Source: Sphingopyxis sp. H115 (lineage in GTDB: Bacteria > Pseudomonadota > Alphaproteobacteria > Sphingomonadales > Sphingomonadaceae). Taken from it: a DNA stretch of 64,000 nucleotides. The DNA lies in the NCBI RefSeq assembly GCF_001468465.1, contig NZ_LNSA01000011.1, positions 54,372-118,371 on the forward strand, read 5' to 3'. The notes beneath the pieces are model-generated. The model had not been told where the DNA came from. It ran no database searches and worked only from the letters and a program-made list of their open reading frames with translations. Position 1 is the stretch's first letter. Each line of letters starts with the position of its first letter. The position numbers were made by a program, and so were the translations under genes. This document shows positions 1-64,000 of this stretch, in pieces.

Positions 1-1899
1 CGCGCCGAGCTTCATCGTCCAGCGGCGCTTGTCCTTGATGCTGAGCCACAGGTGCCAGGCCGCCGTCGCCAGCAGACCGAAGGCGGCGAGCGGGGTCAGG
101 ATGCGCAGCAGGTGGATGAGCCAGTCGAGCGGCCCGCCGATGCTGCCGATATCGGCCGAAAAGGCCGCGATCAGCCCGATCCAGCCCGCCAGCGCGCCGA
201 TCGCGAGCCATGCGAAGACACGACTCAGGCGATAGGCGCGCAACGACTGTCCCTGAAGCGCGAACTCCGCCTTGAAACTGCGGCGCACCATTGCGCGCAC
301 CGGCCATGCCAGCGCCGCGAGCAGTATGATGCCGAAAGCGAGGATCAGCGCGGGGTTGAGCCATGCGGCGTTGACGCCGGCGGGTGCGGGTTCAAAGACC
401 ATGAAGGGCGACCCGGCATCAATGCTCCAACGCACGACGCGGCCGTCCTTGACCTCGGCGGCGAGGCGTTCGCCCGTGCCCGTGTCGCGCCACACAAAGG
501 GCTCGACCTCGACCCAGTCGCGCGCACCGGCGCCGAGCCCGTCGAGCGCCGGGAGCGTGATCTTGCCATCCTCGGTCAGCCCGATGGTCGCCTGACCCAA
601 GAGACCGAACAGGCTCATGAAGTTGGTGAAGGAACCGCGGCTGCTGATATAATTGCCGACCATCATCTGCGCATGCTCACGCGCCGTCTTGGCATCAACC
701 TGCGACGGTTTTTCGACAGGGCCCGGCAGGTAGCGGTCAGCAAATTTATGGAATAGCGCGCTCCGCACCGCACCCGCCGCGCCGTCCTTGCCCGCGCTGT
801 TCATCGAGACGAAGACGCCCGTGTCGGCGTCGGGGAACAGCCAGAGGTAGGAGTGGAACCATACGGTATCGCCGCCATGCGCGATCGCGCGATGGCCGTT
901 GACCCATTGTTCGTAGAAGCCGAGCGCCATGCTGTTGAGCGGTCCAACGCCGGGCGCCTTGAAATCATGCATCATCTTTGCGGTTTCGGGCTTCATCAGG
1001 CCCGCGCCGTCATTGAGGTGGGCGATCATGAACTTCGCCATGTCGGCGCCGCTCGACGACAGGCTGCCCGCGGGCGCGGGGATCACCATTTCGAACGGCT
1101 GGGGCTTGCCGGTGACGTCTGGATAGCCCTTCGACATGTGGGGCACGAGGCGCGCGGGAAGCGGCTGTCGGAACGACGAATGCGTCATGCCGAGCGGCTG
1201 GAAGATATGATTTTCGATATAATTGTCGAAATTTTCGCCACTGACGCGCTCGACGATATAACCCGCGAGCGCCGTGGCGTAGTTGGAATAGGCCGGGGTC
1301 GTGCCGGGCGCGAAGACGCGTTCGGGCAGCGCGAGCGGCATCTGCTTCTTCAGCGTCATCACCGCCTTGGGATCGCTGCTGATCAGGTAGCGCACCGATT
1401 CCTCGAAGCCCGCAGTATGCGTCATAATGTTGCGCATCGTCACCGGCTTGCCCTCATAGGGCGGAATCTTGAAATCGAGATAGGCGTTGACGTCCTTGTC
1501 GAGATCGATCTTGCCGGCCTCGACCTGTTGCATCACCGCAGTCCAGGTCAGCAGCTTCGAAACCGAGCCCGGGCGGAAAAGCGTCGTCTCGGGCAGGACG
1601 GGCGCACGCTTGGCGACATCCGAATAGCCATACCCCTTCTGGAGCACGACCTCGCCGCCGCGCACGACGACGACGACCGCGCCCGGAATGCGTCCGCGTT
1701 CGAGCGCATAGGGCAGATAGCCGTCCATCCACGCTTCGAGATCCTTCGGATCGAGCGTGACCGGCGCCGCCGCCGTCTTGGCAACCGGCGCAGTCGCCTC
1801 GGCCTTCTTTACCGCGGGCGCGGGCACCGGCCCCTGCGCCGCGAGCGGCAGTGCGGCAAAGGCCGCCAGCCCGATCATCGCCTTGCGAACGAAACGCAT
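1..1899 (-). CDS. Serine beta-lactamase-fold hydrolase with C-terminal membrane segments (partial)
   Basis: Partial gene running off the left edge; 633 codons are visible. The fold is that of class C beta-lactamases and low-molecular-weight PBPs (PF00144 type), so the product is probably a periplasmic esterase or peptidase rather than a true beta-lactamase. It begins MRFVRKAMIG with a signal peptide ending near residue 22. Catalytic motifs appear in order: SVSK (nucleophile S112), YSN (204-206) and HGG in place of KTG (about 341). The last 110 visible residues contain hydrophobic segments consistent with membrane helices. ATG at 1899 is preceded by AAGGGGAAAG, a good ribosome site. It is divergent from the XRE-cupin regulator 130 bp away. 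Natural substrate cannot be read from sequence. Confidence 0.88.
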   Translation of the reverse strand, partial: MRFVRKAMIGLAAFAALPLAAQGPVPAPAVKKAEATAPVAKTAAAPVTLDPKDLEAWMDGYLPYALERGRIPGAVVVVVRGGEVVLQKGYGYSDVAKRAPVLPETTLFRPGSVSKLLTWTAVMQQVEAGKIDLDKDVNAYLDFKIPPYEGKPVTMRNIMTHTAGFEESVRYLISSDPKAVMTLKKQMPLALPERVFAPGTTPAYSNYATALAGYIVERVSGENFDNYIENHIFQPLGMTHSSFRQPLPARLVPHMSKGYPDVTGKPQPFEMVIPAPAGSLSSSGADMAKFMIAHLNDGAGLMKPETAKMMHDFKAPGVGPLNSMALGFYEQWVNGHRAIAHGGDTVWFHSYLWLFPDADTGVFVSMNSAGKDGAAGAVRSALFHKFADRYLPGPVEKPSQVDAKTAREHAQMMVGNYISSRGSFTNFMSLFGLLGQATIGLTEDGKITLPALDGLGAGARDWVEVEPFVWRDTGTGERLAAEVKDGRVVRWSIDAGSPFMVFEPAPAGVNAAWLNPALILAFGIILLAALAWPVRAMVRRSFKAEFALQGQSLRAYRLSRVFAWLAIGALAGWIGLIAAFSADIGSIGGPLDWLIHLLRILTPLAAFGLLATAAWHLWLSIKDKRRWTMKLGA

Positions 1900-2029
1900 C
1901 GCTTTCCCCTTTTGTCTGGCGCGCCTGTCACACCTTGCGGCAAGCCGCGCGACCCCTTACCAAGGGACCAAACAGCTGTTGGCCCGATAGGGACATAATG
2001 ATCCTGATTGGAAAATTGTCAAATATGGA

Positions 2030-2665
2030 ATGGAAAAACTGATGGCGGACCGCGCAACCCCGCCGACGCTCGGCGCGGTGATGAAGGGCATTCGCGCGCG
2101 AAACGGCTGGACGCTGAAGGAAATGAGCGCGAAGTCGGGCATTCCGGTTTCGACGCTGTCGAAGGTCGAGCATGACCGCCTGACTCTCAGCTACGACAAG
2201 CTCCAGCAGTTGAGCCAGCGCCTCAAGATTCGCATGTCGGACCTGTTCGCCGAGGACGAGGAAGAGGCCGCGCCGCGCGTCACCGGACGCCGCAGCATCG
2301 CCGCGATCGATCGCGCCGCGCGCGTCACCACCGACAATTACGATTATCATTATCTGTGCACCGATCTGCGCCAGAAACGGATGATCCCGATCCTGACGCG
2401 CATCCGCGCGCACAGCGCGAGCGAGTTCGGCGAGCTCGTCCATCACCAGGGCGAGGAATTCATCTATGTCCTCGAAGGGCGGATCGAAGTGCACAGCGAA
2501 TTCTACGATCCCGTCACGCTCGACGTCGGCCAGGGCATCTATATCGATTCGTCGATGGGCCACGCCTATGTCGTCGCCGACGGGTTCGACGAAGCCCTTG
2601 TCCTTGGCGTCTGTTCGAGCGCCGACGACGGGTTGATGGATAGCTTGATGAGCCTTCACGGATAA
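2030..2665 (+). CDS. XRE-family regulator with C-terminal cupin domain
   Basis: 211-residue transcription factor: an N-terminal helix-turn-helix (about residues 15-70; TLKEMSAKSGIPVSTLSKVE) joined to a cupin_2 barrel (about 120-200; EEFIYVLEGRIEVHS). Proteins of this architecture commonly regulate an adjacent catabolic gene and bind a small ligand in the cupin. It lies 22 bp upstream of the amidohydrolase and divergent from the serine hydrolase, so both are likely targets (inference). The start is either ATG 2030 or ATG 2042; neither has a strong ribosome site. The ligand is unknown. Confidence 0.85.
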   Translation: MEKLMADRATPPTLGAVMKGIRARNGWTLKEMSAKSGIPVSTLSKVEHDRLTLSYDKLQQLSQRLKIRMSDLFAEDEEEAAPRVTGRRSIAAIDRAARVTTDNYDYHYLCTDLRQKRMIPILTRIRAHSASEFGELVHHQGEEFIYVLEGRIEVHSEFYDPVTLDVGQGIYIDSSMGHAYVVADGFDEALVLGVCSSADDGLMDSLMSLHG

Positions 2666-2687
2666 CCTACCGAAAATGGAGACATAA

Positions 2688-4385
2688 ATGGCAACGCCCC
2701 GGCGCTTCGCACCCTCGCTTTTGCTGCTGTGCAGCTCGATGCTGGTCGCGGGGCCGATCGCCGCGCAGGCGCCGGCCTATGACCTCATCATCCGTGGCGG
2801 CACCATCTACGACGGGTCGGGCAAACCGCCCGTCGTCGGCGATCTCGCAATCAAGGACGATCGGATCGTCGCGGTCGGCAAAGTCGAGGGCACCGCGGAG
2901 CGCGAGATCGCGGCGAAGGGCATGGCGGTCGCGCCGGGTTTCATCAACATGCTGAGTTGGGCGACCGAATCGCTGATCGCCGACCCCAAGAGCCAGAGCG
3001 ATATCAGGCAGGGCGTGACGCTCGAGGTGATGGGCGAAGGCTGGTCAATGGGGCCGATGAACGCCACGATGAAGCGCCAGGAGACCGAGCGACAGGGCGA
3101 CATCAAATATCCGATCGAGTGGACGACGCTCGGCGACTATTTTGGCTGGCTCGAAAAGCGCGGCATATCGACCAATGTCGCAAGCTTCGTCGGCGCCGCG
3201 ACGGTGCGCGTCCACGAACTGGGCGAAGGCGACGTCGATCCGAACCCCGAGCAATTGGGCCGGATGCGCGCGCTGGTGCGGCAGGCGATGAACGAAGGCG
3301 CGATGGGGGTCGGCAGCTCGATCATTTATGCGCCCGGCTCCTACGCCGAAACCGACGAACTCGTCGCGCTGACGAGCGAAGCCGCGAAGTGCGGCGGCAT
3401 GTATATCAGCCATATGCGGTCCGAAGGCGACCGGATCGAGGAAGCGGTCGACGAGCTCATCGAGATTTCGCGCCGCTCGGGCGCGCCCGCCGAAATCTAT
3501 CACCTCAAGATGGCGGGACGCAGCAATTGGGGCAAGCTCGACGCCATCGTGAAGAAGATCGAGGATGCCCGCGCCGCGGGACTGCGCATCACGACCGACA
3601 TGTACACCTATACCGCAGGCGCGACCGGGCTCGACGCCGCGATGCCGACATGGGTGCAGGCGGGCGGGCTCGAGCAATGGATCGAGCGGCTGAAGGACCC
3701 AGCGATCCGCGCGCGCGTTTCCGAGGAGATGAAGAAGCCCGGCAGCGACTGGGAAAATCTCTATTTCGGCGCGGGCGCCGACAAGATGATCCTGTCGGGC
3801 TTCAAGAATGACGCGCTGAAACCGCTGACCGGCAAGACGCTGGCCGAGGTCGCGAAGATGCGCGGCAAGTCGCCCGAAGAGACGGCGATGGACCTCGTCG
3901 TCGAGGATGGCTCGCGCGTCGGCACCGTCTATTTCCTGATGTCCGAAGACAATGTGCGGAAGCAGATTCAGCTGCCGTGGATGAGCTTTGGTTCCGACGC
4001 CGCATCGCAGGCGACCGAGGGCGTTTTCCTGAAATCGGGCGCCCACCCGCGCACCTATGGCAATTTCGCGCGCCTGCTCGGCCGTTATGTCCGCGACGAG
4101 AAGCTTATTCCGCTCGAACAGGCGGTGTACCGGCTTACCACCCTGCCCGCGACCAATCTGGGCATCAAGGATCGCGGCGCGCTGAAACCCGGCTATTATG
4201 CCGACGTGGTTGTCTTCGATCCCGCGACGATCGGCGACCGCTCGACCTTCGAGAAACCGCACCAATATTCGGTCGGGGTGCGCGACGTGTTCGTCAACGG
4301 CGTAGCAGTGCTGCGGAACGGTGAGCATAGCGGCGCGACGCCGGGGCGTGCGGTGCGAGGCGCGGGCTTCAATCGCTGTTCCTAG
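2688..4385 (+). CDS. Secreted amidohydrolase, D-aminoacylase-like, atypical metal site
   Basis: 565 residues with a signal peptide (MATPRRFAPSLLLLCSSM, cleavage near AAQA). The amidohydrolase frame is clear: an N-terminal beta-sandwich strand with GGTIYDGSGK, a TIM barrel, and a C-terminal sandwich (KPGYYADVVVFDP). Known N-acyl-D-amino acid deacylases hydrolyse N-acyl-D-amino acids. Barrel motifs ISHMRSE, YHLKMAG and GSDAAS are retained. The first-strand metal motif, normally PGFIDxHxH, reads PGFINMLSWATES, with no HxH, and the usual metal-binding Cys after the next strand is absent (GEGWSMGP). It probably belongs to a divergent subfamily whose chemistry may differ. It is likely cotranscribed with the upstream regulator. 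Its last 4 bp overlap the convergent DUF2236 gene. Confidence 0.85.
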   Translation: MATPRRFAPSLLLLCSSMLVAGPIAAQAPAYDLIIRGGTIYDGSGKPPVVGDLAIKDDRIVAVGKVEGTAEREIAAKGMAVAPGFINMLSWATESLIADPKSQSDIRQGVTLEVMGEGWSMGPMNATMKRQETERQGDIKYPIEWTTLGDYFGWLEKRGISTNVASFVGAATVRVHELGEGDVDPNPEQLGRMRALVRQAMNEGAMGVGSSIIYAPGSYAETDELVALTSEAAKCGGMYISHMRSEGDRIEEAVDELIEISRRSGAPAEIYHLKMAGRSNWGKLDAIVKKIEDARAAGLRITTDMYTYTAGATGLDAAMPTWVQAGGLEQWIERLKDPAIRARVSEEMKKPGSDWENLYFGAGADKMILSGFKNDALKPLTGKTLAEVAKMRGKSPEETAMDLVVEDGSRVGTVYFLMSEDNVRKQIQLPWMSFGSDAASQATEGVFLKSGAHPRTYGNFARLLGRYVRDEKLIPLEQAVYRLTTLPATNLGIKDRGALKPGYYADVVVFDPATIGDRSTFEKPHQYSVGVRDVFVNGVAVLRNGEHSGATPGRAVRGAGFNRCS

Positions 4386-5317
4386 GCGGCGAGCGGCAGG
4401 CGTCCGAGCAAACGCCGCTGTTCGGCGGGTGATTTGAACAGGAAATCATGCGGCAGGCCGACCCGGACGCTCGCCTGGCAATACGGCGCCGCACGGTCGA
4501 CATGGTGGTCCGCGAGCCGGCCGGCGAGGCGTAGCGCGGTGCGATCGAGCCGCGTGAGGTCATAGCGCGAACCGAGGTCGAGCTTGCGGCGGATATGATC
4601 GGGCAGCAGCGAAACCGACGCACGCGCGATGGCGCGATGCAGGAAGCGCGGCACGCCGGGCGCGGCGCGGCCCGACTGGATGATATCGAGGAATTCGAAG
4701 ATGATCGGATGTGGCTCGAAGCGCGGTTCGAGGTCGGCCATCATCGCGATGAAGGCCGCCACCGTCGGCGGCGTGCGCCGCGCCCCGAACTCACGGCCGA
4801 TCGCATCGCCATCGGCCATGAAGCGATCCTTGTCGGCGTCACTCAGGGCGTGGGCAAAACGGTCATAGGCCATCAGGAAGCCGTACGAAGCGGTCGCCGC
4901 GACCCAGTCGAGCAGCACGGGATCCATCGCGCGATATCTGTCTCCGGCCGGCGTTTCGCCCTTCACCTTGCCGTGCATGCGGTTGACTTTGCCGATCACC
5001 TCTTTCGCCACGCTCGCGGGACCGTAACAGGCGAGCATCGCGACGAGCCCGGTCCGGCGCGAACGGCCGATCGGATCGGCCTTGTAAGTCGAATGATCCC
5101 ACACCCCCGACCGGATGCGCGGCTCGGCGAATTCGAGCAGGACGGCGGCGATGCCCCCGATGCCGAGTGCGATCGGGTTCTTGTACACGCGCCACTGGAC
5201 GCTGTCGGGGGCAAGCAGCGCGGGCTCGCCGATGGGCGCGGCGAAATCGATCGCCGTCCCCAGATATTCGTCCTGCATCGGCAAACGCGCCACGCCGCTT
5301 TTCTCCCTAGAATTCAT
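4382..5317 (-). CDS. DUF2236 (MpaB/rubber-oxygenase-like) protein
   Basis: 311 residues matching the DUF2236 family, whose characterised members are haem-b oxygenases such as latex-clearing protein and MpaB. Family signatures seen: RMHGKVKGETPAG, then YRAMDPVLLDWVAATASYG, then a helical C-terminal half. No signal peptide is evident, so it is probably cytoplasmic. The start overlaps the stop of the upstream TonB receptor gene by 11 bp, implying translational coupling and a shared role in uptake and oxidation of a hydrophobic substrate (inference). The substrate is not identifiable. Confidence 0.8.
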   Translation of the reverse strand: MNSREKSGVARLPMQDEYLGTAIDFAAPIGEPALLAPDSVQWRVYKNPIALGIGGIAAVLLEFAEPRIRSGVWDHSTYKADPIGRSRRTGLVAMLACYGPASVAKEVIGKVNRMHGKVKGETPAGDRYRAMDPVLLDWVAATASYGFLMAYDRFAHALSDADKDRFMADGDAIGREFGARRTPPTVAAFIAMMADLEPRFEPHPIIFEFLDIIQSGRAAPGVPRFLHRAIARASVSLLPDHIRRKLDLGSRYDLTRLDRTALRLAGRLADHHVDRAAPYCQASVRVGLPHDFLFKSPAEQRRLLGRLPLAA

Positions 5318-7760
5318 AACCCATCGTCAGGCCATAGGTTCGCGGCTGGTTGGCGAAGCGCACCACGACGTTGGCGTTGCTCGCGACCGCCGACCAATAA
5401 TATTTGTCGAAGAGGTTCTTCGCCCACAGCGACACCGACCAGCCGCTTTCGTCTTTCAGGCCCAGGCTGGCGTTGACGGTGCCATAGGCGTCGACCTTGT
5501 ACAGATCGAGATCCTCGAAGATCGTGTTCGACTTGCTCTGATATCGCGCGCTGACCGCACCCGTCAGGCTGACCGTATCGCTGACCGGCGTGTCATAGGC
5601 GAGTGTCAAACTGCCTTGGAATTTCGGGCTATAGATAAATTCGGCGCCATCGAAATTCTCGGGCTGCCCCGCTGCGTTGGTCCCGTCATAGTCGTTGATC
5701 CGCGTTTTCAGGTACAATGCATTTGCGGCGATCGTCAGCCCGGTCGCGGGGCGGATCGTCAGCTCGCCCTCGACGCCATAAGCCTCGCTGTCGGGGACGT
5801 TATCGAGGCGCGAGAGCGCGGTGTAGATCGGGTCGGCAAAATAGGTGCTGATCTGCTTGTCGCGATAATCATAGTAGAAGGCCGACAGATTAGCTTGAAC
5901 CGCACGGTCGGCGAGCGTCGCCTTCACACCCACTTCGTAGGCGGTCAGCTTCTCTTGCTTCACCGGCGCATTCTGGCGCGCAAGGTTCGCCGCGTTGATC
6001 GGCGTCGTCCCGGACTTGTAACCGCGCGAGACCGACGCATAGAGCAAGGTATCGTCGTTCGGCGACCAGTCGAGCGCGACGCGCCAGGCGACATTGTCTT
6101 CCTTGAGCAGCGATTGCACTTCGCCGAACGTGCCCGTCACGGGATCGAAGCTGTTGCACTGCCCCTCTGAAATCTGCGGTGCGAGCACGCCGTATGTTTG
6201 CAGGTAGAGCGCGCGGTTCACGACATTGACGTTGGGCAGCATGTTGCCGTTGAAGTCGCGCGAACAGCCATTGTAGCGTTGCTTGTCCTCGGTATAGCGC
6301 ACGCCGACGGTCAGCTTCAGCTGGTCGGTCAGCTCGGCATCGACGTTGCCGAAGACGCTCCACGTCTTGGTACGGATGCGCCCGAAATCCTCATAGGTGC
6401 GGAACGCCTGACTGAGTTCGAGCGGCGTATAGCCGCCCGAGTTGAAGATCGGGCTCGCGAGCAGCGGCACCCCCGCGCCCCTGATCAGCCCGACATTGGC
6501 GTTCTGACCAAGCAAAGTGCGGTTGGAGTCGATGATGCGATCGTTGGCATAATAGGCGCCGATGAGCCAGTTCACCGCGCCGGCCTCGCCCTCAACATGC
6601 AGTTCCTGCGCGAAGCTCTTGATCCGCCCGACGGTATTCTGGAGGAGGATTTCGAACGGCGCCCCGCTCCAGTCGGAGAGTGCGTCGCGCTTGAAGTCGT
6701 TGTAGCTGGTGAGCGAGACGAGCTTCATCGTCTCCCCCAGATCCTGATCCCAGCGCAGCTTCAATCCCCAGAAACGGTTATCTTCGGCAAGCGGCCCATC
6801 GAGACCGAGCCCCGTGCCGATATCGGCAGACCGTCCAGCCTCGGGCGCCCAGTCGGCTTGGCTCGCCTTGGTCGGGAAATTGTTGGCGAGATAAGCCGCC
6901 AGCCCCGGCGCATTGAAAAAGCGCGAGTTGCTGGTGCCCGTCGCCGGATCGGTTGCGGGGGTGAAACCGATCCCCTGCCCCGCCACCGTGTCCGACTTGT
7001 TGCGCCAATATGTGACCGACAGGTCGAAATGCGTGCCCGGCGCCGGATCGATCGCGAGCGACCCGCGCACGCCATATTTCTCGACCTCGCCGAGCCGTTC
7101 GTCGCGGCTGTTGCTGACTTGCCAGCCCTTGTCGCTATTCTCGCTGCGGAAGGCGATGCGGGCGGCGATACCCTCGCCCAGCGGGCCCGACAGATGGCCG
7201 CCGATATTGTAGGTCTGGTAGTTGCCCAGATCGGCCTTGATGCTGCCCTCGAAGCTGTCGGTCGGCTTGGCGGCGATGAAGTTGATCAGGCCGGCGGTCG
7301 TGTTGCGGCCATAGAGCGTGCCCTGCGGTCCCTTGAGCACCTCGACGCGTTCGAGGTCCATGACCGGTCCGGTGTTCATGATCGGATAGGCATAGGCGAC
7401 CTCGTCGACATAAGTACCGACGGTCGAGGTCGAGGAAAGGTTGATCGTGTTGAAGCCGATCCCGCGCAGCGTATATGTGGGCACACCCTGATAGCTTTGC
7501 GAAACGGTGAAGCTCGGCGCCACCGTGGTCAGGTCGCGCATGTCGGTAACGCGCAGATTTTCCAGGGTTGCGCCGTCGACCGCCTGGATTGCCATGCCGA
7601 CGTCGTTCATCGATTCGGCGCGGCGCTGCGCGGTAACGATGATATCGCCGTCGGCCGCAAGGCTGTCGGGTGCGGTTTCCTCGGCGGCAAAAGCCGGTGC
7701 CGCGACAACGAGACCGATTGCGGTGCTCGCGGCCAGGAAAATACGCATTGCCTTCATCAT
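5307..7760 (-). CDS. TonB-dependent outer-membrane receptor
   Basis: 817 residues. Signal peptide at 1-25 (ending APAFAA), plug domain (about 40-160; DIIVTAQRRAESMNDV, then TYTLRGIGF, then VLKGPQGTLYGRNTTAG), and a long beta-barrel ending in TMGYEF with the aromatic terminal residue needed for outer-membrane insertion. It imports an unknown ligand across the outer membrane using TonB energy. Sphingomonads carry many such receptors for aromatic, terpenoid or glycan substrates. It heads an operon with the DUF2236 gene and is divergent from a LuxR-type regulator. Confidence 0.95.
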   Translation of the reverse strand: MMKAMRIFLAASTAIGLVVAAPAFAAEETAPDSLAADGDIIVTAQRRAESMNDVGMAIQAVDGATLENLRVTDMRDLTTVAPSFTVSQSYQGVPTYTLRGIGFNTINLSSTSTVGTYVDEVAYAYPIMNTGPVMDLERVEVLKGPQGTLYGRNTTAGLINFIAAKPTDSFEGSIKADLGNYQTYNIGGHLSGPLGEGIAARIAFRSENSDKGWQVSNSRDERLGEVEKYGVRGSLAIDPAPGTHFDLSVTYWRNKSDTVAGQGIGFTPATDPATGTSNSRFFNAPGLAAYLANNFPTKASQADWAPEAGRSADIGTGLGLDGPLAEDNRFWGLKLRWDQDLGETMKLVSLTSYNDFKRDALSDWSGAPFEILLQNTVGRIKSFAQELHVEGEAGAVNWLIGAYYANDRIIDSNRTLLGQNANVGLIRGAGVPLLASPIFNSGGYTPLELSQAFRTYEDFGRIRTKTWSVFGNVDAELTDQLKLTVGVRYTEDKQRYNGCSRDFNGNMLPNVNVVNRALYLQTYGVLAPQISEGQCNSFDPVTGTFGEVQSLLKEDNVAWRVALDWSPNDDTLLYASVSRGYKSGTTPINAANLARQNAPVKQEKLTAYEVGVKATLADRAVQANLSAFYYDYRDKQISTYFADPIYTALSRLDNVPDSEAYGVEGELTIRPATGLTIAANALYLKTRINDYDGTNAAGQPENFDGAEFIYSPKFQGSLTLAYDTPVSDTVSLTGAVSARYQSKSNTIFEDLDLYKVDAYGTVNASLGLKDESGWSVSLWAKNLFDKYYWSAVASNANVVVRFANQPRTYGLTMGYEF

Positions 7761-7860
7761 TCATCCTCCCTCAAACGGCTTGTCGCGGGGCTCGTCTTTG
7801 TGCGAGCGTCGGGCGAAGCCGGACCCTGACAGAACAAAGGATTGCGGCTGGTCGAACAAG

Positions 7861-7876
7861 CTGACACCTGTGTCAG
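7861..7876. promoter_or_regulatory. Perfect dyad, candidate operator
   Basis: CTGACAC, two bases, GTGTCAG: perfect 7-bp arms in the divergent space between the TonB receptor and the LuxR-type regulator. It lies 20 bp upstream of the preferred GTG start of the regulator. Possible binding site for that regulator; this is inference from symmetry and location. Confidence 0.5.
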
Positions 7877-7895
7877 GGAGTGGAGGGACGCGCGC

Positions 7896-8645
7896 GTGAT
7901 CGAGGAGAGGGCCGAATGCTGGGCGGACATGCCGGCGCTGATCGCGGCGGTGCAAGCCGCTGGCGACGAGATCGGCCTGCCCTATGTCGCGGCACAGGCC
8001 GACCTTGGCGATCCCGAACCGATGAGTGACGCCGACGGACGCCCCTATGCCGAAACCAGCTTTCGCTGGATCGATCCGGATTACGCCTATTGGCGCGACC
8101 GTAAACTGGCCTTGCAAATCGCCTTCCTGACCGCGGCGCGGCTAATCGGCGAACCCTTTTACTACAGCGAGGGCCGCCTTCGTACCTGGCGACCCACCCA
8201 TCTGCTCGACGAGGTCGATTGCTCGCAGGCCCAGAATACGTCCAATTTCGGCGAGGCGATCATCGCGCCGGTGCATCTGCCGCGCGGGCTGGTCGGCGCG
8301 GTCTTCTGGTGTTCGCGCGAGCCCGTCGGGGTCGAGGCGATCTTTGCTGGGCAAGCCGGCCATCTGCACAATCTCGCAGTCAAGCTGGTCGCGACGCACA
8401 ATGAAGCGCGCGGCCGGCCGCGCAATGCGACCGTTCCACAGACGTTGACGCGGCGCGAAGTGCAATGCCTGCGCTGGGCGGCGGCGGGCAAGACCGATGG
8501 CGAGATCGGGATTATCCTGTCGCTGTCGGTGTCGACGGTGCGCTTCCACCTGCGCAACGCCGCGGCGAAGCTCGGCGCGACGGGACGTGCGCAGTCGATC
8601 CAGATCGCGGCGGGGCTCGGCTTCGTCGGTGCGCGCGCGGCCTGA
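7896..8645 (+). CDS. LuxR-type transcriptional regulator
   Basis: 249 residues from GTG 7896, which is preceded at good spacing by GGAGGG. A longer reading from TTG 7842 would place the dyad inside the coding region and has no ribosome site. The C-terminal 65 residues form a GerE/LuxR helix-turn-helix (LTRREVQCLRWAAAGKTDGE, then STVRFHLRNAAAKLG). The N-terminal 150 residues resemble an autoinducer-binding-type domain (WIDPDYAYWRDRK) but no synthase gene is nearby, so this may be a solo regulator sensing another ligand. It probably controls the divergent receptor operon and perhaps the acyl-CoA dehydrogenase 50 bp downstream. Confidence 0.82.
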   Translation: MIEERAECWADMPALIAAVQAAGDEIGLPYVAAQADLGDPEPMSDADGRPYAETSFRWIDPDYAYWRDRKLALQIAFLTAARLIGEPFYYSEGRLRTWRPTHLLDEVDCSQAQNTSNFGEAIIAPVHLPRGLVGAVFWCSREPVGVEAIFAGQAGHLHNLAVKLVATHNEARGRPRNATVPQTLTRREVQCLRWAAAGKTDGEIGIILSLSVSTVRFHLRNAAAKLGATGRAQSIQIAAGLGFVGARAA

Positions 8646-8694
8646 TGCAGGTGACAGCTTGGCCCGGCAGCGTTCGAAAGCCTAAGCGGAGGCC

Positions 8695-9825
8695 ATGGAC
8701 ATGCTGAACGATCCGGCGTTTACGGCCTTTCGAGACGAGGTTCGCACCTTTCTCGCGGCGCATCTGCCCGACGACATCCAGCGCGGCGCGGCACGCGCGA
8801 CCAGCGTTTTTGTCGACCCCGCGATCACGCTGCCGTGGCAGCGCATCCTTCATGCCAAGGGCTGGGCTGCACCCGACTGGCCGGCGGAGTTCGGTGGGCC
8901 TGGCTGGAACGAGATCGAACGCTATATCTTCGCCGCCGAATGCGCGCGCGCGGGCGCGCCCAACCTTGCCCCGATGGGGCTGAAAATGGTCGCCCCGGTC
9001 ATCATGCATTATGGCAGCCCCGAACAGCGCGCCCATTATCTGCCGCGCATATTGTCGGGCGAGGATTATTGGTGCCAAGGCTTTTCGGAACCGGGGGCTG
9101 GGTCGGACCTTGCCGCGTTGCAGTTGCGCGCGGTGCCGGATGGCGCCGACTATGTGCTGAACGGATCGAAAATCTGGACCACCCATGCGCATTTCGCAAA
9201 CCGGATGTTCGCGCTCGTGCGCACATCGAACGAGGGCAAGCCGCAGGCCGGGATCAGTTTCCTCCTCCTCGACATGGACGCGCCGGGCATCACCGTCGAA
9301 CCGATCCGCACGCTCGCGGGCGACCATGAATTTAACCAGGTCTTCTTCGACGATGTCCGCGTGCCGCAGGCGAATCGCCTTGGCCGCGAGAATGAGGGCT
9401 GGTCGGTCGCAAAGCATCTGCTCACCTTCGAGCGCGGCGGCAAATATGCGCCCGGGCTGATCGGTCGGCTCGAGCGGCTGCGCAAGCAGACGGAAATCGA
9501 TGCGGTATTGCGCGCACAGGTCGACCGCGAAGCGATAAACCTGCAAGCGTTGCAGGCACTCGAACTCAAGGCGATGCGCGGTGTCGGCGGCAGCAGCGCA
9601 CTTTATGCGTCGGCGTTGAAGATCCTTGGGACCGAGACGGCGCAGCGGATCGACGCACTCGCCTGCGAGATTGCGGGTCATCCTGCGTGGGCCGACGCCG
9701 ACGGTCAGGCGCCCGACGAACTGGCCGTCGTGGTGCCGCGCTATCTGAACGACCGCGCGGCAAGCATCTACGCGGGATCGAACGAAATCCAGCGCGATCT
9801 GATCGCGCGCCTCCTGTTGGGCTAG
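8695..9825 (+). CDS. Acyl-CoA dehydrogenase
   Basis: 376 residues with the full acyl-CoA dehydrogenase layout: helical N-domain, beta middle domain (YWCQGFSEPGAGSDLAAL; KIWTTHAHFANRM) and C-terminal helical domain ending YAGSNEIQRDLIARLLLG. It is an FAD enzyme that introduces a 2,3-double bond into an acyl-CoA thioester. It resembles the large subunits of sphingomonad and actinobacterial heteromeric FadE enzymes for bulky substrates (inference). ATG 8695 follows CGGAGG. Its stop overlaps by 4 bp the stop of a second, convergent acyl-CoA dehydrogenase gene. Confidence 0.92.
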   Translation: MDMLNDPAFTAFRDEVRTFLAAHLPDDIQRGAARATSVFVDPAITLPWQRILHAKGWAAPDWPAEFGGPGWNEIERYIFAAECARAGAPNLAPMGLKMVAPVIMHYGSPEQRAHYLPRILSGEDYWCQGFSEPGAGSDLAALQLRAVPDGADYVLNGSKIWTTHAHFANRMFALVRTSNEGKPQAGISFLLLDMDAPGITVEPIRTLAGDHEFNQVFFDDVRVPQANRLGRENEGWSVAKHLLTFERGGKYAPGLIGRLERLRKQTEIDAVLRAQVDREAINLQALQALELKAMRGVGGSSALYASALKILGTETAQRIDALACEIAGHPAWADADGQAPDELAVVVPRYLNDRAASIYAGSNEIQRDLIARLLLG

Positions 9826-10901
9826 GCTGTCGCCTGGGCAAAGCGCGCCAGATGGTCGGCGCGCGGGCCGAACGCCGCGGCGATCGCCAGCGCGCGTTTG
9901 AAATGGCCGCCAAGGTGCAGTTCCTCGGTCAGGCCCATCGCCCCGTGGATTTGCACCGCGGCTTCGCCGACGATCCGCACCGCGTCCGCCGTTTCGATGC
10001 AGGCGGCGCTGACCAGTCGGGAACGCTCGGCGCGACCCTGATCGATCGCGCCGATCGCGGCCTCGACCAGCGCCGCGGCCTTCATCGCCGCAAGTTTCAT
10101 GTCCGCGGCGCGATGGCGGAGTGTCTGAAACAGGCCGATCGGCCTCCCGAACTGCTTGCGCTGACCCAGATAATCGACGCTGTCGGCAAGCATCCGGTCG
10201 ATCAGTCCAAGCGCTTCGGCACAGCGGCCGACAAGCACCAGGTCGGTCGCGAATTCCGCAAGCCCGCGCGCCGCGGCATCGGACGCCAGCACCTCGGCAT
10301 CACCCGGCTTTAGCGTGAAGCGAAGGTCGGCCGAGACGCTGCCGTCGTGCATGATGCGGTGGCGTTGCTCGACCTTGTCGTGTTCGGCCGCAATCCGCAG
10401 CAAGGCATCGCCGTCGGCCAGCACAAGCAGATCCGCTTCGGCGGCGCCGGCGACCAGCGTCGCACTGCCCCGGACCGACGCATCCTCATCCACCACCGGC
10501 ATGGTCGCCGACGACGCGGGACAGATGATCGCCGCCCGCTTGGCGCCCGTCGCCAGGTCCGGCAATGCCGCGTCATCGGGCGCCACGCGGCCGAGCAACA
10601 GCGTTGCCGCGGCATGGGATAACCAATCGGCCCCGGCCAGCGCGGGCCCGAGTTCCGCCATGACAAGCGCGATTTCGATCGCGCCGCCGCCAAAGCCGCC
10701 TGTCGCCTCGGGTAATGCAAGACCCGCAAGGCCCAGCGATTCGGAAAGCTCGCACCAACTGGGCCGCGGCCTGTCGGCGAGCAAACGCTGGATGCTTGCC
10801 TGCAACAGTTGCTGCTCGCCCGATAGCGGGAGGTCTATACCGCCCATGCCCGCGCACCCCGCAGGTCCGAAACGACGGGCTTTGTCGGCCGCCTCACCCA
10901 T
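9822..10901 (-). CDS. Acyl-CoA dehydrogenase-like protein (shorter partner)
   Basis: 359 residues (341 if started at ATG 10847). It has the C-terminal dehydrogenase helices (YLGQRKQFGRPIGLFQTLRH; AVQIHGAMGLTEELHLGGHF), but the middle domain is divergent and lacks an obvious catalytic Glu motif. Such shorter proteins are known as structural or inactive partners in heteromeric acyl-CoA dehydrogenases; pairing with the convergent neighbour is inference. The start is uncertain: ATG 10901 has a GGAGG only at long spacing, while ATG 10847 follows GGGGTG. Confidence 0.85.
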   Translation of the reverse strand: MGEAADKARRFGPAGCAGMGGIDLPLSGEQQLLQASIQRLLADRPRPSWCELSESLGLAGLALPEATGGFGGGAIEIALVMAELGPALAGADWLSHAAATLLLGRVAPDDAALPDLATGAKRAAIICPASSATMPVVDEDASVRGSATLVAGAAEADLLVLADGDALLRIAAEHDKVEQRHRIMHDGSVSADLRFTLKPGDAEVLASDAAARGLAEFATDLVLVGRCAEALGLIDRMLADSVDYLGQRKQFGRPIGLFQTLRHRAADMKLAAMKAAALVEAAIGAIDQGRAERSRLVSAACIETADAVRIVGEAAVQIHGAMGLTEELHLGGHFKRALAIAAAFGPRADHLARFAQATA

Positions 10902-11161
10902 ATCGGCATTATATCTCTCACACCATCCTCCCGCCTTCCGCCTAGCGGCATAGCGTCGAGAGGGTCTAGCTGATTGGCGTATCAGGTCGAGTGTCCGGTG
11001 CCCCCTGTCCTATGGCAGCAAAATGTCGCGGGGGAACACCGGCTGGCTGGGGCGGCAGGATACTCACCTAGTATCCAAGCAACTAACTAAAATAAAACGG
11101 TTTCTGTCCTCAACTTCGCCGGCGTTGCCACGCCGGGGTATTTCCAAAGGGGCCACGGCCA

Positions 11162-13159
11162 ATGACGCGCATCCAAAACAGCATCCGCAAGGATGGCACT
11201 TATTATTTCCGCCGTATCATCCGTTTAGGCAAAGATAAGCCTTTCCGGATACGCATATCGCTTCGGACAACGGACCACTGCCGGGCGCGGATCATGACGC
11301 CGACGCTGGTCGTGAAAAGCGAAGCGATACGCATGAGCATGATGCAGACGATTAACCGCGATGGATTGACCGCCGATCAACGTGCCGAGATTTTTCGGCG
11401 TCAGATGCTCCGCGAGCGCGATCGTCTCGAAGCCGGACACGCGCAATTGCAACTCGCCGATCTTGGCGACCAGCTTCCGGAAGAGGCGCTCGAAACCCAC
11501 CTCGACTTGAGTGAAGCTGTCAGCGCCGACCTTGCGCGCAACGGCGACACGGGTCCGCTTCTTGTGATCCGCATCCCGCCGGAGGATCCGGAAGCGGGCG
11601 AAGGACCGCCCATCGAGATATTGACCTGGGAAGACTACATCGGCGCGCTCGCCGGTGAGGACGTCAACGCTTTAGCGCCGCTCCATCTCAGCGACCTGCA
11701 AATCCCGCTGTCGCCGCTCAATCTGCAGATGGCCAAACGTATCATCCACCAGGCAGGCGTTCAGGCGATCAAGGAATATCGCGAGATCGTCGCCAATCCC
11801 GGTGCGGCCTATCCCCCTATCGCAATGGCATCGCCCGCCGCTTATTTGGCGCCCACGCCCTCGCCCGCGCCTATCGCGTCGGCTCCCCCTTCACTCCCGG
11901 TCCCCACCGCTGCAGAAATTGTCGACGGGGCCGACGCGTCGATGTCCCAGTGGCGCACAATGTCTCCATCCGAGGCGGCCGCTGCCTTTATCGAGGCTAA
12001 TCCGCGCACGGGCGGCAGCGACGGCAACGCCCGCAAGAAAGGGCCAAGCTGGACCGAGAAGACACGCGAGCAGTTCAAACTGCCAGCCCTCCTCCTCGAG
12101 CAGGTCATGGAGGGGCGGCCGCTCGCCAGCGTAACCGACGTCGATCTCGGACGGCTCAACGCGCACTTTAACCGGCTGCATGGTCGCAGTTTCCGCAAGT
12201 CCCCGAAGCATCGAACTATGACGATCCAGGAAATTGCCGACCAGACCGACGCGCTCGTGCGGGCGAAGAAGATCTCTGAGGAGGAAATCGGCCTCGGCAT
12301 CGGCACGACGAACCGGCATTGGGGTTTTCTACGCCAGCTCACCGACTGGTTCGCGCGTCATCAGACGATCGCGAGCCTCGATTATTCGGCCTTCATCATT
12401 GCCGATGACCGCGACCCCCGCACGCTTCGCGACACTTATTCGATCGAAGAGGGCAGACAGCTGTTCGGCTTGGCGCCATGGTCGGGGAGCGCGTCGACCA
12501 GCCGCAGGTTCGCGCCGGGCAAGACAATCGTCCACGACGCCTGCTACTTTGTGCCATTGATCGCTTGGTATACCGGCCTCAGACGTGAGGAAATTTGCGG
12601 TCTTGAACTGGCCGATATCGAGCAGGAAGATGGCATCTGGCATTTTAATATCCGCGACAACACAGTCCGGAAGCTCAAGACCAAGACATCAAACCGGCTG
12701 GTCCCCTTCGCCAGTGAACTCGTGCGGCTGGGACTGCCGGGCTATATGAGCGCGATGCGCGATGCCGGAGAAACGTTGCTCTTTCCGGAACTGTCCGCAG
12801 AGAGTGGCAAAGGAACGCTGGGCGATGCCTATTACAAGCTGCATTGGGTCAAAATCGCATCCCGCCTACCGTTCATTGAGCGCGGGCAGGCCATGCATTC
12901 ATTCCGCCACACGCTGACCGACGAGCTCAAAGCGAATATGGTCGATCAAGAGGTGCGCGCCGACCTTGTCGGCCACAAGATTAGTTCGGAGACTGGCGGT
13001 CGCTATTCCAAGGCCACACGCCTCGCACATTTGCGCGATGCGGTGGCAAAGGTGCCGGTGGTCACGGAGCACCTTGAAGCGGCACCGATTTCGCTACTCC
13101 CGCCAGCCAAACGGAGACCTCGCCGATCGCGGTCGCGCCGAGACATATTCAGTAACTGA
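11162..13159 (+). CDS. Tyrosine-family site-specific integrase
   Basis: 665 residues. The C-terminal catalytic domain shows the first Arg in YTGLRREE (about 473), HSFRHT (about 578, His-x-x-Arg), LVGHKIS and the nucleophile Tyr in GGRYSKA (about 615). The N-terminal 60 residues (RKDGTYYFRRIIRLG) match the arm-type domain of phage and island integrases of this size class. It marks the left side of a mobile element. No tRNA or obvious direct repeat was found next to it, so the attachment site is undetermined. The preceding 260 bp (10902-11161) contain no gene. Confidence 0.92.
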   Translation: MTRIQNSIRKDGTYYFRRIIRLGKDKPFRIRISLRTTDHCRARIMTPTLVVKSEAIRMSMMQTINRDGLTADQRAEIFRRQMLRERDRLEAGHAQLQLADLGDQLPEEALETHLDLSEAVSADLARNGDTGPLLVIRIPPEDPEAGEGPPIEILTWEDYIGALAGEDVNALAPLHLSDLQIPLSPLNLQMAKRIIHQAGVQAIKEYREIVANPGAAYPPIAMASPAAYLAPTPSPAPIASAPPSLPVPTAAEIVDGADASMSQWRTMSPSEAAAAFIEANPRTGGSDGNARKKGPSWTEKTREQFKLPALLLEQVMEGRPLASVTDVDLGRLNAHFNRLHGRSFRKSPKHRTMTIQEIADQTDALVRAKKISEEEIGLGIGTTNRHWGFLRQLTDWFARHQTIASLDYSAFIIADDRDPRTLRDTYSIEEGRQLFGLAPWSGSASTSRRFAPGKTIVHDACYFVPLIAWYTGLRREEICGLELADIEQEDGIWHFNIRDNTVRKLKTKTSNRLVPFASELVRLGLPGYMSAMRDAGETLLFPELSAESGKGTLGDAYYKLHWVKIASRLPFIERGQAMHSFRHTLTDELKANMVDQEVRADLVGHKISSETGGRYSKATRLAHLRDAVAKVPVVTEHLEAAPISLLPPAKRRPRRSRSRRDIFSN

Positions 13160-13616
13160 AGCTACACGTCGGCACCGGGAAACCTAGACGCTCAGGCCAC
13201 CGCATCCGCTTTAACGTTTCGGAGCAAGGCGGTTGTAAAAGGTGGTTGTGCGCCTTGGAGCCTACGAGCGTCATATCAGATCGCATTGCTGGGCAAGGCT
13301 GATCTCTGTCCGCAGCCGGTCTGGCATCGGGCGCGGCATACAGCACTACCGCCGTCGCCAGCATTCCACTTCGCACATGGAAATAGGTTCCAGTGTCCAG
13401 CGTATCGACAAGATGCGACACGGTATCGATTACGTCGCAAATTCCTTGCGCGTGCCGGAGATCGGAGAGGCAGGATTGCGCACGCCACGCCGTCCTGAGG
13501 CTCTTGGCAAGTCTGTGACCGCCACCCTTCGCCTCAACCGAGCTGCCCAGCTTCATCAGATCGACCGTGATTGGCAGTGGAAGTGGCAAATCATTATTCG
13601 GTAGATCAAAAATCAT
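13149..13616 (-). CDS. Hypothetical protein, possibly with altered C-terminus
   Basis: 155 residues, unrecognised. ATG 13616 has AAAGG upstream and lies 3 bp after the stop of the preceding small ORF, so the two form a unit. The first 95 residues have normal composition (SLRTAWRAQSCLSDLRHAQG, GTYFHVRSGM). The last 50 are Pro/Cys-rich and look out of register, and the ORF runs 11 bp into the integrase 3' end, suggesting the original C-terminus was lost when the element rearranged. Confidence 0.4.
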   Translation of the reverse strand: MIFDLPNNDLPLPLPITVDLMKLGSSVEAKGGGHRLAKSLRTAWRAQSCLSDLRHAQGICDVIDTVSHLVDTLDTGTYFHVRSGMLATAVVLYAAPDARPAADRDQPCPAMRSDMTLVGSKAHNHLLQPPCSETLKRMRWPERLGFPVPTCSFSY

Positions 13617-13619
13617 GTT

Positions 13620-13853
13620 TCAGCCTTTCGAGCATATAGCCGCATAAGGACGCGGATCCGTAAAGGATCGAAAATACCCGAAGAACCACGCCAAATTTGT
13701 TTCATTCGGAACCCACCCACCGCCGGTCCACAAACCGTCTTCTTTTTGGCGTTGATCGACGCTTGCCGGAGCGACCAACATCGGGCGCAAGGTGACGCGC
13801 GGCAGGTCCGGCGAGGCATATTGAAGCGTACATTCGACGGCCTTTTCGCACAA
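13620..13853 (-). CDS. Small hypothetical protein, possibly 5'-truncated
   Basis: At least 77 residues reading LCEKAVECTLQYASPDLP near its start and GGGWVPNETNLAWFFGYF later, of normal protein composition. The frame is open up to about 13939 without any ATG, so the only starts are TTG 13853 or a lost upstream start. It is followed after 3 bp by the 13149-13616 gene. The 280 bp between this ORF and the gene at 14137 hold no other recognisable feature. Function unknown. Confidence 0.35.
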   Translation of the reverse strand: MCEKAVECTLQYASPDLPRVTLRPMLVAPASVDQRQKEDGLWTGGGWVPNETNLAWFFGYFRSFTDPRPYAAICSKG

Positions 13854-14136
13854 ACGGCGGCAATCGACAGTGGCGCGCCGCGACCCTTGAGGTTTAGCAC
13901 TACCGTTAGGAGCTCGCGCGATAACATACCCGCTCGATCACTGCTGCCGATTTGGAAACCACCTTCGGCTTAACTGGGGCCTTGACGAATCATCGGATGC
14001 TGAGCGAAAAACATTGCAGGCCGTCCCGCCCGACCTGCCATAGAGTTAAAGCGGACTATCTCTGGATACCGGATCGACCTTCACATCGAGGTCGATGCTT
14101 AAACTGTGGCCATCGACCAGTTGGAAGGATTGATCC

Positions 14137-14937
14137 ATGGCAGCGATTCCGCTCACCGAAGAGGCCGTCTACAGCGTCAAGCAAACGCTCCGTCACCGTT
14201 TCCCGAAGGACAAGTCCTCGCATTTGTCCGAGGCGCTTGCGGCCGCCCTCAGTTTCAAGACGAGCATGTCGCTCGTAGAAACCATCCGGCAAACTGACCG
14301 GCAGGACCCTGATTATATCTTGGCGGACGAGGGGCAATTCCTGAGCAGGCTGGCTCAGTTGTCCGATCGCAAGTTCACCAGCGCCGACCGCAGCCTCAAC
14401 TTCGATAACCTTCGCTATCCGGAGCCTGTTCCCATCGTCCGCACAAGGTCGAAGGGATGGGACAGGGTTAAATATGCCAAGTCGATCCGGCGCCGTGCCT
14501 GGCGCAACATGATGATCGCGGCGCTCAACGAAGGGATCAAGCTCCGCGCCTTCACTGTCCGCCCGGGCGACAACCGCTGGCCGGGGGCCGATCGAGACAA
14601 GCGCGGTCATCTTGTTTGCTTCGTATATCCCTTCTCGATCGGCGGCCTCTCGGGGATCGCGTCCGTCAACGACGCCGGCTACGACGAATTGTCCGTGCAC
14701 GCTTCGCTTTGGCCGACCGAAGACGCGGCGCGCTGGATCCAGAGTTCGAATGCCTGCTTTCTGGCCGGGGAGGTGTTCGCGTCAGGTTGGTTGGAACGGC
14801 GTGATGGCGCTTGGCTTCAAGTAGGACGTGAACTGAGTGCCCATCAGTTCGCTTGTCGCAAGCACAGGCTTGCCGAAGTAGCCGCGCTCACGGTCGAACC
14901 AAATGGCTACGCCGATCGCGGAAGCTTCAAACTTTAG
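14137..14937 (+). CDS. Hypothetical protein of mobile elements
   Basis: 266 residues, soluble, no recognised domain. It opens MAAIPLTEEAVYSVKQTLR with a helical N-terminal segment (HRFPKDKSSHLSEALAAAL) of the kind seen in plasmid and island proteins. The middle is very basic (YAKSIRRRAWRNMMIAAL) and the C-terminal half mixed alpha/beta. ATG 14137 follows GGAAGGATTGATCC. It lies between the integrase module and the Gabija-like cluster; no role is assigned. Confidence 0.65.
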   Translation: MAAIPLTEEAVYSVKQTLRHRFPKDKSSHLSEALAAALSFKTSMSLVETIRQTDRQDPDYILADEGQFLSRLAQLSDRKFTSADRSLNFDNLRYPEPVPIVRTRSKGWDRVKYAKSIRRRAWRNMMIAALNEGIKLRAFTVRPGDNRWPGADRDKRGHLVCFVYPFSIGGLSGIASVNDAGYDELSVHASLWPTEDAARWIQSSNACFLAGEVFASGWLERRDGAWLQVGRELSAHQFACRKHRLAEVAALTVEPNGYADRGSFKL

Positions 14938-14982
14938 CGGATCGGTGGGTCCAGGCGCGCCGTGCCCTTTGGGTGCCGCGCG

Positions 14983-15432
14983 CTAGCCCCCTCGTTTCAA
15001 GTCTGCAATCCACTGCTTCAGTGCAGGACTTTTGCCGTAGCTGATGACCCCCGATGTAGTCAGAGCAAAGGCCTTTCCGATATCGAGGTTCTCCAGGCCA
15101 TTTGTGTGGAATGTGCCACTGAATGAAGCGTGACGATCGAGCTTGATAGGCAAGGCCGTTCCGTCGACGAACATCTGAGCTGATATCGGTGCTCGACGGG
15201 GCAACGCCCCCTTGCTGCGTCCGATCGTAAAGCCGATCTCCGAAATGGTGATTGGAAAGGCGCTCAGATTGACGACTTCGATCGCCATGCCGCTGAAGCC
15301 CGGCGCTATGCTCCATTTGGGAACGACACGGATCCGCACCCGCCTGTCGTTGATGCTGTTCCAGGTGTTCAAGATCCCGAGCACGGCACCCAGAACGGCG
15401 ATCGCCAATGTCATCGCTGCCGGCCAAGTCAT
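14983..15432 (-). CDS. Hypothetical membrane-anchored protein
   Basis: 149 residues: one N-terminal hydrophobic helix (about 5-22, TLAIAVLGAVLGILNTW), then a beta-rich domain (RIRVVPKWSIAPGFSGMAIE; PITISEIGFTIG) resembling an immunoglobulin-like fold exposed on one side of the membrane. Unrecognised family. It sits 47 bp downstream of the Gabija-like helicase on the same strand and might be a third gene of that cluster, although typical Gabija has only two. Confidence 0.6.
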   Translation of the reverse strand: MTWPAAMTLAIAVLGAVLGILNTWNSINDRRVRIRVVPKWSIAPGFSGMAIEVVNLSAFPITISEIGFTIGRSKGALPRRAPISAQMFVDGTALPIKLDRHASFSGTFHTNGLENLDIGKAFALTTSGVISYGKSPALKQWIADLKRGG

Positions 15433-15479
15433 TCTCTCAAATCCCCCACCTGTTCCTGCATAGGCTCTTCACGGTCTGT

Positions 15480-16904
15480 CTATGCAGGCAATGTAGGACT
15501 GCGCGAAAATATGTGTACTGATCGGGCGCCGCGCGTCAAAGCGACATAGAGATGCTGCCGGGACATCGCCGACCCGGGCTGATCGGCGTCGAGTATGACG
15601 ACATGTTGCGCCTCAAGGCCCTTCAGAAGCAGGGTCGAACCGACCGCCTTGGAAGGTACGACACGCCCCGCCTGCCGATTCCGTTCGCGAAGCAGAGCGA
15701 TTGCAGAGCCGAGATCGGGGCCTCCTCCTGCAGCCATCGTCAGTGCCTCGATCATGATGTTGAATGCGCTGCGCCTATAGACCCGGCGTTCGCGATCCGA
15801 AGCCATGCTCTTCAGAAACGCGATCGCCTGCGGATAGCCTCCCTGGTTGAACAGGGCTATGGCGGTGAGCTCCTGCGGTGTAGGCGGCGTTCGATTTCGA
15901 TCGGCCTGGATCGACTGAATTCTCTGTTGCAGCCGATCGCCATATACATTCGTCATGACCTGGGTCAGAAACGCGATGCAGGCTTGCAGCAACGTGTCGC
16001 CGCTGAGGCCATCCATATTCTGGGCGGCGTTCACAATATCCCGAAAGTCCACGGGTTCAACAACGCTCACGCCGGCTGCCCGACTTGCATAATCGTGCCG
16101 CGATCCTGCCCGAATAGGATCGCCGACGATAAGGATGCTCTCGTTCGGGCTATTCCGAGAGATGTCGAACTGGACTCGGACCTGTTCGGTGATCGTCGCA
16201 TTGGTGTCCGTTCCGATCGGGTGCCAGAATATCCGGTTCGGGCATGATCGAAGGTCGATGGACAAACCTTGCGAGAGCGCCTCGCGGGCACTAAGCAACC
16301 ATTGTCCGAGATCGTCGGCGCCAGCGTTCGACCAGCGCCAAGGGGTCGTCAGCCGACCGATCTCGGGGAAGGTCGCAGCAACGTCCGAGTGCCAGTCGGC
16401 GAGCGGGTCTCCACCGAACCCGAAAATCGCCTGCATGGGGTCGCCGAAAATGACGGTGGGGATTGCATTGGCAATTCCGGACACGATGGAATGCTGCGTG
16501 ACGGAGCAATCCTGATATTCGTCGACGAGCAGGCGACCGTAGGTTGCCTGCAGTTCCCTTGTGATATGACCCGACTGGCATAGTCGGCCAATTGCCGCTT
16601 GTACCTCGGGATAGATGGGCGCCGCGATCGGGTCTTGCCGGAATCCAGCCCGAGCGGGGAACATCGAGATTAACCCCAGCGCCCAGCCTGCGATCGTATT
16701 GAGCCGGTAATGGCTGGCCGGCACTCCGTCGCGCTTCAGCCGCTGGTGAAGGGCTGCGACCCCGGCGGTCGTGTGCGTAAGAATCAGCGTCGGCTTCTCG
16801 GCCGGGGATGCCACCGACCGCGCGATCAATTCGGTTTTGCCGCAGCCGGCAGGCGCGACCACATGACCGCGGCGCGACGCGAGGATCATCGAAACGTCCG
16901 CCAC
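15480..16904 (-). CDS. gajB: UvrD-like helicase, GajB-type (Gabija)
   Basis: 474 residues from GTG 16904, whose G is shared with the TAG stop of the upstream gene. A longer frame reaches 17015, but its extra residues are low-complexity Arg-rich. SF1 motifs: Walker A GCGKT (20-24), Walker B DEYQD (128-132), motif III GDPMQAIFGF (154-163), motif V-like GSTLLLKGLEAQHVV and motif VI HLYVALTRGA. In Gabija, GajB joins GajA in a complex that responds to phage-induced nucleotide depletion. Length fits GajB (about 490). It is followed by a membrane-anchored hypothetical gene. Confidence 0.87.
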   Translation of the reverse strand: MADVSMILASRRGHVVAPAGCGKTELIARSVASPAEKPTLILTHTTAGVAALHQRLKRDGVPASHYRLNTIAGWALGLISMFPARAGFRQDPIAAPIYPEVQAAIGRLCQSGHITRELQATYGRLLVDEYQDCSVTQHSIVSGIANAIPTVIFGDPMQAIFGFGGDPLADWHSDVAATFPEIGRLTTPWRWSNAGADDLGQWLLSAREALSQGLSIDLRSCPNRIFWHPIGTDTNATITEQVRVQFDISRNSPNESILIVGDPIRAGSRHDYASRAAGVSVVEPVDFRDIVNAAQNMDGLSGDTLLQACIAFLTQVMTNVYGDRLQQRIQSIQADRNRTPPTPQELTAIALFNQGGYPQAIAFLKSMASDRERRVYRRSAFNIMIEALTMAAGGGPDLGSAIALLRERNRQAGRVVPSKAVGSTLLLKGLEAQHVVILDADQPGSAMSRQHLYVALTRGARSVHIFSRSPTLPA

Positions 16905-18691
16905 TAGCCGGCGGCTGTCCCTGCCGCGGCGGGCGCCACGGGAACGGTCCAGGCTCCAGTCCACTGCATCAATCTCGTGACCGGAGCGGTGTAAACGATG
17001 CCGGTGTCGAACCAAGCCTGCGCAAAGACGGCTCTCGATACCCGCTCCGCTGGCTCAATATCCTTGAACCATTTTCCTTCGCCAGCACATTGGCCCAGCA
17101 AGCCGCGCATGTCTTCCGCGAATGCGGTGCGGCAGAGATCCAATGTGTAGCGGTTGCCGCTCAGCTTCTGGATCTTCGCATCCACCGCATCCTCGCCGCG
17201 CCAGTCGACCGCGATCTGGAGCAAATCGGAAATCTTCGCTGCGGGCGCCGCAGCGAAGATGGCCGCCTCGGTCGAAAAACCATCTTGCCAGCGAATGACA
17301 TGGACCCCGGCTTGCGTCAGGGCCGCATAGGTCTCCGCAGAATAGAGTACGTCGGAATCCATGAAGAGCGCAGTGCGATATCCCATCGATGCAAAAAGCT
17401 GTGCCCGCTCGATCATCGACGAGCCCGCACCATCGGCCCAATGACATCCGCGCGCGAGAAGGCTCCTGCTGCCGCTGTCCTGAAGCCAAAGGTCCATTCC
17501 ACGCACCAAGCCGATTTCCGTCTTTCCTTCGCAAACGATGACGCTCGGTGCGAGAAACGCCTCCGCGCAGGCCCGCAAGGTCTTCTGAGCCTGCTCGCTC
17601 GCGCCGAGGTGGCGAACGACGTTCGTCGTGACCTTGGTTTCGGGCAGCATCAGATCGTCGAAGGTTGTTGCGGGCGTTGTCGTCCGCTCTGTGCGGACCG
17701 CGAACAATTGGGGCGCGGCGAGTTCACGCAGCACGATCGGCGAGTGCGTCGTCATAAAGACCTGCTGGCCCCCGTCGTCGGTCTTCGCGCCCAAGGAATC
17801 CAGAAGCCGCACGATGCGGTACGGCTCAAGGCCAAACTCGACTTCGTCGATGATGAAGATGGATGACCGGCCGACTTCCTTCTGCAGTCCGGCGACGAGA
17901 AGCCGCATCGAACCAGATCCCAAGCTCTTCATCGGGACATGGTCCTCGTCATGCAGCGCGATCGCCCCGCCCGACAGCGTGACGCCCCGGACATCGAGGA
18001 GCGCTCTGACTTCATCGACCCGGATCCCCATAGTGTCTGCAATGCGTTTGGAAGCCTCCAGGATCGGCTCAACGCCTTCGCAGCCTCGATCGGCGAAAGC
18101 CTGCCGCGCCTGCCTAGACGCGCCTGCGAGCGCGGCCGCCGCCTGCGTGGCGTCCGCCGACAGTTTCCCGAGGATGGAGCGCGGGCCAAGTGCCATATGG
18201 TGAGCGGCAACCGTACCAAGCCGCACAGGGGCAACCAGCTGACGATGTTTCCACTGGAGATTTCGCTCGCGTCCCTCTGCGCCCGCCCCTTCGGAATGAA
18301 GCAGCCATTGCGGCTCGAGATCGTCGCGAACGACGAGGCGCAGCGTCAACACCGTCTCTAGGTGAGAAGCGGGCTCATCTTCCATGGCGCCGTTGACTGG
18401 ATTCCAGCCCCGAAGAAAATGCCCATAAACCTCAAGATTCTTCAATTCGTCGGACAGCGCGCCGAGCGTGACGTCGATGATGATCGGCTCGCCGATGTTG
18501 CAGCGATGGAAGTCGGCATCCGAGAAGGTGAAGGATTGCCTGGCGCCGAGCGTCAGCTCGATCGCATCAAGGATCGTCGACTTGCCCGCGTCCCCCGGTC
18601 CAATGAGGCAGTTTAGGCCTTTTCTCGGCCACCATTTCAAATAGGAAATCCCACGGAAATTCCGTATTTCTACCTCGCAGATCGCTACCAT
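16904..18691 (-). CDS. gajA: OLD-family ATPase/TOPRIM nuclease, GajA-type (Gabija)
   Basis: 595 residues. ABC-type ATPase part: Walker A GPGDAGKST (31-39), signature-like LGSGSMRLLV (257-266), Walker B IFIIDEVEFGLEP (278-290), and a switch His in TTHSP. C-terminal TOPRIM nuclease: VIVCEGKTE (Glu388) and LFMDSD (Asp445, Asp447). GajA is a sequence-specific DNA nicking endonuclease restrained by nucleotides. Order, overlap and sizes match Gabija. ATG 18691 follows GGGGGAGG closely. OLD nucleases also occur with other partners (PARIS, retron-type), but the adjacent UvrD-like helicase favours Gabija. Confidence 0.88.
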   Translation of the reverse strand: MVAICEVEIRNFRGISYLKWWPRKGLNCLIGPGDAGKSTILDAIELTLGARQSFTFSDADFHRCNIGEPIIIDVTLGALSDELKNLEVYGHFLRGWNPVNGAMEDEPASHLETVLTLRLVVRDDLEPQWLLHSEGAGAEGRERNLQWKHRQLVAPVRLGTVAAHHMALGPRSILGKLSADATQAAAALAGASRQARQAFADRGCEGVEPILEASKRIADTMGIRVDEVRALLDVRGVTLSGGAIALHDEDHVPMKSLGSGSMRLLVAGLQKEVGRSSIFIIDEVEFGLEPYRIVRLLDSLGAKTDDGGQQVFMTTHSPIVLRELAAPQLFAVRTERTTTPATTFDDLMLPETKVTTNVVRHLGASEQAQKTLRACAEAFLAPSVIVCEGKTEIGLVRGMDLWLQDSGSRSLLARGCHWADGAGSSMIERAQLFASMGYRTALFMDSDVLYSAETYAALTQAGVHVIRWQDGFSTEAAIFAAAPAAKISDLLQIAVDWRGEDAVDAKIQKLSGNRYTLDLCRTAFAEDMRGLLGQCAGEGKWFKDIEPAERVSRAVFAQAWFDTGIVYTAPVTRLMQWTGAWTVPVAPAAAGTAAG

Positions 18692-19276
18692 TATCCTCCC
18701 CCGCGCTCCTCAAGGCGCTTTGGGCCACATTGAGGGGCGGAGCTGAGATCATCAACAAGATTTGGATCCGGGACGGCGGTAGAGAATCGCCAAGGGCCCA
18801 CTGAACTCAATCACGATCAACTGATCCGCGTCGTATCCCATTGGTATTCTTGCGCGAGCCATCGCTTACGTTTCGATCTGGCAATGCCTGCTTTTAGAAT
18901 GCAGGCCACTGGTATCAAACAACCGACTTCGGGCGAAAAGCAGTCTTCGTCTGAGTGTCAGTCGAATGACCGCTTTCGGGGCTAGGCAGACGCGACGTGA
19001 ATGGCCGCCATCAGGCGCGAAGCGGAAGTGCCCGAGAGGAAACTTGCTCGACCGCGTCCGCTGGTCCGGTTCCTAAACAGCGGTTTGCTTAAGGGGCGAT
19101 TGTGCCGAGATCAGCGGCGCATTGTTGTTTGTCGTTGTTTGTCCGCGAGGCAAGCGCATCCATTCGCCTACACACCCGAGCCGCGATGGCTGCCGCGCAA
19201 ATCCGGCTGGTTGCCGCCCTCAACTGCAATGACACGCCTCTTTAGATTGTATCTAATATTGGTCAAATTGGAATAG
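18692..19276. other. Non-coding stretch between Gabija-like pair and methyltransferase
   Basis: 585 bp with no convincing gene; a 91-residue frame at 19001-19276 has an Arg/Pro-rich shadow composition. The last 60 bp become markedly AT-rich, with TAATAT at 19254-19259, and may hold the promoter for the small ORF and methyltransferase that follow. Confidence 0.5.
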
Positions 19277-19414
19277 ATGAAAAAAAATCACTCATCCGCT
19301 TGGGAGAACCTATCGACCATCCTAAAAATCAGGGTCGGCAAAATAAAAATGTCCGACGAGATTAAATTTTGTCTCGAAGGAGTGAAAAATGAAAAGTTGG
19401 ATGAAAACGAATGA
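19277..19414 (+). CDS. Small 45-residue protein overlapping the methyltransferase start
   Basis: ATG 19277 opens a 45-codon frame beginning MKKNHSSAWENLST and ending KLDENE, hydrophilic and Lys/Glu-rich with natural composition. Its stop lies 26 bp inside the methyltransferase gene, and its 3' end contains the methyltransferase ribosome site, suggesting coupled translation. The ribosome site of the small ORF itself is weak (GGAATAG). Unrecognised; it could be a leader, regulator or accessory peptide. Confidence 0.4.
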   Translation: MKKNHSSAWENLSTILKIRVGKIKMSDEIKFCLEGVKNEKLDENE

Positions 19415-20174
19415 TGTACTGCTGGACCAGTATTACACACGTCAACACGTAGCACAAAACCTCTATGGCGTTTTCCAAAAATTCCGCAATCCGGGGCGAT
19501 ACCAGCTAGTTGAACCGAGCGCCGGTACGGGATCGTTTTTTAGACTGATGCCCCAAGGAAGCTTGGCGTTTGATGTTGATCCGAAATATCCGGGTATCCG
19601 CACCGCTGATTTCCTATCTGTTGAAATCCGCAGCGAACGGGAGGTGGCTGTGGTCGGCAATCCGCCGTTCGGCCGGAATGCCAGTATGGCAGTACGCTTC
19701 TTCAACCATGCTGCATGGCAGGCGAGTGTCATCGCACTGATACTGCCGCGAACTTTTCGGAAGGCTTCCATAGAAAATCGCCTCGATCGTAACTTCCATC
19801 TAATCCACGAGGAGACCGTGCAGCGTGACGCGTTCCTATTCAGGTCCAAGCAGTACGACGTACCGGCGGTATTCCAAATCTGGGAGCGTCGCGATGACCT
19901 GCGAGAGTTGCGACATGTCGCAATCCATCATCCAGATTTTAGTTGGACGACGGCAGATCGAGCCGACTTCGGGATACAGCGCGTCGGTGCGCGAGCAGGT
20001 CGCGTACACCGAGACTTCACGCGGAGTCCGTCTTCCCACTATTTTATTCGAGGTAATGTGGAGTCAATAATGAAACGGCTCAACTTTACCAAGGTCGTGC
20101 ACAACGTGGCGGGCAATCCGAGCTTGTCAAAGTCCGAAATCGTGTCGCTCTATCGCCAATTGACCGGGAGGTAA
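19389..20174 (+). CDS. DNA methyltransferase, amino-group type (orphan)
   Basis: 261 residues. SAM-binding motif EPSAGTGSFF (about 39-48) and catalytic motif NPPFG (about 91-95) identify an amino-methyltransferase acting on adenine N6 or cytosine N4. The N-terminus QYYTRQHVAQNLY is typical of M.TaqI-like enzymes. The protein is short and lacks a clear separate target-recognition domain. ATG 19389 follows AAGGAG. No cognate restriction nuclease is adjacent, so it may protect the element or modulate host restriction. The gene is less GC-rich than its neighbours, consistent with transfer. Confidence 0.8.
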   Translation: MKSWMKTNDVLLDQYYTRQHVAQNLYGVFQKFRNPGRYQLVEPSAGTGSFFRLMPQGSLAFDVDPKYPGIRTADFLSVEIRSEREVAVVGNPPFGRNASMAVRFFNHAAWQASVIALILPRTFRKASIENRLDRNFHLIHEETVQRDAFLFRSKQYDVPAVFQIWERRDDLRELRHVAIHHPDFSWTTADRADFGIQRVGARAGRVHRDFTRSPSSHYFIRGNVESIMKRLNFTKVVHNVAGNPSLSKSEIVSLYRQLTGR

Positions 20175-20342
20175 GCATTCACCCGAAAAGCCATCATCTG
20201 AGATCTCCGCTTCCTTGGAGACACTGGCTCCGCGACGTCGCACGGTTCGAATTTAAAGAATGCCGTATTTTGCGGGCAAGGCGAACCGCATGCAAGTCAT
20301 TCTGGTAAATTGTCGCAGTCAAAATGGGCCTAACAGCCGATT

Positions 20343-20615
20343 TCAGCGGCTCAGGGGATAGAGTGAGCGAAACGTCGTCACACGCATCGTGGAGCGCATG
20401 GCGGCGTGCAACAACTTGCGATCTTCCGACGTTGCCGCCCAAGTCACTGGGACTTGGCGACCGCTAACCGCTTCCACGATCTGAGTGTGCCTAGCTGCCG
20501 ACAGCCGGACGGCGATCCGGACGATTAGCAATGCAAACAGGCGCGGCATTTCGCGCGTAACGAGGGCCGTGACATACGCGGCAATGACTACAGCAGTTGG
20601 TTCAACGATAAACAT
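20343..20615 (-). CDS. Small membrane protein
   Basis: 90 residues beginning MFIVEPTAVVIAAYVTALVT; two N-terminal hydrophobic stretches (about 5-20 and 25-38) followed by a polar tail. ATG 20615 has an excellent ribosome site, GGAGGAG with 7-bp spacing, which is the main reason for the call. It lies upstream on the complementary strand of nothing recognisable, 160 bp beyond the MobA/MobL-like gene end. Unrecognised family; similar small membrane proteins are common in conjugative and mobilizable elements. Confidence 0.55.
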   Translation of the reverse strand: MFIVEPTAVVIAAYVTALVTREMPRLFALLIVRIAVRLSAARHTQIVEAVSGRQVPVTWAATSEDRKLLHAAMRSTMRVTTFRSLYPLSR

Positions 20616-20776
20616 TCTATTTTCTCCTCCGATCTTCAGATCACCCTATCCGCTCAATTTCTCTCCTATTCTGGTCTGGAGGCCTCACTATCCGATCCTT
20701 CTGAAGCCAGAACAGGCAATGCGATATTCAGGGTGTTCGGCACCGGGCGTTACCGGTGCTCGGTGCCGACCCGATC

Positions 20777-21421
20777 TCAGCGGGATTTTTGCGCTGTCGC
20801 TGCCATGACATATTCGGGCGGGACGATTCCGGTACGGTCCCACCAACGCTCGGCGAGGCGCTTGCGAGAGTTGTCCGTCCGCAGCCAGTTCTGGCGAACC
20901 TTGCCGTAATCGCGGTGCTCCGGGTCATATCCTCGCAAGGTAATGAGGAAATGCACGTGCGGTGCGATTTCGGGCTGATCGTCGGTTTCCGCTTGGTGAT
21001 GGATCGCCCAGTCGACGACCATGCCGCGGGCCACGAGATAGTCCTCGGCAAAGCCTTCGATCAGATTGCGCCAGAAGGCGAGGTCCTCATGGCGCGGCAA
21101 GCTGCCAACGCAATGCGCGATTGTCGGCTCGTCGGGCCGATACCGGACCGCATTCTCATCCGCTTGTGCCCACAGCGCGATTCCCCCCAGCTTGGGTCCG
21201 GCGGCGCGGGCAGGAGCACATCGGCCCGCCGCCGCAAGGTCAGAGCGCGACGCCCAGTTCGGCGTCGGACCCCATTCATCGACGCTATTCTGGCGGTTGA
21301 TGTAGGCATAGCTCGCCTGCGCCGTGCGGTGCGTGCGCAAGAGTTCGGGCGTATATCGGCTGGAGCGTTCCCGGATTACATATCGAGTGTTGAACGGGCG
21401 GATGTTGTGGATGGTCGTCAT
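20777..21421 (-). CDS. MobA/MobL-like relaxase-domain protein
   Basis: 214 residues. The central part RGMVVDWAIHHQ followed by APHVHFLITLRGYD matches the MobA/MobL relaxase core, with the His-x-His metal-binding motif. An N-terminal Tyr-containing segment (QASYAYINRQNS) could supply the nucleophile. It is short and has no helicase or primase tail. A hairpin lies 28 bp upstream of the start. With a second, much larger relaxase nearby, this one may be an accessory or a remnant of another mobilisation system. Confidence 0.68.
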   Translation of the reverse strand: MTTIHNIRPFNTRYVIRERSSRYTPELLRTHRTAQASYAYINRQNSVDEWGPTPNWASRSDLAAAGRCAPARAAGPKLGGIALWAQADENAVRYRPDEPTIAHCVGSLPRHEDLAFWRNLIEGFAEDYLVARGMVVDWAIHHQAETDDQPEIAPHVHFLITLRGYDPEHRDYGKVRQNWLRTDNSRKRLAERWWDRTGIVPPEYVMAATAQKSR

Positions 21422-21448
21422 TTGGTACGTCTTTCTATAAAGGAGAAA

Positions 21449-21470
21449 GGGACCGCATCGCTGCGGTCCC
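21449..21470 (-). terminator. Hairpin with T-rich tail, minus strand
   Basis: GGGACCGCA and TGCGGTCCC (9-bp arms, 4-nt loop); read on the minus strand it is followed by TTTCTCCTTT. It lies between the 21703-22467 gene and the MobA/MobL-like gene, so it is a terminator or attenuator ahead of the latter. Confidence 0.6.
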
Positions 21471-21629
21471 CTTGCTGAGGTTATGTGTGATGGAGGGATG
21501 GCGAGACGGCGCCGCAGCGGCTGCTGGACGTCGATTCACCGGATATTTAAAGCTGGTCGCTAGACCGTGCCCTGACGGGCATGACAGCGGCCCGTCGCAT
21601 GCGAAGCGTTGTGCATATGCACGCTCGCA

Positions 21630-21671
21630 GGCCTCGCTGCTCGCGCGACCCGAGCAGCGAGGCCATTTTTT
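21630..21671 (+). terminator. Strong plus-strand rho-independent terminator
   Basis: Perfect 14-bp arms (GGCCTCGCTGCTCG and its complement), 7-nt loop, then ATTTTTT. All protein genes around it are on the minus strand, so it would end a plus-strand transcript with no assigned gene, perhaps a short non-coding RNA from about 21475. Confidence 0.75.
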
Positions 21672-21702
21672 CATCGATACTGGGTTTACGCGTTAGGCGC
21701 GC

Positions 21703-22467
21703 TCAGGCGTGGAACAGGCCGTCCTCGAAGCTGACCCATCTCGCGGTTTCGTCGCCCGCAGCAAGGCGTTGTCGATAGTCGCGATAATGATGCGCGAACG
21801 AGTCTGCACGGCGGATTGGGCGTGAGTTCCCGATATCGGCGAGCGCGGCCTTGAGATACTCGCTGGCATCGATCCAGTCGCGCAGGGCCAGCATGATCTC
21901 GAAGAAGGGTTCCGGTCGCGCGATGCGGAACGCCTCGACATGCGCCCACAGCATCAAGCGTGCGGTCGCGACGCGCAGCGCATGGTCTTCGGCTGCCGCA
22001 GGCGCCGAGCGCGACCAGGCAAGCTCGATGTCCGCATCGCCGATCTCGGGCATCGGGATCGAGAAACGACGGCACGCTGTTCGCTCATCGAACCCGTGTT
22101 CACCCATTGCTGCGGGACCTATAGCCGTATCGCCAAAGCAAAGTTCTGCAAGAGCCGGCTCGACGAAGAAGCGCCGGCTCATCGCGTCCATCGCCAGCGT
22201 CATGCGATCTGCGGTGGACACGATCTGGACCGCGCCGGGCAACAGCGTCTTATCGAGCAAGTGCGGCAATGGGATTTCCGACTTGCGCGCGTCGGAGACG
22301 CAGATCGTGTTGATCCAGCGATGACCATCATCTTGATCGACCATCGTCAGAACCGCCGCCGCAACCGGCCTGCGTGCCAGCGCCGGATGCTCGTCTGGTA
22401 TGTCGTTGACGGGAATGCATGCCAGACCGATCACCTGCAGGCATTTGGGAAGTTGATACTCGTTCAC
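21703..22467 (-). CDS. Hypothetical protein of mobilizable elements
   Basis: 254 residues starting at GTG 22467 with AAAGGAG at ideal spacing. Mixed alpha/beta: an N-terminal strand region (PKCLQVIGLACIPVND), a segment resembling a small alpha/beta fold (RWINTICVSDA), then helices. A 3'-5' exonuclease-like fold is conceivable (conserved acids in LTMVDQDDGHRW and MPEIGDADIELAW) but too weak to assign. It lies within the mobilisation region on the relaxase strand. The 316 bp upstream (22468-22783) hold no convincing gene. Confidence 0.6.
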   Translation of the reverse strand: MNEYQLPKCLQVIGLACIPVNDIPDEHPALARRPVAAAVLTMVDQDDGHRWINTICVSDARKSEIPLPHLLDKTLLPGAVQIVSTADRMTLAMDAMSRRFFVEPALAELCFGDTAIGPAAMGEHGFDERTACRRFSIPMPEIGDADIELAWSRSAPAAAEDHALRVATARLMLWAHVEAFRIARPEPFFEIMLALRDWIDASEYLKAALADIGNSRPIRRADSFAHHYRDYRQRLAAGDETARWVSFEDGLFHA

Positions 22468-22783
22468 GATATTCTCCTTTCGGAGGATCAGGGATCCGAG
22501 ACAGAACTCCTGCCTCTTTTCCTTTCACCCTGTTCCTCGCTTCCCGCGTCAGCGTCTCCACGGTTCGGCGGGCGCTCAGCCGCGTCCCGCTTTTCCATCC
22601 GGCGGACATGCGAGGTCGGTCTGCGGCGGCGCCGCAGGGGTGGTCGTCATTTATGGGTGGCAAGTATTTCTGGCAGCCGGTGATCGGCGGCGGCGACCGC
22701 CGGTTAGTCTCTTCCCCATAGACTGGTACATGGCCAGAAGACCGACGGTGCGCCTGTCGTGTCGGCGAAACGAACGATGCCTG

Positions 22784-23071
22784 TCAATCCGATCCGCGCC
22801 TTACTTCTTCAGCAACTTCGGCCAGAGCTTCGCGCTCGTCACAGGCGATGACCGGATCACGCCCTCGTCCCCACGTATATTCCTTGAGCACTTTGCAGAA
22901 ACAACGAATGTCGGTGTCGAACAGCCACATCGCAGCCCGGCACGAACTGCAAGCGGGATCGGGCGTCAACGTCACACCGGATACCGGATGGCTGAGTACT
23001 GGGCTGACATGATCATCATTTCGCCGCAGGGTTTGGAACTGGCTCGGCTGGAAAACATCATTGGTCGGCAC
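22784..23071 (-). CDS. Small Cys-rich hypothetical protein
   Basis: 95 residues from GTG 23071, preceded by AAGGAG at 8-bp spacing. The central segment has CSSC (CSSCRAAMWLF) and, 16 residues later, CFC (RCFCKVLKEYTW), which could bind zinc. Lies 31 bp downstream of the relaxase on the same strand, so probably in its operon. Unrecognised; possibly an accessory DNA-binding protein. Confidence 0.6.
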   Translation of the reverse strand: MPTNDVFQPSQFQTLRRNDDHVSPVLSHPVSGVTLTPDPACSSCRAAMWLFDTDIRCFCKVLKEYTWGRGRDPVIACDEREALAEVAEEVRRGSD

Positions 23072-23102
23072 TGCAATTCTCCTTGGTCAACGGTAAATTC
23101 GG

Positions 23103-25151
23103 TCATCGCGACCAATCAGGCGGCGACTGCCCTAGTGCCTGTTGCATGGCGGTTCTCGGCTCATCTGGCTTGATCGGCCCCGACCCGCGATCGGCATCGG
23201 TGTATTTATGCGGACCCGCGCGGGCGACGCTCGTGTCACGTTCGCGGTATTCTCCTGGATCCCAGTCCCAGCGGGCCAGCCGCTGTGCGACGAGCGCCCG
23301 GACCCGGCGACGCAGGCGCATATGCAGCCGATATCCATCCGAAGCATTGACCGGGGATGGTACTACGTCGCGGTCGATGGTGCTCGCCCTGTCGGCCTCG
23401 GGGCTTGGGTCCGCAGTATGGGATGCAACATTTTGTCCGCGACCTGCAGAAGCATCGATAGCCGGGTACCAGCGCTCAGCACGCCGCGAACGCTTGCGCA
23501 CCGGTTCGGGCTGCGCGATCGGCCGTGCTTGAACGGGGATCCCGAGTTCGGCGCCGAGCCGTTGAGCTTGGCGAATAAAGTCCTTGCCGCCAAACGCAGC
23601 GACATCTCCATGACGATCCCTTGCCACCAACAGCGCAGCCCGAAGGGTCGCATCGGAAGTATTTTGCAGCCAGATGCGGTTGCCGCGCTCGACGAATGCA
23701 GGTTGCCTAAAACCCTCTTCGATGGACCAATATTGGATCGCATTTCCCACTTCGACTGACCGATAACCTCGCAATTCGCGCCGGCCCGGTTGGCTTGGCG
23801 CCCAGCCCAGGTCAAACGACGCATCGTTTCCCTCGAGCGATGGGAGGTCGATAGCCGCGGGATCCGGAAATTCGTCGATTTCAGCGCGCAATTGGCGCAG
23901 TGCAGTGATCCGGGCATCATATTGCGCTCGAACGTCGGCGATCCGAGATTTGAACATTGATGAGACCGCTGACTGAAGCGCGCCAACCCCGATGACCGCA
24001 GGGTCGGGCTCAAGCGCTGCAACCTCGGCGCGGCAAATCCGACGCTCAGCTTCCAGCATCGTCACCGCGGCCAATTTTTCCGCCATTAGCCGAGCGATGC
24101 GTTCTTGGATAATACCACAAGCGTCGGCGCGATGCTGGTCGCGTGTCGCCCAGGCTCCCGCCCTTTCCGGGTCGATGATGCGTGGAATGAACCGATGCTC
24201 CGGCGGTGCGGGCGCCGTCCAGGGGCCCCATTTCTTGATCAGCTTCGGCATGCTCAGCTTTCGGTCCACGACCGACATCTTGACGTGATGAAGGCCGTCC
24301 GCGCTTCGTAACTCGCCGCCCGACCCAGTCTGAACCGCCATCACGCCGTGCTCGGCCAATGCCGTCTGGGCATCGCTCCAGTTCTGGGCGGCATGCAGAA
24401 GTGGTGCGAGTTGCTTTTGGGCAAATCGCGTAAATGACTCGACGCCGCTTTCTTCCTCCCATTGCAGGGTTTTGAGCGAGGGCGAGGGATGCTTCGCTTT
24501 ATCGGTCTTGGTTTCGATAGGCTCGACCCGGCGAACGTTGTGGGCATCGGCTACATAGCGGGCTCCTGGTTCCGGTCTCAGTCCAAGCTCATATTCCAAC
24601 CGGGCACACGCCCGCTGCATTGCTTCATGCGACAAACCTCCAGGACCAAAGGGAGTCGCTCGCCCTTCCTGGTCGAGCGTTAGGACCAGCAGATGCGGAT
24701 GTAGATTGTCGGTGTCGCCATGCAGGGCCCATAGGATCAGTGCGTCTGTGCAATCGAGTTCTTCGGCCAACACCATCGCAATCCGGCTGCAGGAGTTGCC
24801 ATCAAGTATTTCATCGCCATGCACCGACGCGATCACATGCCGCGCTGGCTTCTTCGACCGCGAAGAGCGCAGCGCAAGTCGGCGTTCCATTTCATCGCGA
24901 GCGGCGGCCCAATCCATTTTTTGCCCTTGGGTGAGGCCGCCAAGGTCGATGACGCGTTCTTCCGGTGCGCCGGGCGACTTGTCGGTCAACAGATAATGGG
25001 CAAGATCCAGACCAAATTCGTGTGCCTGGCCATCACGCTTGGCGATTTCCATATAGCGGGCGAGCGACCGCGCGTGGCGGGGTCCCGCGCCGCCCTTTTC
25101 TTTCGCCGGTTTTTCGACAATGACCATCGTCGGGAGATGGAGGCGCTGCAT
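23103..25151 (-). CDS. Mobilisation relaxase with LPD7-type domain
   Basis: 682 residues. N-terminal relaxase domain with HVIASVHGDE and the metal-binding NLHPHLLVLTLD (His-x-His, about 150-161). A long helical middle follows, then a segment (about 485-545; RIWLQNTSDATLRAALLVAR, DFIRQAQRLGAELG) resembling the LPD7 domain found fused to relaxases. It would nick the element at oriT and carry the strand into a recipient. The intergenic region directly upstream contains two perfect hairpins (oriT candidates). No coupling protein or type IV secretion genes are in the window. Confidence 0.82.
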   Translation of the reverse strand: MQRLHLPTMVIVEKPAKEKGGAGPRHARSLARYMEIAKRDGQAHEFGLDLAHYLLTDKSPGAPEERVIDLGGLTQGQKMDWAAARDEMERRLALRSSRSKKPARHVIASVHGDEILDGNSCSRIAMVLAEELDCTDALILWALHGDTDNLHPHLLVLTLDQEGRATPFGPGGLSHEAMQRACARLEYELGLRPEPGARYVADAHNVRRVEPIETKTDKAKHPSPSLKTLQWEEESGVESFTRFAQKQLAPLLHAAQNWSDAQTALAEHGVMAVQTGSGGELRSADGLHHVKMSVVDRKLSMPKLIKKWGPWTAPAPPEHRFIPRIIDPERAGAWATRDQHRADACGIIQERIARLMAEKLAAVTMLEAERRICRAEVAALEPDPAVIGVGALQSAVSSMFKSRIADVRAQYDARITALRQLRAEIDEFPDPAAIDLPSLEGNDASFDLGWAPSQPGRRELRGYRSVEVGNAIQYWSIEEGFRQPAFVERGNRIWLQNTSDATLRAALLVARDRHGDVAAFGGKDFIRQAQRLGAELGIPVQARPIAQPEPVRKRSRRAERWYPAIDASAGRGQNVASHTADPSPEADRASTIDRDVVPSPVNASDGYRLHMRLRRRVRALVAQRLARWDWDPGEYRERDTSVARAGPHKYTDADRGSGPIKPDEPRTAMQQALGQSPPDWSR

Positions 25152-25262
25152 GGCGCCGCCAATCTAATCTTCCGTAACAATCGCCTACGGCGCGGAACTG
25201 CTAATGACTTGAACTAATTTGCCATGGCTGCAAGAAGCGAAGCGCCGAGCAGCCGTGGCGTC

Positions 25263-25285
25263 GGCTTCACCTCTCAGGTGAAGCC
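25263..25285. repeat. Perfect inverted repeat, 10-bp arms
   Basis: GGCTTCACCT, 3-nt loop, AGGTGAAGCC, 112 bp upstream of the relaxase start. No T-run follows on either strand, which argues against a terminator and for an oriT hairpin. Confidence 0.6.
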
Positions 25286-25375
25286 CCATCCTGTGTCAAA
25301 TAAATGGACCGGTATTACGCTGCGCGTCAAAGCGCAATCGCACCTAATCAGCTGGAACGCGACGTGATCGTGGGG

Positions 25376-25393
25376 GTCATGTCCAAACATGAC
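25376..25393. repeat. Perfect inverted repeat, 7-bp arms
   Basis: GTCATGT, CCAA loop, ACATGAC, followed by ATAACATAAC. Second symmetric element of the relaxase upstream region; may bind an accessory protein or the XRE regulator encoded next to it. Confidence 0.5.
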
Positions 25394-25497
25394 ATAACAT
25401 AACAAAGCAGTGCAATGATCCGGCAGGAGGCTCGTATGGTCAGCGACGGCATAAGCTTGCTGACACCGGGTTCGATCAACCCATCGACATCACCACG

Positions 25498-26049
25498 TCA
25501 GTAGTCAGGTTCCGGCATGCGAGCGGCTTTGAGGCGATCTTCAGTGCCGCGTATTCGGGCGATGCGTTTTAGCCAAGGGGTGATGTCTTTCGCTCCCAAA
25601 TAGGCGTCGGCATCGTCGACACCATCGAAACCGAGCGCCTTGGCATAGGCCTCGCTAATGTCCCCATATTTGGTGGAGTGTCGACTTTCTACGATGCCCC
25701 GGGGCGTCGCCTCGGCGCGTTCGAACTTCCTCACCGAGCTGATGCTGATCCCGACCGCCTGTGCAACATCGGCCATTGAACGTTTTCCGATCCAGCGCGC
25801 AAGATAGCAGCGATAATTGCGCCATCCCCCCGGCGCGTCGCCTAGACCGGCTTCTTGAGGCAAATGTTTGCCCAACACCTCCTCACGCAAAAGAATATCG
25901 CGAAATGCGCGTGACATTTTGCGTTGGCCGCTTTCAATTCTCGAGATTGTCTCCCGGCTGTAGCCAGTCCGCCGGGCGAGCTTGGCCTGTGTCAAATTGC
26001 ACGCTTTCCGGGCCTTTCGTAATTCAGTCTCGGGTTCGAACAGTCGCAT
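25498..26049 (-). CDS. XRE-family regulator of the mobilisation locus
   Basis: 183 residues. N-terminal helix-turn-helix (about 10-60; LTQAKLARRTGYSRETISRIE) and a second helix-turn-helix-like segment (about 90-115; SMADVAQAVGISISSVRKFE), an unusual double arrangement that could bind extended or paired operators. It is divergent from the TraKLM-like operon, with a perfect dyad in between, and codirectional with the relaxase. Probably represses both (inference). Confidence 0.8.
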   Translation of the reverse strand: MRLFEPETELRKARKACNLTQAKLARRTGYSRETISRIESGQRKMSRAFRDILLREEVLGKHLPQEAGLGDAPGGWRNYRCYLARWIGKRSMADVAQAVGISISSVRKFERAEATPRGIVESRHSTKYGDISEAYAKALGFDGVDDADAYLGAKDITPWLKRIARIRGTEDRLKAARMPEPDY

Positions 26050-26126
26050 TGAGTATAACTTTCTCTAAAATTCCGCATGCCGATGAGACCGCAGATTAAT
26101 CCTGACTAAAAAAATATGTGACATTT

Positions 26127-26160
26127 TGCATTTTAGTCAATGCCGCCAGACTAAAATGCA
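26127..26160. promoter_or_regulatory. 12-bp-arm dyad, candidate operator
   Basis: TGCATTTTAGTC, 10-bp spacer, GACTAAAATGCA: perfect arms lying directly before the ATG at 26164. A third half-site GACTAAAA occurs at 26104-26111. Probable site for the divergent XRE regulator, or a centromere-like site for the ATPase operon. Confidence 0.7.
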
Positions 26161-26163
26161 GGA

Positions 26164-26724
26164 ATGAACACATCATCGCCCCTACCAAAGCCCGCAAGCG
26201 CGGCGCTATCCGATGGACGAACGACGTTACCTCAAGGCAAGCGTACATTGTTTGATGCCGCGGCCATCGAGACGGTGGTCAATGCTCAGCGCGAGGCAGA
26301 CGTCCAAGATCCTCCCCAGCGGCGCGTCCCCCTTATGGGCGTCATTCGAACGGCAGCGCCGTTAATCCTTATTCGCCGTGCCAACGGCTGGACCGACGCG
26401 CAAATCGTCGAATTCCTGCATGAGCTTGGCGTTGCAATCTCGGCAGAGACTTTGCGGGTGTACCTCAGCCGCCTGCGCCGCGAAAATCCGGAAGAACCAT
26501 CCATGGAGATGGACCAGATCGCGGAGCCGGCTGACGAAATGGATCCGCATGCCGCGGCAGCCCCGTCCGATCCCGCGCCGCCAGATAAACCGCCTGAGAT
26601 CGTCGAACCACCGTCTGCCCAGGATGAAGCCATCCTGACGCCGCCCCAAACTTCATCAGCGTCCAAGGCCAAGACGATTGAGACCCCGTTCAAGCCGGGC
26701 ATCGATCTCGATGAAGAAATCTGA
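26164..26724 (+). CDS. HTH protein, first gene of a TraKLM/StbABC-like operon
   Basis: 186 residues. A helix-turn-helix-like core (about 75-112; GWTDAQIVEFLHELGVAIS, then AETLRVYLSRLRREN) is followed by a Pro/Glu-rich acidic tail. Position before a ParA-like ATPase and a coiled-coil membrane protein matches IncP TraK or R388 StbA, DNA-binding proteins that act at oriT and in plasmid stability. The family link rests on order, size and HTH type, not on clear sequence identity. ATG 26164 abuts the dyad; GCAGGA serves as ribosome site. Confidence 0.6.
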   Translation: MNTSSPLPKPASAALSDGRTTLPQGKRTLFDAAAIETVVNAQREADVQDPPQRRVPLMGVIRTAAPLILIRRANGWTDAQIVEFLHELGVAISAETLRVYLSRLRRENPEEPSMEMDQIAEPADEMDPHAAAAPSDPAPPDKPPEIVEPPSAQDEAILTPPQTSSASKAKTIETPFKPGIDLDEEI

Positions 26725-26741
26725 TCCGAAACGAAGGAGAA

Positions 26742-27590
26742 ATGCAAATGACGACCAGAGGCATAAGACGCCGCATTGCAGTCATCGGCGCCAAAGATAA
26801 GGGGGGCGCAGGCCTCAGCACGACGGAGACCGCGCTAGCGACCGTTTTGCGGGCCACTGGCGAAGGTCATTTCCGTGTCCAGATCGTCGACGCCGACAAG
26901 GCCAATGGCTCTCTGACTCAGCGTTTGGGCGAGCGCGATGACTCCGGCAAACTGCTCGCTGAGCAGGATCCCTATAAGGGGATTATCAAGGCTGATCTGT
27001 TCGATCGCGACGGCGCCCGCCCAATCTTTCACGCGATAGAATCAGATGCCGAATTTGTAATCATCGATACGCCGTCAGGGTCGCTCGATCGCTTCGGATC
27101 CCTGTCTGAATCGCTGACGGCCCGCGATCTTGTCGATCATATTCGTCACAATGATCGCGAGCCGATCGTTCTTGTCCCGTTTGGACCGACCGTTGCTGCT
27201 ATTCGTGGCGTTGGCAAGGCGATCGATACCTTCGGCGAGGTGTCCTATGTCGGGGCACGCTATATGGCGGGAGTGCGCGATGACGACTATCGGCTCTGGT
27301 CGTCCGATCCTCTCACCAATTTTTATGGCCGCACGGTCGGCGGCAACGTCCGTCGTAAGTTCGAAGAAGCAGGCGGTCAGGTTATCGACATGCCACCCGC
27401 CCCCATGCGGCCGTTCGCGCTGGCGGAGGCGCTGAGCCTGACATTTGCCCAGTCCGCGACTCATGTCGGTGGCGATTATGAACAATATGACCGGCTCAAC
27501 ATGGCATCATGGCTCAACAAATGGGTTCGCGAGTTCCAGAAGATCGAAGACCTGCTGGGCCTCGAAGGCATCGAATGGAGGCCTTTCTGA
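26742..27590 (+). CDS. ParA/TraL/StbB-like deviant Walker ATPase
   Basis: 282 residues. The deviant Walker A is KDKGGAGLSTTE (about 14-25). A second conserved acid segment QIVDADKANGSL (about 46-57) and FVIIDTPSG (Walker B, about 105-113) complete the P-loop signature. Related ATPases (TraL, StbB, VirC1, ParA) place mobilisation or partition complexes in the cell. ATG 26742 follows AAGGAG. It is cotranscribed with its neighbours: 17 bp after the HTH gene, and TGATG overlap with the next. Confidence 0.82.
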   Translation: MQMTTRGIRRRIAVIGAKDKGGAGLSTTETALATVLRATGEGHFRVQIVDADKANGSLTQRLGERDDSGKLLAEQDPYKGIIKADLFDRDGARPIFHAIESDAEFVIIDTPSGSLDRFGSLSESLTARDLVDHIRHNDREPIVLVPFGPTVAAIRGVGKAIDTFGEVSYVGARYMAGVRDDDYRLWSSDPLTNFYGRTVGGNVRRKFEEAGGQVIDMPPAPMRPFALAEALSLTFAQSATHVGGDYEQYDRLNMASWLNKWVREFQKIEDLLGLEGIEWRPF

Positions 27591-28177
27591 TGAAAAAGCC
27601 CCATATCGATCTGCAAAATCTGTCCTCTACCTCGGCGCGAGAGCTGCTCGAGAAATATCTGTACGGCAGCGGCGACGTCGAACTGATCCTGCGCTTCGCC
27701 GAAGAACACAACCTTGAAAAGGACAATCTCGTCTGGCTGTTGACAGGCATATTGAAGGTCGGGAGCAACCTCGTGAACGATTTGCTGAGGGCTACCCAAT
27801 ACACGGGAGAGGTAATTGCAGTCGCGGAAACGCAGCGGCGGACGAGTATGCAGGACGCTGAAGAATTGGCGGGTCGACTGGTAGCTCAAATTTCTACCGC
27901 CGCCAGTCAGAGCGCCGGACAACTCGACATGCGGATTGCAAAAATTGAGCGGCTGGGGCGCGACGTCAGCCAACTTGCCGCCCACTTTGCGTCGGCGTAC
28001 GGGGAATTCAAGTACACGCGTGATTCATTCCAAAAATTCATCGAAACGGAAATGCGCGTATGGGCCATAGAGTTTCTCGCACGAGCCCGCGAGCAGCTCA
28101 ATCCGCAGCCCTGGAGGCTTTATACCATTAGCGCAGTCCAGACTGCGCTGATCATCGGCCTGTTCATTTGGCGATGA
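27590..28177 (+). CDS. Coiled-coil protein with C-terminal membrane anchor (TraM/StbC-like position)
   Basis: 195 residues from ATG 27590, which overlaps the stop of the ATPase gene (TGATG). Helical throughout, with heptad-like stretches (about 90-150; LDMRIAKIERLGRDVSQLA) and one C-terminal hydrophobic segment (YTISAVQTALIIGLFIW) serving as tail anchor. Third-gene position and topology resemble TraM of IncP and similar proteins in mobilizable plasmids. It probably anchors the ATPase or relaxosome at the membrane (inference). Confidence 0.7.
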   Translation: MKKPHIDLQNLSSTSARELLEKYLYGSGDVELILRFAEEHNLEKDNLVWLLTGILKVGSNLVNDLLRATQYTGEVIAVAETQRRTSMQDAEELAGRLVAQISTAASQSAGQLDMRIAKIERLGRDVSQLAAHFASAYGEFKYTRDSFQKFIETEMRVWAIEFLARAREQLNPQPWRLYTISAVQTALIIGLFIWR

Positions 28178-28293
28178 TACTGATTGCCCACCTTGTCGCC
28201 GTGAAAAACCGTGCGCCCCAAGCCTCGGCGCATGTCGATCTGCCACCCTCAAAAAATTAACGGCGCGGTCATGTGCCATTGGAGCCTAACGCA

Positions 28294-29301
28294 ATGAAAA
28301 TGTGGTATAGACATGAGGGCAGGAGCAAAGCGTCCAAGCTCGCACTTGAAATACTTGAATATGTGGATGAGCATTTGAGGGGTTTCGAGTGGCGTCCCCG
28401 AATTACATCGATCGGTATAAGGGCAGACTGCGGTGACATTTATGACTTCGAGGTCGAGCTTGAATTCTCCCCGGGCGCATTTGTCGTTGTTCGATATGGC
28501 GATTGCGACGACACAGAACGAGGAGGGATATGCACCGACAGCGATGCGATCGGTCAGGCTATATTCGCCGTGTTTGAGGACTTTCGCGACAGAGGGATAA
28601 ATGTTCTCTCCGCAATGCTTTATGACGCCCGCCATGAGGCACTGAAGACGCTTTCGACTTGGTCAGGAGGCGCAACGCATGCCGAACTAGTAAAACCGCG
28701 GCTGTTGAGAGACGAGTGGTGCGGAAGACAAGAATACCTATCAGATTTAGAATTTCGAGTGCTTGATAATAGACTCAGCCCTTCTGAACTCAATATTGTT
28801 GCAGACCATCCAAGTTTGCTGAACGCGAAGCTCAAAACGCACAGAGAACTTATGGACTTAAGATTTTCCAGGAAAACCGAACTGGCGCGCCAAGGAGCGG
28901 ACGGGTCGATCGACCAAATCGCAATCAATGCTATCGCGCAGCGATGTGATATCGCTGACGGAATAAGGTGGGTCGCCAATCGGACTGTTGAAGCACGTCA
29001 TATTGATTTGTACTTGTATGTCCGAGACGGACACATTGGCTGCGAAGGTTACGACGCGCAAAATTCCAATTTTCACTGGAATGGTAGCTCGCTCACGTTG
29101 TGGAATTGCACCCTTCCCGAGATCGCGATCAGCCAATTGGCGGGTCAGCCGATAACTCGCTTGATCGAGCATCCCATACTGTCCAGCGACATGATCATCA
29201 CTGAAGCCAGTTCGATAGAAATTGGCGATCAACAGGCCATCCAGGTAAATTTCGACCAGCCGAAGCGACTATTTTGCAAAGTGTCCGGTCGTTCATGGTG
29301 A
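28294..29301 (+). CDS. Unrecognised protein, probable island cargo
   Basis: 335 residues from ATG 28294, chosen because GGAG precedes it at 9-bp spacing; a GTG at 28273 would add seven residues. No known domain recognised: an N-terminal alpha/beta part (ITSIGIRADCGDIYDFEVEL), a helical middle (LSPSELNIVADHPSLLNAKL) and a C-terminal beta part. Lower GC than neighbours suggests recent acquisition. A defence or anti-defence role is possible only by location. Confidence 0.65.
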   Translation: MKMWYRHEGRSKASKLALEILEYVDEHLRGFEWRPRITSIGIRADCGDIYDFEVELEFSPGAFVVVRYGDCDDTERGGICTDSDAIGQAIFAVFEDFRDRGINVLSAMLYDARHEALKTLSTWSGGATHAELVKPRLLRDEWCGRQEYLSDLEFRVLDNRLSPSELNIVADHPSLLNAKLKTHRELMDLRFSRKTELARQGADGSIDQIAINAIAQRCDIADGIRWVANRTVEARHIDLYLYVRDGHIGCEGYDAQNSNFHWNGSSLTLWNCTLPEIAISQLAGQPITRLIEHPILSSDMIITEASSIEIGDQQAIQVNFDQPKRLFCKVSGRSW

Positions 29302-29556
29302 ACATTTATATGGAAGGTTCCTACATCCAGTTTAGCATTATCCCAACAAGATCGCTGCCTTGCCGGGTGATATAGATTTCGCTTTCGACTTGTTCTGAAC
29401 AGCTTCCTTGCCGAGACATCCCTCCGGAGAAAGCTGTCATGTCCTACGCGAATACAGAAGCTCCGTCATCGCGCGGACACGCTCAATTGGCCGTCGGCTC
29501 GACGACATGATAGACCACGCTCAACGGCCAGCTTGCATCTTCCCCGCGACGAGCGA

Positions 29557-30330
29557 TCACCGAGCCAGGCCGCCCGCACCGACGATGACCGACAACAAAT
29601 GGCTTGTCAGCGCAGACGCGCCCTTTCGGTAGGCGATTTCACCCCAATCATCCCAACGGTGCACCCGCCCGGCGAGCCAGGCGAAGAGATCATCGCGCGA
29701 ATTTGCATCGGCGAAGGACTGCGACCACGCGATATTGCGCGTCGGCATCCGCGCGCCAACCTTAAGTCCGGTCAACGTCACCAGGTATCGCCTTCCCAGA
29801 TTTTCGCGCGCGAACAGATGGCGACGAAACCCAACCTGCTGCTCAAAAGTGTTTAGTGCCCGCTCCCGTGCCTCGGCGTCGGGCCCCGCACTCGCACTTA
29901 CCGCGGCAACAACCGCCGCTATTGGCAAGCGCTCGAATTCCGGCTCGCGCGTGGCCTGCAGCATCATGAGGACCGACTTCCCCAATGAGCTCAATCCCCC
30001 ATCGAAGACGTTCCTCCCCTCCGATGTCTCGACCATACCGATGCTGGCGAGCCAGCACTGATAGAATCGCCAGAACATCATGTCCCCGCCGAAAACATCG
30101 TGGTTGCTCTCCGTGCCAAACCAGCTCGCATTGATCGCGGTCATTACCCTCAGCATCAGTTCATGCTGTTCGGGTGCGAAGTGGACCGGCGGGAAGCCAA
30201 GTTCTCCTTCCCAGAAGGCGTCCCTGACGCTCGACCAATGGCGTCCCGCTGCATCCTCGTAGCCGCGCGGATTGGCTCGAAACCACCATCCCCATGGGAG
30301 CTCGCTGGCGTGGCGATCAAAGTCGGCCAC
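29557..30330 (-). CDS. Unrecognised protein, second gene of a cargo pair
   Basis: 257 residues from GTG 30330, which overlaps the end of the upstream gene and has GGAGG 5 bp before it. Rich in aromatic motifs (ELPWGWWFRANPRGYED; FGGDMMFWRFYQCWLA), with a basic segment RRHLFARENLGRRYLV. No family recognised. Tight overlap with the 30317-31186 gene implies a joint function. The 255 bp after it (29302-29556) contain no gene. Confidence 0.6.
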   Translation of the reverse strand: MADFDRHASELPWGWWFRANPRGYEDAAGRHWSSVRDAFWEGELGFPPVHFAPEQHELMLRVMTAINASWFGTESNHDVFGGDMMFWRFYQCWLASIGMVETSEGRNVFDGGLSSLGKSVLMMLQATREPEFERLPIAAVVAAVSASAGPDAEARERALNTFEQQVGFRRHLFARENLGRRYLVTLTGLKVGARMPTRNIAWSQSFADANSRDDLFAWLAGRVHRWDDWGEIAYRKGASALTSHLLSVIVGAGGLAR

Positions 30331-31186
30331 GGCCACCTCCGCGACTGGGATCGAGGCCGATCGGCGGCGGCTGGTCGTCGCGCTGGGGCGCTGCGTCCCC
30401 CTCCGCGATCGCGCGCAGCTGGGCAGCGAGCGCAACCGTTTCCCGGACAACATAGGCATCGTCGCGATAGGTCCGTGCGAGTTCCGATGACTTGGGCCTG
30501 GAGGAACCCTGCGCATGCCTGGGAATGAGATCGTACGCATGATCGCAACTGAAGCCGAACCACCATGCGTGCGGGTCTTCGACCCGGTGATCGGTAGCGT
30601 GCGTTACCGGATGGTAGACCGCCGGGCGTAATGTCACGTGGCAGATACGGCGCGCCTCGACGGCTAAACGACGCGCCGGACTCGGCCCTTCCTCGCACAG
30701 TCTTGAATAGGTCAAACCGCCATGCACCTCGATCCCGATGTCCGACGGAACTGCGCCATTATCCCAGCCCCAGAGTGGGTGGTCGTGGGGAATGCCGACA
30801 TATCCGGACAGAAAACCATCTTCCGTGTCACGCAAGATGATGCAGTCATAGCCACTCGCCTCGTCGCGCCAGCTGATCTTGTCCGCCTCTCCGAGCCACG
30901 GCCCCTTGCCATCGGGCCGCGCTGCCTGATCATAGAATATTTCTTCCGCGGGAACGACGCACGCGCGGGTCGCATAAGCGCGACCGGTTACGAGAACGAC
31001 GCCGCCCTCTCGCATGACATCGCCTCCGTCGCCGATCAGCTTCGCCAGAGCGAGGTCGGAGCCGAGGATCGGCAGCAGTGTGCCGTCCGTGGCCGGCGCA
31101 ACGGCAACCGTGGCTGCCTTTCGCATCACGGACGTCTTGCGCTGCCCAGCGGGCACTAGCGCCTTGGACTTGGTGGTTTTAGCCAT
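30317..31186 (-). CDS. Unrecognised protein, first gene of a cargo pair
   Basis: 289 residues. ATG 31186 follows GGAGAG. The N-terminal 45 residues are Lys/Ala-rich and probably disordered. The core has HGGLTYSRLCEEG and DPHAWWFGFSCDHAYD, motifs resembling conserved proteins of phages and mobile elements of unknown function. His, Asp and Cys residues in those motifs could form a metal site. Overlaps by 14 bp with the downstream gene. Its promoter region is shared with the divergent XRE repressor. Confidence 0.62.
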   Translation of the reverse strand: MAKTTKSKALVPAGQRKTSVMRKAATVAVAPATDGTLLPILGSDLALAKLIGDGGDVMREGGVVLVTGRAYATRACVVPAEEIFYDQAARPDGKGPWLGEADKISWRDEASGYDCIILRDTEDGFLSGYVGIPHDHPLWGWDNGAVPSDIGIEVHGGLTYSRLCEEGPSPARRLAVEARRICHVTLRPAVYHPVTHATDHRVEDPHAWWFGFSCDHAYDLIPRHAQGSSRPKSSELARTYRDDAYVVRETVALAAQLRAIAEGDAAPQRDDQPPPIGLDPSRGGGRGRL

Positions 31187-31452
31187 TTCTTCTCTCCAGC
31201 TTAATCTGCGGCACGGATGCTGATCGCTTCCGGCTACGCGTCATGGTGCTGCCCCCGGGGCGGTCTCCGAGTGCGTATCATTTTCGCATGTCGGCCAAGC
31301 GATGATCGGTCCGAGACCCCAGGTTTCGCTGCCGAGTGGACTGCCCAGATGCGAGGGTGGGGAATGGTATCCCGACGGTGGTTCATGCGATGCCATCAGT
31401 AAGATTCGTAGTTACGTTATCGTTCGCTATATCAGACAACGACTAGAGTCAA

Positions 31453-31482
31453 TCGGTCGGACGAAGTCGTTCGTTTGACCGA
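31453..31482. promoter_or_regulatory. 30-bp nested dyad overlapping a promoter -35
   Basis: TCGGTC, 2 nt, ACGAA, GTCG, TTCGT, 2 nt, GACCGA: symmetric over 30 bp. The right side overlaps TTGACC (31475-31480), which with TATGGC (31498-31503) at 17-bp spacing makes a good promoter for the XRE gene. Likely autoregulatory operator. Confidence 0.65.
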
Positions 31483-31543
31483 ACGCTCTTTGATTCCTAT
31501 GGCGTTGCTCTCATGTTAGGTTGTGTCGAGGGAGGTCATGGAC

Positions 31544-31870
31544 ATGTCGTTGGCGATGAGGCTGCAGAACCTTCGCACGGCAAAGCGGCAATCGCTTCAA
31601 ACAGTGGCTGACGCCATCGGTGCGTCGAAGGCGCATATCTGGGAGCTTGAGAAAGGCACCGCCAAGAATCCGTCGATCGAACTTGTCCGAAAGCTCGCCG
31701 ATCATTTTGAGGTATCTATCGCAAGCCTTGTCGGGGAGAAGCCGGACGAAGATAGCGATGACGAGCATTTGCTCGTCATGTACCGTGATCTGAAATCTCT
31801 CGATCACCAAGATCGCTTGGTTCTTGGAGACATTATAAAGGGAATGCAGAACCGTCGGTCCGGGCGGTAG
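31544..31870 (+). CDS. Small XRE-family repressor
   Basis: 108 residues from ATG 31544, chosen for GGAGG with 8-bp spacing; in-frame starts at 31523 and 31538 sit too close to that site. Helix-turn-helix at about 5-60 (SLQTVADAIGASKAHIWELE), followed by an acidic linker and a C-terminal helix for dimerisation (LKSLDHQDRLVLGDIIKG). Resembles phage-type repressors. It is divergent from the 30317-31186 gene and likely controls that pair and itself through the dyad at 31453. Confidence 0.82.
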   Translation: MSLAMRLQNLRTAKRQSLQTVADAIGASKAHIWELEKGTAKNPSIELVRKLADHFEVSIASLVGEKPDEDSDDEHLLVMYRDLKSLDHQDRLVLGDIIKGMQNRRSGR

Positions 31871-32101
31871 CGGAGCGGGCGCTCTTAGCACTGGTTCTAA
31901 TGCCCTACCCATACCGTCGTGGTCGTCACCGGCGCCACGTCCGCAGCAAAGGAGTTCGGCGCGGTCGGCGCTTTGGTCGATTCGGCTATTGCCGGTTCTG
32001 TCAGCCGGTCTTTGGGACGAATATTCGCATAGCGGACATTCGGCTCGATCGATCGAGGATGTTCAAGAAATTGGTAAGTTAACCGCGCTAGAATCCTTCC
32101 C

Positions 32102-32764
32102 ATGAAATGGCTTTTTGTAATCGCACTCGCGCTGACCCCGCTTTCCGCGTCCGCGCAGGACATTAGTGGAACGGGCCGTGCAAAGGACGGCGACTCCCTC
32201 GACATGGCAGGGATTGCCGTCCGCTTACATGGCGTCGATGCCCCCGAGCTTTATCAGACATGTTCGCGGCAGGGTCAAAGCTGGGCATGTGGGAAAGAAG
32301 CGATGGCGAAATTGGGGCAATTGGTGAATGGTGCCGAATTGCGCTGTGAGCAGCGCGATGTTGATGACTATGACCGGATCGTCGCCAGCTGCACCGCGCG
32401 GCAGATAGATCTAGGCCAAGCCATGGTCGAAGCGGGCCTTGCAGTTGCGTTGCCTCAGTTTAGCGATCGCTATCTCGGCGCCGAGGCGCGCGCCAAGGCC
32501 CTCAAACTAGGCATCTGGAGTTCCGACTTCCAAAAGCCAGCGGACTATCGGGCCGCCAATCCCAGGGCACATCGGCCCAAGCCGCAGGCATCCGCCGTGC
32601 GTCAGCCTATTGCATCACCGGCGCCGTCCGGCGTCTATTACCGCAATTGCAATGCGGCATGGGCAGCGGGTGCTGCGCCGTTATACCGCGGTCAGCCGGG
32701 ATATCGGCCAGAAATGGATGGCGACGGTGACGGGGTGGCTTGCGAGCCATTTCGGCGGCGCTGA
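32102..32764 (+). CDS. Secreted thermonuclease-like protein with excalibur domain
   Basis: 220 residues: signal peptide (1-19, ending ASAQ), staphylococcal-nuclease-like fold (about 22-140; AKDGDSLDMAGIAVRLHGVDAPE, YDRIVASC, GLAVALPQFSDRYLGAE), Pro-rich linker, and a C-terminal excalibur calcium-binding domain (about 177-218; YYRNCNAAWAAG, MDGDGDGVACE). Exported SNase-like enzymes degrade extracellular nucleic acid. The motif order matches known bacterial SNase-excalibur proteins. Its role on the element could be DNA scavenging or surface defence. Confidence 0.88.
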   Translation: MKWLFVIALALTPLSASAQDISGTGRAKDGDSLDMAGIAVRLHGVDAPELYQTCSRQGQSWACGKEAMAKLGQLVNGAELRCEQRDVDDYDRIVASCTARQIDLGQAMVEAGLAVALPQFSDRYLGAEARAKALKLGIWSSDFQKPADYRAANPRAHRPKPQASAVRQPIASPAPSGVYYRNCNAAWAAGAAPLYRGQPGYRPEMDGDGDGVACEPFRRR

Positions 32765-32838
32765 GCATTTAGGCTGGGTTGAAAGGCCTTCATCCAAAGT
32801 TTCTGGCGCGGTGTTGCGACTTTGGGTAGGCCAACGAC

Positions 32839-33075
32839 ATGATGATGATCGGCACGAGAATCGAAGAGACGGGAACCTTGCTCCGCGACGCGGGCGGATT
32901 CTCGCTTCGCCGTGACCTTGGCGGTCGGTGGCGCCTCGACCTCCACCGCGTTCCGGTCGACCATATCGAAAAGCGTGTTCGCATTACCGGCATCGTGGTC
33001 GGTGAAGACCTGGTCGATGTCGACGGTGTGGCTCCCGAGAATATTGCTTCTTCGCCGCTGGCGGCCGGCGCGTAG
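32839..33075 (+). CDS. DUF5818-like small protein
   Basis: 78 residues beginning MMMIGTRIEETGTLLRDAGG. GGRWRLDLHR and KRVRITGIVVGEDLVDVDG match the OB-like DUF5818 proteins common in sphingomonads. Function unknown; small and cytoplasmic. It sits near the right side of the mobile element. Confidence 0.62.
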   Translation: MMMIGTRIEETGTLLRDAGGFSLRRDLGGRWRLDLHRVPVDHIEKRVRITGIVVGEDLVDVDGVAPENIASSPLAAGA

Positions 33076-33097
33076 CCCCACTGCACCACCTGCACCG

Positions 33098-33220
33098 CTA
33101 GAACAAATATTTGAGCGCCTGCCATGCCCCGACGAGGAATGAGCCACCCATCAACGCGGTCGCAATCCAGAATTCGATAGCGAGCGCCCGGTCGCGCCAT
33201 TTGGTTCCGCGTACTTGCAT
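33098..33220 (-). CDS. 40-residue single-pass membrane protein
   Basis: ATG 33220 opens a 40-codon frame: a basic N-terminus (MQVRGTKWRDRALAIEFW) followed by a hydrophobic helix (IATALMGGSFLVGAWQAL) and ending KYLF. Composition and positive-inside charge look genuine, although the ribosome site is weak. Unrecognised. Too short for standard ORF cutoffs. Confidence 0.45.
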   Translation of the reverse strand: MQVRGTKWRDRALAIEFWIATALMGGSFLVGAWQALKYLF

Positions 33221-33644
33221 AGGCTCGGCATGACAGCGCGAAATATTGTAGGAAAGCGATTAATCCACGCTTGGTGGCGACAAAATCCTACGGAATAGGC
33301 GACACCCCCCGAACTCACATTCAGGCGTGCGATACCGCCGACTCTGGCCGTTTTCGGTCAGGCCGCTTTCAGTCTGAACCGAAGAGAAGCGGACGTTCGC
33401 CGTGCGCCGGCTGGCCATGGGCGACTGCGGCTCGCACAAGCGATTCTCGATCTGGCGATTTCATCCGGGCGAAGATTTTGCGTTGCATATACCCCGTAGG
33501 TTGAGCAGCTCGCGCTCAACGTCGTCGGTCGAGCAACGACCAGCATACTCATTAGCTGAACGGCACATAAATTGTCGAAAACATTGAACCAACCAATAAA
33601 ATCACTTAGTTCAATGGGTTATATAAAAATTATAGGCCTTCAAA
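33221..33644. other. Non-coding stretch at the probable right edge of the mobile element
   Basis: 424 bp with no convincing gene; overlapping frames on both strands have shadow composition. The last 100 bp are AT-rich and hold the promoter region of the P460 operon. The right attachment site of the element may lie here, but no direct repeat with the integrase flank was seen. Confidence 0.4.
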
Positions 33645-33673
33645 CTATTGAAACTATACCGACCGGCTATTGG
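33645..33673 (+). promoter_or_regulatory. 29-bp LysR-type site (copy 1 of 4)
   Basis: Reads CTAT, TG, AAACTATA, nine bases, TATTGG. It contains a T-N11-A LysR box, and its TTGG end forms a likely -35, with a weak -10 near 33694. Upstream of the cytochrome P460 operon. Same motif and spacing as sites at 47632, 54239 and 62929. Confidence 0.7.
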
Positions 33674-33738
33674 ACATCTCTCCCACGATGCTGGATGATC
33701 AGATACCATATATTGATTTCAAGAAGAGGACGGGTGCC

Positions 33739-34422
33739 GTGACTCCAGTCTATAATCAATCGTTTTTGAGCGTCGCGAGTGCGGCTTTCCTGCTATCGAC
33801 ACTTTCGGCTTGCGGCGGCGCATCAGGGGAAGGCGAGAAATCCGACAGTGCGGAACCGCGAACGCAAGCGGCCGTCGCTCGCGACCCCAATTATCCCGAG
33901 ATCGATATCCCGCCCGTTTGGGATGCCAAAGGACAGCTGGTCCAACCAAAAGACTTTCGCGAGTTGGTCTTCCTCGGGGCGCCGCTGACACCGCACGGTC
34001 TTAACGGCGGGAAAGCGTCTTTTCCCGAGTTCCACAATGTCTACACGCAGCCAGCAGCCTTCAAGGCCTATCGGGCGACCGGCAAATGGCCTGAAGGCAC
34101 CATGATGATCAAGGAACTACAGCTCGTCAGTGATCCGAAAGGCGAATTTCCTGACGGATCAACGACGGCACCATCCGGGCGAGGATATTTTCCCGGTCCG
34201 CCCAATGGCCTCGACGTTTCAGTCAAGGACAGCAAACGGTTCGCCGATTCAAATGGCTGGGGCTATTTCAACTTCAATCATTCCGCTCCGCCCTATCTGG
34301 CCACGGCAGCGCTCAAATCCGTCGACGAATGCGCGGGGTGCCACATCGCCAATGCAGAAGACATGGTCTACATCAAATTCTACAAGCCCATACTCGATCC
34401 GCTACCGCTCCCCCGCGGTTGA
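33739..34422 (+). CDS. Cytochrome P460-family lipoprotein
   Basis: 227 residues from GTG 33739. ATG 33688 is in frame but would lie upstream of the expected transcription start if the LysR-type site is used. Lipoprotein signal with lipobox LSAC (STLSACGG). The P460 fold is indicated by FHNVYTQPAAFKAYRATGKWPEG and a C-terminal haem-c motif CAGCH. Characterised cytochromes P460 oxidise hydroxylamine and interact with NO through a Lys-crosslinked haem; the conserved Lys cannot be placed with certainty here. It is the first gene of a pair and faces the periplasm or outer leaflet. Confidence 0.8.
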   Translation: MTPVYNQSFLSVASAAFLLSTLSACGGASGEGEKSDSAEPRTQAAVARDPNYPEIDIPPVWDAKGQLVQPKDFRELVFLGAPLTPHGLNGGKASFPEFHNVYTQPAAFKAYRATGKWPEGTMMIKELQLVSDPKGEFPDGSTTAPSGRGYFPGPPNGLDVSVKDSKRFADSNGWGYFNFNHSAPPYLATAALKSVDECAGCHIANAEDMVYIKFYKPILDPLPLPRG

Positions 34423-34482
34423 CATGACGCTGCTGCAGCCATCGGCGTCTGCGGCGCGACAGGCGATGCAAGAGCAGCGGCC

Positions 34483-35472
34483 ATGCTCAGTGCTCATAGG
34501 AACGACGATTTGCTGACCGGGAAGACCATTGCGGTCATCTGCGCCGTCGCGCTGTTCACCACAGCCTGCGGCAAAAAGAGCGATGCGGGTGCGCCCGACG
34601 ATACTTACGCGTCGCTGGTCAACAAAGATGGGACGATCTCCTTTCCCGCAGACTTCCCCGAGAGTTACATGTTCATTGGCACCTGGTCGGTCACGGCGCC
34701 CTCGGGAGAGGCAGAAATTCATTCCGTCTATTCCCGACCGGCGGATGTTGACGCCTTTCGGAGCGCGGGGAAATTTCCTGACGGCGCAGTCTTGATCAAG
34801 GAAGTCACAATTGCGAAGAGCGCCGACCTCGTCACAGGCCGCGCATCCTGGGCCGGTGATCGCAAGATTTGGTTCCTCATGGTGAAGGATCGCAAGGGAC
34901 GGTTCGCGGGCAACCCCCTCTGGGGTGACGGGTGGGGCTGGGCGCAATTCGACCCGACCGACACCAAGAAGCAAACGGCGACGAATTACCAAACCGACTG
35001 CAAATCATGCCACATTCCGGCCAAGTCATCCGAATGGGTTTACACCTATGCCTACCCAGCGCTGGGTGAGAAAGGCCAAGTCGGCCTGCCGGTGAATTCA
35101 CATAGAGGTAACCCGCCCGGGATAGTTCCCGCCGTCGCAACGCAGGCCATGACGAGCGGCGTGGCTTCAGGCAAGATGGCTTTCGACAAGACTTGCAGGG
35201 CATGCCACTCCATAAACCCTGGTGGTGCCGGCATCGGACCAACGCTGGCTGGCGTCGTCGGCCGCAAGGCGGGCACCGTGCCAAACTTTGATTATTCGGA
35301 CCAGATACGGAATTCCGGCATAACCTGGACAGCCGACAATATTGACAAACATATCGAGGCGCCAAAATCCTTCATTCCCGGGAATCGCATGGGAAATCTC
35401 TTCCCCAACGGGATCAAGGATCCGGGTCAGCGCCGCGATATCATCGTCTATCTGAAAAGCGTCGCACAGTAG
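34483..35472 (+). CDS. Cytochrome P460-cytochrome c fusion lipoprotein
   Basis: 329 residues. Lipoprotein signal (TIAVICAVALFTTAC). P460-like domain (about 50-190; EIHSVYSRPADVDAFRSAGK, WGDGWGWAQFDP) with haem motif CKSCH. A class I cytochrome c domain (about 235-329) follows, with CRACH, GIGPTLAGVVGRKAG and the distal Met in FIPGNRMGN. The fusion gives the P460 centre its own electron exit. Start may be ATG 34483 or TTG 34510 (better ribosome site, AGGAACG). Same operon as the previous P460 gene. Confidence 0.85.
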   Translation: MLSAHRNDDLLTGKTIAVICAVALFTTACGKKSDAGAPDDTYASLVNKDGTISFPADFPESYMFIGTWSVTAPSGEAEIHSVYSRPADVDAFRSAGKFPDGAVLIKEVTIAKSADLVTGRASWAGDRKIWFLMVKDRKGRFAGNPLWGDGWGWAQFDPTDTKKQTATNYQTDCKSCHIPAKSSEWVYTYAYPALGEKGQVGLPVNSHRGNPPGIVPAVATQAMTSGVASGKMAFDKTCRACHSINPGGAGIGPTLAGVVGRKAGTVPNFDYSDQIRNSGITWTADNIDKHIEAPKSFIPGNRMGNLFPNGIKDPGQRRDIIVYLKSVAQ

Positions 35473-35631
35473 TCGACGGCGGCTTCCCGCTCGCGAGCGG
35501 CGGTAAGACGCATGAGCCACTGAAGGTGGCTAGTCAGATTGATGCTTGAGGCACAAAACAACTCAACGGACTATTCAGCCAAGGGCGATTTTTTGCCAAG
35601 GCCCGAATGTCCTCAATCAAAGGAATGACAC

Positions 35632-36024
35632 ATGGCCAAACGTGATGCGGTTTTCCCCGCAAACCGACATGCTCTCTACGAAGAGCATGGATATTCCGCA
35701 GCGATCCGGTCGGATCGTTTGCTTTTCGTATCCGGCCAGGTCGGAAGTCGTGAAGACGGTTCGCCGGAACCAGAGTTCGCGGAGCAGGTTCGGCTGGCCT
35801 TCGCAAATCTGGAAGCGACCCTGCTGGCTGCGGGATGCGGATTTGACGACATCGTCGATCTAACGACTTTCCATACCGATCCCGAAAATCAGTTCGAAAC
35901 GATTATGGCCGTGAAGAGCAAGATCTTCACTGAAGCGCCTTATCCGAACTGGACAGCACTTGGTGTGAACTGGCTGGCCGGATTCGATTTCGAGATCAAG
36001 GTAATCGCCCGCATTCCAGACTGA
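35632..36024 (+). CDS. Rid/YjgF-family protein lacking the catalytic Arg
   Basis: 130 residues with the YjgF/Rid fold (DRLLFVSGQVGSREDG, ANLEATLLAAGCGFDDIVDL, FEIKVIARIPD). RidA enzymes hydrolyse reactive enamines using an Arg in PAR-x-x-V. Here the segment reads PYPNWTALGV with no Arg, so it belongs to a Rid subgroup unlikely to be an imine deaminase. RidA of E. coli becomes a chaperone after chlorination, which suits the neighbourhood (inference). ATG 35632 follows AAAGGA. Confidence 0.85.
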   Translation: MAKRDAVFPANRHALYEEHGYSAAIRSDRLLFVSGQVGSREDGSPEPEFAEQVRLAFANLEATLLAAGCGFDDIVDLTTFHTDPENQFETIMAVKSKIFTEAPYPNWTALGVNWLAGFDFEIKVIARIPD

Positions 36025-36128
36025 CCGCAACCCGTGCTAGGCCAGTAAAATCCGAAACGAAAGAAAGTCGCGTCATCGCTGATTTCCTCGGAGCTGGCCT
36101 TTGGGGCCTGTTTACAGCCAGCGGCCTT

Positions 36129-36842
36129 TTGATCGGTGCCGTTGTCGCGGACCTGTTTTCAAACCGGCTGTCTCATCGCCTCATCGCGACCGTGATGGGG
36201 TTTGGCGGCGGCGTGCTTATCGCCATTGTCGCTGTCGAGCTTATGGGGAACGCAATCAAAACTGGCATGTCCGCCGCTGCGATCACAGCGTTGCTGGGAG
36301 GGGCGGCAATCTTCAGCGGCATCAACTGGTATCTCGCCACAAGCGGCGCGAAAAATAGGAAACGTTGCGGCGAATGCGTGAAGCAAACGACCGAAAATGA
36401 GCATGCCGGAAGCGGCGTCGCGATTGCTGTTGGGACGGTTCTTGACGGCATTCCCGAAGCACTCGTGATCGGCCTGTCTATGGTTGGCGGCGGGAAGATC
36501 GGGATGGGCGTCGTCGCCGGGTTTTTCCTCGCCAACATTCCTCAGGGACTCTCAAGCGCCTCGGGGATGAAGCTGGCTGGACGATCACGACGCTACATTT
36601 ACGCGATCTGGGCGGGCATCCCGCTCCTGATAGGGCTCACAGCCGCCTTCGGGAATTTTGCTTTGGGATCAGTCTCAACCGACGCAACGACGGTCATTCT
36701 CTGTTTCGCTGCAGGCACGGTGCTGGCGATGCTCGCGGAAACCATGATCCCGGAAGCCTTCGATCACGCGCCGCCGATGATCGGTTTGATTACCGTGACG
36801 GGCTTTCTTTCGGCGTTTCTGCTGGTGCAACATCATGTTTGA
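36129..36842 (+). CDS. ZIP-family metal transporter
   Basis: 237 residues from TTG 36129, but the frame stays open upstream and the preceding codons encode a good first helix (ADFLGAGLWGLFTASGLL), so the true start is probably near 36075 with a non-standard codon. ZIP signatures: GTVLDGIPEALVIGLS (helix IV) and LANIPQGLSSASGMK (helix V); six to eight membrane helices. The cytoplasmic loop has CGECVKQ. ZIP proteins move zinc, iron or manganese into the cytosol. The metal is not predictable. Confidence 0.8.
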   Translation: MIGAVVADLFSNRLSHRLIATVMGFGGGVLIAIVAVELMGNAIKTGMSAAAITALLGGAAIFSGINWYLATSGAKNRKRCGECVKQTTENEHAGSGVAIAVGTVLDGIPEALVIGLSMVGGGKIGMGVVAGFFLANIPQGLSSASGMKLAGRSRRYIYAIWAGIPLLIGLTAAFGNFALGSVSTDATTVILCFAAGTVLAMLAETMIPEAFDHAPPMIGLITVTGFLSAFLLVQHHV

Positions 36843-36988
36843 TATGCGGGGCGGGCTTGAATAGCAGATCTTACTGCAGCTTCATCCTTAGGTCAGGCCA
36901 GTTGGAAATACATCGCCGGCAGCGTAACTCGCTACGATAACAGCCTCAGGTGACGGCCCTTGGACCGCTGTAATATTGGAGATGGAAA

Positions 36989-37900
36989 TTGGGACCGCAT
37001 TCGGAGCGCAAGGAACAACGGCTTCTCCTGTTCTCCGCCACCGGCACCCTCGCCCTTTCCCTTGTTGGCATCGCTATTGGCCTGTTGAGCGGCGCAAAGT
37101 CGATCTTGTTCGACGGTGTGTACAGCCTTGCCGACGCAGGGCTTACGCTGGCCGCCTTTTTCGCCGCGCGGCTGATCGCGCGTGGCGCAGACCGCCGGTT
37201 CCAATATGGCTACTGGCACATCGAGCCGATGCTTGGGTTCGTCAACGGCAGCGTTCTGCTCCTCGCCTGCGCCTATGCATTGATTGACGGAGTAGACACC
37301 GTGATGATGGGAGGACGGAACGTGAGTTTCGGGCCCGGTATCGGATATGCCGGCGCGAGCGCGCTCATCGGCTTCGGGATGTATATTTATATCCGGCGCC
37401 GCGCTCGCGGCCTCGGGTCCTCGCTTCTGAATATCGACGCGGCCGCGTGGCTTTTCGGCGCACTTCTCAACGCCGGGCTGAGCGCCGCATTTGTCACCGC
37501 GGTCGTGCTCGAGGGAACGCAGGCGGAGAAGCTCTCGGCCTATTTCGATCCGGCAATCCTCATCCTCCTTGCAATCTTCCTGGCTCCGCTTCCCCTTCGG
37601 GCCTTGGCAGCGGCCGGTCGCGAGATACTGCAGATCGCGCCAGCCGATCTCGATGCGCAGGTCAGCAGCATCGCACGCGAAGTCGCGGCACGGCACGGCT
37701 TCGTCGAGCATCAATCCTATGTGACCCAGGTCGGCCGCGCAGGGTTTATCGAGATCGGCTTTGTCGGTGTCGCGGCATCGACCACGATGACGCTTGGCGA
37801 GCAGGACGCCATTCGTCAGGAATTTGCGGACGCGATGGGCGGGCTGCGCCCCGGATATTGGCTCACGATCGACTTCACGGCCGATCGCCGTTGGCTCTAA
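36989..37900 (+). CDS. Cation diffusion facilitator (CDF) metal exporter
   Basis: 303 residues from TTG 36991-region start at 36989, with GGAGATGGAAA upstream. Six helices. The metal site motifs are SILFDGVYSLADAG (helix II, with Asp and Asp) and LNIDAAAWLFGAL (helix V), with a C-terminal cytoplasmic domain. CDF proteins export divalent metals by proton antiport. It lies beside an opposing ZIP importer, suggesting metal balance during stress. It is convergent with the glutaredoxin operon across a hairpin terminator. Confidence 0.85.
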   Translation: MGPHSERKEQRLLLFSATGTLALSLVGIAIGLLSGAKSILFDGVYSLADAGLTLAAFFAARLIARGADRRFQYGYWHIEPMLGFVNGSVLLLACAYALIDGVDTVMMGGRNVSFGPGIGYAGASALIGFGMYIYIRRRARGLGSSLLNIDAAAWLFGALLNAGLSAAFVTAVVLEGTQAEKLSAYFDPAILILLAIFLAPLPLRALAAAGREILQIAPADLDAQVSSIAREVAARHGFVEHQSYVTQVGRAGFIEIGFVGVAASTTMTLGEQDAIRQEFADAMGGLRPGYWLTIDFTADRRWL

Positions 37901-37937
37901 GCGCGAGCAACTCCGGGGCGGCTCACGGTAACGCGCA

Positions 37938-37969
37938 AACGGGCGCCCGCTGTTCGGCGGACGCCCGTT
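37938..37969. terminator. Bidirectional hairpin terminator
   Basis: 13-bp arms (AACGGGCGCCCGC and its complement with one mismatch), 6-nt loop, between the convergent CDF and glutaredoxin genes. It is followed by AGTTTC on the plus strand. Confidence 0.7.
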
Positions 37970-37973
37970 AGTT

Positions 37974-38249
37974 TCAGACGAGCATCTTTTCGCGCAGCAG
38001 CAAATCGAGGCCGCCGTCGGCATCGAGCGCCACCAGATCATCCGACCCGCCCACATGCGTACCGTTGATGAAGATCTGCGGAACCGTCCTGCGTCCACCA
38101 GACGCTGTCTGCATTGCACGGAACTGCACCGGATCATCTTCGACGTCGATTTCGATCCAGTCGGTCACCCCCTTGGCGCGAAGATGCGCCTTGGCCCGGT
38201 GACAAAAGGGGCAATAGTCCTTGGTATAGAGGGTTATGTTCGGTTTCAT
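37974..38249 (-). CDS. grxC: Glutaredoxin 3-type (GrxC)
   Basis: 91 residues from ATG 38249 (GGAGACATGAA upstream). Dithiol active site CPFC (KDYCPFCHRAKAHL), TVPQ cis-Pro loop (RRTVPQIFING) and GGSDDL near the end: all hallmarks of GrxC. Reduces protein disulfides and mixed glutathione disulfides in the cytosol. Last gene of msrB-msrA-grx, where it could recycle oxidised MsrA. Confidence 0.92.
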   Translation of the reverse strand: MKPNITLYTKDYCPFCHRAKAHLRAKGVTDWIEIDVEDDPVQFRAMQTASGGRRTVPQIFINGTHVGGSDDLVALDADGGLDLLLREKMLV

Positions 38250-38262
38250 TTCATGTCTCCGA

Positions 38263-38784
38263 TCAAGCTGCCTCAGACTGCTCGCCGGCCGATGGAAGGA
38301 CCCAGGCGGCGCGCGGAAAGTGGCAGGTGTAACCATTGGGACGGCGCTCCAGATAATCCTGGTGCTCCGGCTCCGCCTCCCAGAAGGGGCCAATCGGCTC
38401 CAACTCGCTCGCTACCTTTCCCGGCCAGAGGCCGGATGCGTTGACGTCCGCGATCGTCTGCAACGCGGTTTCACGCTGCGCTTCGTCGGCATAATAGATC
38501 GCCGAGCGATAGCTCCCGCCGCGGTCGTTGCCCTGGCGATTGCGCGTGGTCGGATCGTGGATCTGGAAGAAAAATTCGAGGATCCGGCGGTAGCTGATCT
38601 GATCGGGATCGAAATTGATCTCGATCGCCTCGGCGTGCGTGCCGTGGTTGCGATAGGTCGCGTTCGGCACATCGCCGCCGCTGTAACCGACACGGGTGCT
38701 GACGACGCCGGGGAGTTTGCGGATCAGGTCCTGCATGCCCCAGAAGCAGCCGCCGGCAAGGATGGAACGTTCGGTCATGATCAA
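38263..38784 (-). CDS. msrA: Peptide methionine-S-sulfoxide reductase MsrA (copy 1)
   Basis: 173 residues. Catalytic GGCFWG (residues 11-16), then [21 protein letters not shown] and [10 protein letters not shown], all MsrA signatures. Reduces the S-epimer of methionine sulfoxide in proteins. No signal peptide, so cytosolic. The start overlaps the upstream msrB stop, and grxC follows after 13 bp. Paralogous to the copy at 61852. Confidence 0.95.
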
Positions 38785-39224
38785 TTCTCCTCGATCTGGT
38801 TCAGAAATTCGGAATAGCCCTCGGCTTCCATGTCATCGCGGTGGACGAAGCGGAGTGAAGCCGAGTTGATGCAGTAGCGCTGGCCGCCACGGTCGCGCGG
38901 ACCGTCGGGAAACACATGTCCCAAGTGGCTGTCGCCATGAGCCGAGCGCACCTCGGTGCGGATCATCCCGTAGCTGTCGTCGCGTATTTCATCGACATTG
39001 GCGGGGACGATGGGCTTGGTGAAGCTCGGCCATCCACTGCCGGAATCGAATTTGTCGGTCGAGGCGAACAAGGGCTCGCCGCTGACGATATCGACGTAGA
39101 TGCCGGGCTCCTTATTGTGCAGCAGTTCCCCACTGCCGGCACGCTCGGTGCCGCCTTCCTGGGTGACATGGCGCTGTTGGGGCGTCAGCTTCGCAATGGC
39201 TTCGCTGGTCTTGAGGTAGGTCAT
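38781..39224 (-). CDS. msrB: Peptide methionine-R-sulfoxide reductase MsrB (copy 1)
   Basis: 147 residues from ATG 39224, with AGGAG 7 bp upstream. [11 protein letters not shown] and the catalytic Cys in [11 protein letters not shown] are present. The two CxxC zinc motifs of classical MsrB are replaced ([23 protein letters not shown]), so this is a zinc-free form. Reduces the R-epimer of methionine sulfoxide. First gene of an msrB-msrA-grx operon; very similar to the copy at 62393. Confidence 0.95.
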
Positions 39225-39320
39225 TCGATATCTCCTTTGTCTGACAGTTGCGGCACGTCTTTCCACCCCGGTGCGCCGCATGCGCGCCGGTGGAGACAGT
39301 CCCGAAATTCGAAATTTGGC

Positions 39321-39959
39321 TCAGAGGCGGTCGAGGATGCTCATGAGAACCGCCGGGTCGAGCCGGTTGCGATAATTGGGATCGAGAAAACTATATCTGA
39401 TGATCCCGTCGGTACTGATCACATAGGTTGCCGGCATCGGAATGCGCCAGTCGGCGCCGTCGTCGCCTGCGACCATCCCGTCCGCAAGCGCCGCCCGGCG
39501 CATACTCTCGGGCAGTTCGAAGGCGAGGCCATAATCGCTCGCGACCGTCATTCCGCGATCGGCGAGCAACGGAAGCGTCATTTCCTCGGCCCGCGCCATT
39601 GCGATGCTGTCGGCGAGCGGCTGCGGGGAGATCGCGAGCAGGCTCGCTCCTCTATCCTCGACCGCTTGCGCCGCCTTCGACATCGCCCGAAGTTCGGCGC
39701 GGCAGAAGGGGCACCATCCGCCGCGAAAGAAACTCAGGACCACTGGTCCGCCAATCAATCGGCCACGCAGCGAGACTGTGCCGCCGAGGGCGTTTTCCAG
39801 CAGGAACTCCGGCGCGACATCTCCGGCCTGGACAGCCGAGACCTCGATGCCCATGGCCAGGATCTGCCGATCGCCTTCGGCGATTGCCACCCTCCCCTCG
39901 TCGCCGGCTGCCTGGAAATAGGCTTGCTCGATCATGCTCATGTCCGTTCGGAAGTTCAT
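39321..39959 (-). CDS. AhpC/TSA-family peroxiredoxin
   Basis: 213 residues from ATG 39959. Thioredoxin fold with SFFRGGWCPFCRAELRAM, an active site CPFC unlike the PxxxTxxC of typical 2-Cys peroxiredoxins but normal for the peroxiredoxin-like family. The segment MPATYVISTDGIIRYSFLD holds the cis-Pro. Probably reduces hydroperoxides or acts as a thiol oxidoreductase. A 15-bp-arm hairpin lies 30 bp before the start. An ATG at 39974 is in frame but has no ribosome site. Confidence 0.85.
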   Translation of the reverse strand: MNFRTDMSMIEQAYFQAAGDEGRVAIAEGDRQILAMGIEVSAVQAGDVAPEFLLENALGGTVSLRGRLIGGPVVLSFFRGGWCPFCRAELRAMSKAAQAVEDRGASLLAISPQPLADSIAMARAEEMTLPLLADRGMTVASDYGLAFELPESMRRAALADGMVAGDDGADWRIPMPATYVISTDGIIRYSFLDPNYRNRLDPAVLMSILDRL

Positions 39960-39989
39960 TCGACTCTTCTGCATCGAAAATTGGGGAGG

Positions 39990-40022
39990 GGAAAGGCTGG
40001 CGCGGCTCGCGCCAGCCTTTCC
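39990..40022. repeat. Perfect hairpin with 15-bp arms upstream of the peroxiredoxin
   Basis: GGAAAGGCTGGCGCG, GCT loop, exact complement. On the minus strand it is followed by CCTCCCCAATTTTCG, so it could end or attenuate a leader transcript 30 bp before the peroxiredoxin start. The adjoining 40023-40366 region has no secure gene; it contains a 63-codon minus-strand frame (40055-40246) with GGAG upstream that may be a leader peptide. Confidence 0.65.
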
Positions 40023-40339
40023 TTCAATGTCCACCTCGAGCCGGGCGCCGGGAGTCACGCCCAGCCCAAGGTGGATCGAGCGAAGCGACGAAGCCGGGAA
40101 GGGGAATTACCGGCTCGGACGTCGCGTCCGGGCTCGAGGCTTTTGCGGCGGTAAGGGAAGGCCGCCGCAACCCGCAAGGAAACGGACCCCGCGATCCAGG
40201 GCCGCGAAAGCGGCGTCGGTTCTGATCTGGCATTCATGATGGTCATCTCAAAACTCCAGGAGGCTTTGTCTCGGGTCCGTTTTTGCGGATGAGCCGTATT
40301 TAGGCTGTAGCGATTGCTTGCGGCAGATGGGTTGAGTCG

Positions 40340-40350
40340 ATAGGACCTAT
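40340..40350. promoter_or_regulatory. Short dyad before the LysR gene
   Basis: ATAGG-A-CCTAT, followed by TCC, 17 bp upstream of the LysR ATG at 40367. Possible autoregulatory site. It resembles only the inner part of the 29-bp sites seen elsewhere. Confidence 0.35.
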
Positions 40351-40366
40351 TCCGCAGGGGAATGAA

Positions 40367-41272
40367 ATGGATCGACTTGCCGTCATGGAGCAGTTCCTCG
40401 CCGTGGCCGAGGCGGGTTCCTTTTCCGCGGCGGCGCGACGGCTCAATGTCGGTCAGCCATCGATTTCGAAAGCCGTGGCGCAGCTTGAGGCCTATCTCGG
40501 CGTCCGGCTGTTCCAGCGCTCAACCCGCAGCCTGACGCTCACCGAGGCGGGCCGTCGCTACCGCGACGGCGCCGAGCGTGCGATTGCAGCCGCCGCCGCC
40601 GCGGAGATTGCCGCCAAGGAAGACGGGGGCCGTCTCGCCGGACCGGTGCGCGTCGTGGTCCCGACTTGCCTTGCCCGGCTGCATCTCGTGCCGTGTCTCC
40701 GGGAATTCTCTGATCGCTTTCCCGAAGTCACGCTCGATCTGGAGATCACCGATCGCGAAACCGATGTCGTGGCATCGGGCGTGGATATCGCGCTGCGAAT
40801 TGGCACGCTCGCCGACACCGCGCTCGTCGCCTCTCGCATGGCGCGCACGCGGATGGCGCTGGTCGCGAACAAGGCCGAAAATGGTCTCGACGCCCCGCAC
40901 AATTTCATGGGGCAGCCCGCGATCATCTCGCGCCTTCATCATGCGAAGAATAGCTGGGTCTTCCGCGATGGCAGCGCGCGCATCGCGATCATGGTGCATC
41001 CTGCGCTCATTCTCGACAGCGACGACGCAGCCCGGTCGGCAGCGCTTGCCGGTCTCGGCTATGCGATGTTGCCCCGGCCCTTCGTCGCCGATCTGATCGA
41101 TACCGGCGATCTTGTCGAGTTGCTGCCCAACCATATGCTCGAAGACATTGATCTATGGGCCCTGCTGCCGGCTGGCCGCGACCAGACCGCGAGAGTGCGC
41201 GCTTTTCTCGACTGGCTCCGCCCGCAGATGAACGCGATCTTTGCCGATGAGCGACCCGGCTTGCTCTCATGA
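40367..41272 (+). CDS. LysR-type transcriptional regulator
   Basis: 301 residues. N-terminal winged helix (AVAEAGSFSAAARRLNVGQ, then SISKAVAQLEAYLGVRLFQR), substrate-binding domain with TDRETDVVASGVDIALRIG, typical of the CrgA/DmlR-like group that represses or activates an adjacent gene. Overlaps the YeeE/YedE gene by 4 bp, so they form one transcript. Divergent from the peroxiredoxin. Could sense a redox or sulfur signal (inference). Confidence 0.9.
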   Translation: MDRLAVMEQFLAVAEAGSFSAAARRLNVGQPSISKAVAQLEAYLGVRLFQRSTRSLTLTEAGRRYRDGAERAIAAAAAAEIAAKEDGGRLAGPVRVVVPTCLARLHLVPCLREFSDRFPEVTLDLEITDRETDVVASGVDIALRIGTLADTALVASRMARTRMALVANKAENGLDAPHNFMGQPAIISRLHHAKNSWVFRDGSARIAIMVHPALILDSDDAARSAALAGLGYAMLPRPFVADLIDTGDLVELLPNHMLEDIDLWALLPAGRDQTARVRAFLDWLRPQMNAIFADERPGLLS

Positions 41273-42249
41273 ACGCTATTGCGGTTGCCATCGCTGCTTC
41301 GATGCTGAGTTTTGCGATGGGTTTCGCGATCAGGCGGGGGACGGTCTGCGTGGTCGTTGCGGCGCAGGATCTTGTCGTGCGGCGCCGACCCGACAAGTTC
41401 ATCGGGTTCGCGACGGCGGCTTGCTGGTCAGGGCTTCTGCTTGTTCCACTGGCATGGACCGCACCAGCTGTTTTCCATCTGTCCCCGGGCTACGACCAGC
41501 TGATCCAGGCTTTCCTGTTCGGGTGTCTTTACGGGATCGGCGCGTGGGCGAACCAGGCTTGCGGCTTTGGAACACTCGCGCATTTGACCGGCGGCAGGCT
41601 CGGATATCTTCTGACCCTCGCCGGCTGGGTAATCGGCGCCTCGTTCATATCCAAAGTCTACAGGCCCCAGCAAATTCCCGAGCCCTCGCTGCTTGCGACG
41701 TCACCGCTCGCCGCGATAGCGGCGTGGCTGGCCTTCGCCGCAGTCTGCTGGTGGAGCTGGCCGCGCCTGCGACTGTTGCGCCGCCGGTCGCGCTGGCGCA
41801 AGATGCTGCTTGGACGCGCGCGGATGCGTCCCTTCGAGGCCATGCTCATCATCGGCATCGGCGGCGGCCTGCTGTACGCCTGCGCCGGGAGCTGGACCTA
41901 TCTGGGCCTCCTGTCCAGCTACGCCTCGCAGCTCGTCATGCACGATTTCGCCCCGATTTCTCCTTTGCCGGCGCTTTTGGGCACCGCGATGATGATCGGC
42001 GGCGGACTATTTGCAGCCGTCCGCTCCGCCAGCTTCCGGTTGCGCGGCACCAACTGGCGTCAAGGCTCGCGGCATCTCGTCGGCGGCACCATCATGGGGT
42101 TGGCCACCCAGCTCATCCCGGGCGGCAATGGGGTCATCATCGTCTACGGGCTGCCCTCCTTCGCTCCCCATGCCCTGACCGCCTATTTCGGGATGACATT
42201 GACCCTCATGCTCATCTTCGCCGCCACAAACTATTCCCGCAGGGCATAG
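41269..42249 (+). CDS. YeeE/YedE-family transporter
   Basis: 326 residues, about nine membrane helices. Conserved Cys motifs FAIRRGTVCVV (about 23-33) and NQACGFGTLAHLTGG (about 97-111), plus GGNGVIIVYGLPS, match YeeE/YedE (PF04143), whose characterised member YeeE takes up thiosulfate by Cys relay. Start overlaps the LysR stop (ATGA). Could bring in thiosulfate for cysteine and thiol synthesis under oxidant stress. Confidence 0.85.
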   Translation: MNAIAVAIAASMLSFAMGFAIRRGTVCVVVAAQDLVVRRRPDKFIGFATAACWSGLLLVPLAWTAPAVFHLSPGYDQLIQAFLFGCLYGIGAWANQACGFGTLAHLTGGRLGYLLTLAGWVIGASFISKVYRPQQIPEPSLLATSPLAAIAAWLAFAAVCWWSWPRLRLLRRRSRWRKMLLGRARMRPFEAMLIIGIGGGLLYACAGSWTYLGLLSSYASQLVMHDFAPISPLPALLGTAMMIGGGLFAAVRSASFRLRGTNWRQGSRHLVGGTIMGLATQLIPGGNGVIIVYGLPSFAPHALTAYFGMTLTLMLIFAATNYSRRA

Positions 42250-42275
42250 AAACCATGCCCACGGGCCAACTGTTT

Positions 42276-42296
42276 TTGCGCGCTCGATGCGCGCAA
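42276..42296. terminator. Small hairpin between YeeE/YedE and reductase genes
   Basis: TTGCGCGC, 5-nt loop, GCGCGCAA. No T-run after it on the plus strand, so it may be a weak terminator or a processing site within the operon. Confidence 0.35.
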
Positions 42297-42330
42297 TATG
42301 CGCATCGTGTAATCAGGAAGGGACAGCGGG

Positions 42331-43755
42331 ATGACCGATTTCGACTATGACGTGGCGATAATCGGCGCGGGCACCGCTGGAATGTCGGCGTACCGGGAAG
42401 CGCTCAAATATAGCGATCGCGTCGTCATGATCGATGGCGGCCCCTTGGGGACCACATGCGCCCGCGTTGGCTGCATGCCCTCCAAATTGCTGATCGCTGC
42501 GGCAGAGGCGCGCCACCGTGCCGAAAGCGTCGGCCTGTTCGGACTTCGCGCCGGACCCGTCGAGGTCGATGGTGTGCAGGTCATGAACCGCGTCCGCGCC
42601 GAGCGCGACCACTTTGTTAGCTTCGCCACCGAGGCGATTGCGGGGTTTGCACCCGGAGGCCTGCTTCGCGAGCAGGCGCGTTTTGTCGATGACAATCGGC
42701 TCGAACTTGCGAGCGGCAAGCAGATCAGCGCGCGCAGCATCGTGATCGCAACGGGCTCGCGGCCGGTCGTACCCGCAGGCCTGGAACCGGCGGGCGATCG
42801 GCTGATTTTCAACGACCAACTGTTCGACTGGACCGATCTGCCGTCCTCGGTTGCAGTCTTCGGCACCGGCGCGATCGGGTTGGAGCTCGGGCAGGCTTTG
42901 CATCGCCTCGGTGTCCGCACCCATATCTATGGGCGCGGCGGCAGCGTCGGCCCGCTCACCGATCCCGACGTCGCGGCTTATGCGGCGGCACAGTTCTCGA
43001 GCGAAATTCCTATCGACTGGATGGCAGCCGATGCAAGCGTCGCGCGCGACGGGGACGCTGTGATCGTCCGGTCAGCGGGGGGCGAGGAGCGGTTCGATTA
43101 TCTCCTCGCGGCCGCAGGCCGACGGGCCAATGTCGACAATCTCGGACTGGAAAACACCTCGCTCACGCTCGATGCCCATGGCGTCCCCACTTATGATCAC
43201 CTGTCGATGCGCGCCAGTTACAGCGACATCTTCATCGCGGGCGACTCGGCGGTCGATCTCTCGCTCCTTCACGAGGCCGCGGACGAAGGCCGGGTGGCAG
43301 GCGAAAATGCCGCGCGCTATCCGCACAGCTATCGCCGCGCGCGCCGGACCCCGTTGACGATCGTCTTCACCGATCCCCAGATCGCCATCGCCGGGCGCAG
43401 CCATGCCGACCTTCTTCGCGACCGGATGGATTTCGCCATCGGCGAAGTGTCGTTCGAAGACCAGGGACGGGCTCGCATATTGGGGCTCAACCGGGGATTG
43501 CTGCGCGTCTATGGCGATCGGCCGAGCGGGTTGCTGCTTGGCGCCGAAATCTTCGGTCCAGCGGCGGAACATCTCGCTCATCTCCTCGCCTGGTCGATCG
43601 AGAGCCGGCTCACCGTCGCCGAATTGCTCGAACGACCCTTCTATCATCCTGTCATTGAGGAAGGGCTGCGCACCGCGCTTCGCCACCTCAACCACCATCT
43701 CGGGTTCGGACCGAATCCGCCGCTGCGCTGCATCGACTGTGGTCCGGGAGGCTAG
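42331..43755 (+). CDS. FAD-dependent pyridine-nucleotide disulfide oxidoreductase
   Basis: 474 residues. FAD site DVAIIGAGTAGMSAY, redox disulfide CARVGC (TTCARVGCMPSKLLI, about residues 43-48), NAD site AVFGTGAIGLELGQAL and second FAD motif SDIFIAGDSAV, as in dihydrolipoamide dehydrogenase, mercuric reductase and RclA. Near the C-terminus the usual HxxxxE pair (YHPVIEEGLR) is present, then an extra Cys pair CIDC close to the end. Given the RclC-like gene nearby, an RclA-like or low-molecular-weight disulfide reductase is likely; the substrate is unproven. Confidence 0.88.
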   Translation: MTDFDYDVAIIGAGTAGMSAYREALKYSDRVVMIDGGPLGTTCARVGCMPSKLLIAAAEARHRAESVGLFGLRAGPVEVDGVQVMNRVRAERDHFVSFATEAIAGFAPGGLLREQARFVDDNRLELASGKQISARSIVIATGSRPVVPAGLEPAGDRLIFNDQLFDWTDLPSSVAVFGTGAIGLELGQALHRLGVRTHIYGRGGSVGPLTDPDVAAYAAAQFSSEIPIDWMAADASVARDGDAVIVRSAGGEERFDYLLAAAGRRANVDNLGLENTSLTLDAHGVPTYDHLSMRASYSDIFIAGDSAVDLSLLHEAADEGRVAGENAARYPHSYRRARRTPLTIVFTDPQIAIAGRSHADLLRDRMDFAIGEVSFEDQGRARILGLNRGLLRVYGDRPSGLLLGAEIFGPAAEHLAHLLAWSIESRLTVAELLERPFYHPVIEEGLRTALRHLNHHLGFGPNPPLRCIDCGPGG

Positions 43756-43974
43756 GCCAAGCGGTGCCCGCCTTCGGCTCGGATAGAATATCGGCACCTT
43801 GCAACGGTGCAAATCCGGCAGAGCCTTTGCCCGAGCCTGGATCGCGCACGGCCGAGGGGGAGATCCGCCCTGATTCCTGCTCGCGCGAGCGAAGCATAGC
43901 GTTCCGGCCTCACCTCCCCGGTGGGGCGGAAAGCCCGCGAGGATCGATGAGCAAGCTCGCGGCGCCTGTCGCTG

Positions 43975-43993
43975 GGGGAGCCTCACGCTCCCC
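43975..43993. terminator. Hairpin between convergent genes
   Basis: GGGGAGC, 5-nt loop, GCTCCCC, inside the 277-bp space between the convergent reductase and DUF417 genes. No T-run, so termination is only suggested by position. The rest of that space holds no recognisable gene. Confidence 0.4.
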
Positions 43994-44032
43994 GCCACAG
44001 GTCCGCATCGTAACTTGCGGTTTGTTGGTGCC

Positions 44033-44527
44033 TTAGACCTGGGCGTCGGCAGGCTTTTTCCGTCGGATAGCCGCCGAGAGTAATACCAGCGAAGCGGCAA
44101 GCAGAACGGCGTCTTTCAACAGAAATTGCCCGGGGATGGCCGAAATGGCCGGGAACCCGCCGGCGGTCGGCTCTGCGACACCAGGCGTTGACAAGAAGAA
44201 TGTCAAGGTGATGGTATAGGTCGCCACCGACATGGCGCCGCCGAGGACCGAGAAAATCGGTTTGAATGCACCGAGGATCAGGGCAGCGGCCGTGGCGAGT
44301 TCCATCGTGCCGATGAACTGGCTGGCGCCCTGGACGCCGAACAGCGGGTGAAGCCAGCTCATAAGCGGGCTGTGTTCGATGAATGGGGCAATGCCTTGCG
44401 CCTCATAAGCCGTGAATTTCATGCCGCCGAACCACAGAAAGACAATGACTAGGGCCCATCGCAGCAGAGCGAGTTCGCGCATTTGATGCTCGGGGACGCT
44501 GAATGAATATTTCTCCAATAAGCTCAT
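44033..44527 (-). CDS. DUF417 (RclC/YkgB-like) inner-membrane protein
   Basis: 164 residues from ATG 44527 (AAGGG upstream); four membrane helices. VIVFLWFGGMKFTAYEAQGI, then PFIEHSPLMSW, TLTFFLSTPG and GQFLLKDAVLLAAS match the DUF417 family, which includes RclC of the E. coli reactive-chlorine resistance operon rclABC. It probably protects against hypochlorite or related oxidants, by an unknown mechanism. Lies 41 bp downstream of a Cys-rich MarR regulator on the same strand. Confidence 0.82.
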   Translation of the reverse strand: MSLLEKYSFSVPEHQMRELALLRWALVIVFLWFGGMKFTAYEAQGIAPFIEHSPLMSWLHPLFGVQGASQFIGTMELATAAALILGAFKPIFSVLGGAMSVATYTITLTFFLSTPGVAEPTAGGFPAISAIPGQFLLKDAVLLAASLVLLSAAIRRKKPADAQV

Positions 44528-44568
44528 AATCAATGCCCTTTTTGTTGATGGAAATGTGGCGAGAGGCG

Positions 44569-45105
44569 TCAGTTTGTAATTCCGGGACCGACGATGTCGG
44601 TCGGACAGTTGGTGCACTTCTCTTCGTCGCAGAAACGGCAGGTCGTGCGCGCGCGCACTTCGTCGCGCGGCAATGACGCGAGGATGGTTTCCGCGACGCG
44701 CTCCAGCGCAGCGCGGTCCTTCTCGCCGACCGCAGCGAGCAACCCGGTGATCGCTGTGCTGCGCAGATTCAGGAGCGCCCTGCGTTCCGTCTCGCCGCCG
44801 GACGTCAACGACACGTGCATGACGCGGCGATCGCCGGGGGATTGCGATTTCGAGACGAAATTCTGAGCGACCAGCCGTTCGACCACGCGGGCAGCACCGG
44901 CATGCGACAGGCGCAGGGCCTTGCCGATCTGGTCGATCGAAAGGCCCGGTTCATGGCCGATGAGGCTCAATGCCGCCGCGGTCTCCCCGCCGGCCGGAAA
45001 GCGCTGTGATATCGCACCGCGCATCTCATCCGACACCCCCTGCGCGAGGGCGCCGAAGAGATTGATCAGCCGATCGGAAGGTGAAGCGTCCTTGGTCAAT
45101 CGCAT
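44569..45105 (-). CDS. MarR-family regulator with C-terminal Cys cluster
   Basis: 178 residues. Winged helix (about 55-115; LSIDQIGKALRLSHAGAARVVERL, SPGDRRVMHVSLT) and dimer helices at both ends. The C-terminus carries CRFC-DEEK-CTNC (about 159-169), four Cys in two CxxC pairs that could bind zinc or a cluster, or act as a thiol switch. MarR proteins such as OhrR and HypR sense organic peroxides or hypochlorite by Cys oxidation. Its own operator lies 8 bp before the start; it precedes the RclC-like gene. Confidence 0.88.
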   Translation of the reverse strand: MRLTKDASPSDRLINLFGALAQGVSDEMRGAISQRFPAGGETAAALSLIGHEPGLSIDQIGKALRLSHAGAARVVERLVAQNFVSKSQSPGDRRVMHVSLTSGGETERRALLNLRSTAITGLLAAVGEKDRAALERVAETILASLPRDEVRARTTCRFCDEEKCTNCPTDIVGPGITN

Positions 45106-45112
45106 TCCAGTA

Positions 45113-45131
45113 TATATGCGTCGCGCATATA
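45113..45131. promoter_or_regulatory. MarR operator candidate
   Basis: TATATGCG, TCG, CGCATATA: perfect 8-bp arms, 8 bp before the MarR start codon. Size and symmetry fit a MarR dimer site; autoregulation of the marR-DUF417 operon is likely. Confidence 0.75.
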
Positions 45132-45172
45132 AATAGCGCAGCGGCTGGAGAATGCAAGAGGCGATGCGAGCT

Positions 45173-46192
45173 TCAGAGCTTGAGCCTCTCCTTCATGGGC
45201 TCGCGATCCGTCTGTTCGATGGGGTACCAGCGGTAGCCGGATCCGTCGGCGGCAATGTGACCCACCCCCGGGAACGGAAGATGGGGCGCCGCAATCATCA
45301 TACGGTCGCGAGCGAAGCGGGTGAACGCGGCTTTCCGCACGGCGCGCGCCTCGTCCTAGCGAACATCGAAAGTGATCGTCACGTCGGGGCGTGGAAATTG
45401 AACCGCGCCGGCGTGGATGACATCGCCGACGAAGACGATACTCTGCCCCTTGCTGGTCAAGGTGTAGAAGGCGGTGCCCGGGGTGTGCCCAGGCTGCAGT
45501 TCGGCACGAATGCCCGGCACGACTTCGCCATCGGTATCGATCGGCTTCACCCGGCCGGCCGTGACATAGGGCGTCAGCGTCTGCTCGGTCTGGGTCCAGA
45601 AGCGCTTGTCGATCCCGCTTTTAGCCGCGTTGGCAACATCGGAGAAAAAGCGAATATCTGCACCGCCGGCATAGACCGTCGCGCGCGGGAAGACGATCTT
45701 GCCCGCCTTCGTGAGACCGCCGCTATGGTCGCTGTGGACATGGGTGATGAGTATGTCGGTGATTGTCTCCGGCGCGGCCCCAGCTGCTGCCAGCGCTTCG
45801 AGCAGCCTGCCGCCGTTGCCTAGGCCGAAAAGATCGCCGGCACCGACATCGACAAGGATCCGCCGCCCGTTGAAGTCGATCAGATAAGCGTTGATCGAAG
45901 CCTCTGCGGGATTAGCTAGGAAACTGCGGGCAAGAATTTCGTCGATCGTTTGCGCCGAGACGCCGCGCAGCAACTGGTGCAGGTCCAGCGGGACCGACCC
46001 ATCCGACAATGCCGTTATCTGGGCATCGCCAATCGTAAATCGATAAATTGCGGGAGCGGTCTGGCGGACGGTCCCGGCTATGGTGTCGGGCACCGCGGCG
46101 GGCGTCGGAGCCGCTAAACCGGGAGAAGAGGATATCGGGCCAAGCAGCGCCAGGGCGAGAGGGAGAATAGTGAATGGCTTTTTGATCATCAT
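45173..46192 (-). pseudogene. Metallo-beta-lactamase-fold hydrolase interrupted by an in-frame amber codon
   Basis: Frame of 339 codons plus stop, broken only by TAG at 45358-45356 (codon 279). Signal peptide (ending GLAAPT), metal motif THVHSDHSGGL and FVGDVIHAG lie before the stop. After it the same frame continues DEARAVRKAAFTRFARD and HLPFPGVGHIAADG, the conserved C-terminal segment carrying the last zinc-ligand His. The truncated 278-residue product would lack that ligand. Either a recent nonsense mutation (CAG to TAG is the simplest), a sequencing error, or amber readthrough. Last gene of the operon starting at 47445. Confidence 0.85.
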
Positions 46193-46797
46193 GGCGACGT
46201 CCTTGATTGAGTTGCGATGGATGAAGAACTGTCAGTCATTATCCCAGCGCTGGCGGGGTCTTGCGAGACATTGTCGCGATCGACAGCGTGCTCGGCGACA
46301 GAGTTCGGTTCAGGCAGGGCCACTTCCGAAAAATGCTGCCGAATATAGTCCAGCTTGGGATCGATGAAGCGGCGGCAGAAGGGTCGGCTCGGATCGGTTC
46401 GATAATAGTTCTGGTAACGCTCGTCCGAAGCCTTGAAGCTTCTGAACGGCAGAACCAGGGTATGCGCCGTATTGCCGAATTCCTCGGCAAATCGGACGAT
46501 CGCCAATTCGGCCTCATGCCGCTGGTTGTCATCGAAAATATAGATCGCGCTGCGGTACTTGTCGCTAGGAGAGCGGGCCCGGGTGGCTGAATGCGTTCTC
46601 AGATGCACCTCGCACAGCGTTGCCAACGGAATGATTGAAGGATCGAAGGTGACGATCACCCCTTCTGACCAGCTATCTGCCGGAGCGTCCGATTGGACAA
46701 AGCCCTGGTCGACCTGCGCAACGCCGCGCAGCGCCTGGAACACCCCTTCGGTGCACCAATGGCACCCCCCTCCAAAGCCGATCTTCGCCATCTTCAC
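46189..46797 (-). CDS. MsrA-like peptide methionine sulfoxide reductase (copy 2, divergent)
   Basis: 202 residues. The active site reads GGGCHWCTEG instead of GGCFWG, followed by GFVQSDAPADSWSEGV, YRSAIYIFDDNQ and RYQNYYRTDPSRPFC, which match a divergent MsrA branch with extra Cys residues. The last 40 residues are disordered and Ser-rich. No signal peptide. Overlaps the MBL-fold gene start by 4 bp. Part of the operon behind the 29-bp site at 47632. Confidence 0.82.
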   Translation of the reverse strand: MKMAKIGFGGGCHWCTEGVFQALRGVAQVDQGFVQSDAPADSWSEGVIVTFDPSIIPLATLCEVHLRTHSATRARSPSDKYRSAIYIFDDNQRHEAELAIVRFAEEFGNTAHTLVLPFRSFKASDERYQNYYRTDPSRPFCRRFIDPKLDYIRQHFSEVALPEPNSVAEHAVDRDNVSQDPASAGIMTDSSSSIATQSRTSP

Positions 46798-46829
46798 CTC
46801 TCGCGCCTAGACGTATTTCTTTCCGCGGA

Positions 46830-47063
46830 TCAGCGCCGTCTCGCGCGCCTGAGCCTTCTGGCTGCGGACGCAATCAATGTAAGCATCAGCGCGCCGATAA
46901 GAACGCCCAGTAGCAGTGGACTGTGGACATGCATCATCGCTGGGCGCAAATACAGGCCGACTAACCCGAGGATCACGAAAGCGACCGATGCAAGTCGCAA
47001 TGCGCGCCAAGCACGGGGTTTGTTGTCTTTGAACCAAAGGGAAGTTCCGAAGATATTGATCAT
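46830..47063 (-). CDS. Small two-helix membrane protein
   Basis: 77 residues from ATG 47063, with GGAAGG 9 bp upstream. Two hydrophobic helices (ALRLASVAFVILGLVGLY and LLLGVLIGALMLTLIA) joined by a short loop with MMHVHS, then a basic tail RRLRRARRR. Unrecognised. Lies 32 bp upstream of the MsrA-like gene, in the same operon; might be a membrane partner for the oxidant-defence enzymes. Confidence 0.65.
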   Translation of the reverse strand: MINIFGTSLWFKDNKPRAWRALRLASVAFVILGLVGLYLRPAMMHVHSPLLLGVLIGALMLTLIASAARRLRRARRR

Positions 47064-47106
47064 AAATGGTTGCCTTCCGGCAGCAAGGTTCAAGGTACGC
47101 AGTAAG

Positions 47107-47445
47107 TCAGAGCGGCCGTGCACATTCCGAACGAAGCCAGGTTTCCTGCACGCTGCTGAAGCCGGCCTCGCGTAATGTCTGGGTCGCCGCAGCCAACCGC
47201 TGGCCCCGCCGATGCAGGAGGTTAACGAACGCGCGGAGTATTTCGAGCCGGGGATCAGCGAGTGTCCCATTTGCACGCCGTCCCGGGAGAAGTTGATGTT
47301 TCTTGAAGAGGGCCTGCGCGAGACCGGCTCGCGATCCGAACCTTTGGCCTTTCTCGCTCCGCGCCAGTGCGATTACCGTCAGTTCCATCGGCGTGAAGAT
47401 GAAGGCGCCGGATGGAAGTATCTCTGGCTCGATGAGGTGCAGCAC
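47107..47445 (-). CDS. Small hypothetical protein, first gene of an Msr operon
   Basis: 112 residues from GTG 47445. Helical and basic (ELTVIALARSEKGQRFGSRA, DPRLEILRAFVNLLHRRGQR), resembling a small winged-helix or regulator-like domain without a clear family. A shorter start at the internal ATG (MELTVIALARSE) is possible. Expected transcription start from the 29-bp site at 47632 leaves a leader of about 150 nt. Confidence 0.5.
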   Translation of the reverse strand: MLHLIEPEILPSGAFIFTPMELTVIALARSEKGQRFGSRAGLAQALFKKHQLLPGRRANGTLADPRLEILRAFVNLLHRRGQRLAAATQTLREAGFSSVQETWLRSECARPL

Positions 47446-47631
47446 TGTGGCGCGAGCTCCCTTGTTCTCTTCATCGTCTTCGCGGCCGTACCTATTTTAA
47501 CGAACCGCGGCGCCGTTGAAGATTGTCCGTTCGGCTAAGACGCTCTCATTCATCCTGGGGCGCAGCGTCAGGCACGCCGTCGCTTCTGTGTCAGCCGTTG
47601 CGCCGACTATCGCAGTGAGCCAGACGTTTTT

Positions 47632-47660
47632 CCAATAGGCTGTGCCTATAGTTTTCATAG
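47632..47660 (-). promoter_or_regulatory. 29-bp LysR-type site (copy 2 of 4)
   Basis: On the minus strand: CTAT, GA, AAACTATA, nine bases, TATTGG. TTGGAA serves as -35 and GATAGT, 18 bp on, as -10. The whole promoter, about 85 bp, is closely similar to that at 62870-62957, including the -10 region. Drives the 47445 to 45173 operon. Confidence 0.78.
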
Positions 47661-47683
47661 CGCCGGATAGCGTGACGCGTCAC

Positions 47684-48661
47684 TTATTGCGGCATCTCGA
47701 CATGCCCACCGAAGCCAAAGCGCATCGCCGAGAGAAGCTTGTCGCCAAAAGTGTGGTCGACGCGGCTGCGGTAGCGCGCAAACAAGGCGGCCGAAAGGAC
47801 ATAGGCCGGGACGGCTTCTTCCATTGCCGCATCGATCGTCCACCGGCCCTCGCCAGAGTCCGAGACCTGGCCGGTGAATTGCTCGAGCATCGGATCCCTG
47901 GCCAGGCCGATCGCGCAAAGGTCGAGCAGCCAGGACGAGATGACACTGCCGCGACGCCAGACTTCGGCCACGTCGGTCAGGTTGATGTCGAAGCGTTCAT
48001 CAGGCTCGAGCCGTTCGGAGGACTTGCCCTTGAGAATGTCGAAGCCCTCGGCATAGGCCTGCATCAGGCCATATTCGATTCCGTTGTGGACCATCTTGAC
48101 GAAATGCCCGGCGCCGGTTGGGCCGGCGTGGATATAGCCGCGCTCGGCGCGACTGTCGGGCGCGTCGCGTCCAATGGTGCGGACGATCGAACCATAGCCC
48201 GGCGCGAGCGTATCGAAGATGGGATCCAGCAGATCGACGATCTCCTTGTCGCCGCCGATCATCATGCAATAACCGCGTTCGAGCCCCCATATCCCGCCTG
48301 ATGTGCCAACATCGATATAATGGAGCCCCTTGTCCCTTGCCGCAGCACCACATTTGATGTCGTCTTTGTAGAAGCTGTTGCCGCCATCGATGATGATGTC
48401 GCCGGGCTCCGACAATTCCATCAGCTTGTCGACCGTGTCTTGGGTGGGAGCGCCCGCCGGGAGCATTACCCAGAAGATCCGCGGCGCAGTGAGTTTGGCG
48501 ACGACATCTTCAAGCGAATTCGCTCCGATGGCACCTTCACCGGCGAGCTGAGTAACCGCGGCCGGATCGCGATTGAAGGCGACGACCTCGTGGCCGCCGC
48601 GCATCAGCCGACGCGCGATATTGGCACCCATGCGGCCGAGGCCGATCATTGCAAGACGCAT
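47684..48661 (-). CDS. gnd: 6-phosphogluconate dehydrogenase, decarboxylating (short form)
   Basis: 325 residues. Dinucleotide site [20 protein letters not shown] (residues 5-24), [34 protein letters not shown] and substrate motif [19 protein letters not shown] identify the short GndA-type enzyme. Converts 6-phosphogluconate to ribulose 5-phosphate and CO2, generating NAD(P)H. In this island it could feed reducing power to thioredoxin and glutathione systems. The 259 bp upstream (48662-48920) hold no gene. Confidence 0.93.
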
Positions 48662-48920
48662 TGTTCAAATCCTTCTGTCAGAAGTTCACCCGGCGCGGAC
48701 AGTTCCGACCAACGCCCCGCCGTCACGATCCAACGAGACCGCACCGCTCGCTGGCAGGTTACCATGAGTATGCAAATTTCGCCGCGCCTTGGCACTGAAT
48801 GGAGGATGAGTTCATCGCCAGACGAAGTCCAATAACCAGGCGCTATAGTTTCGATACCCATTTAGCGACATGCGCAGTGCCGGGGCGGACATTGCGAACA
48901 GAGCAGCGACTGCGACACCC

Positions 48921-49184
48921 TCAGTCCGGTTGGAAGCCAAGCACGAAATCCACGACCTTTTTCGCAGACATCTCGCACGGCTTGAGCGATGTTTTGCCTG
49001 ATGTGAACCGATACAGGTTGAAGCTGACGATGTCGGTCCCAGCCAACTCCCTGGCAAACAGGCTGTTGCGGCGCCCGTCGTCGGACCGCCGGACGATCAA
49101 GCCGAAACGCCGGCCTTCGTGAATGCCTTCGCTATGACCCTCGGGAAGCCTTTTGAAGGCAGCGTCGAAATCGGTAAGCTCCAT
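48921..49184 (-). CDS. Small hypothetical protein
   Basis: 87 residues, beginning MELTDFDAAFKRLPEGHSEG; contains RRFGLIVRRSDDGRRNSLFA and DIVSFNLYRF, giving a compact alpha/beta pattern. The ribosome site is weak (GGTGGAACGAG). Unrecognised; lies between gnd and argS on the same strand and could be cotranscribed with argS. Confidence 0.6.
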   Translation of the reverse strand: MELTDFDAAFKRLPEGHSEGIHEGRRFGLIVRRSDDGRRNSLFARELAGTDIVSFNLYRFTSGKTSLKPCEMSAKKVVDFVLGFQPD

Positions 49185-49275
49185 CTCGTTCCACCAGTAT
49201 CAGAAGACGCACAGCATGTTCGGGCCCGCCAACTCTGGCGCGCGCAACGAGCCCCAGGAACAAGCGCGCATTCGA

Positions 49276-51018
49276 CTAGGCCCTCTCCATCTCATGTGTC
49301 GGTTCAACCCCCATCAGCGCCAGGCCGTTGCGGATGACCTGCCCGATCGCGGCGGCCAGGAACAACCGCGCGCGGCTAACCGGCAGGTTTTCCGGGTAGG
49401 CGAAGCGGCGCGTCGGGTCGGCATTTCCTGTGTTCCACAGCGCATGGAATTCCGCGGCCAGCCCCTCAAGGAAGAAGGCGATCCGGTGCGGCTCGCGCGC
49501 TGCCGCAGCCGCCTCGACGATGCGGGGGAATTCTGCCGCACGCTTCACAAGCGTAAGGCTCGGACCGTCCAGAAGAGCGAGATCGGGCGGGTCGCCCAAC
49601 TCGATACCCGCTTCGGCCGCGCGGCTTGCTAGCGAGCAAATCCGCGCATGGGCATATTGCACATAGAAGACCGGATTATCCTTCGATGCCTCGACGACGG
49701 TCGCAAAGTCGAAGTCCATGGACGCTTCCGCTTTGCGGGTCAGCATCATGAAGCGAACGACGTCCTTTCCGACTTCTCGAATGACATCGGCCAGCGTGAC
49801 GAAATTGCCTGCGCGCTTGGACATCTTGACCGGCTCACCCGCGCGCAGCAGCCGCACGATCTGCACCAGCTTGACGTCGAACCGCTTCCTGCCTTCGGTT
49901 AGAGCTTCGGCGGCGGCAACGATGCGCATCACGGTCCCGGCATGATCGGCGCCCCAGATGTCGATCAGTTCGTCGGCATCGCGCGCCTTCTCGAAATGAT
50001 AGGCCAGATCCACGCCGAAATAGGTCCAGCTCCCATCCGGTTTACGGATAGGACGGTCCTGGTCATCGCCAAATTTCGTCGACCGGAACAGCGGCAGCGC
50101 GATCGGCTCCCAGTCCTTGGAGACTTCACCCTTCGGAGGTTCGAGAACGCCGTCATAGACAAGATCGCGCTCGCGCAGCCAGGCCTCGGCATCATCCGGC
50201 TTTCCGGCAGCGACGAGGTCCGCCTCCGACGCGAAGCGGTCGTGACTTATGCCGAGCAGCGCCAGATCTTCGCGGATCGTCTCCATCATCGCGGCAACGG
50301 TCCGCGCACGAAAGATTGCGAGCCAGTCCGTCTCCGGGGCGTCGGCATAGCGGCCCCCAAAATCGGCGGCCAGCGCCTCCCCGACCGGCTTCAGATAATC
50401 GCCCGGGTATAGACCTTCCGCTATCTCGCCGAGGCTCTCGCCCAACGCCTCGCGATATCTCTGGTGTGCCGAGCGAGCGAGAATATCGACCTGCCCGCCG
50501 GCATCATTGATATAATATTCGCGGATGACGCGATGGCCGGTGAAAGCGAGCAGGTTGGCGAGCGCATCTCCGACCACTGCCCCTCGGCAGTGCCCCATAT
50601 GCATCGGACCGGTCGGGTTGGCCGAGACAAACTCTATATTCACCGTCTTACCCGCGCCGACGGGCGACATGCCGTAGCGGTCCTTCTGGTCCGCAATCAC
50701 CGCCAGCTCGTTTTGCCAGGCCTGGTCGGTCAGCCGGATATTTACAAAGCCCGGGCCAGCGACGGCCACGTCTGCAACATCCTCCAACATGGCCAACCGG
50801 CCCGCCAACTTCTCAGCGAGTTGGCGCGGATGCGTGCCGGTAAGTTTTGCCAGGACCATCGCCGCGTTGGTCGACAGATCGCCATGCGCCGGGTCGTGCG
50901 GACGCTCCACGGTCAGCCCCGCCCGGTCGAGGCCCGCAGGAACGTCCCCCGCCACCTGCAGATCGCCAATTACCCGCGCGAGATGATCAAGGATGCGCGC
51001 ATGAAGCGACACAGCCAT
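49276..51018 (-). CDS. argS: Arginyl-tRNA synthetase
   Basis: 580 residues. Class I motifs: the HIGH-like MHMGHCRGAVVGDALA (about 137) and the KMSKS-like KMSKRAGNFV; N-terminal Arg-tRNA synthetase domain and C-terminal anticodon-binding helical bundle (EFPRIVEAAAAAREPHRIAFF). Charges tRNA-Arg in the cytosol. Its position inside a stress island, away from translation genes, suggests a second copy or an oxidant-resistant variant; whether another argS exists cannot be seen here. Confidence 0.95.
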   Translation of the reverse strand: MAVSLHARILDHLARVIGDLQVAGDVPAGLDRAGLTVERPHDPAHGDLSTNAAMVLAKLTGTHPRQLAEKLAGRLAMLEDVADVAVAGPGFVNIRLTDQAWQNELAVIADQKDRYGMSPVGAGKTVNIEFVSANPTGPMHMGHCRGAVVGDALANLLAFTGHRVIREYYINDAGGQVDILARSAHQRYREALGESLGEIAEGLYPGDYLKPVGEALAADFGGRYADAPETDWLAIFRARTVAAMMETIREDLALLGISHDRFASEADLVAAGKPDDAEAWLRERDLVYDGVLEPPKGEVSKDWEPIALPLFRSTKFGDDQDRPIRKPDGSWTYFGVDLAYHFEKARDADELIDIWGADHAGTVMRIVAAAEALTEGRKRFDVKLVQIVRLLRAGEPVKMSKRAGNFVTLADVIREVGKDVVRFMMLTRKAEASMDFDFATVVEASKDNPVFYVQYAHARICSLASRAAEAGIELGDPPDLALLDGPSLTLVKRAAEFPRIVEAAAAAREPHRIAFFLEGLAAEFHALWNTGNADPTRRFAYPENLPVSRARLFLAAAIGQVIRNGLALMGVEPTHEMERA

Positions 51019-51045
51019 CAGCGAAGGCCCGCTGCGCCTTGGCTG

Positions 51046-51327
51046 CTATCCAACCTCTACGCCTTTCCAGAAAGCGATGTGATCCCGGATGGCTTCCGCA
51101 ACCGGATTCGGATCGGGATATGACCAAGCCGCGTCCGCGTTGAGCGCGCTGCCTACGCGGATATGGAAGTATCTCGCGGTGCCCTTGATCGGGCAGACAG
51201 AAGTGTGTGCGCTCGCTTCAAGGAGCTCCTGATTGACCGCGGAAGGTGGGAAATAGTGGTTTCCCTCGACGACGATTGTCTCGTCGCTTGCGGCGATGGT
51301 GGTGTCGTTCCAAACTGCTGAGACCAA
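51046..51327 (-). CDS. DUF427-family protein
   Basis: 93 residues with the DUF427 signature: AVWNDTTIAASDETIVVEGNHYFP at the start, CPIKGTARYFHI and SYPDPNPVAEAIRDHIAFW. Small beta-rich proteins of unknown function, frequent beside redox genes. Ends 27 bp before argS on the same strand. Confidence 0.85.
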   Translation of the reverse strand: MVSAVWNDTTIAASDETIVVEGNHYFPPSAVNQELLEASAHTSVCPIKGTARYFHIRVGSALNADAAWSYPDPNPVAEAIRDHIAFWKGVEVG

Positions 51328-51379
51328 CGGAATATCCTCTCATATTGTCAATGGCACGGCGTTCGCAGCGGCCCGTGAA

Positions 51380-52645
51380 TCAGGGGCGTTCGAGGAGTGC
51401 GACGGTGCCTTGGCCGCCGTCGGCGCAGATGCTGACGATTGCCCGTGATCCGCTCGGCATGTCCCAGAGCTCCTTCACTGCCTGGCTGAGGTCGCGCGCG
51501 CCTGTCGCGCCGAAGGGATGACCGATTGCTACCGAGCCCCCGTTGGGATTGACGCGGTCCCAGTCGAAGTCGCCCAAATCCGACTGGACACCGGCGGTTT
51601 CGCGCACCCACTCCCGGTCGGTGATGGCCGCGACATTCGCCAGGACCTGGGCGGCGAAGGCTTCGTGGATTTCCCAAAGAGCGATATCGGAGAAGCTTAG
51701 TTGATGCCGCGCGAGCAGACGTGGAATGCCATAGGAGGGTGCCATCAACAGACCCTCGGTGTGGAAATCGACGGCCGACACCTCGTAATCGATGAGCCGC
51801 GCGTAGGGGGTGCCCGCCGGCAGTCGTGCCACGCCGGCTTCGTTTGCCACCCAGCAACCGGCGGCGCCATCCGTTATCGGCGAGCTGTTGCCGGCAGTCA
51901 GCGTTCCCCTGCCACTGTCGCGATCGAAGACGGGCTTGAGTGCGGCAAGCCGTTCGGGCGACGTATCGGCGCGGGGGTTCGCATCGCGCGCCAGTTCAGG
52001 AAGGGAAATCGCGAGATCGTCGAAGAAACCTCGCTCCCAACCAGCGACCGACCGCTGGTGGCTCTTTAGCGCCCAATCGTCCTGCGCCTCGCGCGAGATC
52101 CGCCAGGCCTTGGCGGTGTCCTCCATATGATCGCCCATTGTCCTGCCGGTGATCCGGTTGGCCCATCCCTTGGTCGGGAGCACATAGTCGTGGAGGGCAA
52201 GAGACTGGAGGGCCGCAAGCGCCGCCGCTGGATCTTGCGCAAAGAGGTCGGTGAGCCGCTTCGATGCATCGGCCGTCAAAGCGATGGGAGGTCGGCTCAT
52301 GACTTCGGCACCGCCCACCATCGTGAGATCGGTTCCTCCGCCCAGCATCCCTGCCGCAGCGAAAGTCGCCGTCATGCTGGTAGAGCATGCCAAAACGACC
52401 GAAAATGCGGGGACATTCGGATTGAGCTTGGCGTCAAGCCAGGTCTCGCGAGCAATGTTGCTCCAACCCAAATTCGGGATCACGGTACCCCAGATGAGAA
52501 GATCCGGCTCTGCTTGCGCCGCCATCGCCTGCACAAGAGGGACGGACAAAGAGACGGCATCATAAGCAGCCAAAGCCCCTCCGCCGCGGCCGAAGGGAGT
52601 GCGAAGGCCGGCGGCAACAAAGACGGGTTCAGCAAAGCGGCTCAT
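51380..52645 (-). CDS. Acetyl-CoA acetyltransferase (thiolase, FadI-type)
   Basis: 421 residues from ATG 52645 (GGAG upstream). Thiolase residues: nucleophile Cys in VVLACSTSMTAT, His in WEIHEAFAAQ, GGSVAIGHPFGATGAR and the second Cys in CADGGQG. Cleaves 3-ketoacyl-CoA in fatty-acid oxidation or condenses acetyl-CoA. Sits downstream of the FNR and molybdenum genes on the same strand with a 58-bp gap; a functional link is not evident. Confidence 0.92.
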   Translation of the reverse strand: MSRFAEPVFVAAGLRTPFGRGGGALAAYDAVSLSVPLVQAMAAQAEPDLLIWGTVIPNLGWSNIARETWLDAKLNPNVPAFSVVLACSTSMTATFAAAGMLGGGTDLTMVGGAEVMSRPPIALTADASKRLTDLFAQDPAAALAALQSLALHDYVLPTKGWANRITGRTMGDHMEDTAKAWRISREAQDDWALKSHQRSVAGWERGFFDDLAISLPELARDANPRADTSPERLAALKPVFDRDSGRGTLTAGNSSPITDGAAGCWVANEAGVARLPAGTPYARLIDYEVSAVDFHTEGLLMAPSYGIPRLLARHQLSFSDIALWEIHEAFAAQVLANVAAITDREWVRETAGVQSDLGDFDWDRVNPNGGSVAIGHPFGATGARDLSQAVKELWDMPSGSRAIVSICADGGQGTVALLERP

Positions 52646-52703
52646 GACGATCTCCAAATATTATCCGCAGGGTGAAAGGTGGGGCGCGACGGAGTATGCG
52701 CCG

Positions 52704-53450
52704 CTAACCACCATAGCGCTCGGTCTTGATTATCGAGGGGTCGACCCCGGCCAGCAGCGCGCCCTCGGTCGCAATGTTGACGAAATCGTTGGATCCGCAA
52801 ACGAATATCTGTGTGGGCTTTCGGTGAAGCCGGGCGAGAACCTCTTCGACCATGGCGCTGTCGATCCGCCGCCCGAAATCCGATGCGCGGATCGGATCTT
52901 CGCGCGTGATCGCCAGCGCCAGGACAAATGCGGCATCGTTGATCTCGACGGAATGTAGTTCTTCCGAAAACAGAACATCCTCAGCGGTGCGCGCGGACAG
53001 GAGCAACGCGGTTGGCACGGCCGGGTCTTGTGTGCGGCGATGCCGGATCATCGCCATCAACGGCACGAGCCCGGAGCCTGCTGCGATCAACAGCACCGCG
53101 TCTACGGCAGGTTCAGGCCATAGGAAGTGCCCGCCGAGCGGACCGCGAAGCTCGATCTCATCGCCGACTATCGCGATATCGTGAAAATAGGCCGACACCT
53201 CGCCATCGGGCAGGCGTTCGACAGCGAGCTCGATGATCGGGGACGAGGCTGCCGATGACGCGATCGAGTAACTGCGCATCGCGCTATAGCCATCAGGCGC
53301 GGTCAGCCGGACATCGACATGTTGGCCTGCGATGTGCGCGAACGGCCTGCTCAATCGGAGGAAGAAGCTTTTGATGCTCGGCGTCTGCTGGACGATTTCC
53401 TCGATCACGCATGATTGCCATGACGCGGTTTGCGTGCCGTTGTCAGTCAT
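52704..53450 (-). CDS. FNR-type flavin reductase, partner of the molybdenum oxidoreductase
   Basis: 248 residues from ATG 53450. FAD-binding barrel with MRSYSIASSA, NAD domain with AAGSGLVPLMAMIRH and FVCGSNDFV: the ferredoxin-NADP reductase superfamily, without an attached ferredoxin domain. The start overlaps the stop of the molybdopterin gene by 8 bp, so the two products probably act together, this one passing electrons from NAD(P)H. Confidence 0.87.
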   Translation of the reverse strand: MTDNGTQTASWQSCVIEEIVQQTPSIKSFFLRLSRPFAHIAGQHVDVRLTAPDGYSAMRSYSIASSAASSPIIELAVERLPDGEVSAYFHDIAIVGDEIELRGPLGGHFLWPEPAVDAVLLIAAGSGLVPLMAMIRHRRTQDPAVPTALLLSARTAEDVLFSEELHSVEINDAAFVLALAITREDPIRASDFGRRIDSAMVEEVLARLHRKPTQIFVCGSNDFVNIATEGALLAGVDPSIIKTERYGG

Positions 53451-54048
53451 CGGTGTATCGTTGCTCGCGCCACGGATCGCCGTAAATATGATAGCCGCGC
53501 AGCTCCCAGAAGCCGGCCTCGTCACGGGTTGTGAATTGCAGCGCCTTCACCCATTTGGCGGACTTCCAGAAGTACAGATGCGGAACCAGCAGACGCGCCG
53601 GCCCGCCATGATCGCGGGTAATCGGCTGGCCGGCAAATTTGAGAGCGACCATCGCTTTCCCGGACAGCAGGTCCGCCAGCGGGACGTTTGTCGAATAATC
53701 GTCGTAGGAATGCGCCAGGACGAAATCAGTGGGCCGGTCGAGCCCTGCATCCGCAAGGATGTCTTCAATGAGGACGCCCTCCCATATGGTATCCAGCTTG
53801 GACCAAGAGGTCACACAGTGAATATCCTTGGTCACCTTGGTCTTTGGCAGGGCGTTAAACTCGCTCCAGTTCCACACTTTGACCGGCTTCGGGCCGACTT
53901 TGACGGTGAATTTCCAATCAGCCAGCTCCACGTTCGGCGTCGGCCCCGCCGTGAGAACCGGAAAATTCTCCACGAGATGCTGACCCGGCGGAATCCGGCC
54001 GGACTGGTCGCCACTTGAACCGCGACCGGTGAAACCTCTGGTGACCAT
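53443..54048 (-). CDS. Sulfite-oxidase-fold molybdopterin oxidoreductase
   Basis: 201 residues from ATG 54048 (AAGGGGG upstream). Matches the small soluble sulfite-oxidase-like family: molybdenum-ligand Cys in DIHCVTSWSKLD (about residue 79), ITRDHGGPARLLVPHLYFWKSAKW and C-terminal GYHIYGDPWREQRY. No signal peptide or Tat motif, so cytosolic. By analogy with MsrP it could reduce sulfoxides, or another oxidised substrate. Together with the FNR gene it lies behind the 29-bp site at 54239. Confidence 0.88.
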   Translation of the reverse strand: MVTRGFTGRGSSGDQSGRIPPGQHLVENFPVLTAGPTPNVELADWKFTVKVGPKPVKVWNWSEFNALPKTKVTKDIHCVTSWSKLDTIWEGVLIEDILADAGLDRPTDFVLAHSYDDYSTNVPLADLLSGKAMVALKFAGQPITRDHGGPARLLVPHLYFWKSAKWVKALQFTTRDEAGFWELRGYHIYGDPWREQRYTDD

Positions 54049-54238
54049 AGTGCCCCCTTTTTGCTCGATGCGACAGACGATAACCGGCTTCACTTCAGAC
54101 CTGATACGCGTGGCCGCGGTACGAACCGATGGCTTGAAGCCTGAAACGCCCGATGCTTCATCGGATTTTCGATGATCGCATTTTCGTGAATCGGTGATTT
54201 GATGCTTATGGACTATAACGCGACGCCGGGCCGATTTC

Positions 54239-54267
54239 CCAATACCCTATCGCTATAGTTTTTATAG
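54239..54267 (-). promoter_or_regulatory. 29-bp LysR-type site (copy 3 of 4)
   Basis: On the minus strand: CTAT, AA, AAACTATA, nine bases, TATTGG, with a -10-like TATAGT downstream near 54212. Lies 190 bp before the molybdopterin oxidoreductase start. The surrounding gap 54049-54539 has no secure gene. Confidence 0.7.
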
Positions 54268-54551
54268 CTTTGAATAAATTACGCGCGCATCACGTCGGCT
54301 GCAGATTTAGGCACGGCATGAGGCTCGGTCCGCCTGCTTTCCAGGTTGGCTGCCGCGCCTCACAGCTTCGTAAGCGCCTCTCAGGGATAGAACGGCAACA
54401 AGGTATGGAAACTATGTTCCGCCGCTATTGGAAATAGTCGGTGCACATCTTCATAGTCCTGCGTGCGAAACCCTTGAACCCCGTGCGAATTTTCGAAGAA
54501 GTGGCGCTCTGATCGATCGAGACTTCGGGGCGCAGCAAGATGGAGACATTG

Positions 54552-55565
54552 ATGAAAGCCGTTGGTTACAAGGTCCCGGGACCCATCGCCGAGGATGCTG
54601 CGCTGGTCGACATCGAGCTGCCCCAGCCTGTCGCGGCAGGATATGATATCCTGGTTGAGGTGAAGGCCGTCTCGGTGAACCCGGTCGACTATAAGGTCCG
54701 CGGCAGCTCGCCGCCAGCCGATGGTGAATGGAAGGTGCTGGGGTGGGATGCGTCCGGGATCGTGCGCGAGGTCGGCCCCGACGTGACGCAGTTCCAGCCG
54801 GGCGACGAGGTCTATTATGCCGGATCGATTACCCGGCCCGGCACCAATGTCGAGTTCCATCTTGTCGACGCCCGGATCGTCGGTCGCAAACCCGCCTCGC
54901 TCGACTGGGCGGAAGCAGCAGCGCTGCCGCTAACGACGTTGACCGCCTGGGAGGCGATGTTCGATCGCCTCGACGTGGCGAAGCCAGTCCCCGGTGCGGC
55001 GCCGGCGATCCTCATCATCGGTGGCGCGGGTGGGGTCGGGTCGATCGCGATCCAGATCGCGCGCCAGCGCACAGACCTCACCGTCATCACCACCGCCTCC
55101 CGAGCGGAAACCCAGGAGTGGGTGAAGGAGCTTGGCGCGCACCATGTCATCGACCATAGGCGCCCGCTCGCGGCACAGATTGCCGAGCTTGGCATCGGCG
55201 CTCCCGCGTTCGTCTTTTCGACCACGCATACAGAGCAGCATGCCGCCGACATCGCCGAGCTGATCGCGCCGCAAGGGCGGTTCGCGCTGATCGACGATCC
55301 CACGGCATTCGACATCATGCTGTTCAAGCGCAAGGCGGTGTCGATACACCATGAGCTGATGTTCACCCGGTCGATCTACGGCACGCCCGATATGCATGAG
55401 CAGGGCAAGATCCTCGACGCGCTGGCCGTGCTGGTCGATGAGGGCAAAATCCGTACGACACTGACCGAGCGACTGTCGCCGATCAATGCTGCCAATCTGA
55501 AGACAGTGCACGCACTGATCGAAAGTGGCGCGGCGAAAGGCAAGACCGTCCTCGAAGGATTCTGA
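54552..55565 (+). CDS. Zinc-type alcohol dehydrogenase/quinone oxidoreductase family protein
   Basis: 337 residues from ATG 54552 (GGAGACATTG upstream; ATG 54540 also possible). MDR superfamily: KAVSVNPVDYKVRG, GWDASGIVREVG, and Rossmann motif IIGGAGGVGSIAIQIAR. No structural zinc cysteines, like ZADH1/YhdH-type quinone oxidoreductases. Reduces quinones or enones with NADPH, a common response to electrophiles and hypochlorite. Followed by a GlcG-type gene 54 bp downstream. Confidence 0.88.
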   Translation: MKAVGYKVPGPIAEDAALVDIELPQPVAAGYDILVEVKAVSVNPVDYKVRGSSPPADGEWKVLGWDASGIVREVGPDVTQFQPGDEVYYAGSITRPGTNVEFHLVDARIVGRKPASLDWAEAAALPLTTLTAWEAMFDRLDVAKPVPGAAPAILIIGGAGGVGSIAIQIARQRTDLTVITTASRAETQEWVKELGAHHVIDHRRPLAAQIAELGIGAPAFVFSTTHTEQHAADIAELIAPQGRFALIDDPTAFDIMLFKRKAVSIHHELMFTRSIYGTPDMHEQGKILDALAVLVDEGKIRTTLTERLSPINAANLKTVHALIESGAAKGKTVLEGF

Positions 55566-55618
55566 TCTTTTCCAGTCCAAGTAACGCCGGACGATAACGC
55601 CGCGGCGAAGGAAATCCC

Positions 55619-56050
55619 ATGACCAAGTCCATTGCCACTGCCTCGATCAACCGTGAAACCGCAGTCGCCCTCATCGACGCAGCGATAACCGCCGCCCGTG
55701 CAATCGGCATCCCGGCTGCCGTCGCCGTCGTCGACGCAACCGGGTATCTGCGGGCGTTCGAGCGCACCGACGACGCGCCGTTTCTCACCGTCGATGTTGC
55801 CATCGACAAAGCGTGGAGTTCCGCCTCCTTTGGATATCCGACCCATGTCTGGAACGACTATGTGAGCAACGATCCCAAAGTGGCGCCGCTGGCCTATCGC
55901 CCCCGGATGGTCGCCGTCGGTGGCGGCTATCCGATCCTTGAGGACGGAAAGCTGATCGGCGGAATCGGCATCTCCGGAGGCACTTATCAGCAGGACCAGG
56001 ATGCCTGCGTTGAGGCACTCCAGAAAATCGGGTTCGAACTGCCAGCCTGA
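55619..56050 (+). CDS. GlcG/HbpS-family protein
   Basis: 143 residues: ALIDAAITAARAIGIPAAVAVVD, DKAWSSASFGYPT and GGGYPILEDGKLIGGIGISGG are family signatures. HbpS binds haem and senses redox stress outside cells; GlcG homologues are cytosolic. No signal peptide here, so cytosolic. Follows the quinone oxidoreductase and likely shares its transcript. Confidence 0.85.
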   Translation: MTKSIATASINRETAVALIDAAITAARAIGIPAAVAVVDATGYLRAFERTDDAPFLTVDVAIDKAWSSASFGYPTHVWNDYVSNDPKVAPLAYRPRMVAVGGGYPILEDGKLIGGIGISGGTYQQDQDACVEALQKIGFELPA

Positions 56051-56109
56051 CGACTGTCAGGCCATCGTCGGTGGCGATGGCCGGCAGATCTCACCTTGCG
56101 AAGGATCTT

Positions 56110-56403
56110 ATGATGGAAGCGTTTGTCGTATTCACGCGGGAAGACACCACGGATGTGGATGAACTCGCGGCTTATTCTGCCCGCGTCGGCCCGTCGTTCG
56201 ATGGGCATGACGTCACTTTTCTCGCCGCTTATGGCGCGATGGAGAATTTGGAGGGGTCGCCGATCGAAGGCGCCGTCATCTTGCGGTTCCCCACGATGCA
56301 AGCCGCGCATGACTGGTATCATAGCCCCGCCTACCAAGCTGTTGCTGCGCATCGCTTCGCCGGTGCCCGCTACCGCGGGTTTATCGTCGAGGGGCTGCGT
56401 TGA
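56110..56403 (+). CDS. DUF1330-family protein
   Basis: 97 residues starting MMEAFVVFTREDTTD; AAYSARVGPSFDGHDVTFLAAYG and EGAVILRFPTMQAAHDWYHS, then PAYQAV, match DUF1330, a dimeric ferredoxin-like alpha/beta barrel of unknown function. AAGGA precedes the double ATG at 56110/56113. Confidence 0.82.
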   Translation: MMEAFVVFTREDTTDVDELAAYSARVGPSFDGHDVTFLAAYGAMENLEGSPIEGAVILRFPTMQAAHDWYHSPAYQAVAAHRFAGARYRGFIVEGLR

Positions 56404-56473
56404 CTCCCCCGCATTATAATGGCGGTACTGACCAAGAGCTGTGCGCCCAAACACCAACACCGGGAGTTTCTAA

Positions 56474-56764
56474 ATGATCGAGGCCGAGGCACGCATCGCT
56501 ACGATCGAATCGAGTCGATATCTGACGAGACTCGCTGAGGCGTGGGTTCATACTTACCCGGTTCGATATGACGCGCTGACAGCCGAAATCCAGCTTCCGG
56601 GCGGCGAGCTTATATTAACTGCGGACGGCGACAGCCTCTCCTTGAGGCTCGTGGGCAAAGATCGCGAACGTTTCGATGCAACCAAGCAATCGGTCGCCAC
56701 GCTTGTTGATCGCGTCGCGGAGCACGACACCGGGGTCCGATGCGTTTGGAATGACATATCATGA
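56474..56764 (+). CDS. DUF2218-family protein
   Basis: 96 residues; SSRYLTRLAEAWVHTYPVRY, ILTADGDSLSLRL and VADRVAEHDTG-like C-terminus match DUF2218. Family function unknown, frequently near iron or redox genes. Its last codons lie about 50 bp before the redoxin start. Confidence 0.82.
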   Translation: MIEAEARIATIESSRYLTRLAEAWVHTYPVRYDALTAEIQLPGGELILTADGDSLSLRLVGKDRERFDATKQSVATLVDRVAEHDTGVRCVWNDIS

Positions 56765-56813
56765 TAGCGCGCACCACAATTCGCCGCGGTTCTTCATCGC
56801 GCTGGAGGATCAG

Positions 56814-57284
56814 ATGAGCATGCTCGAACCCCAAGCGCCGGATCTTCGGGTGCAGAAATGGATCGGCGCGGACGGAGAAAGCACCGGGCCGCTCAAGCTG
56901 TCGGATCTCGGCTCCGGCCCAAAGATCCTGTTCGCCTTCCAGCACTGGTGCCGCGGCTGCCATGTGCATGGCTTCCCGACGCTACAAAGATTGCATAGTG
57001 CATTGAGCCCCAGGGGCGTGGGATTTGCGGTGATCCAGACCGTCTTCGAAGGTGCGGATGAAAACACCTTCGAGAAGTTGCGTGTGAACCAGCTCGAATA
57101 TGCGCTTCCTGTCGCCTTCGGCCATGATGAACCACTGGTCGGCGCGACGCTGCCTACCTTCATGGAGGATTATCGCACGCGAGGAACGCCCTGGTTCTCG
57201 ATCATTGACGCTGGCGGCCGTATCGTCTTCTCGGACTTCCATCTCGACGCGGACAGGATCGTAAAGGATCTGGAGCTGGTGTAA
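56814..57284 (+). CDS. Thioredoxin-fold redoxin (TlpA-like)
   Basis: 156 residues from ATG 56814, GGAGG at close spacing. Active site WCRGC (FAFQHWCRGCHVHGFPTL), cis-Pro at GTPWFSIIDAGGRIVFSDFH. No signal peptide, so cytosolic. Resembles redoxin-domain proteins that reduce or form disulfides. An upstream in-frame ATG at 56751 would add 21 residues and overlap the previous gene. Confidence 0.85.
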   Translation: MSMLEPQAPDLRVQKWIGADGESTGPLKLSDLGSGPKILFAFQHWCRGCHVHGFPTLQRLHSALSPRGVGFAVIQTVFEGADENTFEKLRVNQLEYALPVAFGHDEPLVGATLPTFMEDYRTRGTPWFSIIDAGGRIVFSDFHLDADRIVKDLELV

Positions 57285-57287
57285 TCC

Positions 57288-57536
57288 GTGCGGCCTTGGC
57301 TCTTCCTGACCGCCAGCCACCTCGCAATGCTCGGCATTGGTTTTGCGGCCGGCATTTACACGCTGCCAATCCTCACCGCGGCCAGGCCGCCGAAGCCGGC
57401 AGCCTATCAGGCCATCGTCGACGTGCCTGTCGGGATCGATGTTCGCGACTACAACACGGTCGTCATCTGGTGCGAAGCGTTCGACCAGTTCATCAGCGCG
57501 GCAGCGTATCGACCGTCGCGTCAGGCGCTAAAATGA
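57288..57536 (+). CDS. DM13-type protein with internal deletion
   Basis: 82 residues. The N-terminal membrane anchor (LFLTASHLAMLGIGFAAGIYTLPILTA split by a Gly) and the C-terminal DM13 segment (YNTVVIWCEAFDQFISAAAYR) match sphingomonad DM13 proteins of about 150-170 residues, but the roughly 70-residue core between them is missing and the frame is kept. Remaining Cys in VIWCEAF is the DM13 redox Cys. Probably non-functional or much reduced. GTG 57288; overlaps the MFS gene. Confidence 0.65.
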   Translation: MRPWLFLTASHLAMLGIGFAAGIYTLPILTAARPPKPAAYQAIVDVPVGIDVRDYNTVVIWCEAFDQFISAAAYRPSRQALK

Positions 57537-58813
57537 GCCCGGCGATGGATAGCATGCGGTCGGCGGGCCGACGTGGCCTCAAGCTCGCACCGGTGGCGGC
57601 GTTGCTGGCGAGCGTCGCGGCTCTGCTGCTGGGTAATGGTTTGCTGGGCACGCTCCTGATCGTCAGGGCCGGCCAGGAGGGCTTCTCGTCCGGCGCGATC
57701 AGCGCGATGATGTCGTTCTACTTCGCCGGTTTCACGATCGGCGCGCTCATGTTGCCGCGGATCATCGTCGCCGTGGGTCATGTCAGAACCTTTGCTGGCT
57801 TTGCGGCGATCGCCTCGATGACTGCCCTTCTCCATGTTGCGCTCGTGGAACCGATCGCCTGGATACCGCTTCGCCTGATCACGGGCTTCGCCTACGCGGG
57901 CATGATCCTCGCAACGGAGAGCTGGCTCAACGCCCATGCAGTGCCATCCACGCGCGGCCAACTCCTGTCGATCTTCGGAGTCGTCTCGATGGGCTCATGG
58001 GCCATCGGCCAGGCCTTGCTCAACGTCGCCCCGCCCGCCGACATGACCTTGTTCCTTATCGTGTCGCTGTTAATTTCCGCGGCGGTGGTTCCGATCACCT
58101 TGCTGCCCAGCCATCCGCCGGCGCAGGTGACACAGGAACGGGTCGCGTTCAGCGACCTCGTGCGCGCATCACCGCTCGCTGCGGCTGGCGCTTTCCTCGC
58201 TGGCCTGGCTATCGGCGGTTTTTGGGGCATGGGCCCGAACTTCGCCCAGAGGATCGGACTCGATGTCGGCGGCATCTCCGCTTTCATGGCTGCGGTGCTG
58301 GGTGGGACGCTCCTATTGCAGTGGCCCCTCGGCTGGCTTTCGGATCGCGTGTCGCGGAACCTTGTCATCGCCGCTGCGGCCCTGGCGTCCGCAGCGGCGG
58401 CCGTCGGCGTCGCCCTCGCGGTAGGGGCGCCCCTGCCGCTGCTCCTCGCGGCGGGCGCGCTGTTCGGCGGCTTTGGCATCCCGATCTATTCATTGTGTCT
58501 CGCGGTTGCCAACGACGACCTTCCGGCCGGCCGGCTGCTCGGTACCGCCCGCGGGCTTCTGCTGCTCAACGGGATCGGGACAGCCGCCGGACCCCTTATC
58601 GGGGGTGCTGCGATGACTATCGCCGGCCCCGGTGGGCTGTTCCTTTATGCGGCCGCATTGCTTGCCATATTGGCGGTGTTGGCTATCGGGAGCAGCCAGC
58701 CAAGGCGCCGCATCCACGCCAAGGCTGCCCGCTCTCCAAGCACACCGATGATCACGGGATCTCTTGATGTGATGATATGCATGGAGTCAGAGACGGAGGC
58801 CGCCCGGCACTAG
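57533..58813 (+). CDS. MFS transporter
   Basis: 426 residues from ATG 57533, overlapping the DM13 stop (ATGA). Twelve hydrophobic helices; RLITGFAYAGMILATESWLNAHA and WPLGWLSDRVSRNLVIAAAAL are typical of the YcaD-like MFS group. Exports or imports an unknown small molecule. The last 40 residues (SPSTPMITGSLDV onward) are hydrophilic. Confidence 0.88.
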   Translation: MSPAMDSMRSAGRRGLKLAPVAALLASVAALLLGNGLLGTLLIVRAGQEGFSSGAISAMMSFYFAGFTIGALMLPRIIVAVGHVRTFAGFAAIASMTALLHVALVEPIAWIPLRLITGFAYAGMILATESWLNAHAVPSTRGQLLSIFGVVSMGSWAIGQALLNVAPPADMTLFLIVSLLISAAVVPITLLPSHPPAQVTQERVAFSDLVRASPLAAAGAFLAGLAIGGFWGMGPNFAQRIGLDVGGISAFMAAVLGGTLLLQWPLGWLSDRVSRNLVIAAAALASAAAAVGVALAVGAPLPLLLAAGALFGGFGIPIYSLCLAVANDDLPAGRLLGTARGLLLLNGIGTAAGPLIGGAAMTIAGPGGLFLYAAALLAILAVLAIGSSQPRRRIHAKAARSPSTPMITGSLDVMICMESETEAARH

Positions 58814-58835
58814 CGCGCCTACTGCGACGGGCGTC

Positions 58836-59291
58836 CTATTCTACATCTTCTACGATGAGGTCCCGGCCGTTGAACTGCACGGTCTCTCCTGTTCGTGCTC
58901 CTTCGATCGCCTCGAAGATCGGCGCCATCGTTGAAATGCCCATGAACTCACGCCCATCACAGGTGAACTTGCTCGTTGACACTGCGATCACGAAATGGCG
59001 CCCCGACAGTTTGATGACAGCACCCTCCTCCACTGCCGACTTGGGGCCGAAGTCGATCGTCCTGAGCTTTTCAAGTTTATCGGCATAGTCGTGCAATGTG
59101 TCGTCAAGCGCTTCAGCCAAGTCGCTCGCGACTTCGGCCTGCGCCTGCTCGTCATTCTCGATCGGCTCGCTCCGATCCAGCTGAGCGATGGAGACATAAT
59201 CCAGATAATTGGTGCGAGCGCTATGCAGGGCGGCAGTCTCCAGCGAAAGCATGGTTTCGCGGATGTGGCTTTTATTCCAGTTCATCATCAC
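58836..59291 (-). CDS. GreA/Rnk-type C-terminal domain protein
   Basis: 151 residues. An N-terminal helical part (SHIRETMLSLETAALHSART) and a C-terminal part with TIDFGPKSAVEEGAVIKLSG and GARTGETVQFNGRDLIVEDVE resembling the C-terminal FKBP-like domain of GreA/Rnk proteins. Might interact with RNA polymerase. Alone, it lacks the GreA acidic coiled-coil tip, so it is not a canonical elongation factor. Confidence 0.6.
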   Translation of the reverse strand: MMMNWNKSHIRETMLSLETAALHSARTNYLDYVSIAQLDRSEPIENDEQAQAEVASDLAEALDDTLHDYADKLEKLRTIDFGPKSAVEEGAVIKLSGRHFVIAVSTSKFTCDGREFMGISTMAPIFEAIEGARTGETVQFNGRDLIVEDVE

Positions 59292-59373
59292 CTCGTTGTG
59301 TTTGGATCATTCGAAAGTTCGTGCTTCGGTCCGTCACCGCCGCGGGAGTGCCCCCATTGGGCTCGCCGGCCCG

Positions 59374-59946
59374 CTACTCGTCGCCTGGGGCGTCATCTCC
59401 CTGGTAGGGCGCTCTGATCAGCCGGGAATCCCGGATGATGCTGGTTACAAGCCAGACATAGGATTGCTCGGCGGTATCGAAGCCGAGAATGCTGAAGGCG
59501 CCGCCGAAAGGGCATAGCGGGAAGTCTGGAAAGCCCTCGCGCAGCACATAGCGCTCGGGATCGCGCTCAAACTCATTCTTGTAGACTTTGCGCAGGCCGT
59601 GCTTGCTCGGAACATCCTCGTCGCCCGCTGGCGTCGTTTGCCGATCCGCGACAAGCCGCTCGGAAAGGTCGCGGTGACAGATTTCGTCGAAGACATCGAA
59701 GGCGTCGATCAGCAGACCCTTATGGTTGGTCGCGGGATCGGTAATCGCGTATATGTTGGACGCGTCTTCTCCATCATCCCCGCTTTCGAGGCGCAACGCC
59801 GCATCGACGGTTATCGCGCATGGATCGAGCGTTGATCCCAGTTCGAGATCGATGAGATGGCCGTCCTTGACGCGGTACTCGCGGTCGTAGCCCTTCGCGA
59901 CGAAGGACTGGACTGCTGCTAGGACGTCGGTCACTTGGGATGTCAT
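59374..59946 (-). CDS. Hypothetical protein (PRPP-synthetase-like small family)
   Basis: 190 residues from ATG 59946 (AAGGTG upstream). The first 100 residues (VLAAVQSFVAKGYDREYRVKDG, LRLESGDDGEDASNIYAITDP, GLLIDAFDVFDE) resemble small proteins mislabelled phosphoribosylpyrophosphate synthetase; the second half (LCPFGGAFSILGFD) is unrecognised. No catalytic residues identified. Confidence 0.55.
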   Translation of the reverse strand: MTSQVTDVLAAVQSFVAKGYDREYRVKDGHLIDLELGSTLDPCAITVDAALRLESGDDGEDASNIYAITDPATNHKGLLIDAFDVFDEICHRDLSERLVADRQTTPAGDEDVPSKHGLRKVYKNEFERDPERYVLREGFPDFPLCPFGGAFSILGFDTAEQSYVWLVTSIIRDSRLIRAPYQGDDAPGDE

Positions 59947-60042
59947 TGTTGCACCTTGGCTTTGCATGGCATTGGACACGCTCTAATATCAGGGAGGCTG
60001 TTGCGGCTCAGCTGACGGAGATGAAAAGCAAACGCGCGCTAT

Positions 60043-61011
60043 TCATATCCACTTGGCCTTCTTGAACCGCACGAACAGGTACAGGCAGAACATCGTCATC
60101 AACCCGAGCACGACAAAATAGCCATAGACCGTGTCCAGCTCGGGCATGTTCCTGAAGTTCATGCCATATATCCCGGCGATGGCCGTCGGGACCGCCAATA
60201 TGGCGGCCCAGGCCGCGAGCTGGCGCGTGGTCACGCCCGTTCTTTGCGCTTCCAACAGGCTGCTGAACTCGAAGACGGTGGACAGAACCTGCAGGAGGCC
60301 ATCGACCATGGTCTGCACGCGAGCGACATGATCCGCGACGTCGCTGAAATAGGGTCTGACTTCTGAACTGATGCAGGGGAAATGGCCTCGGACGAGTTTC
60401 CGGACCAGTTCAGCCATAGCGCCGAGCGTGCGCTGGAAGCGCGTGAGTTCGCTTCTCAGCCCGAAGATGCGGTCGATTTCTGTCCGTCCGAGAAAGTCGT
60501 CGAGCGATCGTCTCTCCATCGCCAGAACGTCATCCTCGATCATCTCGAAGATGGGAAGATATTGATCGACGATCCGGTGCAGGATCGCATGCAGCACATA
60601 GTCGACACCTTTGCCAAAAAGCGCCGGCGAAGCCTCGAGTTGCTCGCGAAGATTGCCGAGCGCTCCGCCGTTGCCGTGCCGTACGCTGATGAGATGGTTG
60701 TGACCGGTGAAGATCGCCATCTTGCCGTAGCGGATCTGGTCTCCATCCAGCTCGGCGGTCTGAGCGACAACATAGAGCTCTTCATTATACGCTTCGAGCT
60801 TGGGCGGGCAGAGCGGGTGCATCGCGTTGTCGATTGCCAACGGATGGAGGTTATACGTCGTTTGGATCGCTTTAAGCTCGTCGGCGGTGGGCTCGCGAAG
60901 CGCGATCCAGCAAAAGCCGGAGCGATCCTTATCGAGCTGGACCTGCTCGTCGATCGCGATTTCGCGGACCCGCAGGCCCTTGTTGTAATAATAAGCAGCG
61001 ATGACGCTCAT
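60043..61011 (-). CDS. corA: CorA-family magnesium/divalent cation channel
   Basis: 322 residues from ATG 61011, overlapping the GST stop (ATGA). Long cytosolic N-domain (REPTADELKAIQTTYNLHPLAID) followed by two C-terminal helices and the GMN selectivity motif (IAGIYGMNFRNMPEL). Forms a pentameric channel for Mg2+ (or Co2+, Ni2+). Cotranscribed with the GST. Confidence 0.92.
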   Translation of the reverse strand: MSVIAAYYYNKGLRVREIAIDEQVQLDKDRSGFCWIALREPTADELKAIQTTYNLHPLAIDNAMHPLCPPKLEAYNEELYVVAQTAELDGDQIRYGKMAIFTGHNHLISVRHGNGGALGNLREQLEASPALFGKGVDYVLHAILHRIVDQYLPIFEMIEDDVLAMERRSLDDFLGRTEIDRIFGLRSELTRFQRTLGAMAELVRKLVRGHFPCISSEVRPYFSDVADHVARVQTMVDGLLQVLSTVFEFSSLLEAQRTGVTTRQLAAWAAILAVPTAIAGIYGMNFRNMPELDTVYGYFVVLGLMTMFCLYLFVRFKKAKWI

Positions 61012-61712
61012 GCCGGTCTCGCAGGGATGCGCAGGCCGCGCTGCACCGCGGGCCGCGCCAGCCCGCGGCGGAGCCATGTCTGGACGTTCGAATATTCGCC
61101 GAGGCCGAGGATGTCGCCGGCCGCGTAGACTTCGGCCAGTGCGTTGACCCACCCAAGTGTCGCAATGTCCGCGATCGAATAATCATCGACAAGCCATTCG
61201 CGGCCTTCGAGCTGGCGGTCCAGCACCCCCAAGAGACGCTTGGATTCATCGATAAAGCGCTGCCGAGGGCGCTTGTCCTCATAGTCCTTGCCGGCAAATT
61301 TCAGGAAAAAACCAAGCTGACCGAAGGTCGGCCCGACGCCGGATACTTGAAAGAATACCCAAGCCAGCGTCTCGTAACGCTGCGCGGGCGCACTCGAATT
61401 GAGCTGGCCGGTTTTGTCGGCCAGGTAGAGGAGGATCGCGCCCGATTCCCATATGGCGATAGGGTTGCCGTCAGGACCAGCCGGATCGATGATCGCCGGT
61501 ATGCGGCCGTTGGGGTTCAACGATACGAACGCTGGATCCTTCGACTCGTTGTTCGAGATATCGACCAGGTGGGGCTCGTACGCCAGGCCGGTCTCCTCGA
61601 GCATGATCGAGACCTTGACGCCATTGGGGGTGGGAGCGGCGTAGAGTTGCAGGCGATCGGGATGCAATGCGGGCCAGCGCTGCGTAATAGGAAAGGTCGA
61701 GAGGTCTGGCAT
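61008..61712 (-). CDS. Nu-class-like glutathione S-transferase
   Basis: 234 residues from ATG 61712. N-terminal thioredoxin-like domain (RLQLYAAPTPNGVKVSIMLEE, NPNGRIPAIIDPAG, ESGAILLYLADKTG) and helical C-domain. The TPNGVKV start and long N-terminus fit nu-class GSTs (YghU/YfcG), which have disulfide-reductase activity with glutathione. Cytosolic. Preceded by a hairpin that separates it from msrA. Confidence 0.87.
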   Translation of the reverse strand: MPDLSTFPITQRWPALHPDRLQLYAAPTPNGVKVSIMLEETGLAYEPHLVDISNNESKDPAFVSLNPNGRIPAIIDPAGPDGNPIAIWESGAILLYLADKTGQLNSSAPAQRYETLAWVFFQVSGVGPTFGQLGFFLKFAGKDYEDKRPRQRFIDESKRLLGVLDRQLEGREWLVDDYSIADIATLGWVNALAEVYAAGDILGLGEYSNVQTWLRRGLARPAVQRGLRIPARPA

Positions 61713-61778
61713 AAATCTGCGATCCTGTGCTGCGATGGCGACTATATGGACCGACCCGTCTCTCTGAAGCAGGGTTGG

Positions 61779-61807
61779 ATGACCGCGTCGTTGTACGACG
61801 CGGTCAT
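61779..61807. terminator. Hairpin with 13-bp arms between msrA and GST
   Basis: ATGACCGCGTCGT, TGT loop, exact complement. It lies downstream of msrA and upstream of the GST gene on the minus strand; no clear T-run, so it may be a terminator, attenuator or protein site. Confidence 0.5.
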
Positions 61808-61851
61808 GAAGATTGCGAACGGGATCGGCGGAGCGGCAACAGCAGTTAAGC

Positions 61852-62391
61852 CTATCCCGCTGCCGTCCCCGCCGCGGACTGATCATCATCAACTTTCTGG
61901 CGCTTTGGAAGCACCCAGCCGGGACGGACGAAATGGCAGGTGTAGCCGCCCGGGCGTTTCTCGAGATAATCCTGATGGTCCGGCTCGGCCTCCCAGAAAT
62001 CTCCGACCGGCACGACCTCTGTCACCACCTTGCCATCCCACAGTCCGGAGGCATCCACATCGGCGATCGTGTCCTCGGCGACGCGCTTCTGCTCCTCGTC
62101 GACATAATAGATGCCCGACCGGTAGGAGAGCCCGATATCACCGCCTTGGCGATTCTTGGTCGTCGGGTCGTGGATCTGGAAGAAATATTCCAGGATATTG
62201 CGGAAGGTCGTCACTGCCGGGTCGAAGATGATCTCGATCCCTTCGGCATGCGTGCCGTGATTGCGATAAGTGGCGTCCGGGACATCGCCGCCGGTGTAGC
62301 CGACACGGGTCGATACGATGCCGGGCTGCTTGCGGATCAGATCCTGCATGCCCCAGAAACATCCGCCGGCGAGAATAGCGCGCTGGTGCAT
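61852..62391 (-). CDS. msrA: Peptide methionine-S-sulfoxide reductase MsrA (copy 3)
   Basis: 179 residues from ATG 62391, one base after the msrB stop. [34 protein letters not shown] and [10 protein letters not shown] are MsrA signatures; more similar to copy 1 than to the copy at 46189. Cytosolic. Its operon lacks a glutaredoxin, but the GST follows. Confidence 0.95.
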
Positions 62392-62392
62392 G

Positions 62393-62836
62393 TCAGGCCT
62401 CCTCGACCTGATCGAGATATTCGCCATATCCTTCGCTCTCCATCTCGTCGCGCGGAATGAAGCGAAGCGACGCGGAGTTAATGCAGTAGCGCAAACCTCC
62501 GCGATCGGAGGGACCGTCCGGGAATACATGACCGAGATGACTGTCGGCGTGCACCGATCTGACTTCCGTCCGCACCATACCGTGCGCGCTGTCGCGCAAC
62601 TCGTTCACATTTGCTGCAACGATCGGCTTGGTGAAGCTGGGCCAGCCAGAACCCGAGTCGAATTTGTCGGTCGAGGCGAACAAAGGCTCTCCCGACACGA
62701 TATCGACGTAGATGCCTGGTTCCTTGTTGTCATCATACTCCCCCGTGAAGGGCCGCTCGGTGCCCGACTCCTGGGTGACGTAGCGCTGCTCGGCAGTAAG
62801 GAGATCAACAGCTTCCTGCGACTTTTCGAACTTCAT
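62393..62836 (-). CDS. msrB: Peptide methionine-R-sulfoxide reductase MsrB (copy 2)
   Basis: 147 residues; [16 protein letters not shown] and catalytic Cys in [11 protein letters not shown]. As in the first copy, the zinc CxxC pairs are replaced ([23 protein letters not shown]). Directly downstream of the 29-bp site at 62929, with a leader of roughly 60 nt. Confidence 0.95.
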
Positions 62837-62928
62837 GATAGTCTCCGATATTGATCTGAGAGGGCGAAAAAGCCGCCGCTTATCGTGTCAGTCACTGCGC
62901 CGACTATCGCAGTGCGCCTAGGATTTAT

Positions 62929-62957
62929 CCAATAGGCTGTGCCTATAGTTTCCATAG
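62929..62957 (-). promoter_or_regulatory. 29-bp LysR-type site (copy 4 of 4)
   Basis: On the minus strand: CTAT, GG, AAACTATA, nine bases, TATTGG, with TTGGAT as -35 and GATAGT as -10. Located between the LysR gene end and msrB. Near-identical to the promoter at 47590-47660. Confidence 0.8.
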
Positions 62958-62980
62958 CACCGACGCTCTCGCGACGGGGT

Positions 62981-63856
62981 TTAGTGCCACGCATATCCGG
63001 CTGCCAGTTGCGCGATCTTCCGTATCTCGACGGGTGCGGTGGAGCCAGATACCGTCGCGATCACGACTTCGCGCTCCAGGGCAAATCCCTCGATCGGCCG
63101 CGTAACAAGACCGGGCGCCGTGGCGGATCGTTCCGGAAGAATGCATATGGCGGTGCCATCGGCGACGAAGTGTTGCACCCAGTCCTCGCGGTCCGATCGA
63201 AAGCGGGGCTGCATGAGCAGGTCGTGCCGCGCGAAATGATCGAGGATCTGATCGCGAAACTCGCACTTGAGGCGATCGACGAAAGGAAACTCGAGCAGGT
63301 CTTCTCCGCGCACGATTTCGCGGGATGCCAAGGGATGGCTCGCAGAACAGCCCAGTACGAAGCGCTCTCTGAATAGCGGATGCACATCGAGCTTAGGCTC
63401 CGGCCTTGTCTCGCGCGGCATGATGCACGCATGATATTTTCCGGACAGAATGTCCGAGGTGTCCTCGTTCGGCTGAAGCGAGTGCAGCTTGATTTCAATG
63501 GATGGCACCTCCGCCAACGCGCTCTCGAAAAACGCGGCAAACTCCTGCGGTCCGACAGTCGGCGCGACCGCCACATCCAGAACACGGTGCATCCCCATCG
63601 CCCAGTTCTCGGAATGATTGCGGACGCTTCGCATCGCCACCAGCATGCGCCGGAATTCTGTCTCGACGTCCCGGCCAAGGCCGGTCAGGCGACTGTTTTT
63701 CCCGTCGCGGTGAATCAGCGGCCCGCCGAGCTCCTCTTCCAAGCGGCGGATTGCGCGGGTCAGGCTCGGCTGCGACACACCGCTCAGGCGAGCGGCCGCT
63801 GTAAAATTCAGCGTCTTGGCCAAGTTGATGAAATAGCTGACCTGATTGAGTTCCAT
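62981..63856 (-). CDS. LysR-type regulator, candidate controller of the 29-bp sites
   Basis: 291 residues from ATG 63856. Winged helix (MELNQVSYFINLAKTLNFTA, GVSQPSLTRAIRRLEEELGG), substrate domain with SGKYHACIMPRE, Cys in LKCEFRD and VLGCSAS. Ends 24 bp before the msrB promoter site. Together with that location, the T-N11-A boxes make it the best candidate regulator of the msr, P460 and molybdenum operons (inference). The ORF extends to 63949 in frame but without family similarity. Confidence 0.9.
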   Translation of the reverse strand: MELNQVSYFINLAKTLNFTAAARLSGVSQPSLTRAIRRLEEELGGPLIHRDGKNSRLTGLGRDVETEFRRMLVAMRSVRNHSENWAMGMHRVLDVAVAPTVGPQEFAAFFESALAEVPSIEIKLHSLQPNEDTSDILSGKYHACIMPRETRPEPKLDVHPLFRERFVLGCSASHPLASREIVRGEDLLEFPFVDRLKCEFRDQILDHFARHDLLMQPRFRSDREDWVQHFVADGTAICILPERSATAPGLVTRPIEGFALEREVVIATVSGSTAPVEIRKIAQLAAGYAWH

Positions 63857-63951
63857 AGTCCGTCGATCCATGCGCCTGACTGATGCTTCTTCCGAAAGAC
63901 CGGTCGCGTCCGTCAAGGTGGTGTAATTTCGGCTGTGGCCGTGGGCCATCG

Positions 63952-64000
63952 TCAGGCGGCTTTGGCGGTGATGTGTAGGGGCTGATTTTCCTCCTGGAAG
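63952..64000 (-). CDS. C-terminal end of a gene entering from the right (partial)
   Basis: Sixteen codons on the minus strand reading FQEENQPLHITAKAA then a stop at 63954-63952. Unrecognised; the rest lies beyond the window. Possibly a transposase tail, but that is only a guess. Confidence 0.3.
   Translation of the reverse strand, partial: FQEENQPLHITAKAA

Follow-up and report, generated by a model that had tools for sequence, protein, structure and literature searches.

The OxyR consensus comprises four ATAG/CTAT elements at 11-bp phase. LysR-type regulators usually have a box near −65 and an activation site at −35, as laid out in the available sections of PMC12016517. HypT, RclR, and NemR are hypochlorous-acid regulators described in E. 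coli, and RclR is AraC-type (PMC7464077, available sections). An msrB-msrA-yfcG-corA cluster has been published as a passenger of plasmids (PMC9984417, PMC4785139, PMC7096625). No regulator or operator of this cluster is mentioned in the sections available from the three papers; the word LysR is absent from the main text of PMC4785139 and PMC7096625, and the LysR-related passage in the available part of PMC9984417 concerns ampR.

The window is a 64,000-nucleotide stretch of the genome of Sphingopyxis sp. H115. It carries six 29-base sites, all containing an exact TATNNAAACTAT-N10-TATTGG (trimmed pattern). With a probability of roughly 0.8, judged from sequence, the six sites are operators of one mobile LysR regulon under the regulator encoded at 62981–63856, which would switch on repair and detoxification genes on sensing an oxidant. 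The regulator, the sites, and the genes behind them are as follows.

62981–63856 (−): LysR-type regulator; Pfam HTH_1 66.8 bits and LysR_substrate 95.7 bits, both above cut-off
62929–62957 (−): site 1, candidate operator of msrB-msrA-GST-corA; exact match, 50.4 bits with the outside-trained matrix
62927–62932 (−): site 1 −35, TTGGAT; −10 GATAGT 18 bp on, at 62903–62908
62393–62836 (−): msrB; Pfam SelR
61852–62529 (−): msrA, longest ORF, true start probably near 62391; Pfam PMSR
61008–61892 (−): glutathione transferase-like disulfide-bond oxidoreductase, longest ORF; Pfam GST_N, NCBIfam PRK11752 below cut-off
60043–61152 (−): CorA-like metal transporter, longest ORF; Pfam CorA
54239–54267 (−): site 2, candidate operator of the molybdopterin oxidoreductase operon; exact match
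53443–54093 (−): molybdopterin oxidoreductase, sulfite dehydrogenase/MsrP superfamily; Pfam Oxidored_molyb, under all NCBIfam cut-offs listed
52704–53525 (−): FAD/NAD(P)-binding reductase; Pfam FAD_binding_6 and NAD_binding_1
54403–54431 (+): site 3, candidate operator of divergent quinone reductase-like, HbpS, redoxin-like, and MFS genes; exact to the trimmed pattern
54540–55565 (+): zinc-type dehydrogenase/quinone reductase-like, first gene after site 3; NCBIfam TIGR02817 above cut-off
55619–56050 (+): HbpS-like haem-degrading protein; Pfam HbpS-like
48829–48857 (−): site 4, upstream of 6-phosphogluconate dehydrogenase; exact to the trimmed pattern
47684–48661 (−): 6-phosphogluconate dehydrogenase; NCBIfam PRK09599 and TIGR00872 above cut-off
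47632–47660 (−): site 5, upstream of MsrA-like and metallo-beta-lactamase-fold genes with an 834-bp leader; exact match
46189–46797 (−): MsrA-like protein; Pfam PMSR, below the NCBIfam msrA cut-off
45356–46192 (−): metallo-beta-lactamase-fold hydrolase, signal-like N-terminus; Pfam Lactamase_B
33645–33673 (+): site 6, candidate operator of the P460 cytochrome pair; exact match
33739–34422 (+): cytochrome P460, lipoprotein-like N-terminus; Pfam Cytochrome_P460, GTG start chosen (listed ORF from 33670)
34483–35472 (+): cytochrome P460 fused to a cytochrome c domain; Pfam Cytochrome_P460 and Cytochrom_C

The earlier note had placed oxidant-defence genes behind the sites, and the Pfam and NCBIfam assignments agree. 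Based on this content (msrA, msrB, the MsrA-like protein, molybdopterin oxidoreductase, GST, HbpS, and P460 cytochromes), the cluster probably forms a LysR regulon complete in itself that would counter oxidative damage, likely of the hypochlorous-acid type. The proposed inducer is guessed from these genes, and the P460 cytochromes could equally point to nitrogen species. The reductase is likely the electron donor of the molybdopterin oxidoreductase, and the 6-phosphogluconate dehydrogenase is a possible NADPH source.

Four of the sites (33645–33673, 47632–47660, 54239–54267, and 62929–62957) had been listed by the earlier note as the full set and as very unlikely to arise by chance. All four have zero mismatches to the full pattern on the strands given there, and 0.01 matches were expected in shuffles with up to three mismatches allowed. 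The total of four was too low, with 48829–48857 (−, one mismatch to the full pattern) and 54403–54431 (+, two mismatches) bringing it to six. Under a window base-composition model, 0.00016 exact and 0.27 two-mismatch matches are expected per genome. The genome-wide scan that the note had proposed confined the motif to the cluster; beyond the six sites, 4,493,891 bp held no match to TATNNAAACTAT-N10-TATTGG within two mismatches. Of 61 distinct sites, 47 served to train a weight matrix, with 14 from Sphingopyxis and near relatives left out. The matrix scored the six window sites at 41.9–50.4 bits, the runner-up in the window at 11.1 bits, and the best place among 20 random 64-kb sequences at 13.6 bits. 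A candidate seventh site at 42244–42272 (+), upstream of a dihydrolipoyl dehydrogenase-like gene, was rejected at 11.1 bits, within the random range. The fixed orientation toward genes holds for 6/6 sites, each facing a same-strand gene. The chosen start lies 65–167 bp away at five sites and 834 bp away at 47632–47660.

The sites share the consensus CTAT-N7-ATAG-N7-CTAT-TGG, in which a T-N11-A LysR box leads directly into a −35 (TTGG); a conserved −10 follows. In the window sites, three TAT/ATA elements are phased at 11 bp and the outer bases are variable. The T-N11-A box reported earlier is intact in five of the six and broken at 54403–54431, which has G for A. A set of 61 distinct sites was chosen for differing flanks (ungapped flank identity ≤60%), and nine loci with the G015, G369, G382, and G426 matches were removed before its logo was made. 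T2 is present in 56 of these sites and A14 in 50, and the −10 columns, G0, G6, and A14 are conserved though outside the search pattern. A −10-like nATAGT is conserved 18–19 bp beyond TTGGAN, in keeping with the suggestion that the TTGG end is a −35. At site 2, the −10 (TATAGT) lies one base farther than at the other sites. When 25 non-redundant spacers that follow the LysR gene were aligned blind to the motif, the motif and −10 formed the only strongly conserved block; one spacer (L187) is without both.

The T-N11-A dyad upstream of −35, the half-site at −35, and the LysR fold of the protein resemble LysR-type regulators generally. The CTAT-N7-ATAG dyad would be a high-affinity LysR box, and the third element, a CTAT that shares bases with the −35 TTGG, a putative activation half-site. 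In contrast to the usual layout, box and −35 are fused here into 29 bp, with the dyad probably centered at about −54, assuming a transcription start 7 bases past the −10. The regulator gene precedes msrB and is codirectional with it rather than divergent, and the operator is repeated.

Linkage of regulator and site was examined in 62 loci found via the protein alone. The site follows the LysR stop codon in 59 of them with zero or one mismatch, at a distance of 19–24 bp in 58 and 562 bp in one more. The three exceptions are an interrupted site, a contig end, and a non-orthologue. Replicons of Sinorhizobium and Rhizobium keep the order LysR-site-msrB-msrA at 61–63% LysR identity, and Paracoccus pTAV4 does so at 43%; all 4 diverged records examined at such depth (43–63%) keep the pair. 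The S. meliloti, S. medicae, and Rhizobium sullae records have a single site each. Since the same site stands at six promoters only in this cluster and the LysR gene nearly always adjoins a site elsewhere, LysR 62981–63856 is the likely regulator. The spacing thus favors one of the two site readers named in the earlier note. The other, LysR 40367–41272, was dropped: in two diverged islands it has no match in the stretches searched near the sites (37 kb in G030, 38 kb in G276), and in G240 its match is weak (32% identity, 47% coverage).

A scan of relatives, also suggested in the note, found a LysR orthologue in 8 of 80 genomes of the genus, every one with site clusters. A class-wide search of 385 genomes yielded one distant LysR homologue besides the window. 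The LysR homologue of G673 (44–45% identity) has neither site nor msrB in its 3.9-kb locus. Site matches outnumbered control matches 148 to 1 in 44 genomes (1 to 8 per genome), a count biased in that 42 of the 44 were picked for the LysR gene and belong to the 62 loci. Transfer of whole islands also inflates LysR-site co-occurrence. Clear sites, four in G057 and one in G386, occur in genomes that lack this LysR at E 1e-30. The G057 island is truncated and its genes are 100% identical, so recent LysR loss is likely there. G386 has no such excuse and counts against the LysR model; no regulator was seen in six scanned ORFs of the 46 listed around its site.

The regulator starts at a conserved MELNQ at 63856, and its longest ORF reaches 63949. 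It has a LysR fold over its full length by Foldseek, using a structure model with pLDDT 90; a poorer model (pLDDT 59) was set aside. An alignment with 72 homologues shows no variation at Cys172, Cys200, or Cys240. No site lies ahead of the gene, either in the 144 bp that remain on its 5′ side before the window ends or in the matching G032 island, so autoregulation via the site was not seen. OxyR (4x6g) is the closest solved structure by sequence (E 1.2e-15) and among the best Foldseek matches. Further likenesses to OxyR are a possible one in the CTAT/ATAG elements at 11-bp phase, predicted oxidant-defence targets, and a Dps-like ferritin gene among the content of the system in one relative. 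Differences are island-restricted targets and, apparently, three elements rather than four. The NCBIfam OxyR model NF008361 gives 79.2 bits, short of its cut-off of 329. The OxyR cysteine pair Cys199/Cys208 is absent: in the 4x6g alignment, Cys200 falls one residue short of the Cys199 position, and Cys208 is opposite a gap. The RclC-like (DUF417) gene and methionine sulfoxide reductases that accompany the system recall HypT, RclR, and NemR, which were set beside the cluster LysR by description only, not sequence.

The sites could instead be operators of a co-travelling MarR (44569–45105, or a second MarR located beyond the contig end in identical islands) that represses the promoters until oxidised. 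MarR proteins are often oxidant sensors, 19 of 21 other loci tested have the second MarR (at least 72% identity to its pFBAOT6 counterpart), and MarR homologues also turn up in searches around sites of other genomes. This is nonetheless unlikely: the S. meliloti, S. medicae, and Rhizobium sullae records keep LysR-site-msrB-msrA with no match to the second MarR at E 1e-10, the position upstream of −35 suits an activator and contains a T-N11-A box, and the LysR gene lies 19–24 bp from the site in 58/62 loci. Reading by the host's ordinary OxyR would fit the three 11-bp-phased CTAT/ATAG elements, which are in register with the OxyR consensus, and the place of OxyR as closest solved relative by sequence. 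A host-wide regulator is a poor fit to a 4.49-Mb genome with no other match within two mismatches, and the sites accompany their own LysR gene across classes, which makes this reading very unlikely.

GAAAC with a TTGG-like element about 15 bp away resembles some ECF promoters, and the sites have both at that spacing. The conserved block would then be a promoter of an alternative (ECF-type) sigma factor, with GAAAC as −35 and TATTGG as −10. We consider this highly unlikely, as an ECF promoter would not need the separate conserved nATAGT 18–19 bp after TTGGAN; no sigma factor was found among the part of the cluster ORFs scanned with Pfam. All window sites lie inside an apparent mobile island, as expected if they were not operators at all but had been copied as part of some mobile or repetitive element. 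That origin is extremely improbable given a motif constant in 61 sites with flank identity ≤60%, a same-strand gene facing each of the six window sites, and conservation that spans −35 and −10.

Under the proposed LysR regulon, the protein encoded at 62981–63856 would bind each site as a tetramer, next to RNA polymerase on its upstream side, and act as an activator. On sensing an oxidant, it would turn on the repair and detoxification genes behind the sites. The signal is predicted to be an oxidant of the hypochlorous acid or chloramine type that attacks thiols or methionine, and Cys172, Cys200, and Cys240 of the effector domain are candidates for sensing. If true, one protein, one 29-bp site, and few promoters make a compact, testable model.

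Identical LysR proteins occur in several Sphingopyxis-type genomes. There are also 222 plasmid records, of which 165 are predicted conjugative, and the site follows the LysR gene in 7/7 examined of the 222. The set occurs in several bacterial classes (across proteobacterial classes) and, judged by this distribution, is mobile between distantly related bacteria. The proposed LysR and site provide a candidate regulator and operator for a gene set on many plasmids of Citrobacter, Klebsiella, and Enterobacter. The published passenger msrB-msrA-yfcG-corA has the gene order found behind site 1, a likeness by order alone, not sequence. In the available parts of the papers, such counterparts lie beside resistance genes or in a resistance-plasmid backbone (PMC9984417, PMC4785139, PMC7096625). 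The earlier description of the regulon as undescribed stands in that none was found in the open-access literature searched, although the gene order of the msrB operon is in print, in the parts available, as a plasmid passenger. If the model is true, it describes how an entire stress regulon passes from one bacterial class to another with its control elements attached, and a possible link of conjugative plasmids to oxidant or disinfectant tolerance. It is possible, though doubtful, that the LysR is a new OxyR-independent sensor of oxidants of the hypochlorous-acid type, with a lone cysteine beside the OxyR Cys199 position, and that conjugative spread of this transferable regulon gives recipients inducible tolerance to chlorine or neutrophil oxidants.

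Isolated matches occur in other genomes, with one mismatch in G015, G369, G382 (twice), and G426 and exact in G975. No cluster gene was detected in their surroundings, except that the match in G369 falls within an msrA-like ORF. All of these matches fit chance.

Judged by sequence comparison, the system is probably a LysR regulon, with six copies of a 29-bp site in the window; it stands out for its several operons, its compactness and its occurrence in more than one bacterial class. Motif search recovered the four sites reported in an earlier note and added two:

48829-48857, minus strand, additional site
54403-54431, plus strand, additional site

The trimmed pattern TATNNAAACTAT-N10-TATTGG fits all six exactly. 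Within two mismatches, the 4,493,891-bp genome matches only at these six sites; a model of the same base composition as the window predicts, per genome, 0.00016 exact matches, 0.0096 with one mismatch and 0.27 with two. Sixty-one distinct sites were selected for ungapped flank identity of ≤60%, and a weight matrix was trained on 47 of them, with Sphingopyxis and near-relative sites left out. Its top six places in the window are exactly the six sites (41.9–50.4 bits), followed by one at 11.1 bits; the highest score in 20 random 64-kb sequences was 13.6. This 11.1-bit place, a degenerate copy at 42244–42272 (+) scoring in the random range, lies directly upstream of a dihydrolipoyl dehydrogenase-like gene at 42331 and may be a decayed site. 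An AT-rich stretch 24 bp ahead of the P460 site, TATATAAAAATTATAG at 33621–33649, is similar to the box's left half and could be an extra half-site.

The consensus, CTAT-N7-ATAG-N7-CTAT-TGG, comprises three TAT/ATA elements in 11-bp phase, with outer bases that differ among the six window sites. The first two elements form a T-N11-A box, complete in five of six (the 54403 site has G in place of A), and the third continues into TTGG. A -10-like hexamer follows TTGGAN or TTGGGA by 18 bp (19 bp in the molybdopterin oxidoreductase promoter) and reads nATAGT in four sites, GATGAT in the P460 promoter and CATCCT in the 6-phosphogluconate dehydrogenase promoter. Columns of the -10 are conserved among the 61 distinct sites (A51 and T52, 46/61 each; T55, 42/61), as are G0 (50/61), G6 (48/61) and A14 (50/61); none of these was demanded by any search pattern. 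If transcription starts 7 bases past the -10, the dyad centre would lie near -54. In the usual LysR layout, as outlined in parts of PMC12016517, the T-N11-A box lies near -65 and the activation site overlaps the -35; the window layout looks like a compact version.

Gene sets behind the window sites, one site each, by Pfam/NCBIfam family matches
P460 cytochromes
MsrA-like and metallo-beta-lactamase-fold pair
6-phosphogluconate dehydrogenase (48829 site)
molybdopterin oxidoreductase with reductase
quinone reductase-like, HbpS, redoxin-like and MFS set
msrB-msrA-GST-corA

Their shared theme is prevention and repair of oxidative damage. Other islands have Dps-like, ferritin-resembling ORFs behind sites whose continuation is like that of 48829, the 6-phosphogluconate dehydrogenase site, including the gene at 1682–2191 of locus L009; one such ORF was verified as ferritin-like with Pfam. 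Hypochlorous-acid-type oxidants are the best guess for the predicted inducer, because two msr pairs are present and an RclC-like DUF417 gene, scoring below that family's cut-off, lies nearby.

Near the sites, the window encodes two LysR proteins and one MarR. The LysR encoded at 62981–63856 (-), proposed earlier as a regulator, is favored as the predicted reader of all six sites. Its protein alone retrieved 62 loci from public genomes, and in 59 a site with 0–1 mismatch lies ≤900 bp past the LysR stop codon. This distance is 19–24 bp in 58 of the 62 loci and 562 bp in L110. The three loci lacking such a site are L145 (contig end), L146 (a 28% Xanthomonas homologue) and L093, where the LysR match is full length but the site that follows it, ahead of the expected place of msrB, is split by unrelated inserted DNA (10880–10960; possibly IS30-like, by eye). 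Motif-independent alignment covered 25 non-redundant spacers, drawn from the 64 loci in which the LysR search gave a hit, leaving out L093, L110 and short spacers. The sole strongly conserved block was the motif plus -10, absent only from the spacer of a distant homologue, L187. LysR, site (one mismatch), msrB and msrA are all kept on Sinorhizobium meliloti pSymA, in S. medicae and Rhizobium sullae (61–63% identity) and on Paracoccus versutus pTAV4 (43% identity). A relaxed pattern matches once in each of the first three records (1.1 to 2.8 Mb) and twice in pTAV4.

The main rival reader is the island's second MarR, whose gene lies past the contig end in identical islands, because it occurs in 19 of 21 other loci tested, several being copies of one island. 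However, it has no match on the S. meliloti pSymA, S. medicae and R. sullae records that keep LysR-site-msrB-msrA, which therefore count against it; pTAV4 has a 31% match. Within 10 kb either side of the pSymA site, searches with the other window LysR and with the window MarR detected no counterpart. That other LysR (40367–41272), also named as a candidate in the earlier note, was rejected, with no hit near the sites of diverged islands in genomes G030 and G276. The window MarR at 44569–45105 has a tail rich in cysteines (CRFCDEEKCTNC); its ORF runs ahead of the RclC-like DUF417 ORF and overlaps it. This MarR may give the island a second and separate redox switch.

Evidence against the LysR of 62981–63856 comes from G057 (four sites) and G386 (one site), in neither of which it was found at E 1e-30. 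Loss in G057 was probably recent, because the island is cut directly upstream of msrB and its genes are 100% identical. In G386 (L050/L063), a good site lies ahead of msrB-msrA, next to a DUF417 gene. G673 encodes a 44–45% homologue, with neither site nor msrB in its 3.9-kb locus. Eight of 80 genus genomes have the LysR orthologue; site clusters occur in those eight and G057, and one isolated match in G015. This co-occurrence is confounded by whole-island transfer. A family scan gave matches at up to one mismatch in 8 of 397 genomes. These comprise four clusters (G000, G057, G240, G276), G386 and three genomes with isolated matches. Across 398 genomes of the phylum, exact matches occur only in the window's own genome and at one isolated place. 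In a relative, G078, an extra site with one mismatch (L036, 14118, +) lies some 140 bp upstream of the LysR matched stretch and is oriented away from that gene. Paracoccus sp. S1E-3 (L132, 5977–6904) encodes a second LysR homologue (47%), accompanied by another msrB-msrA pair that a weak site (3 mismatches) precedes, possibly a paralogous system with a shifted operator.

Searches of open-access literature yielded no account of this LysR, its site or its regulon, and the earlier description of the regulon as undescribed holds to that extent. In excerpts of PMC9984417, PMC4785139 and PMC7096625, msrB-msrA-yfcG-corA is given as a passenger cluster of plasmids or insertion elements, with no mention of its regulation; the window msrB-msrA-GST-corA is likened to it by gene order. 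At the time of PMC7464077, the regulators known to be HOCl-specific in Gram-negative bacteria were HypT, RclR and NemR, and LsrB of rhizobia is another LysR (PMC13272141), as stated in portions of those papers.

LysR copies 100% identical to that of the window occur in G001, G031, G032 and G053, and G031 also has a second, diverged island. In a plasmid collection, 222 records match the LysR (E 1e-60 or better), of which 165 are predicted conjugative; the leading genera are Citrobacter (62), Sinorhizobium (50), Klebsiella (38) and Enterobacter (27). The LysR-msrB spacer of plasmid pFBAOT6, which carries the reference copy of the second MarR, is matched by 158 plasmid records. The set on pFBAOT6 adjoins trbG, trbI and DUF2274 genes, homologues of which adjoin an additional site in both G028 and G078. 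Upstream of the window cluster lie tyrosine recombinase, MobA/MobL-type relaxase and TraI-like relaxase genes (11162–13159, 20777–21421 and 23103–25151), and the region therefore looks like an integrative mobilisable element.
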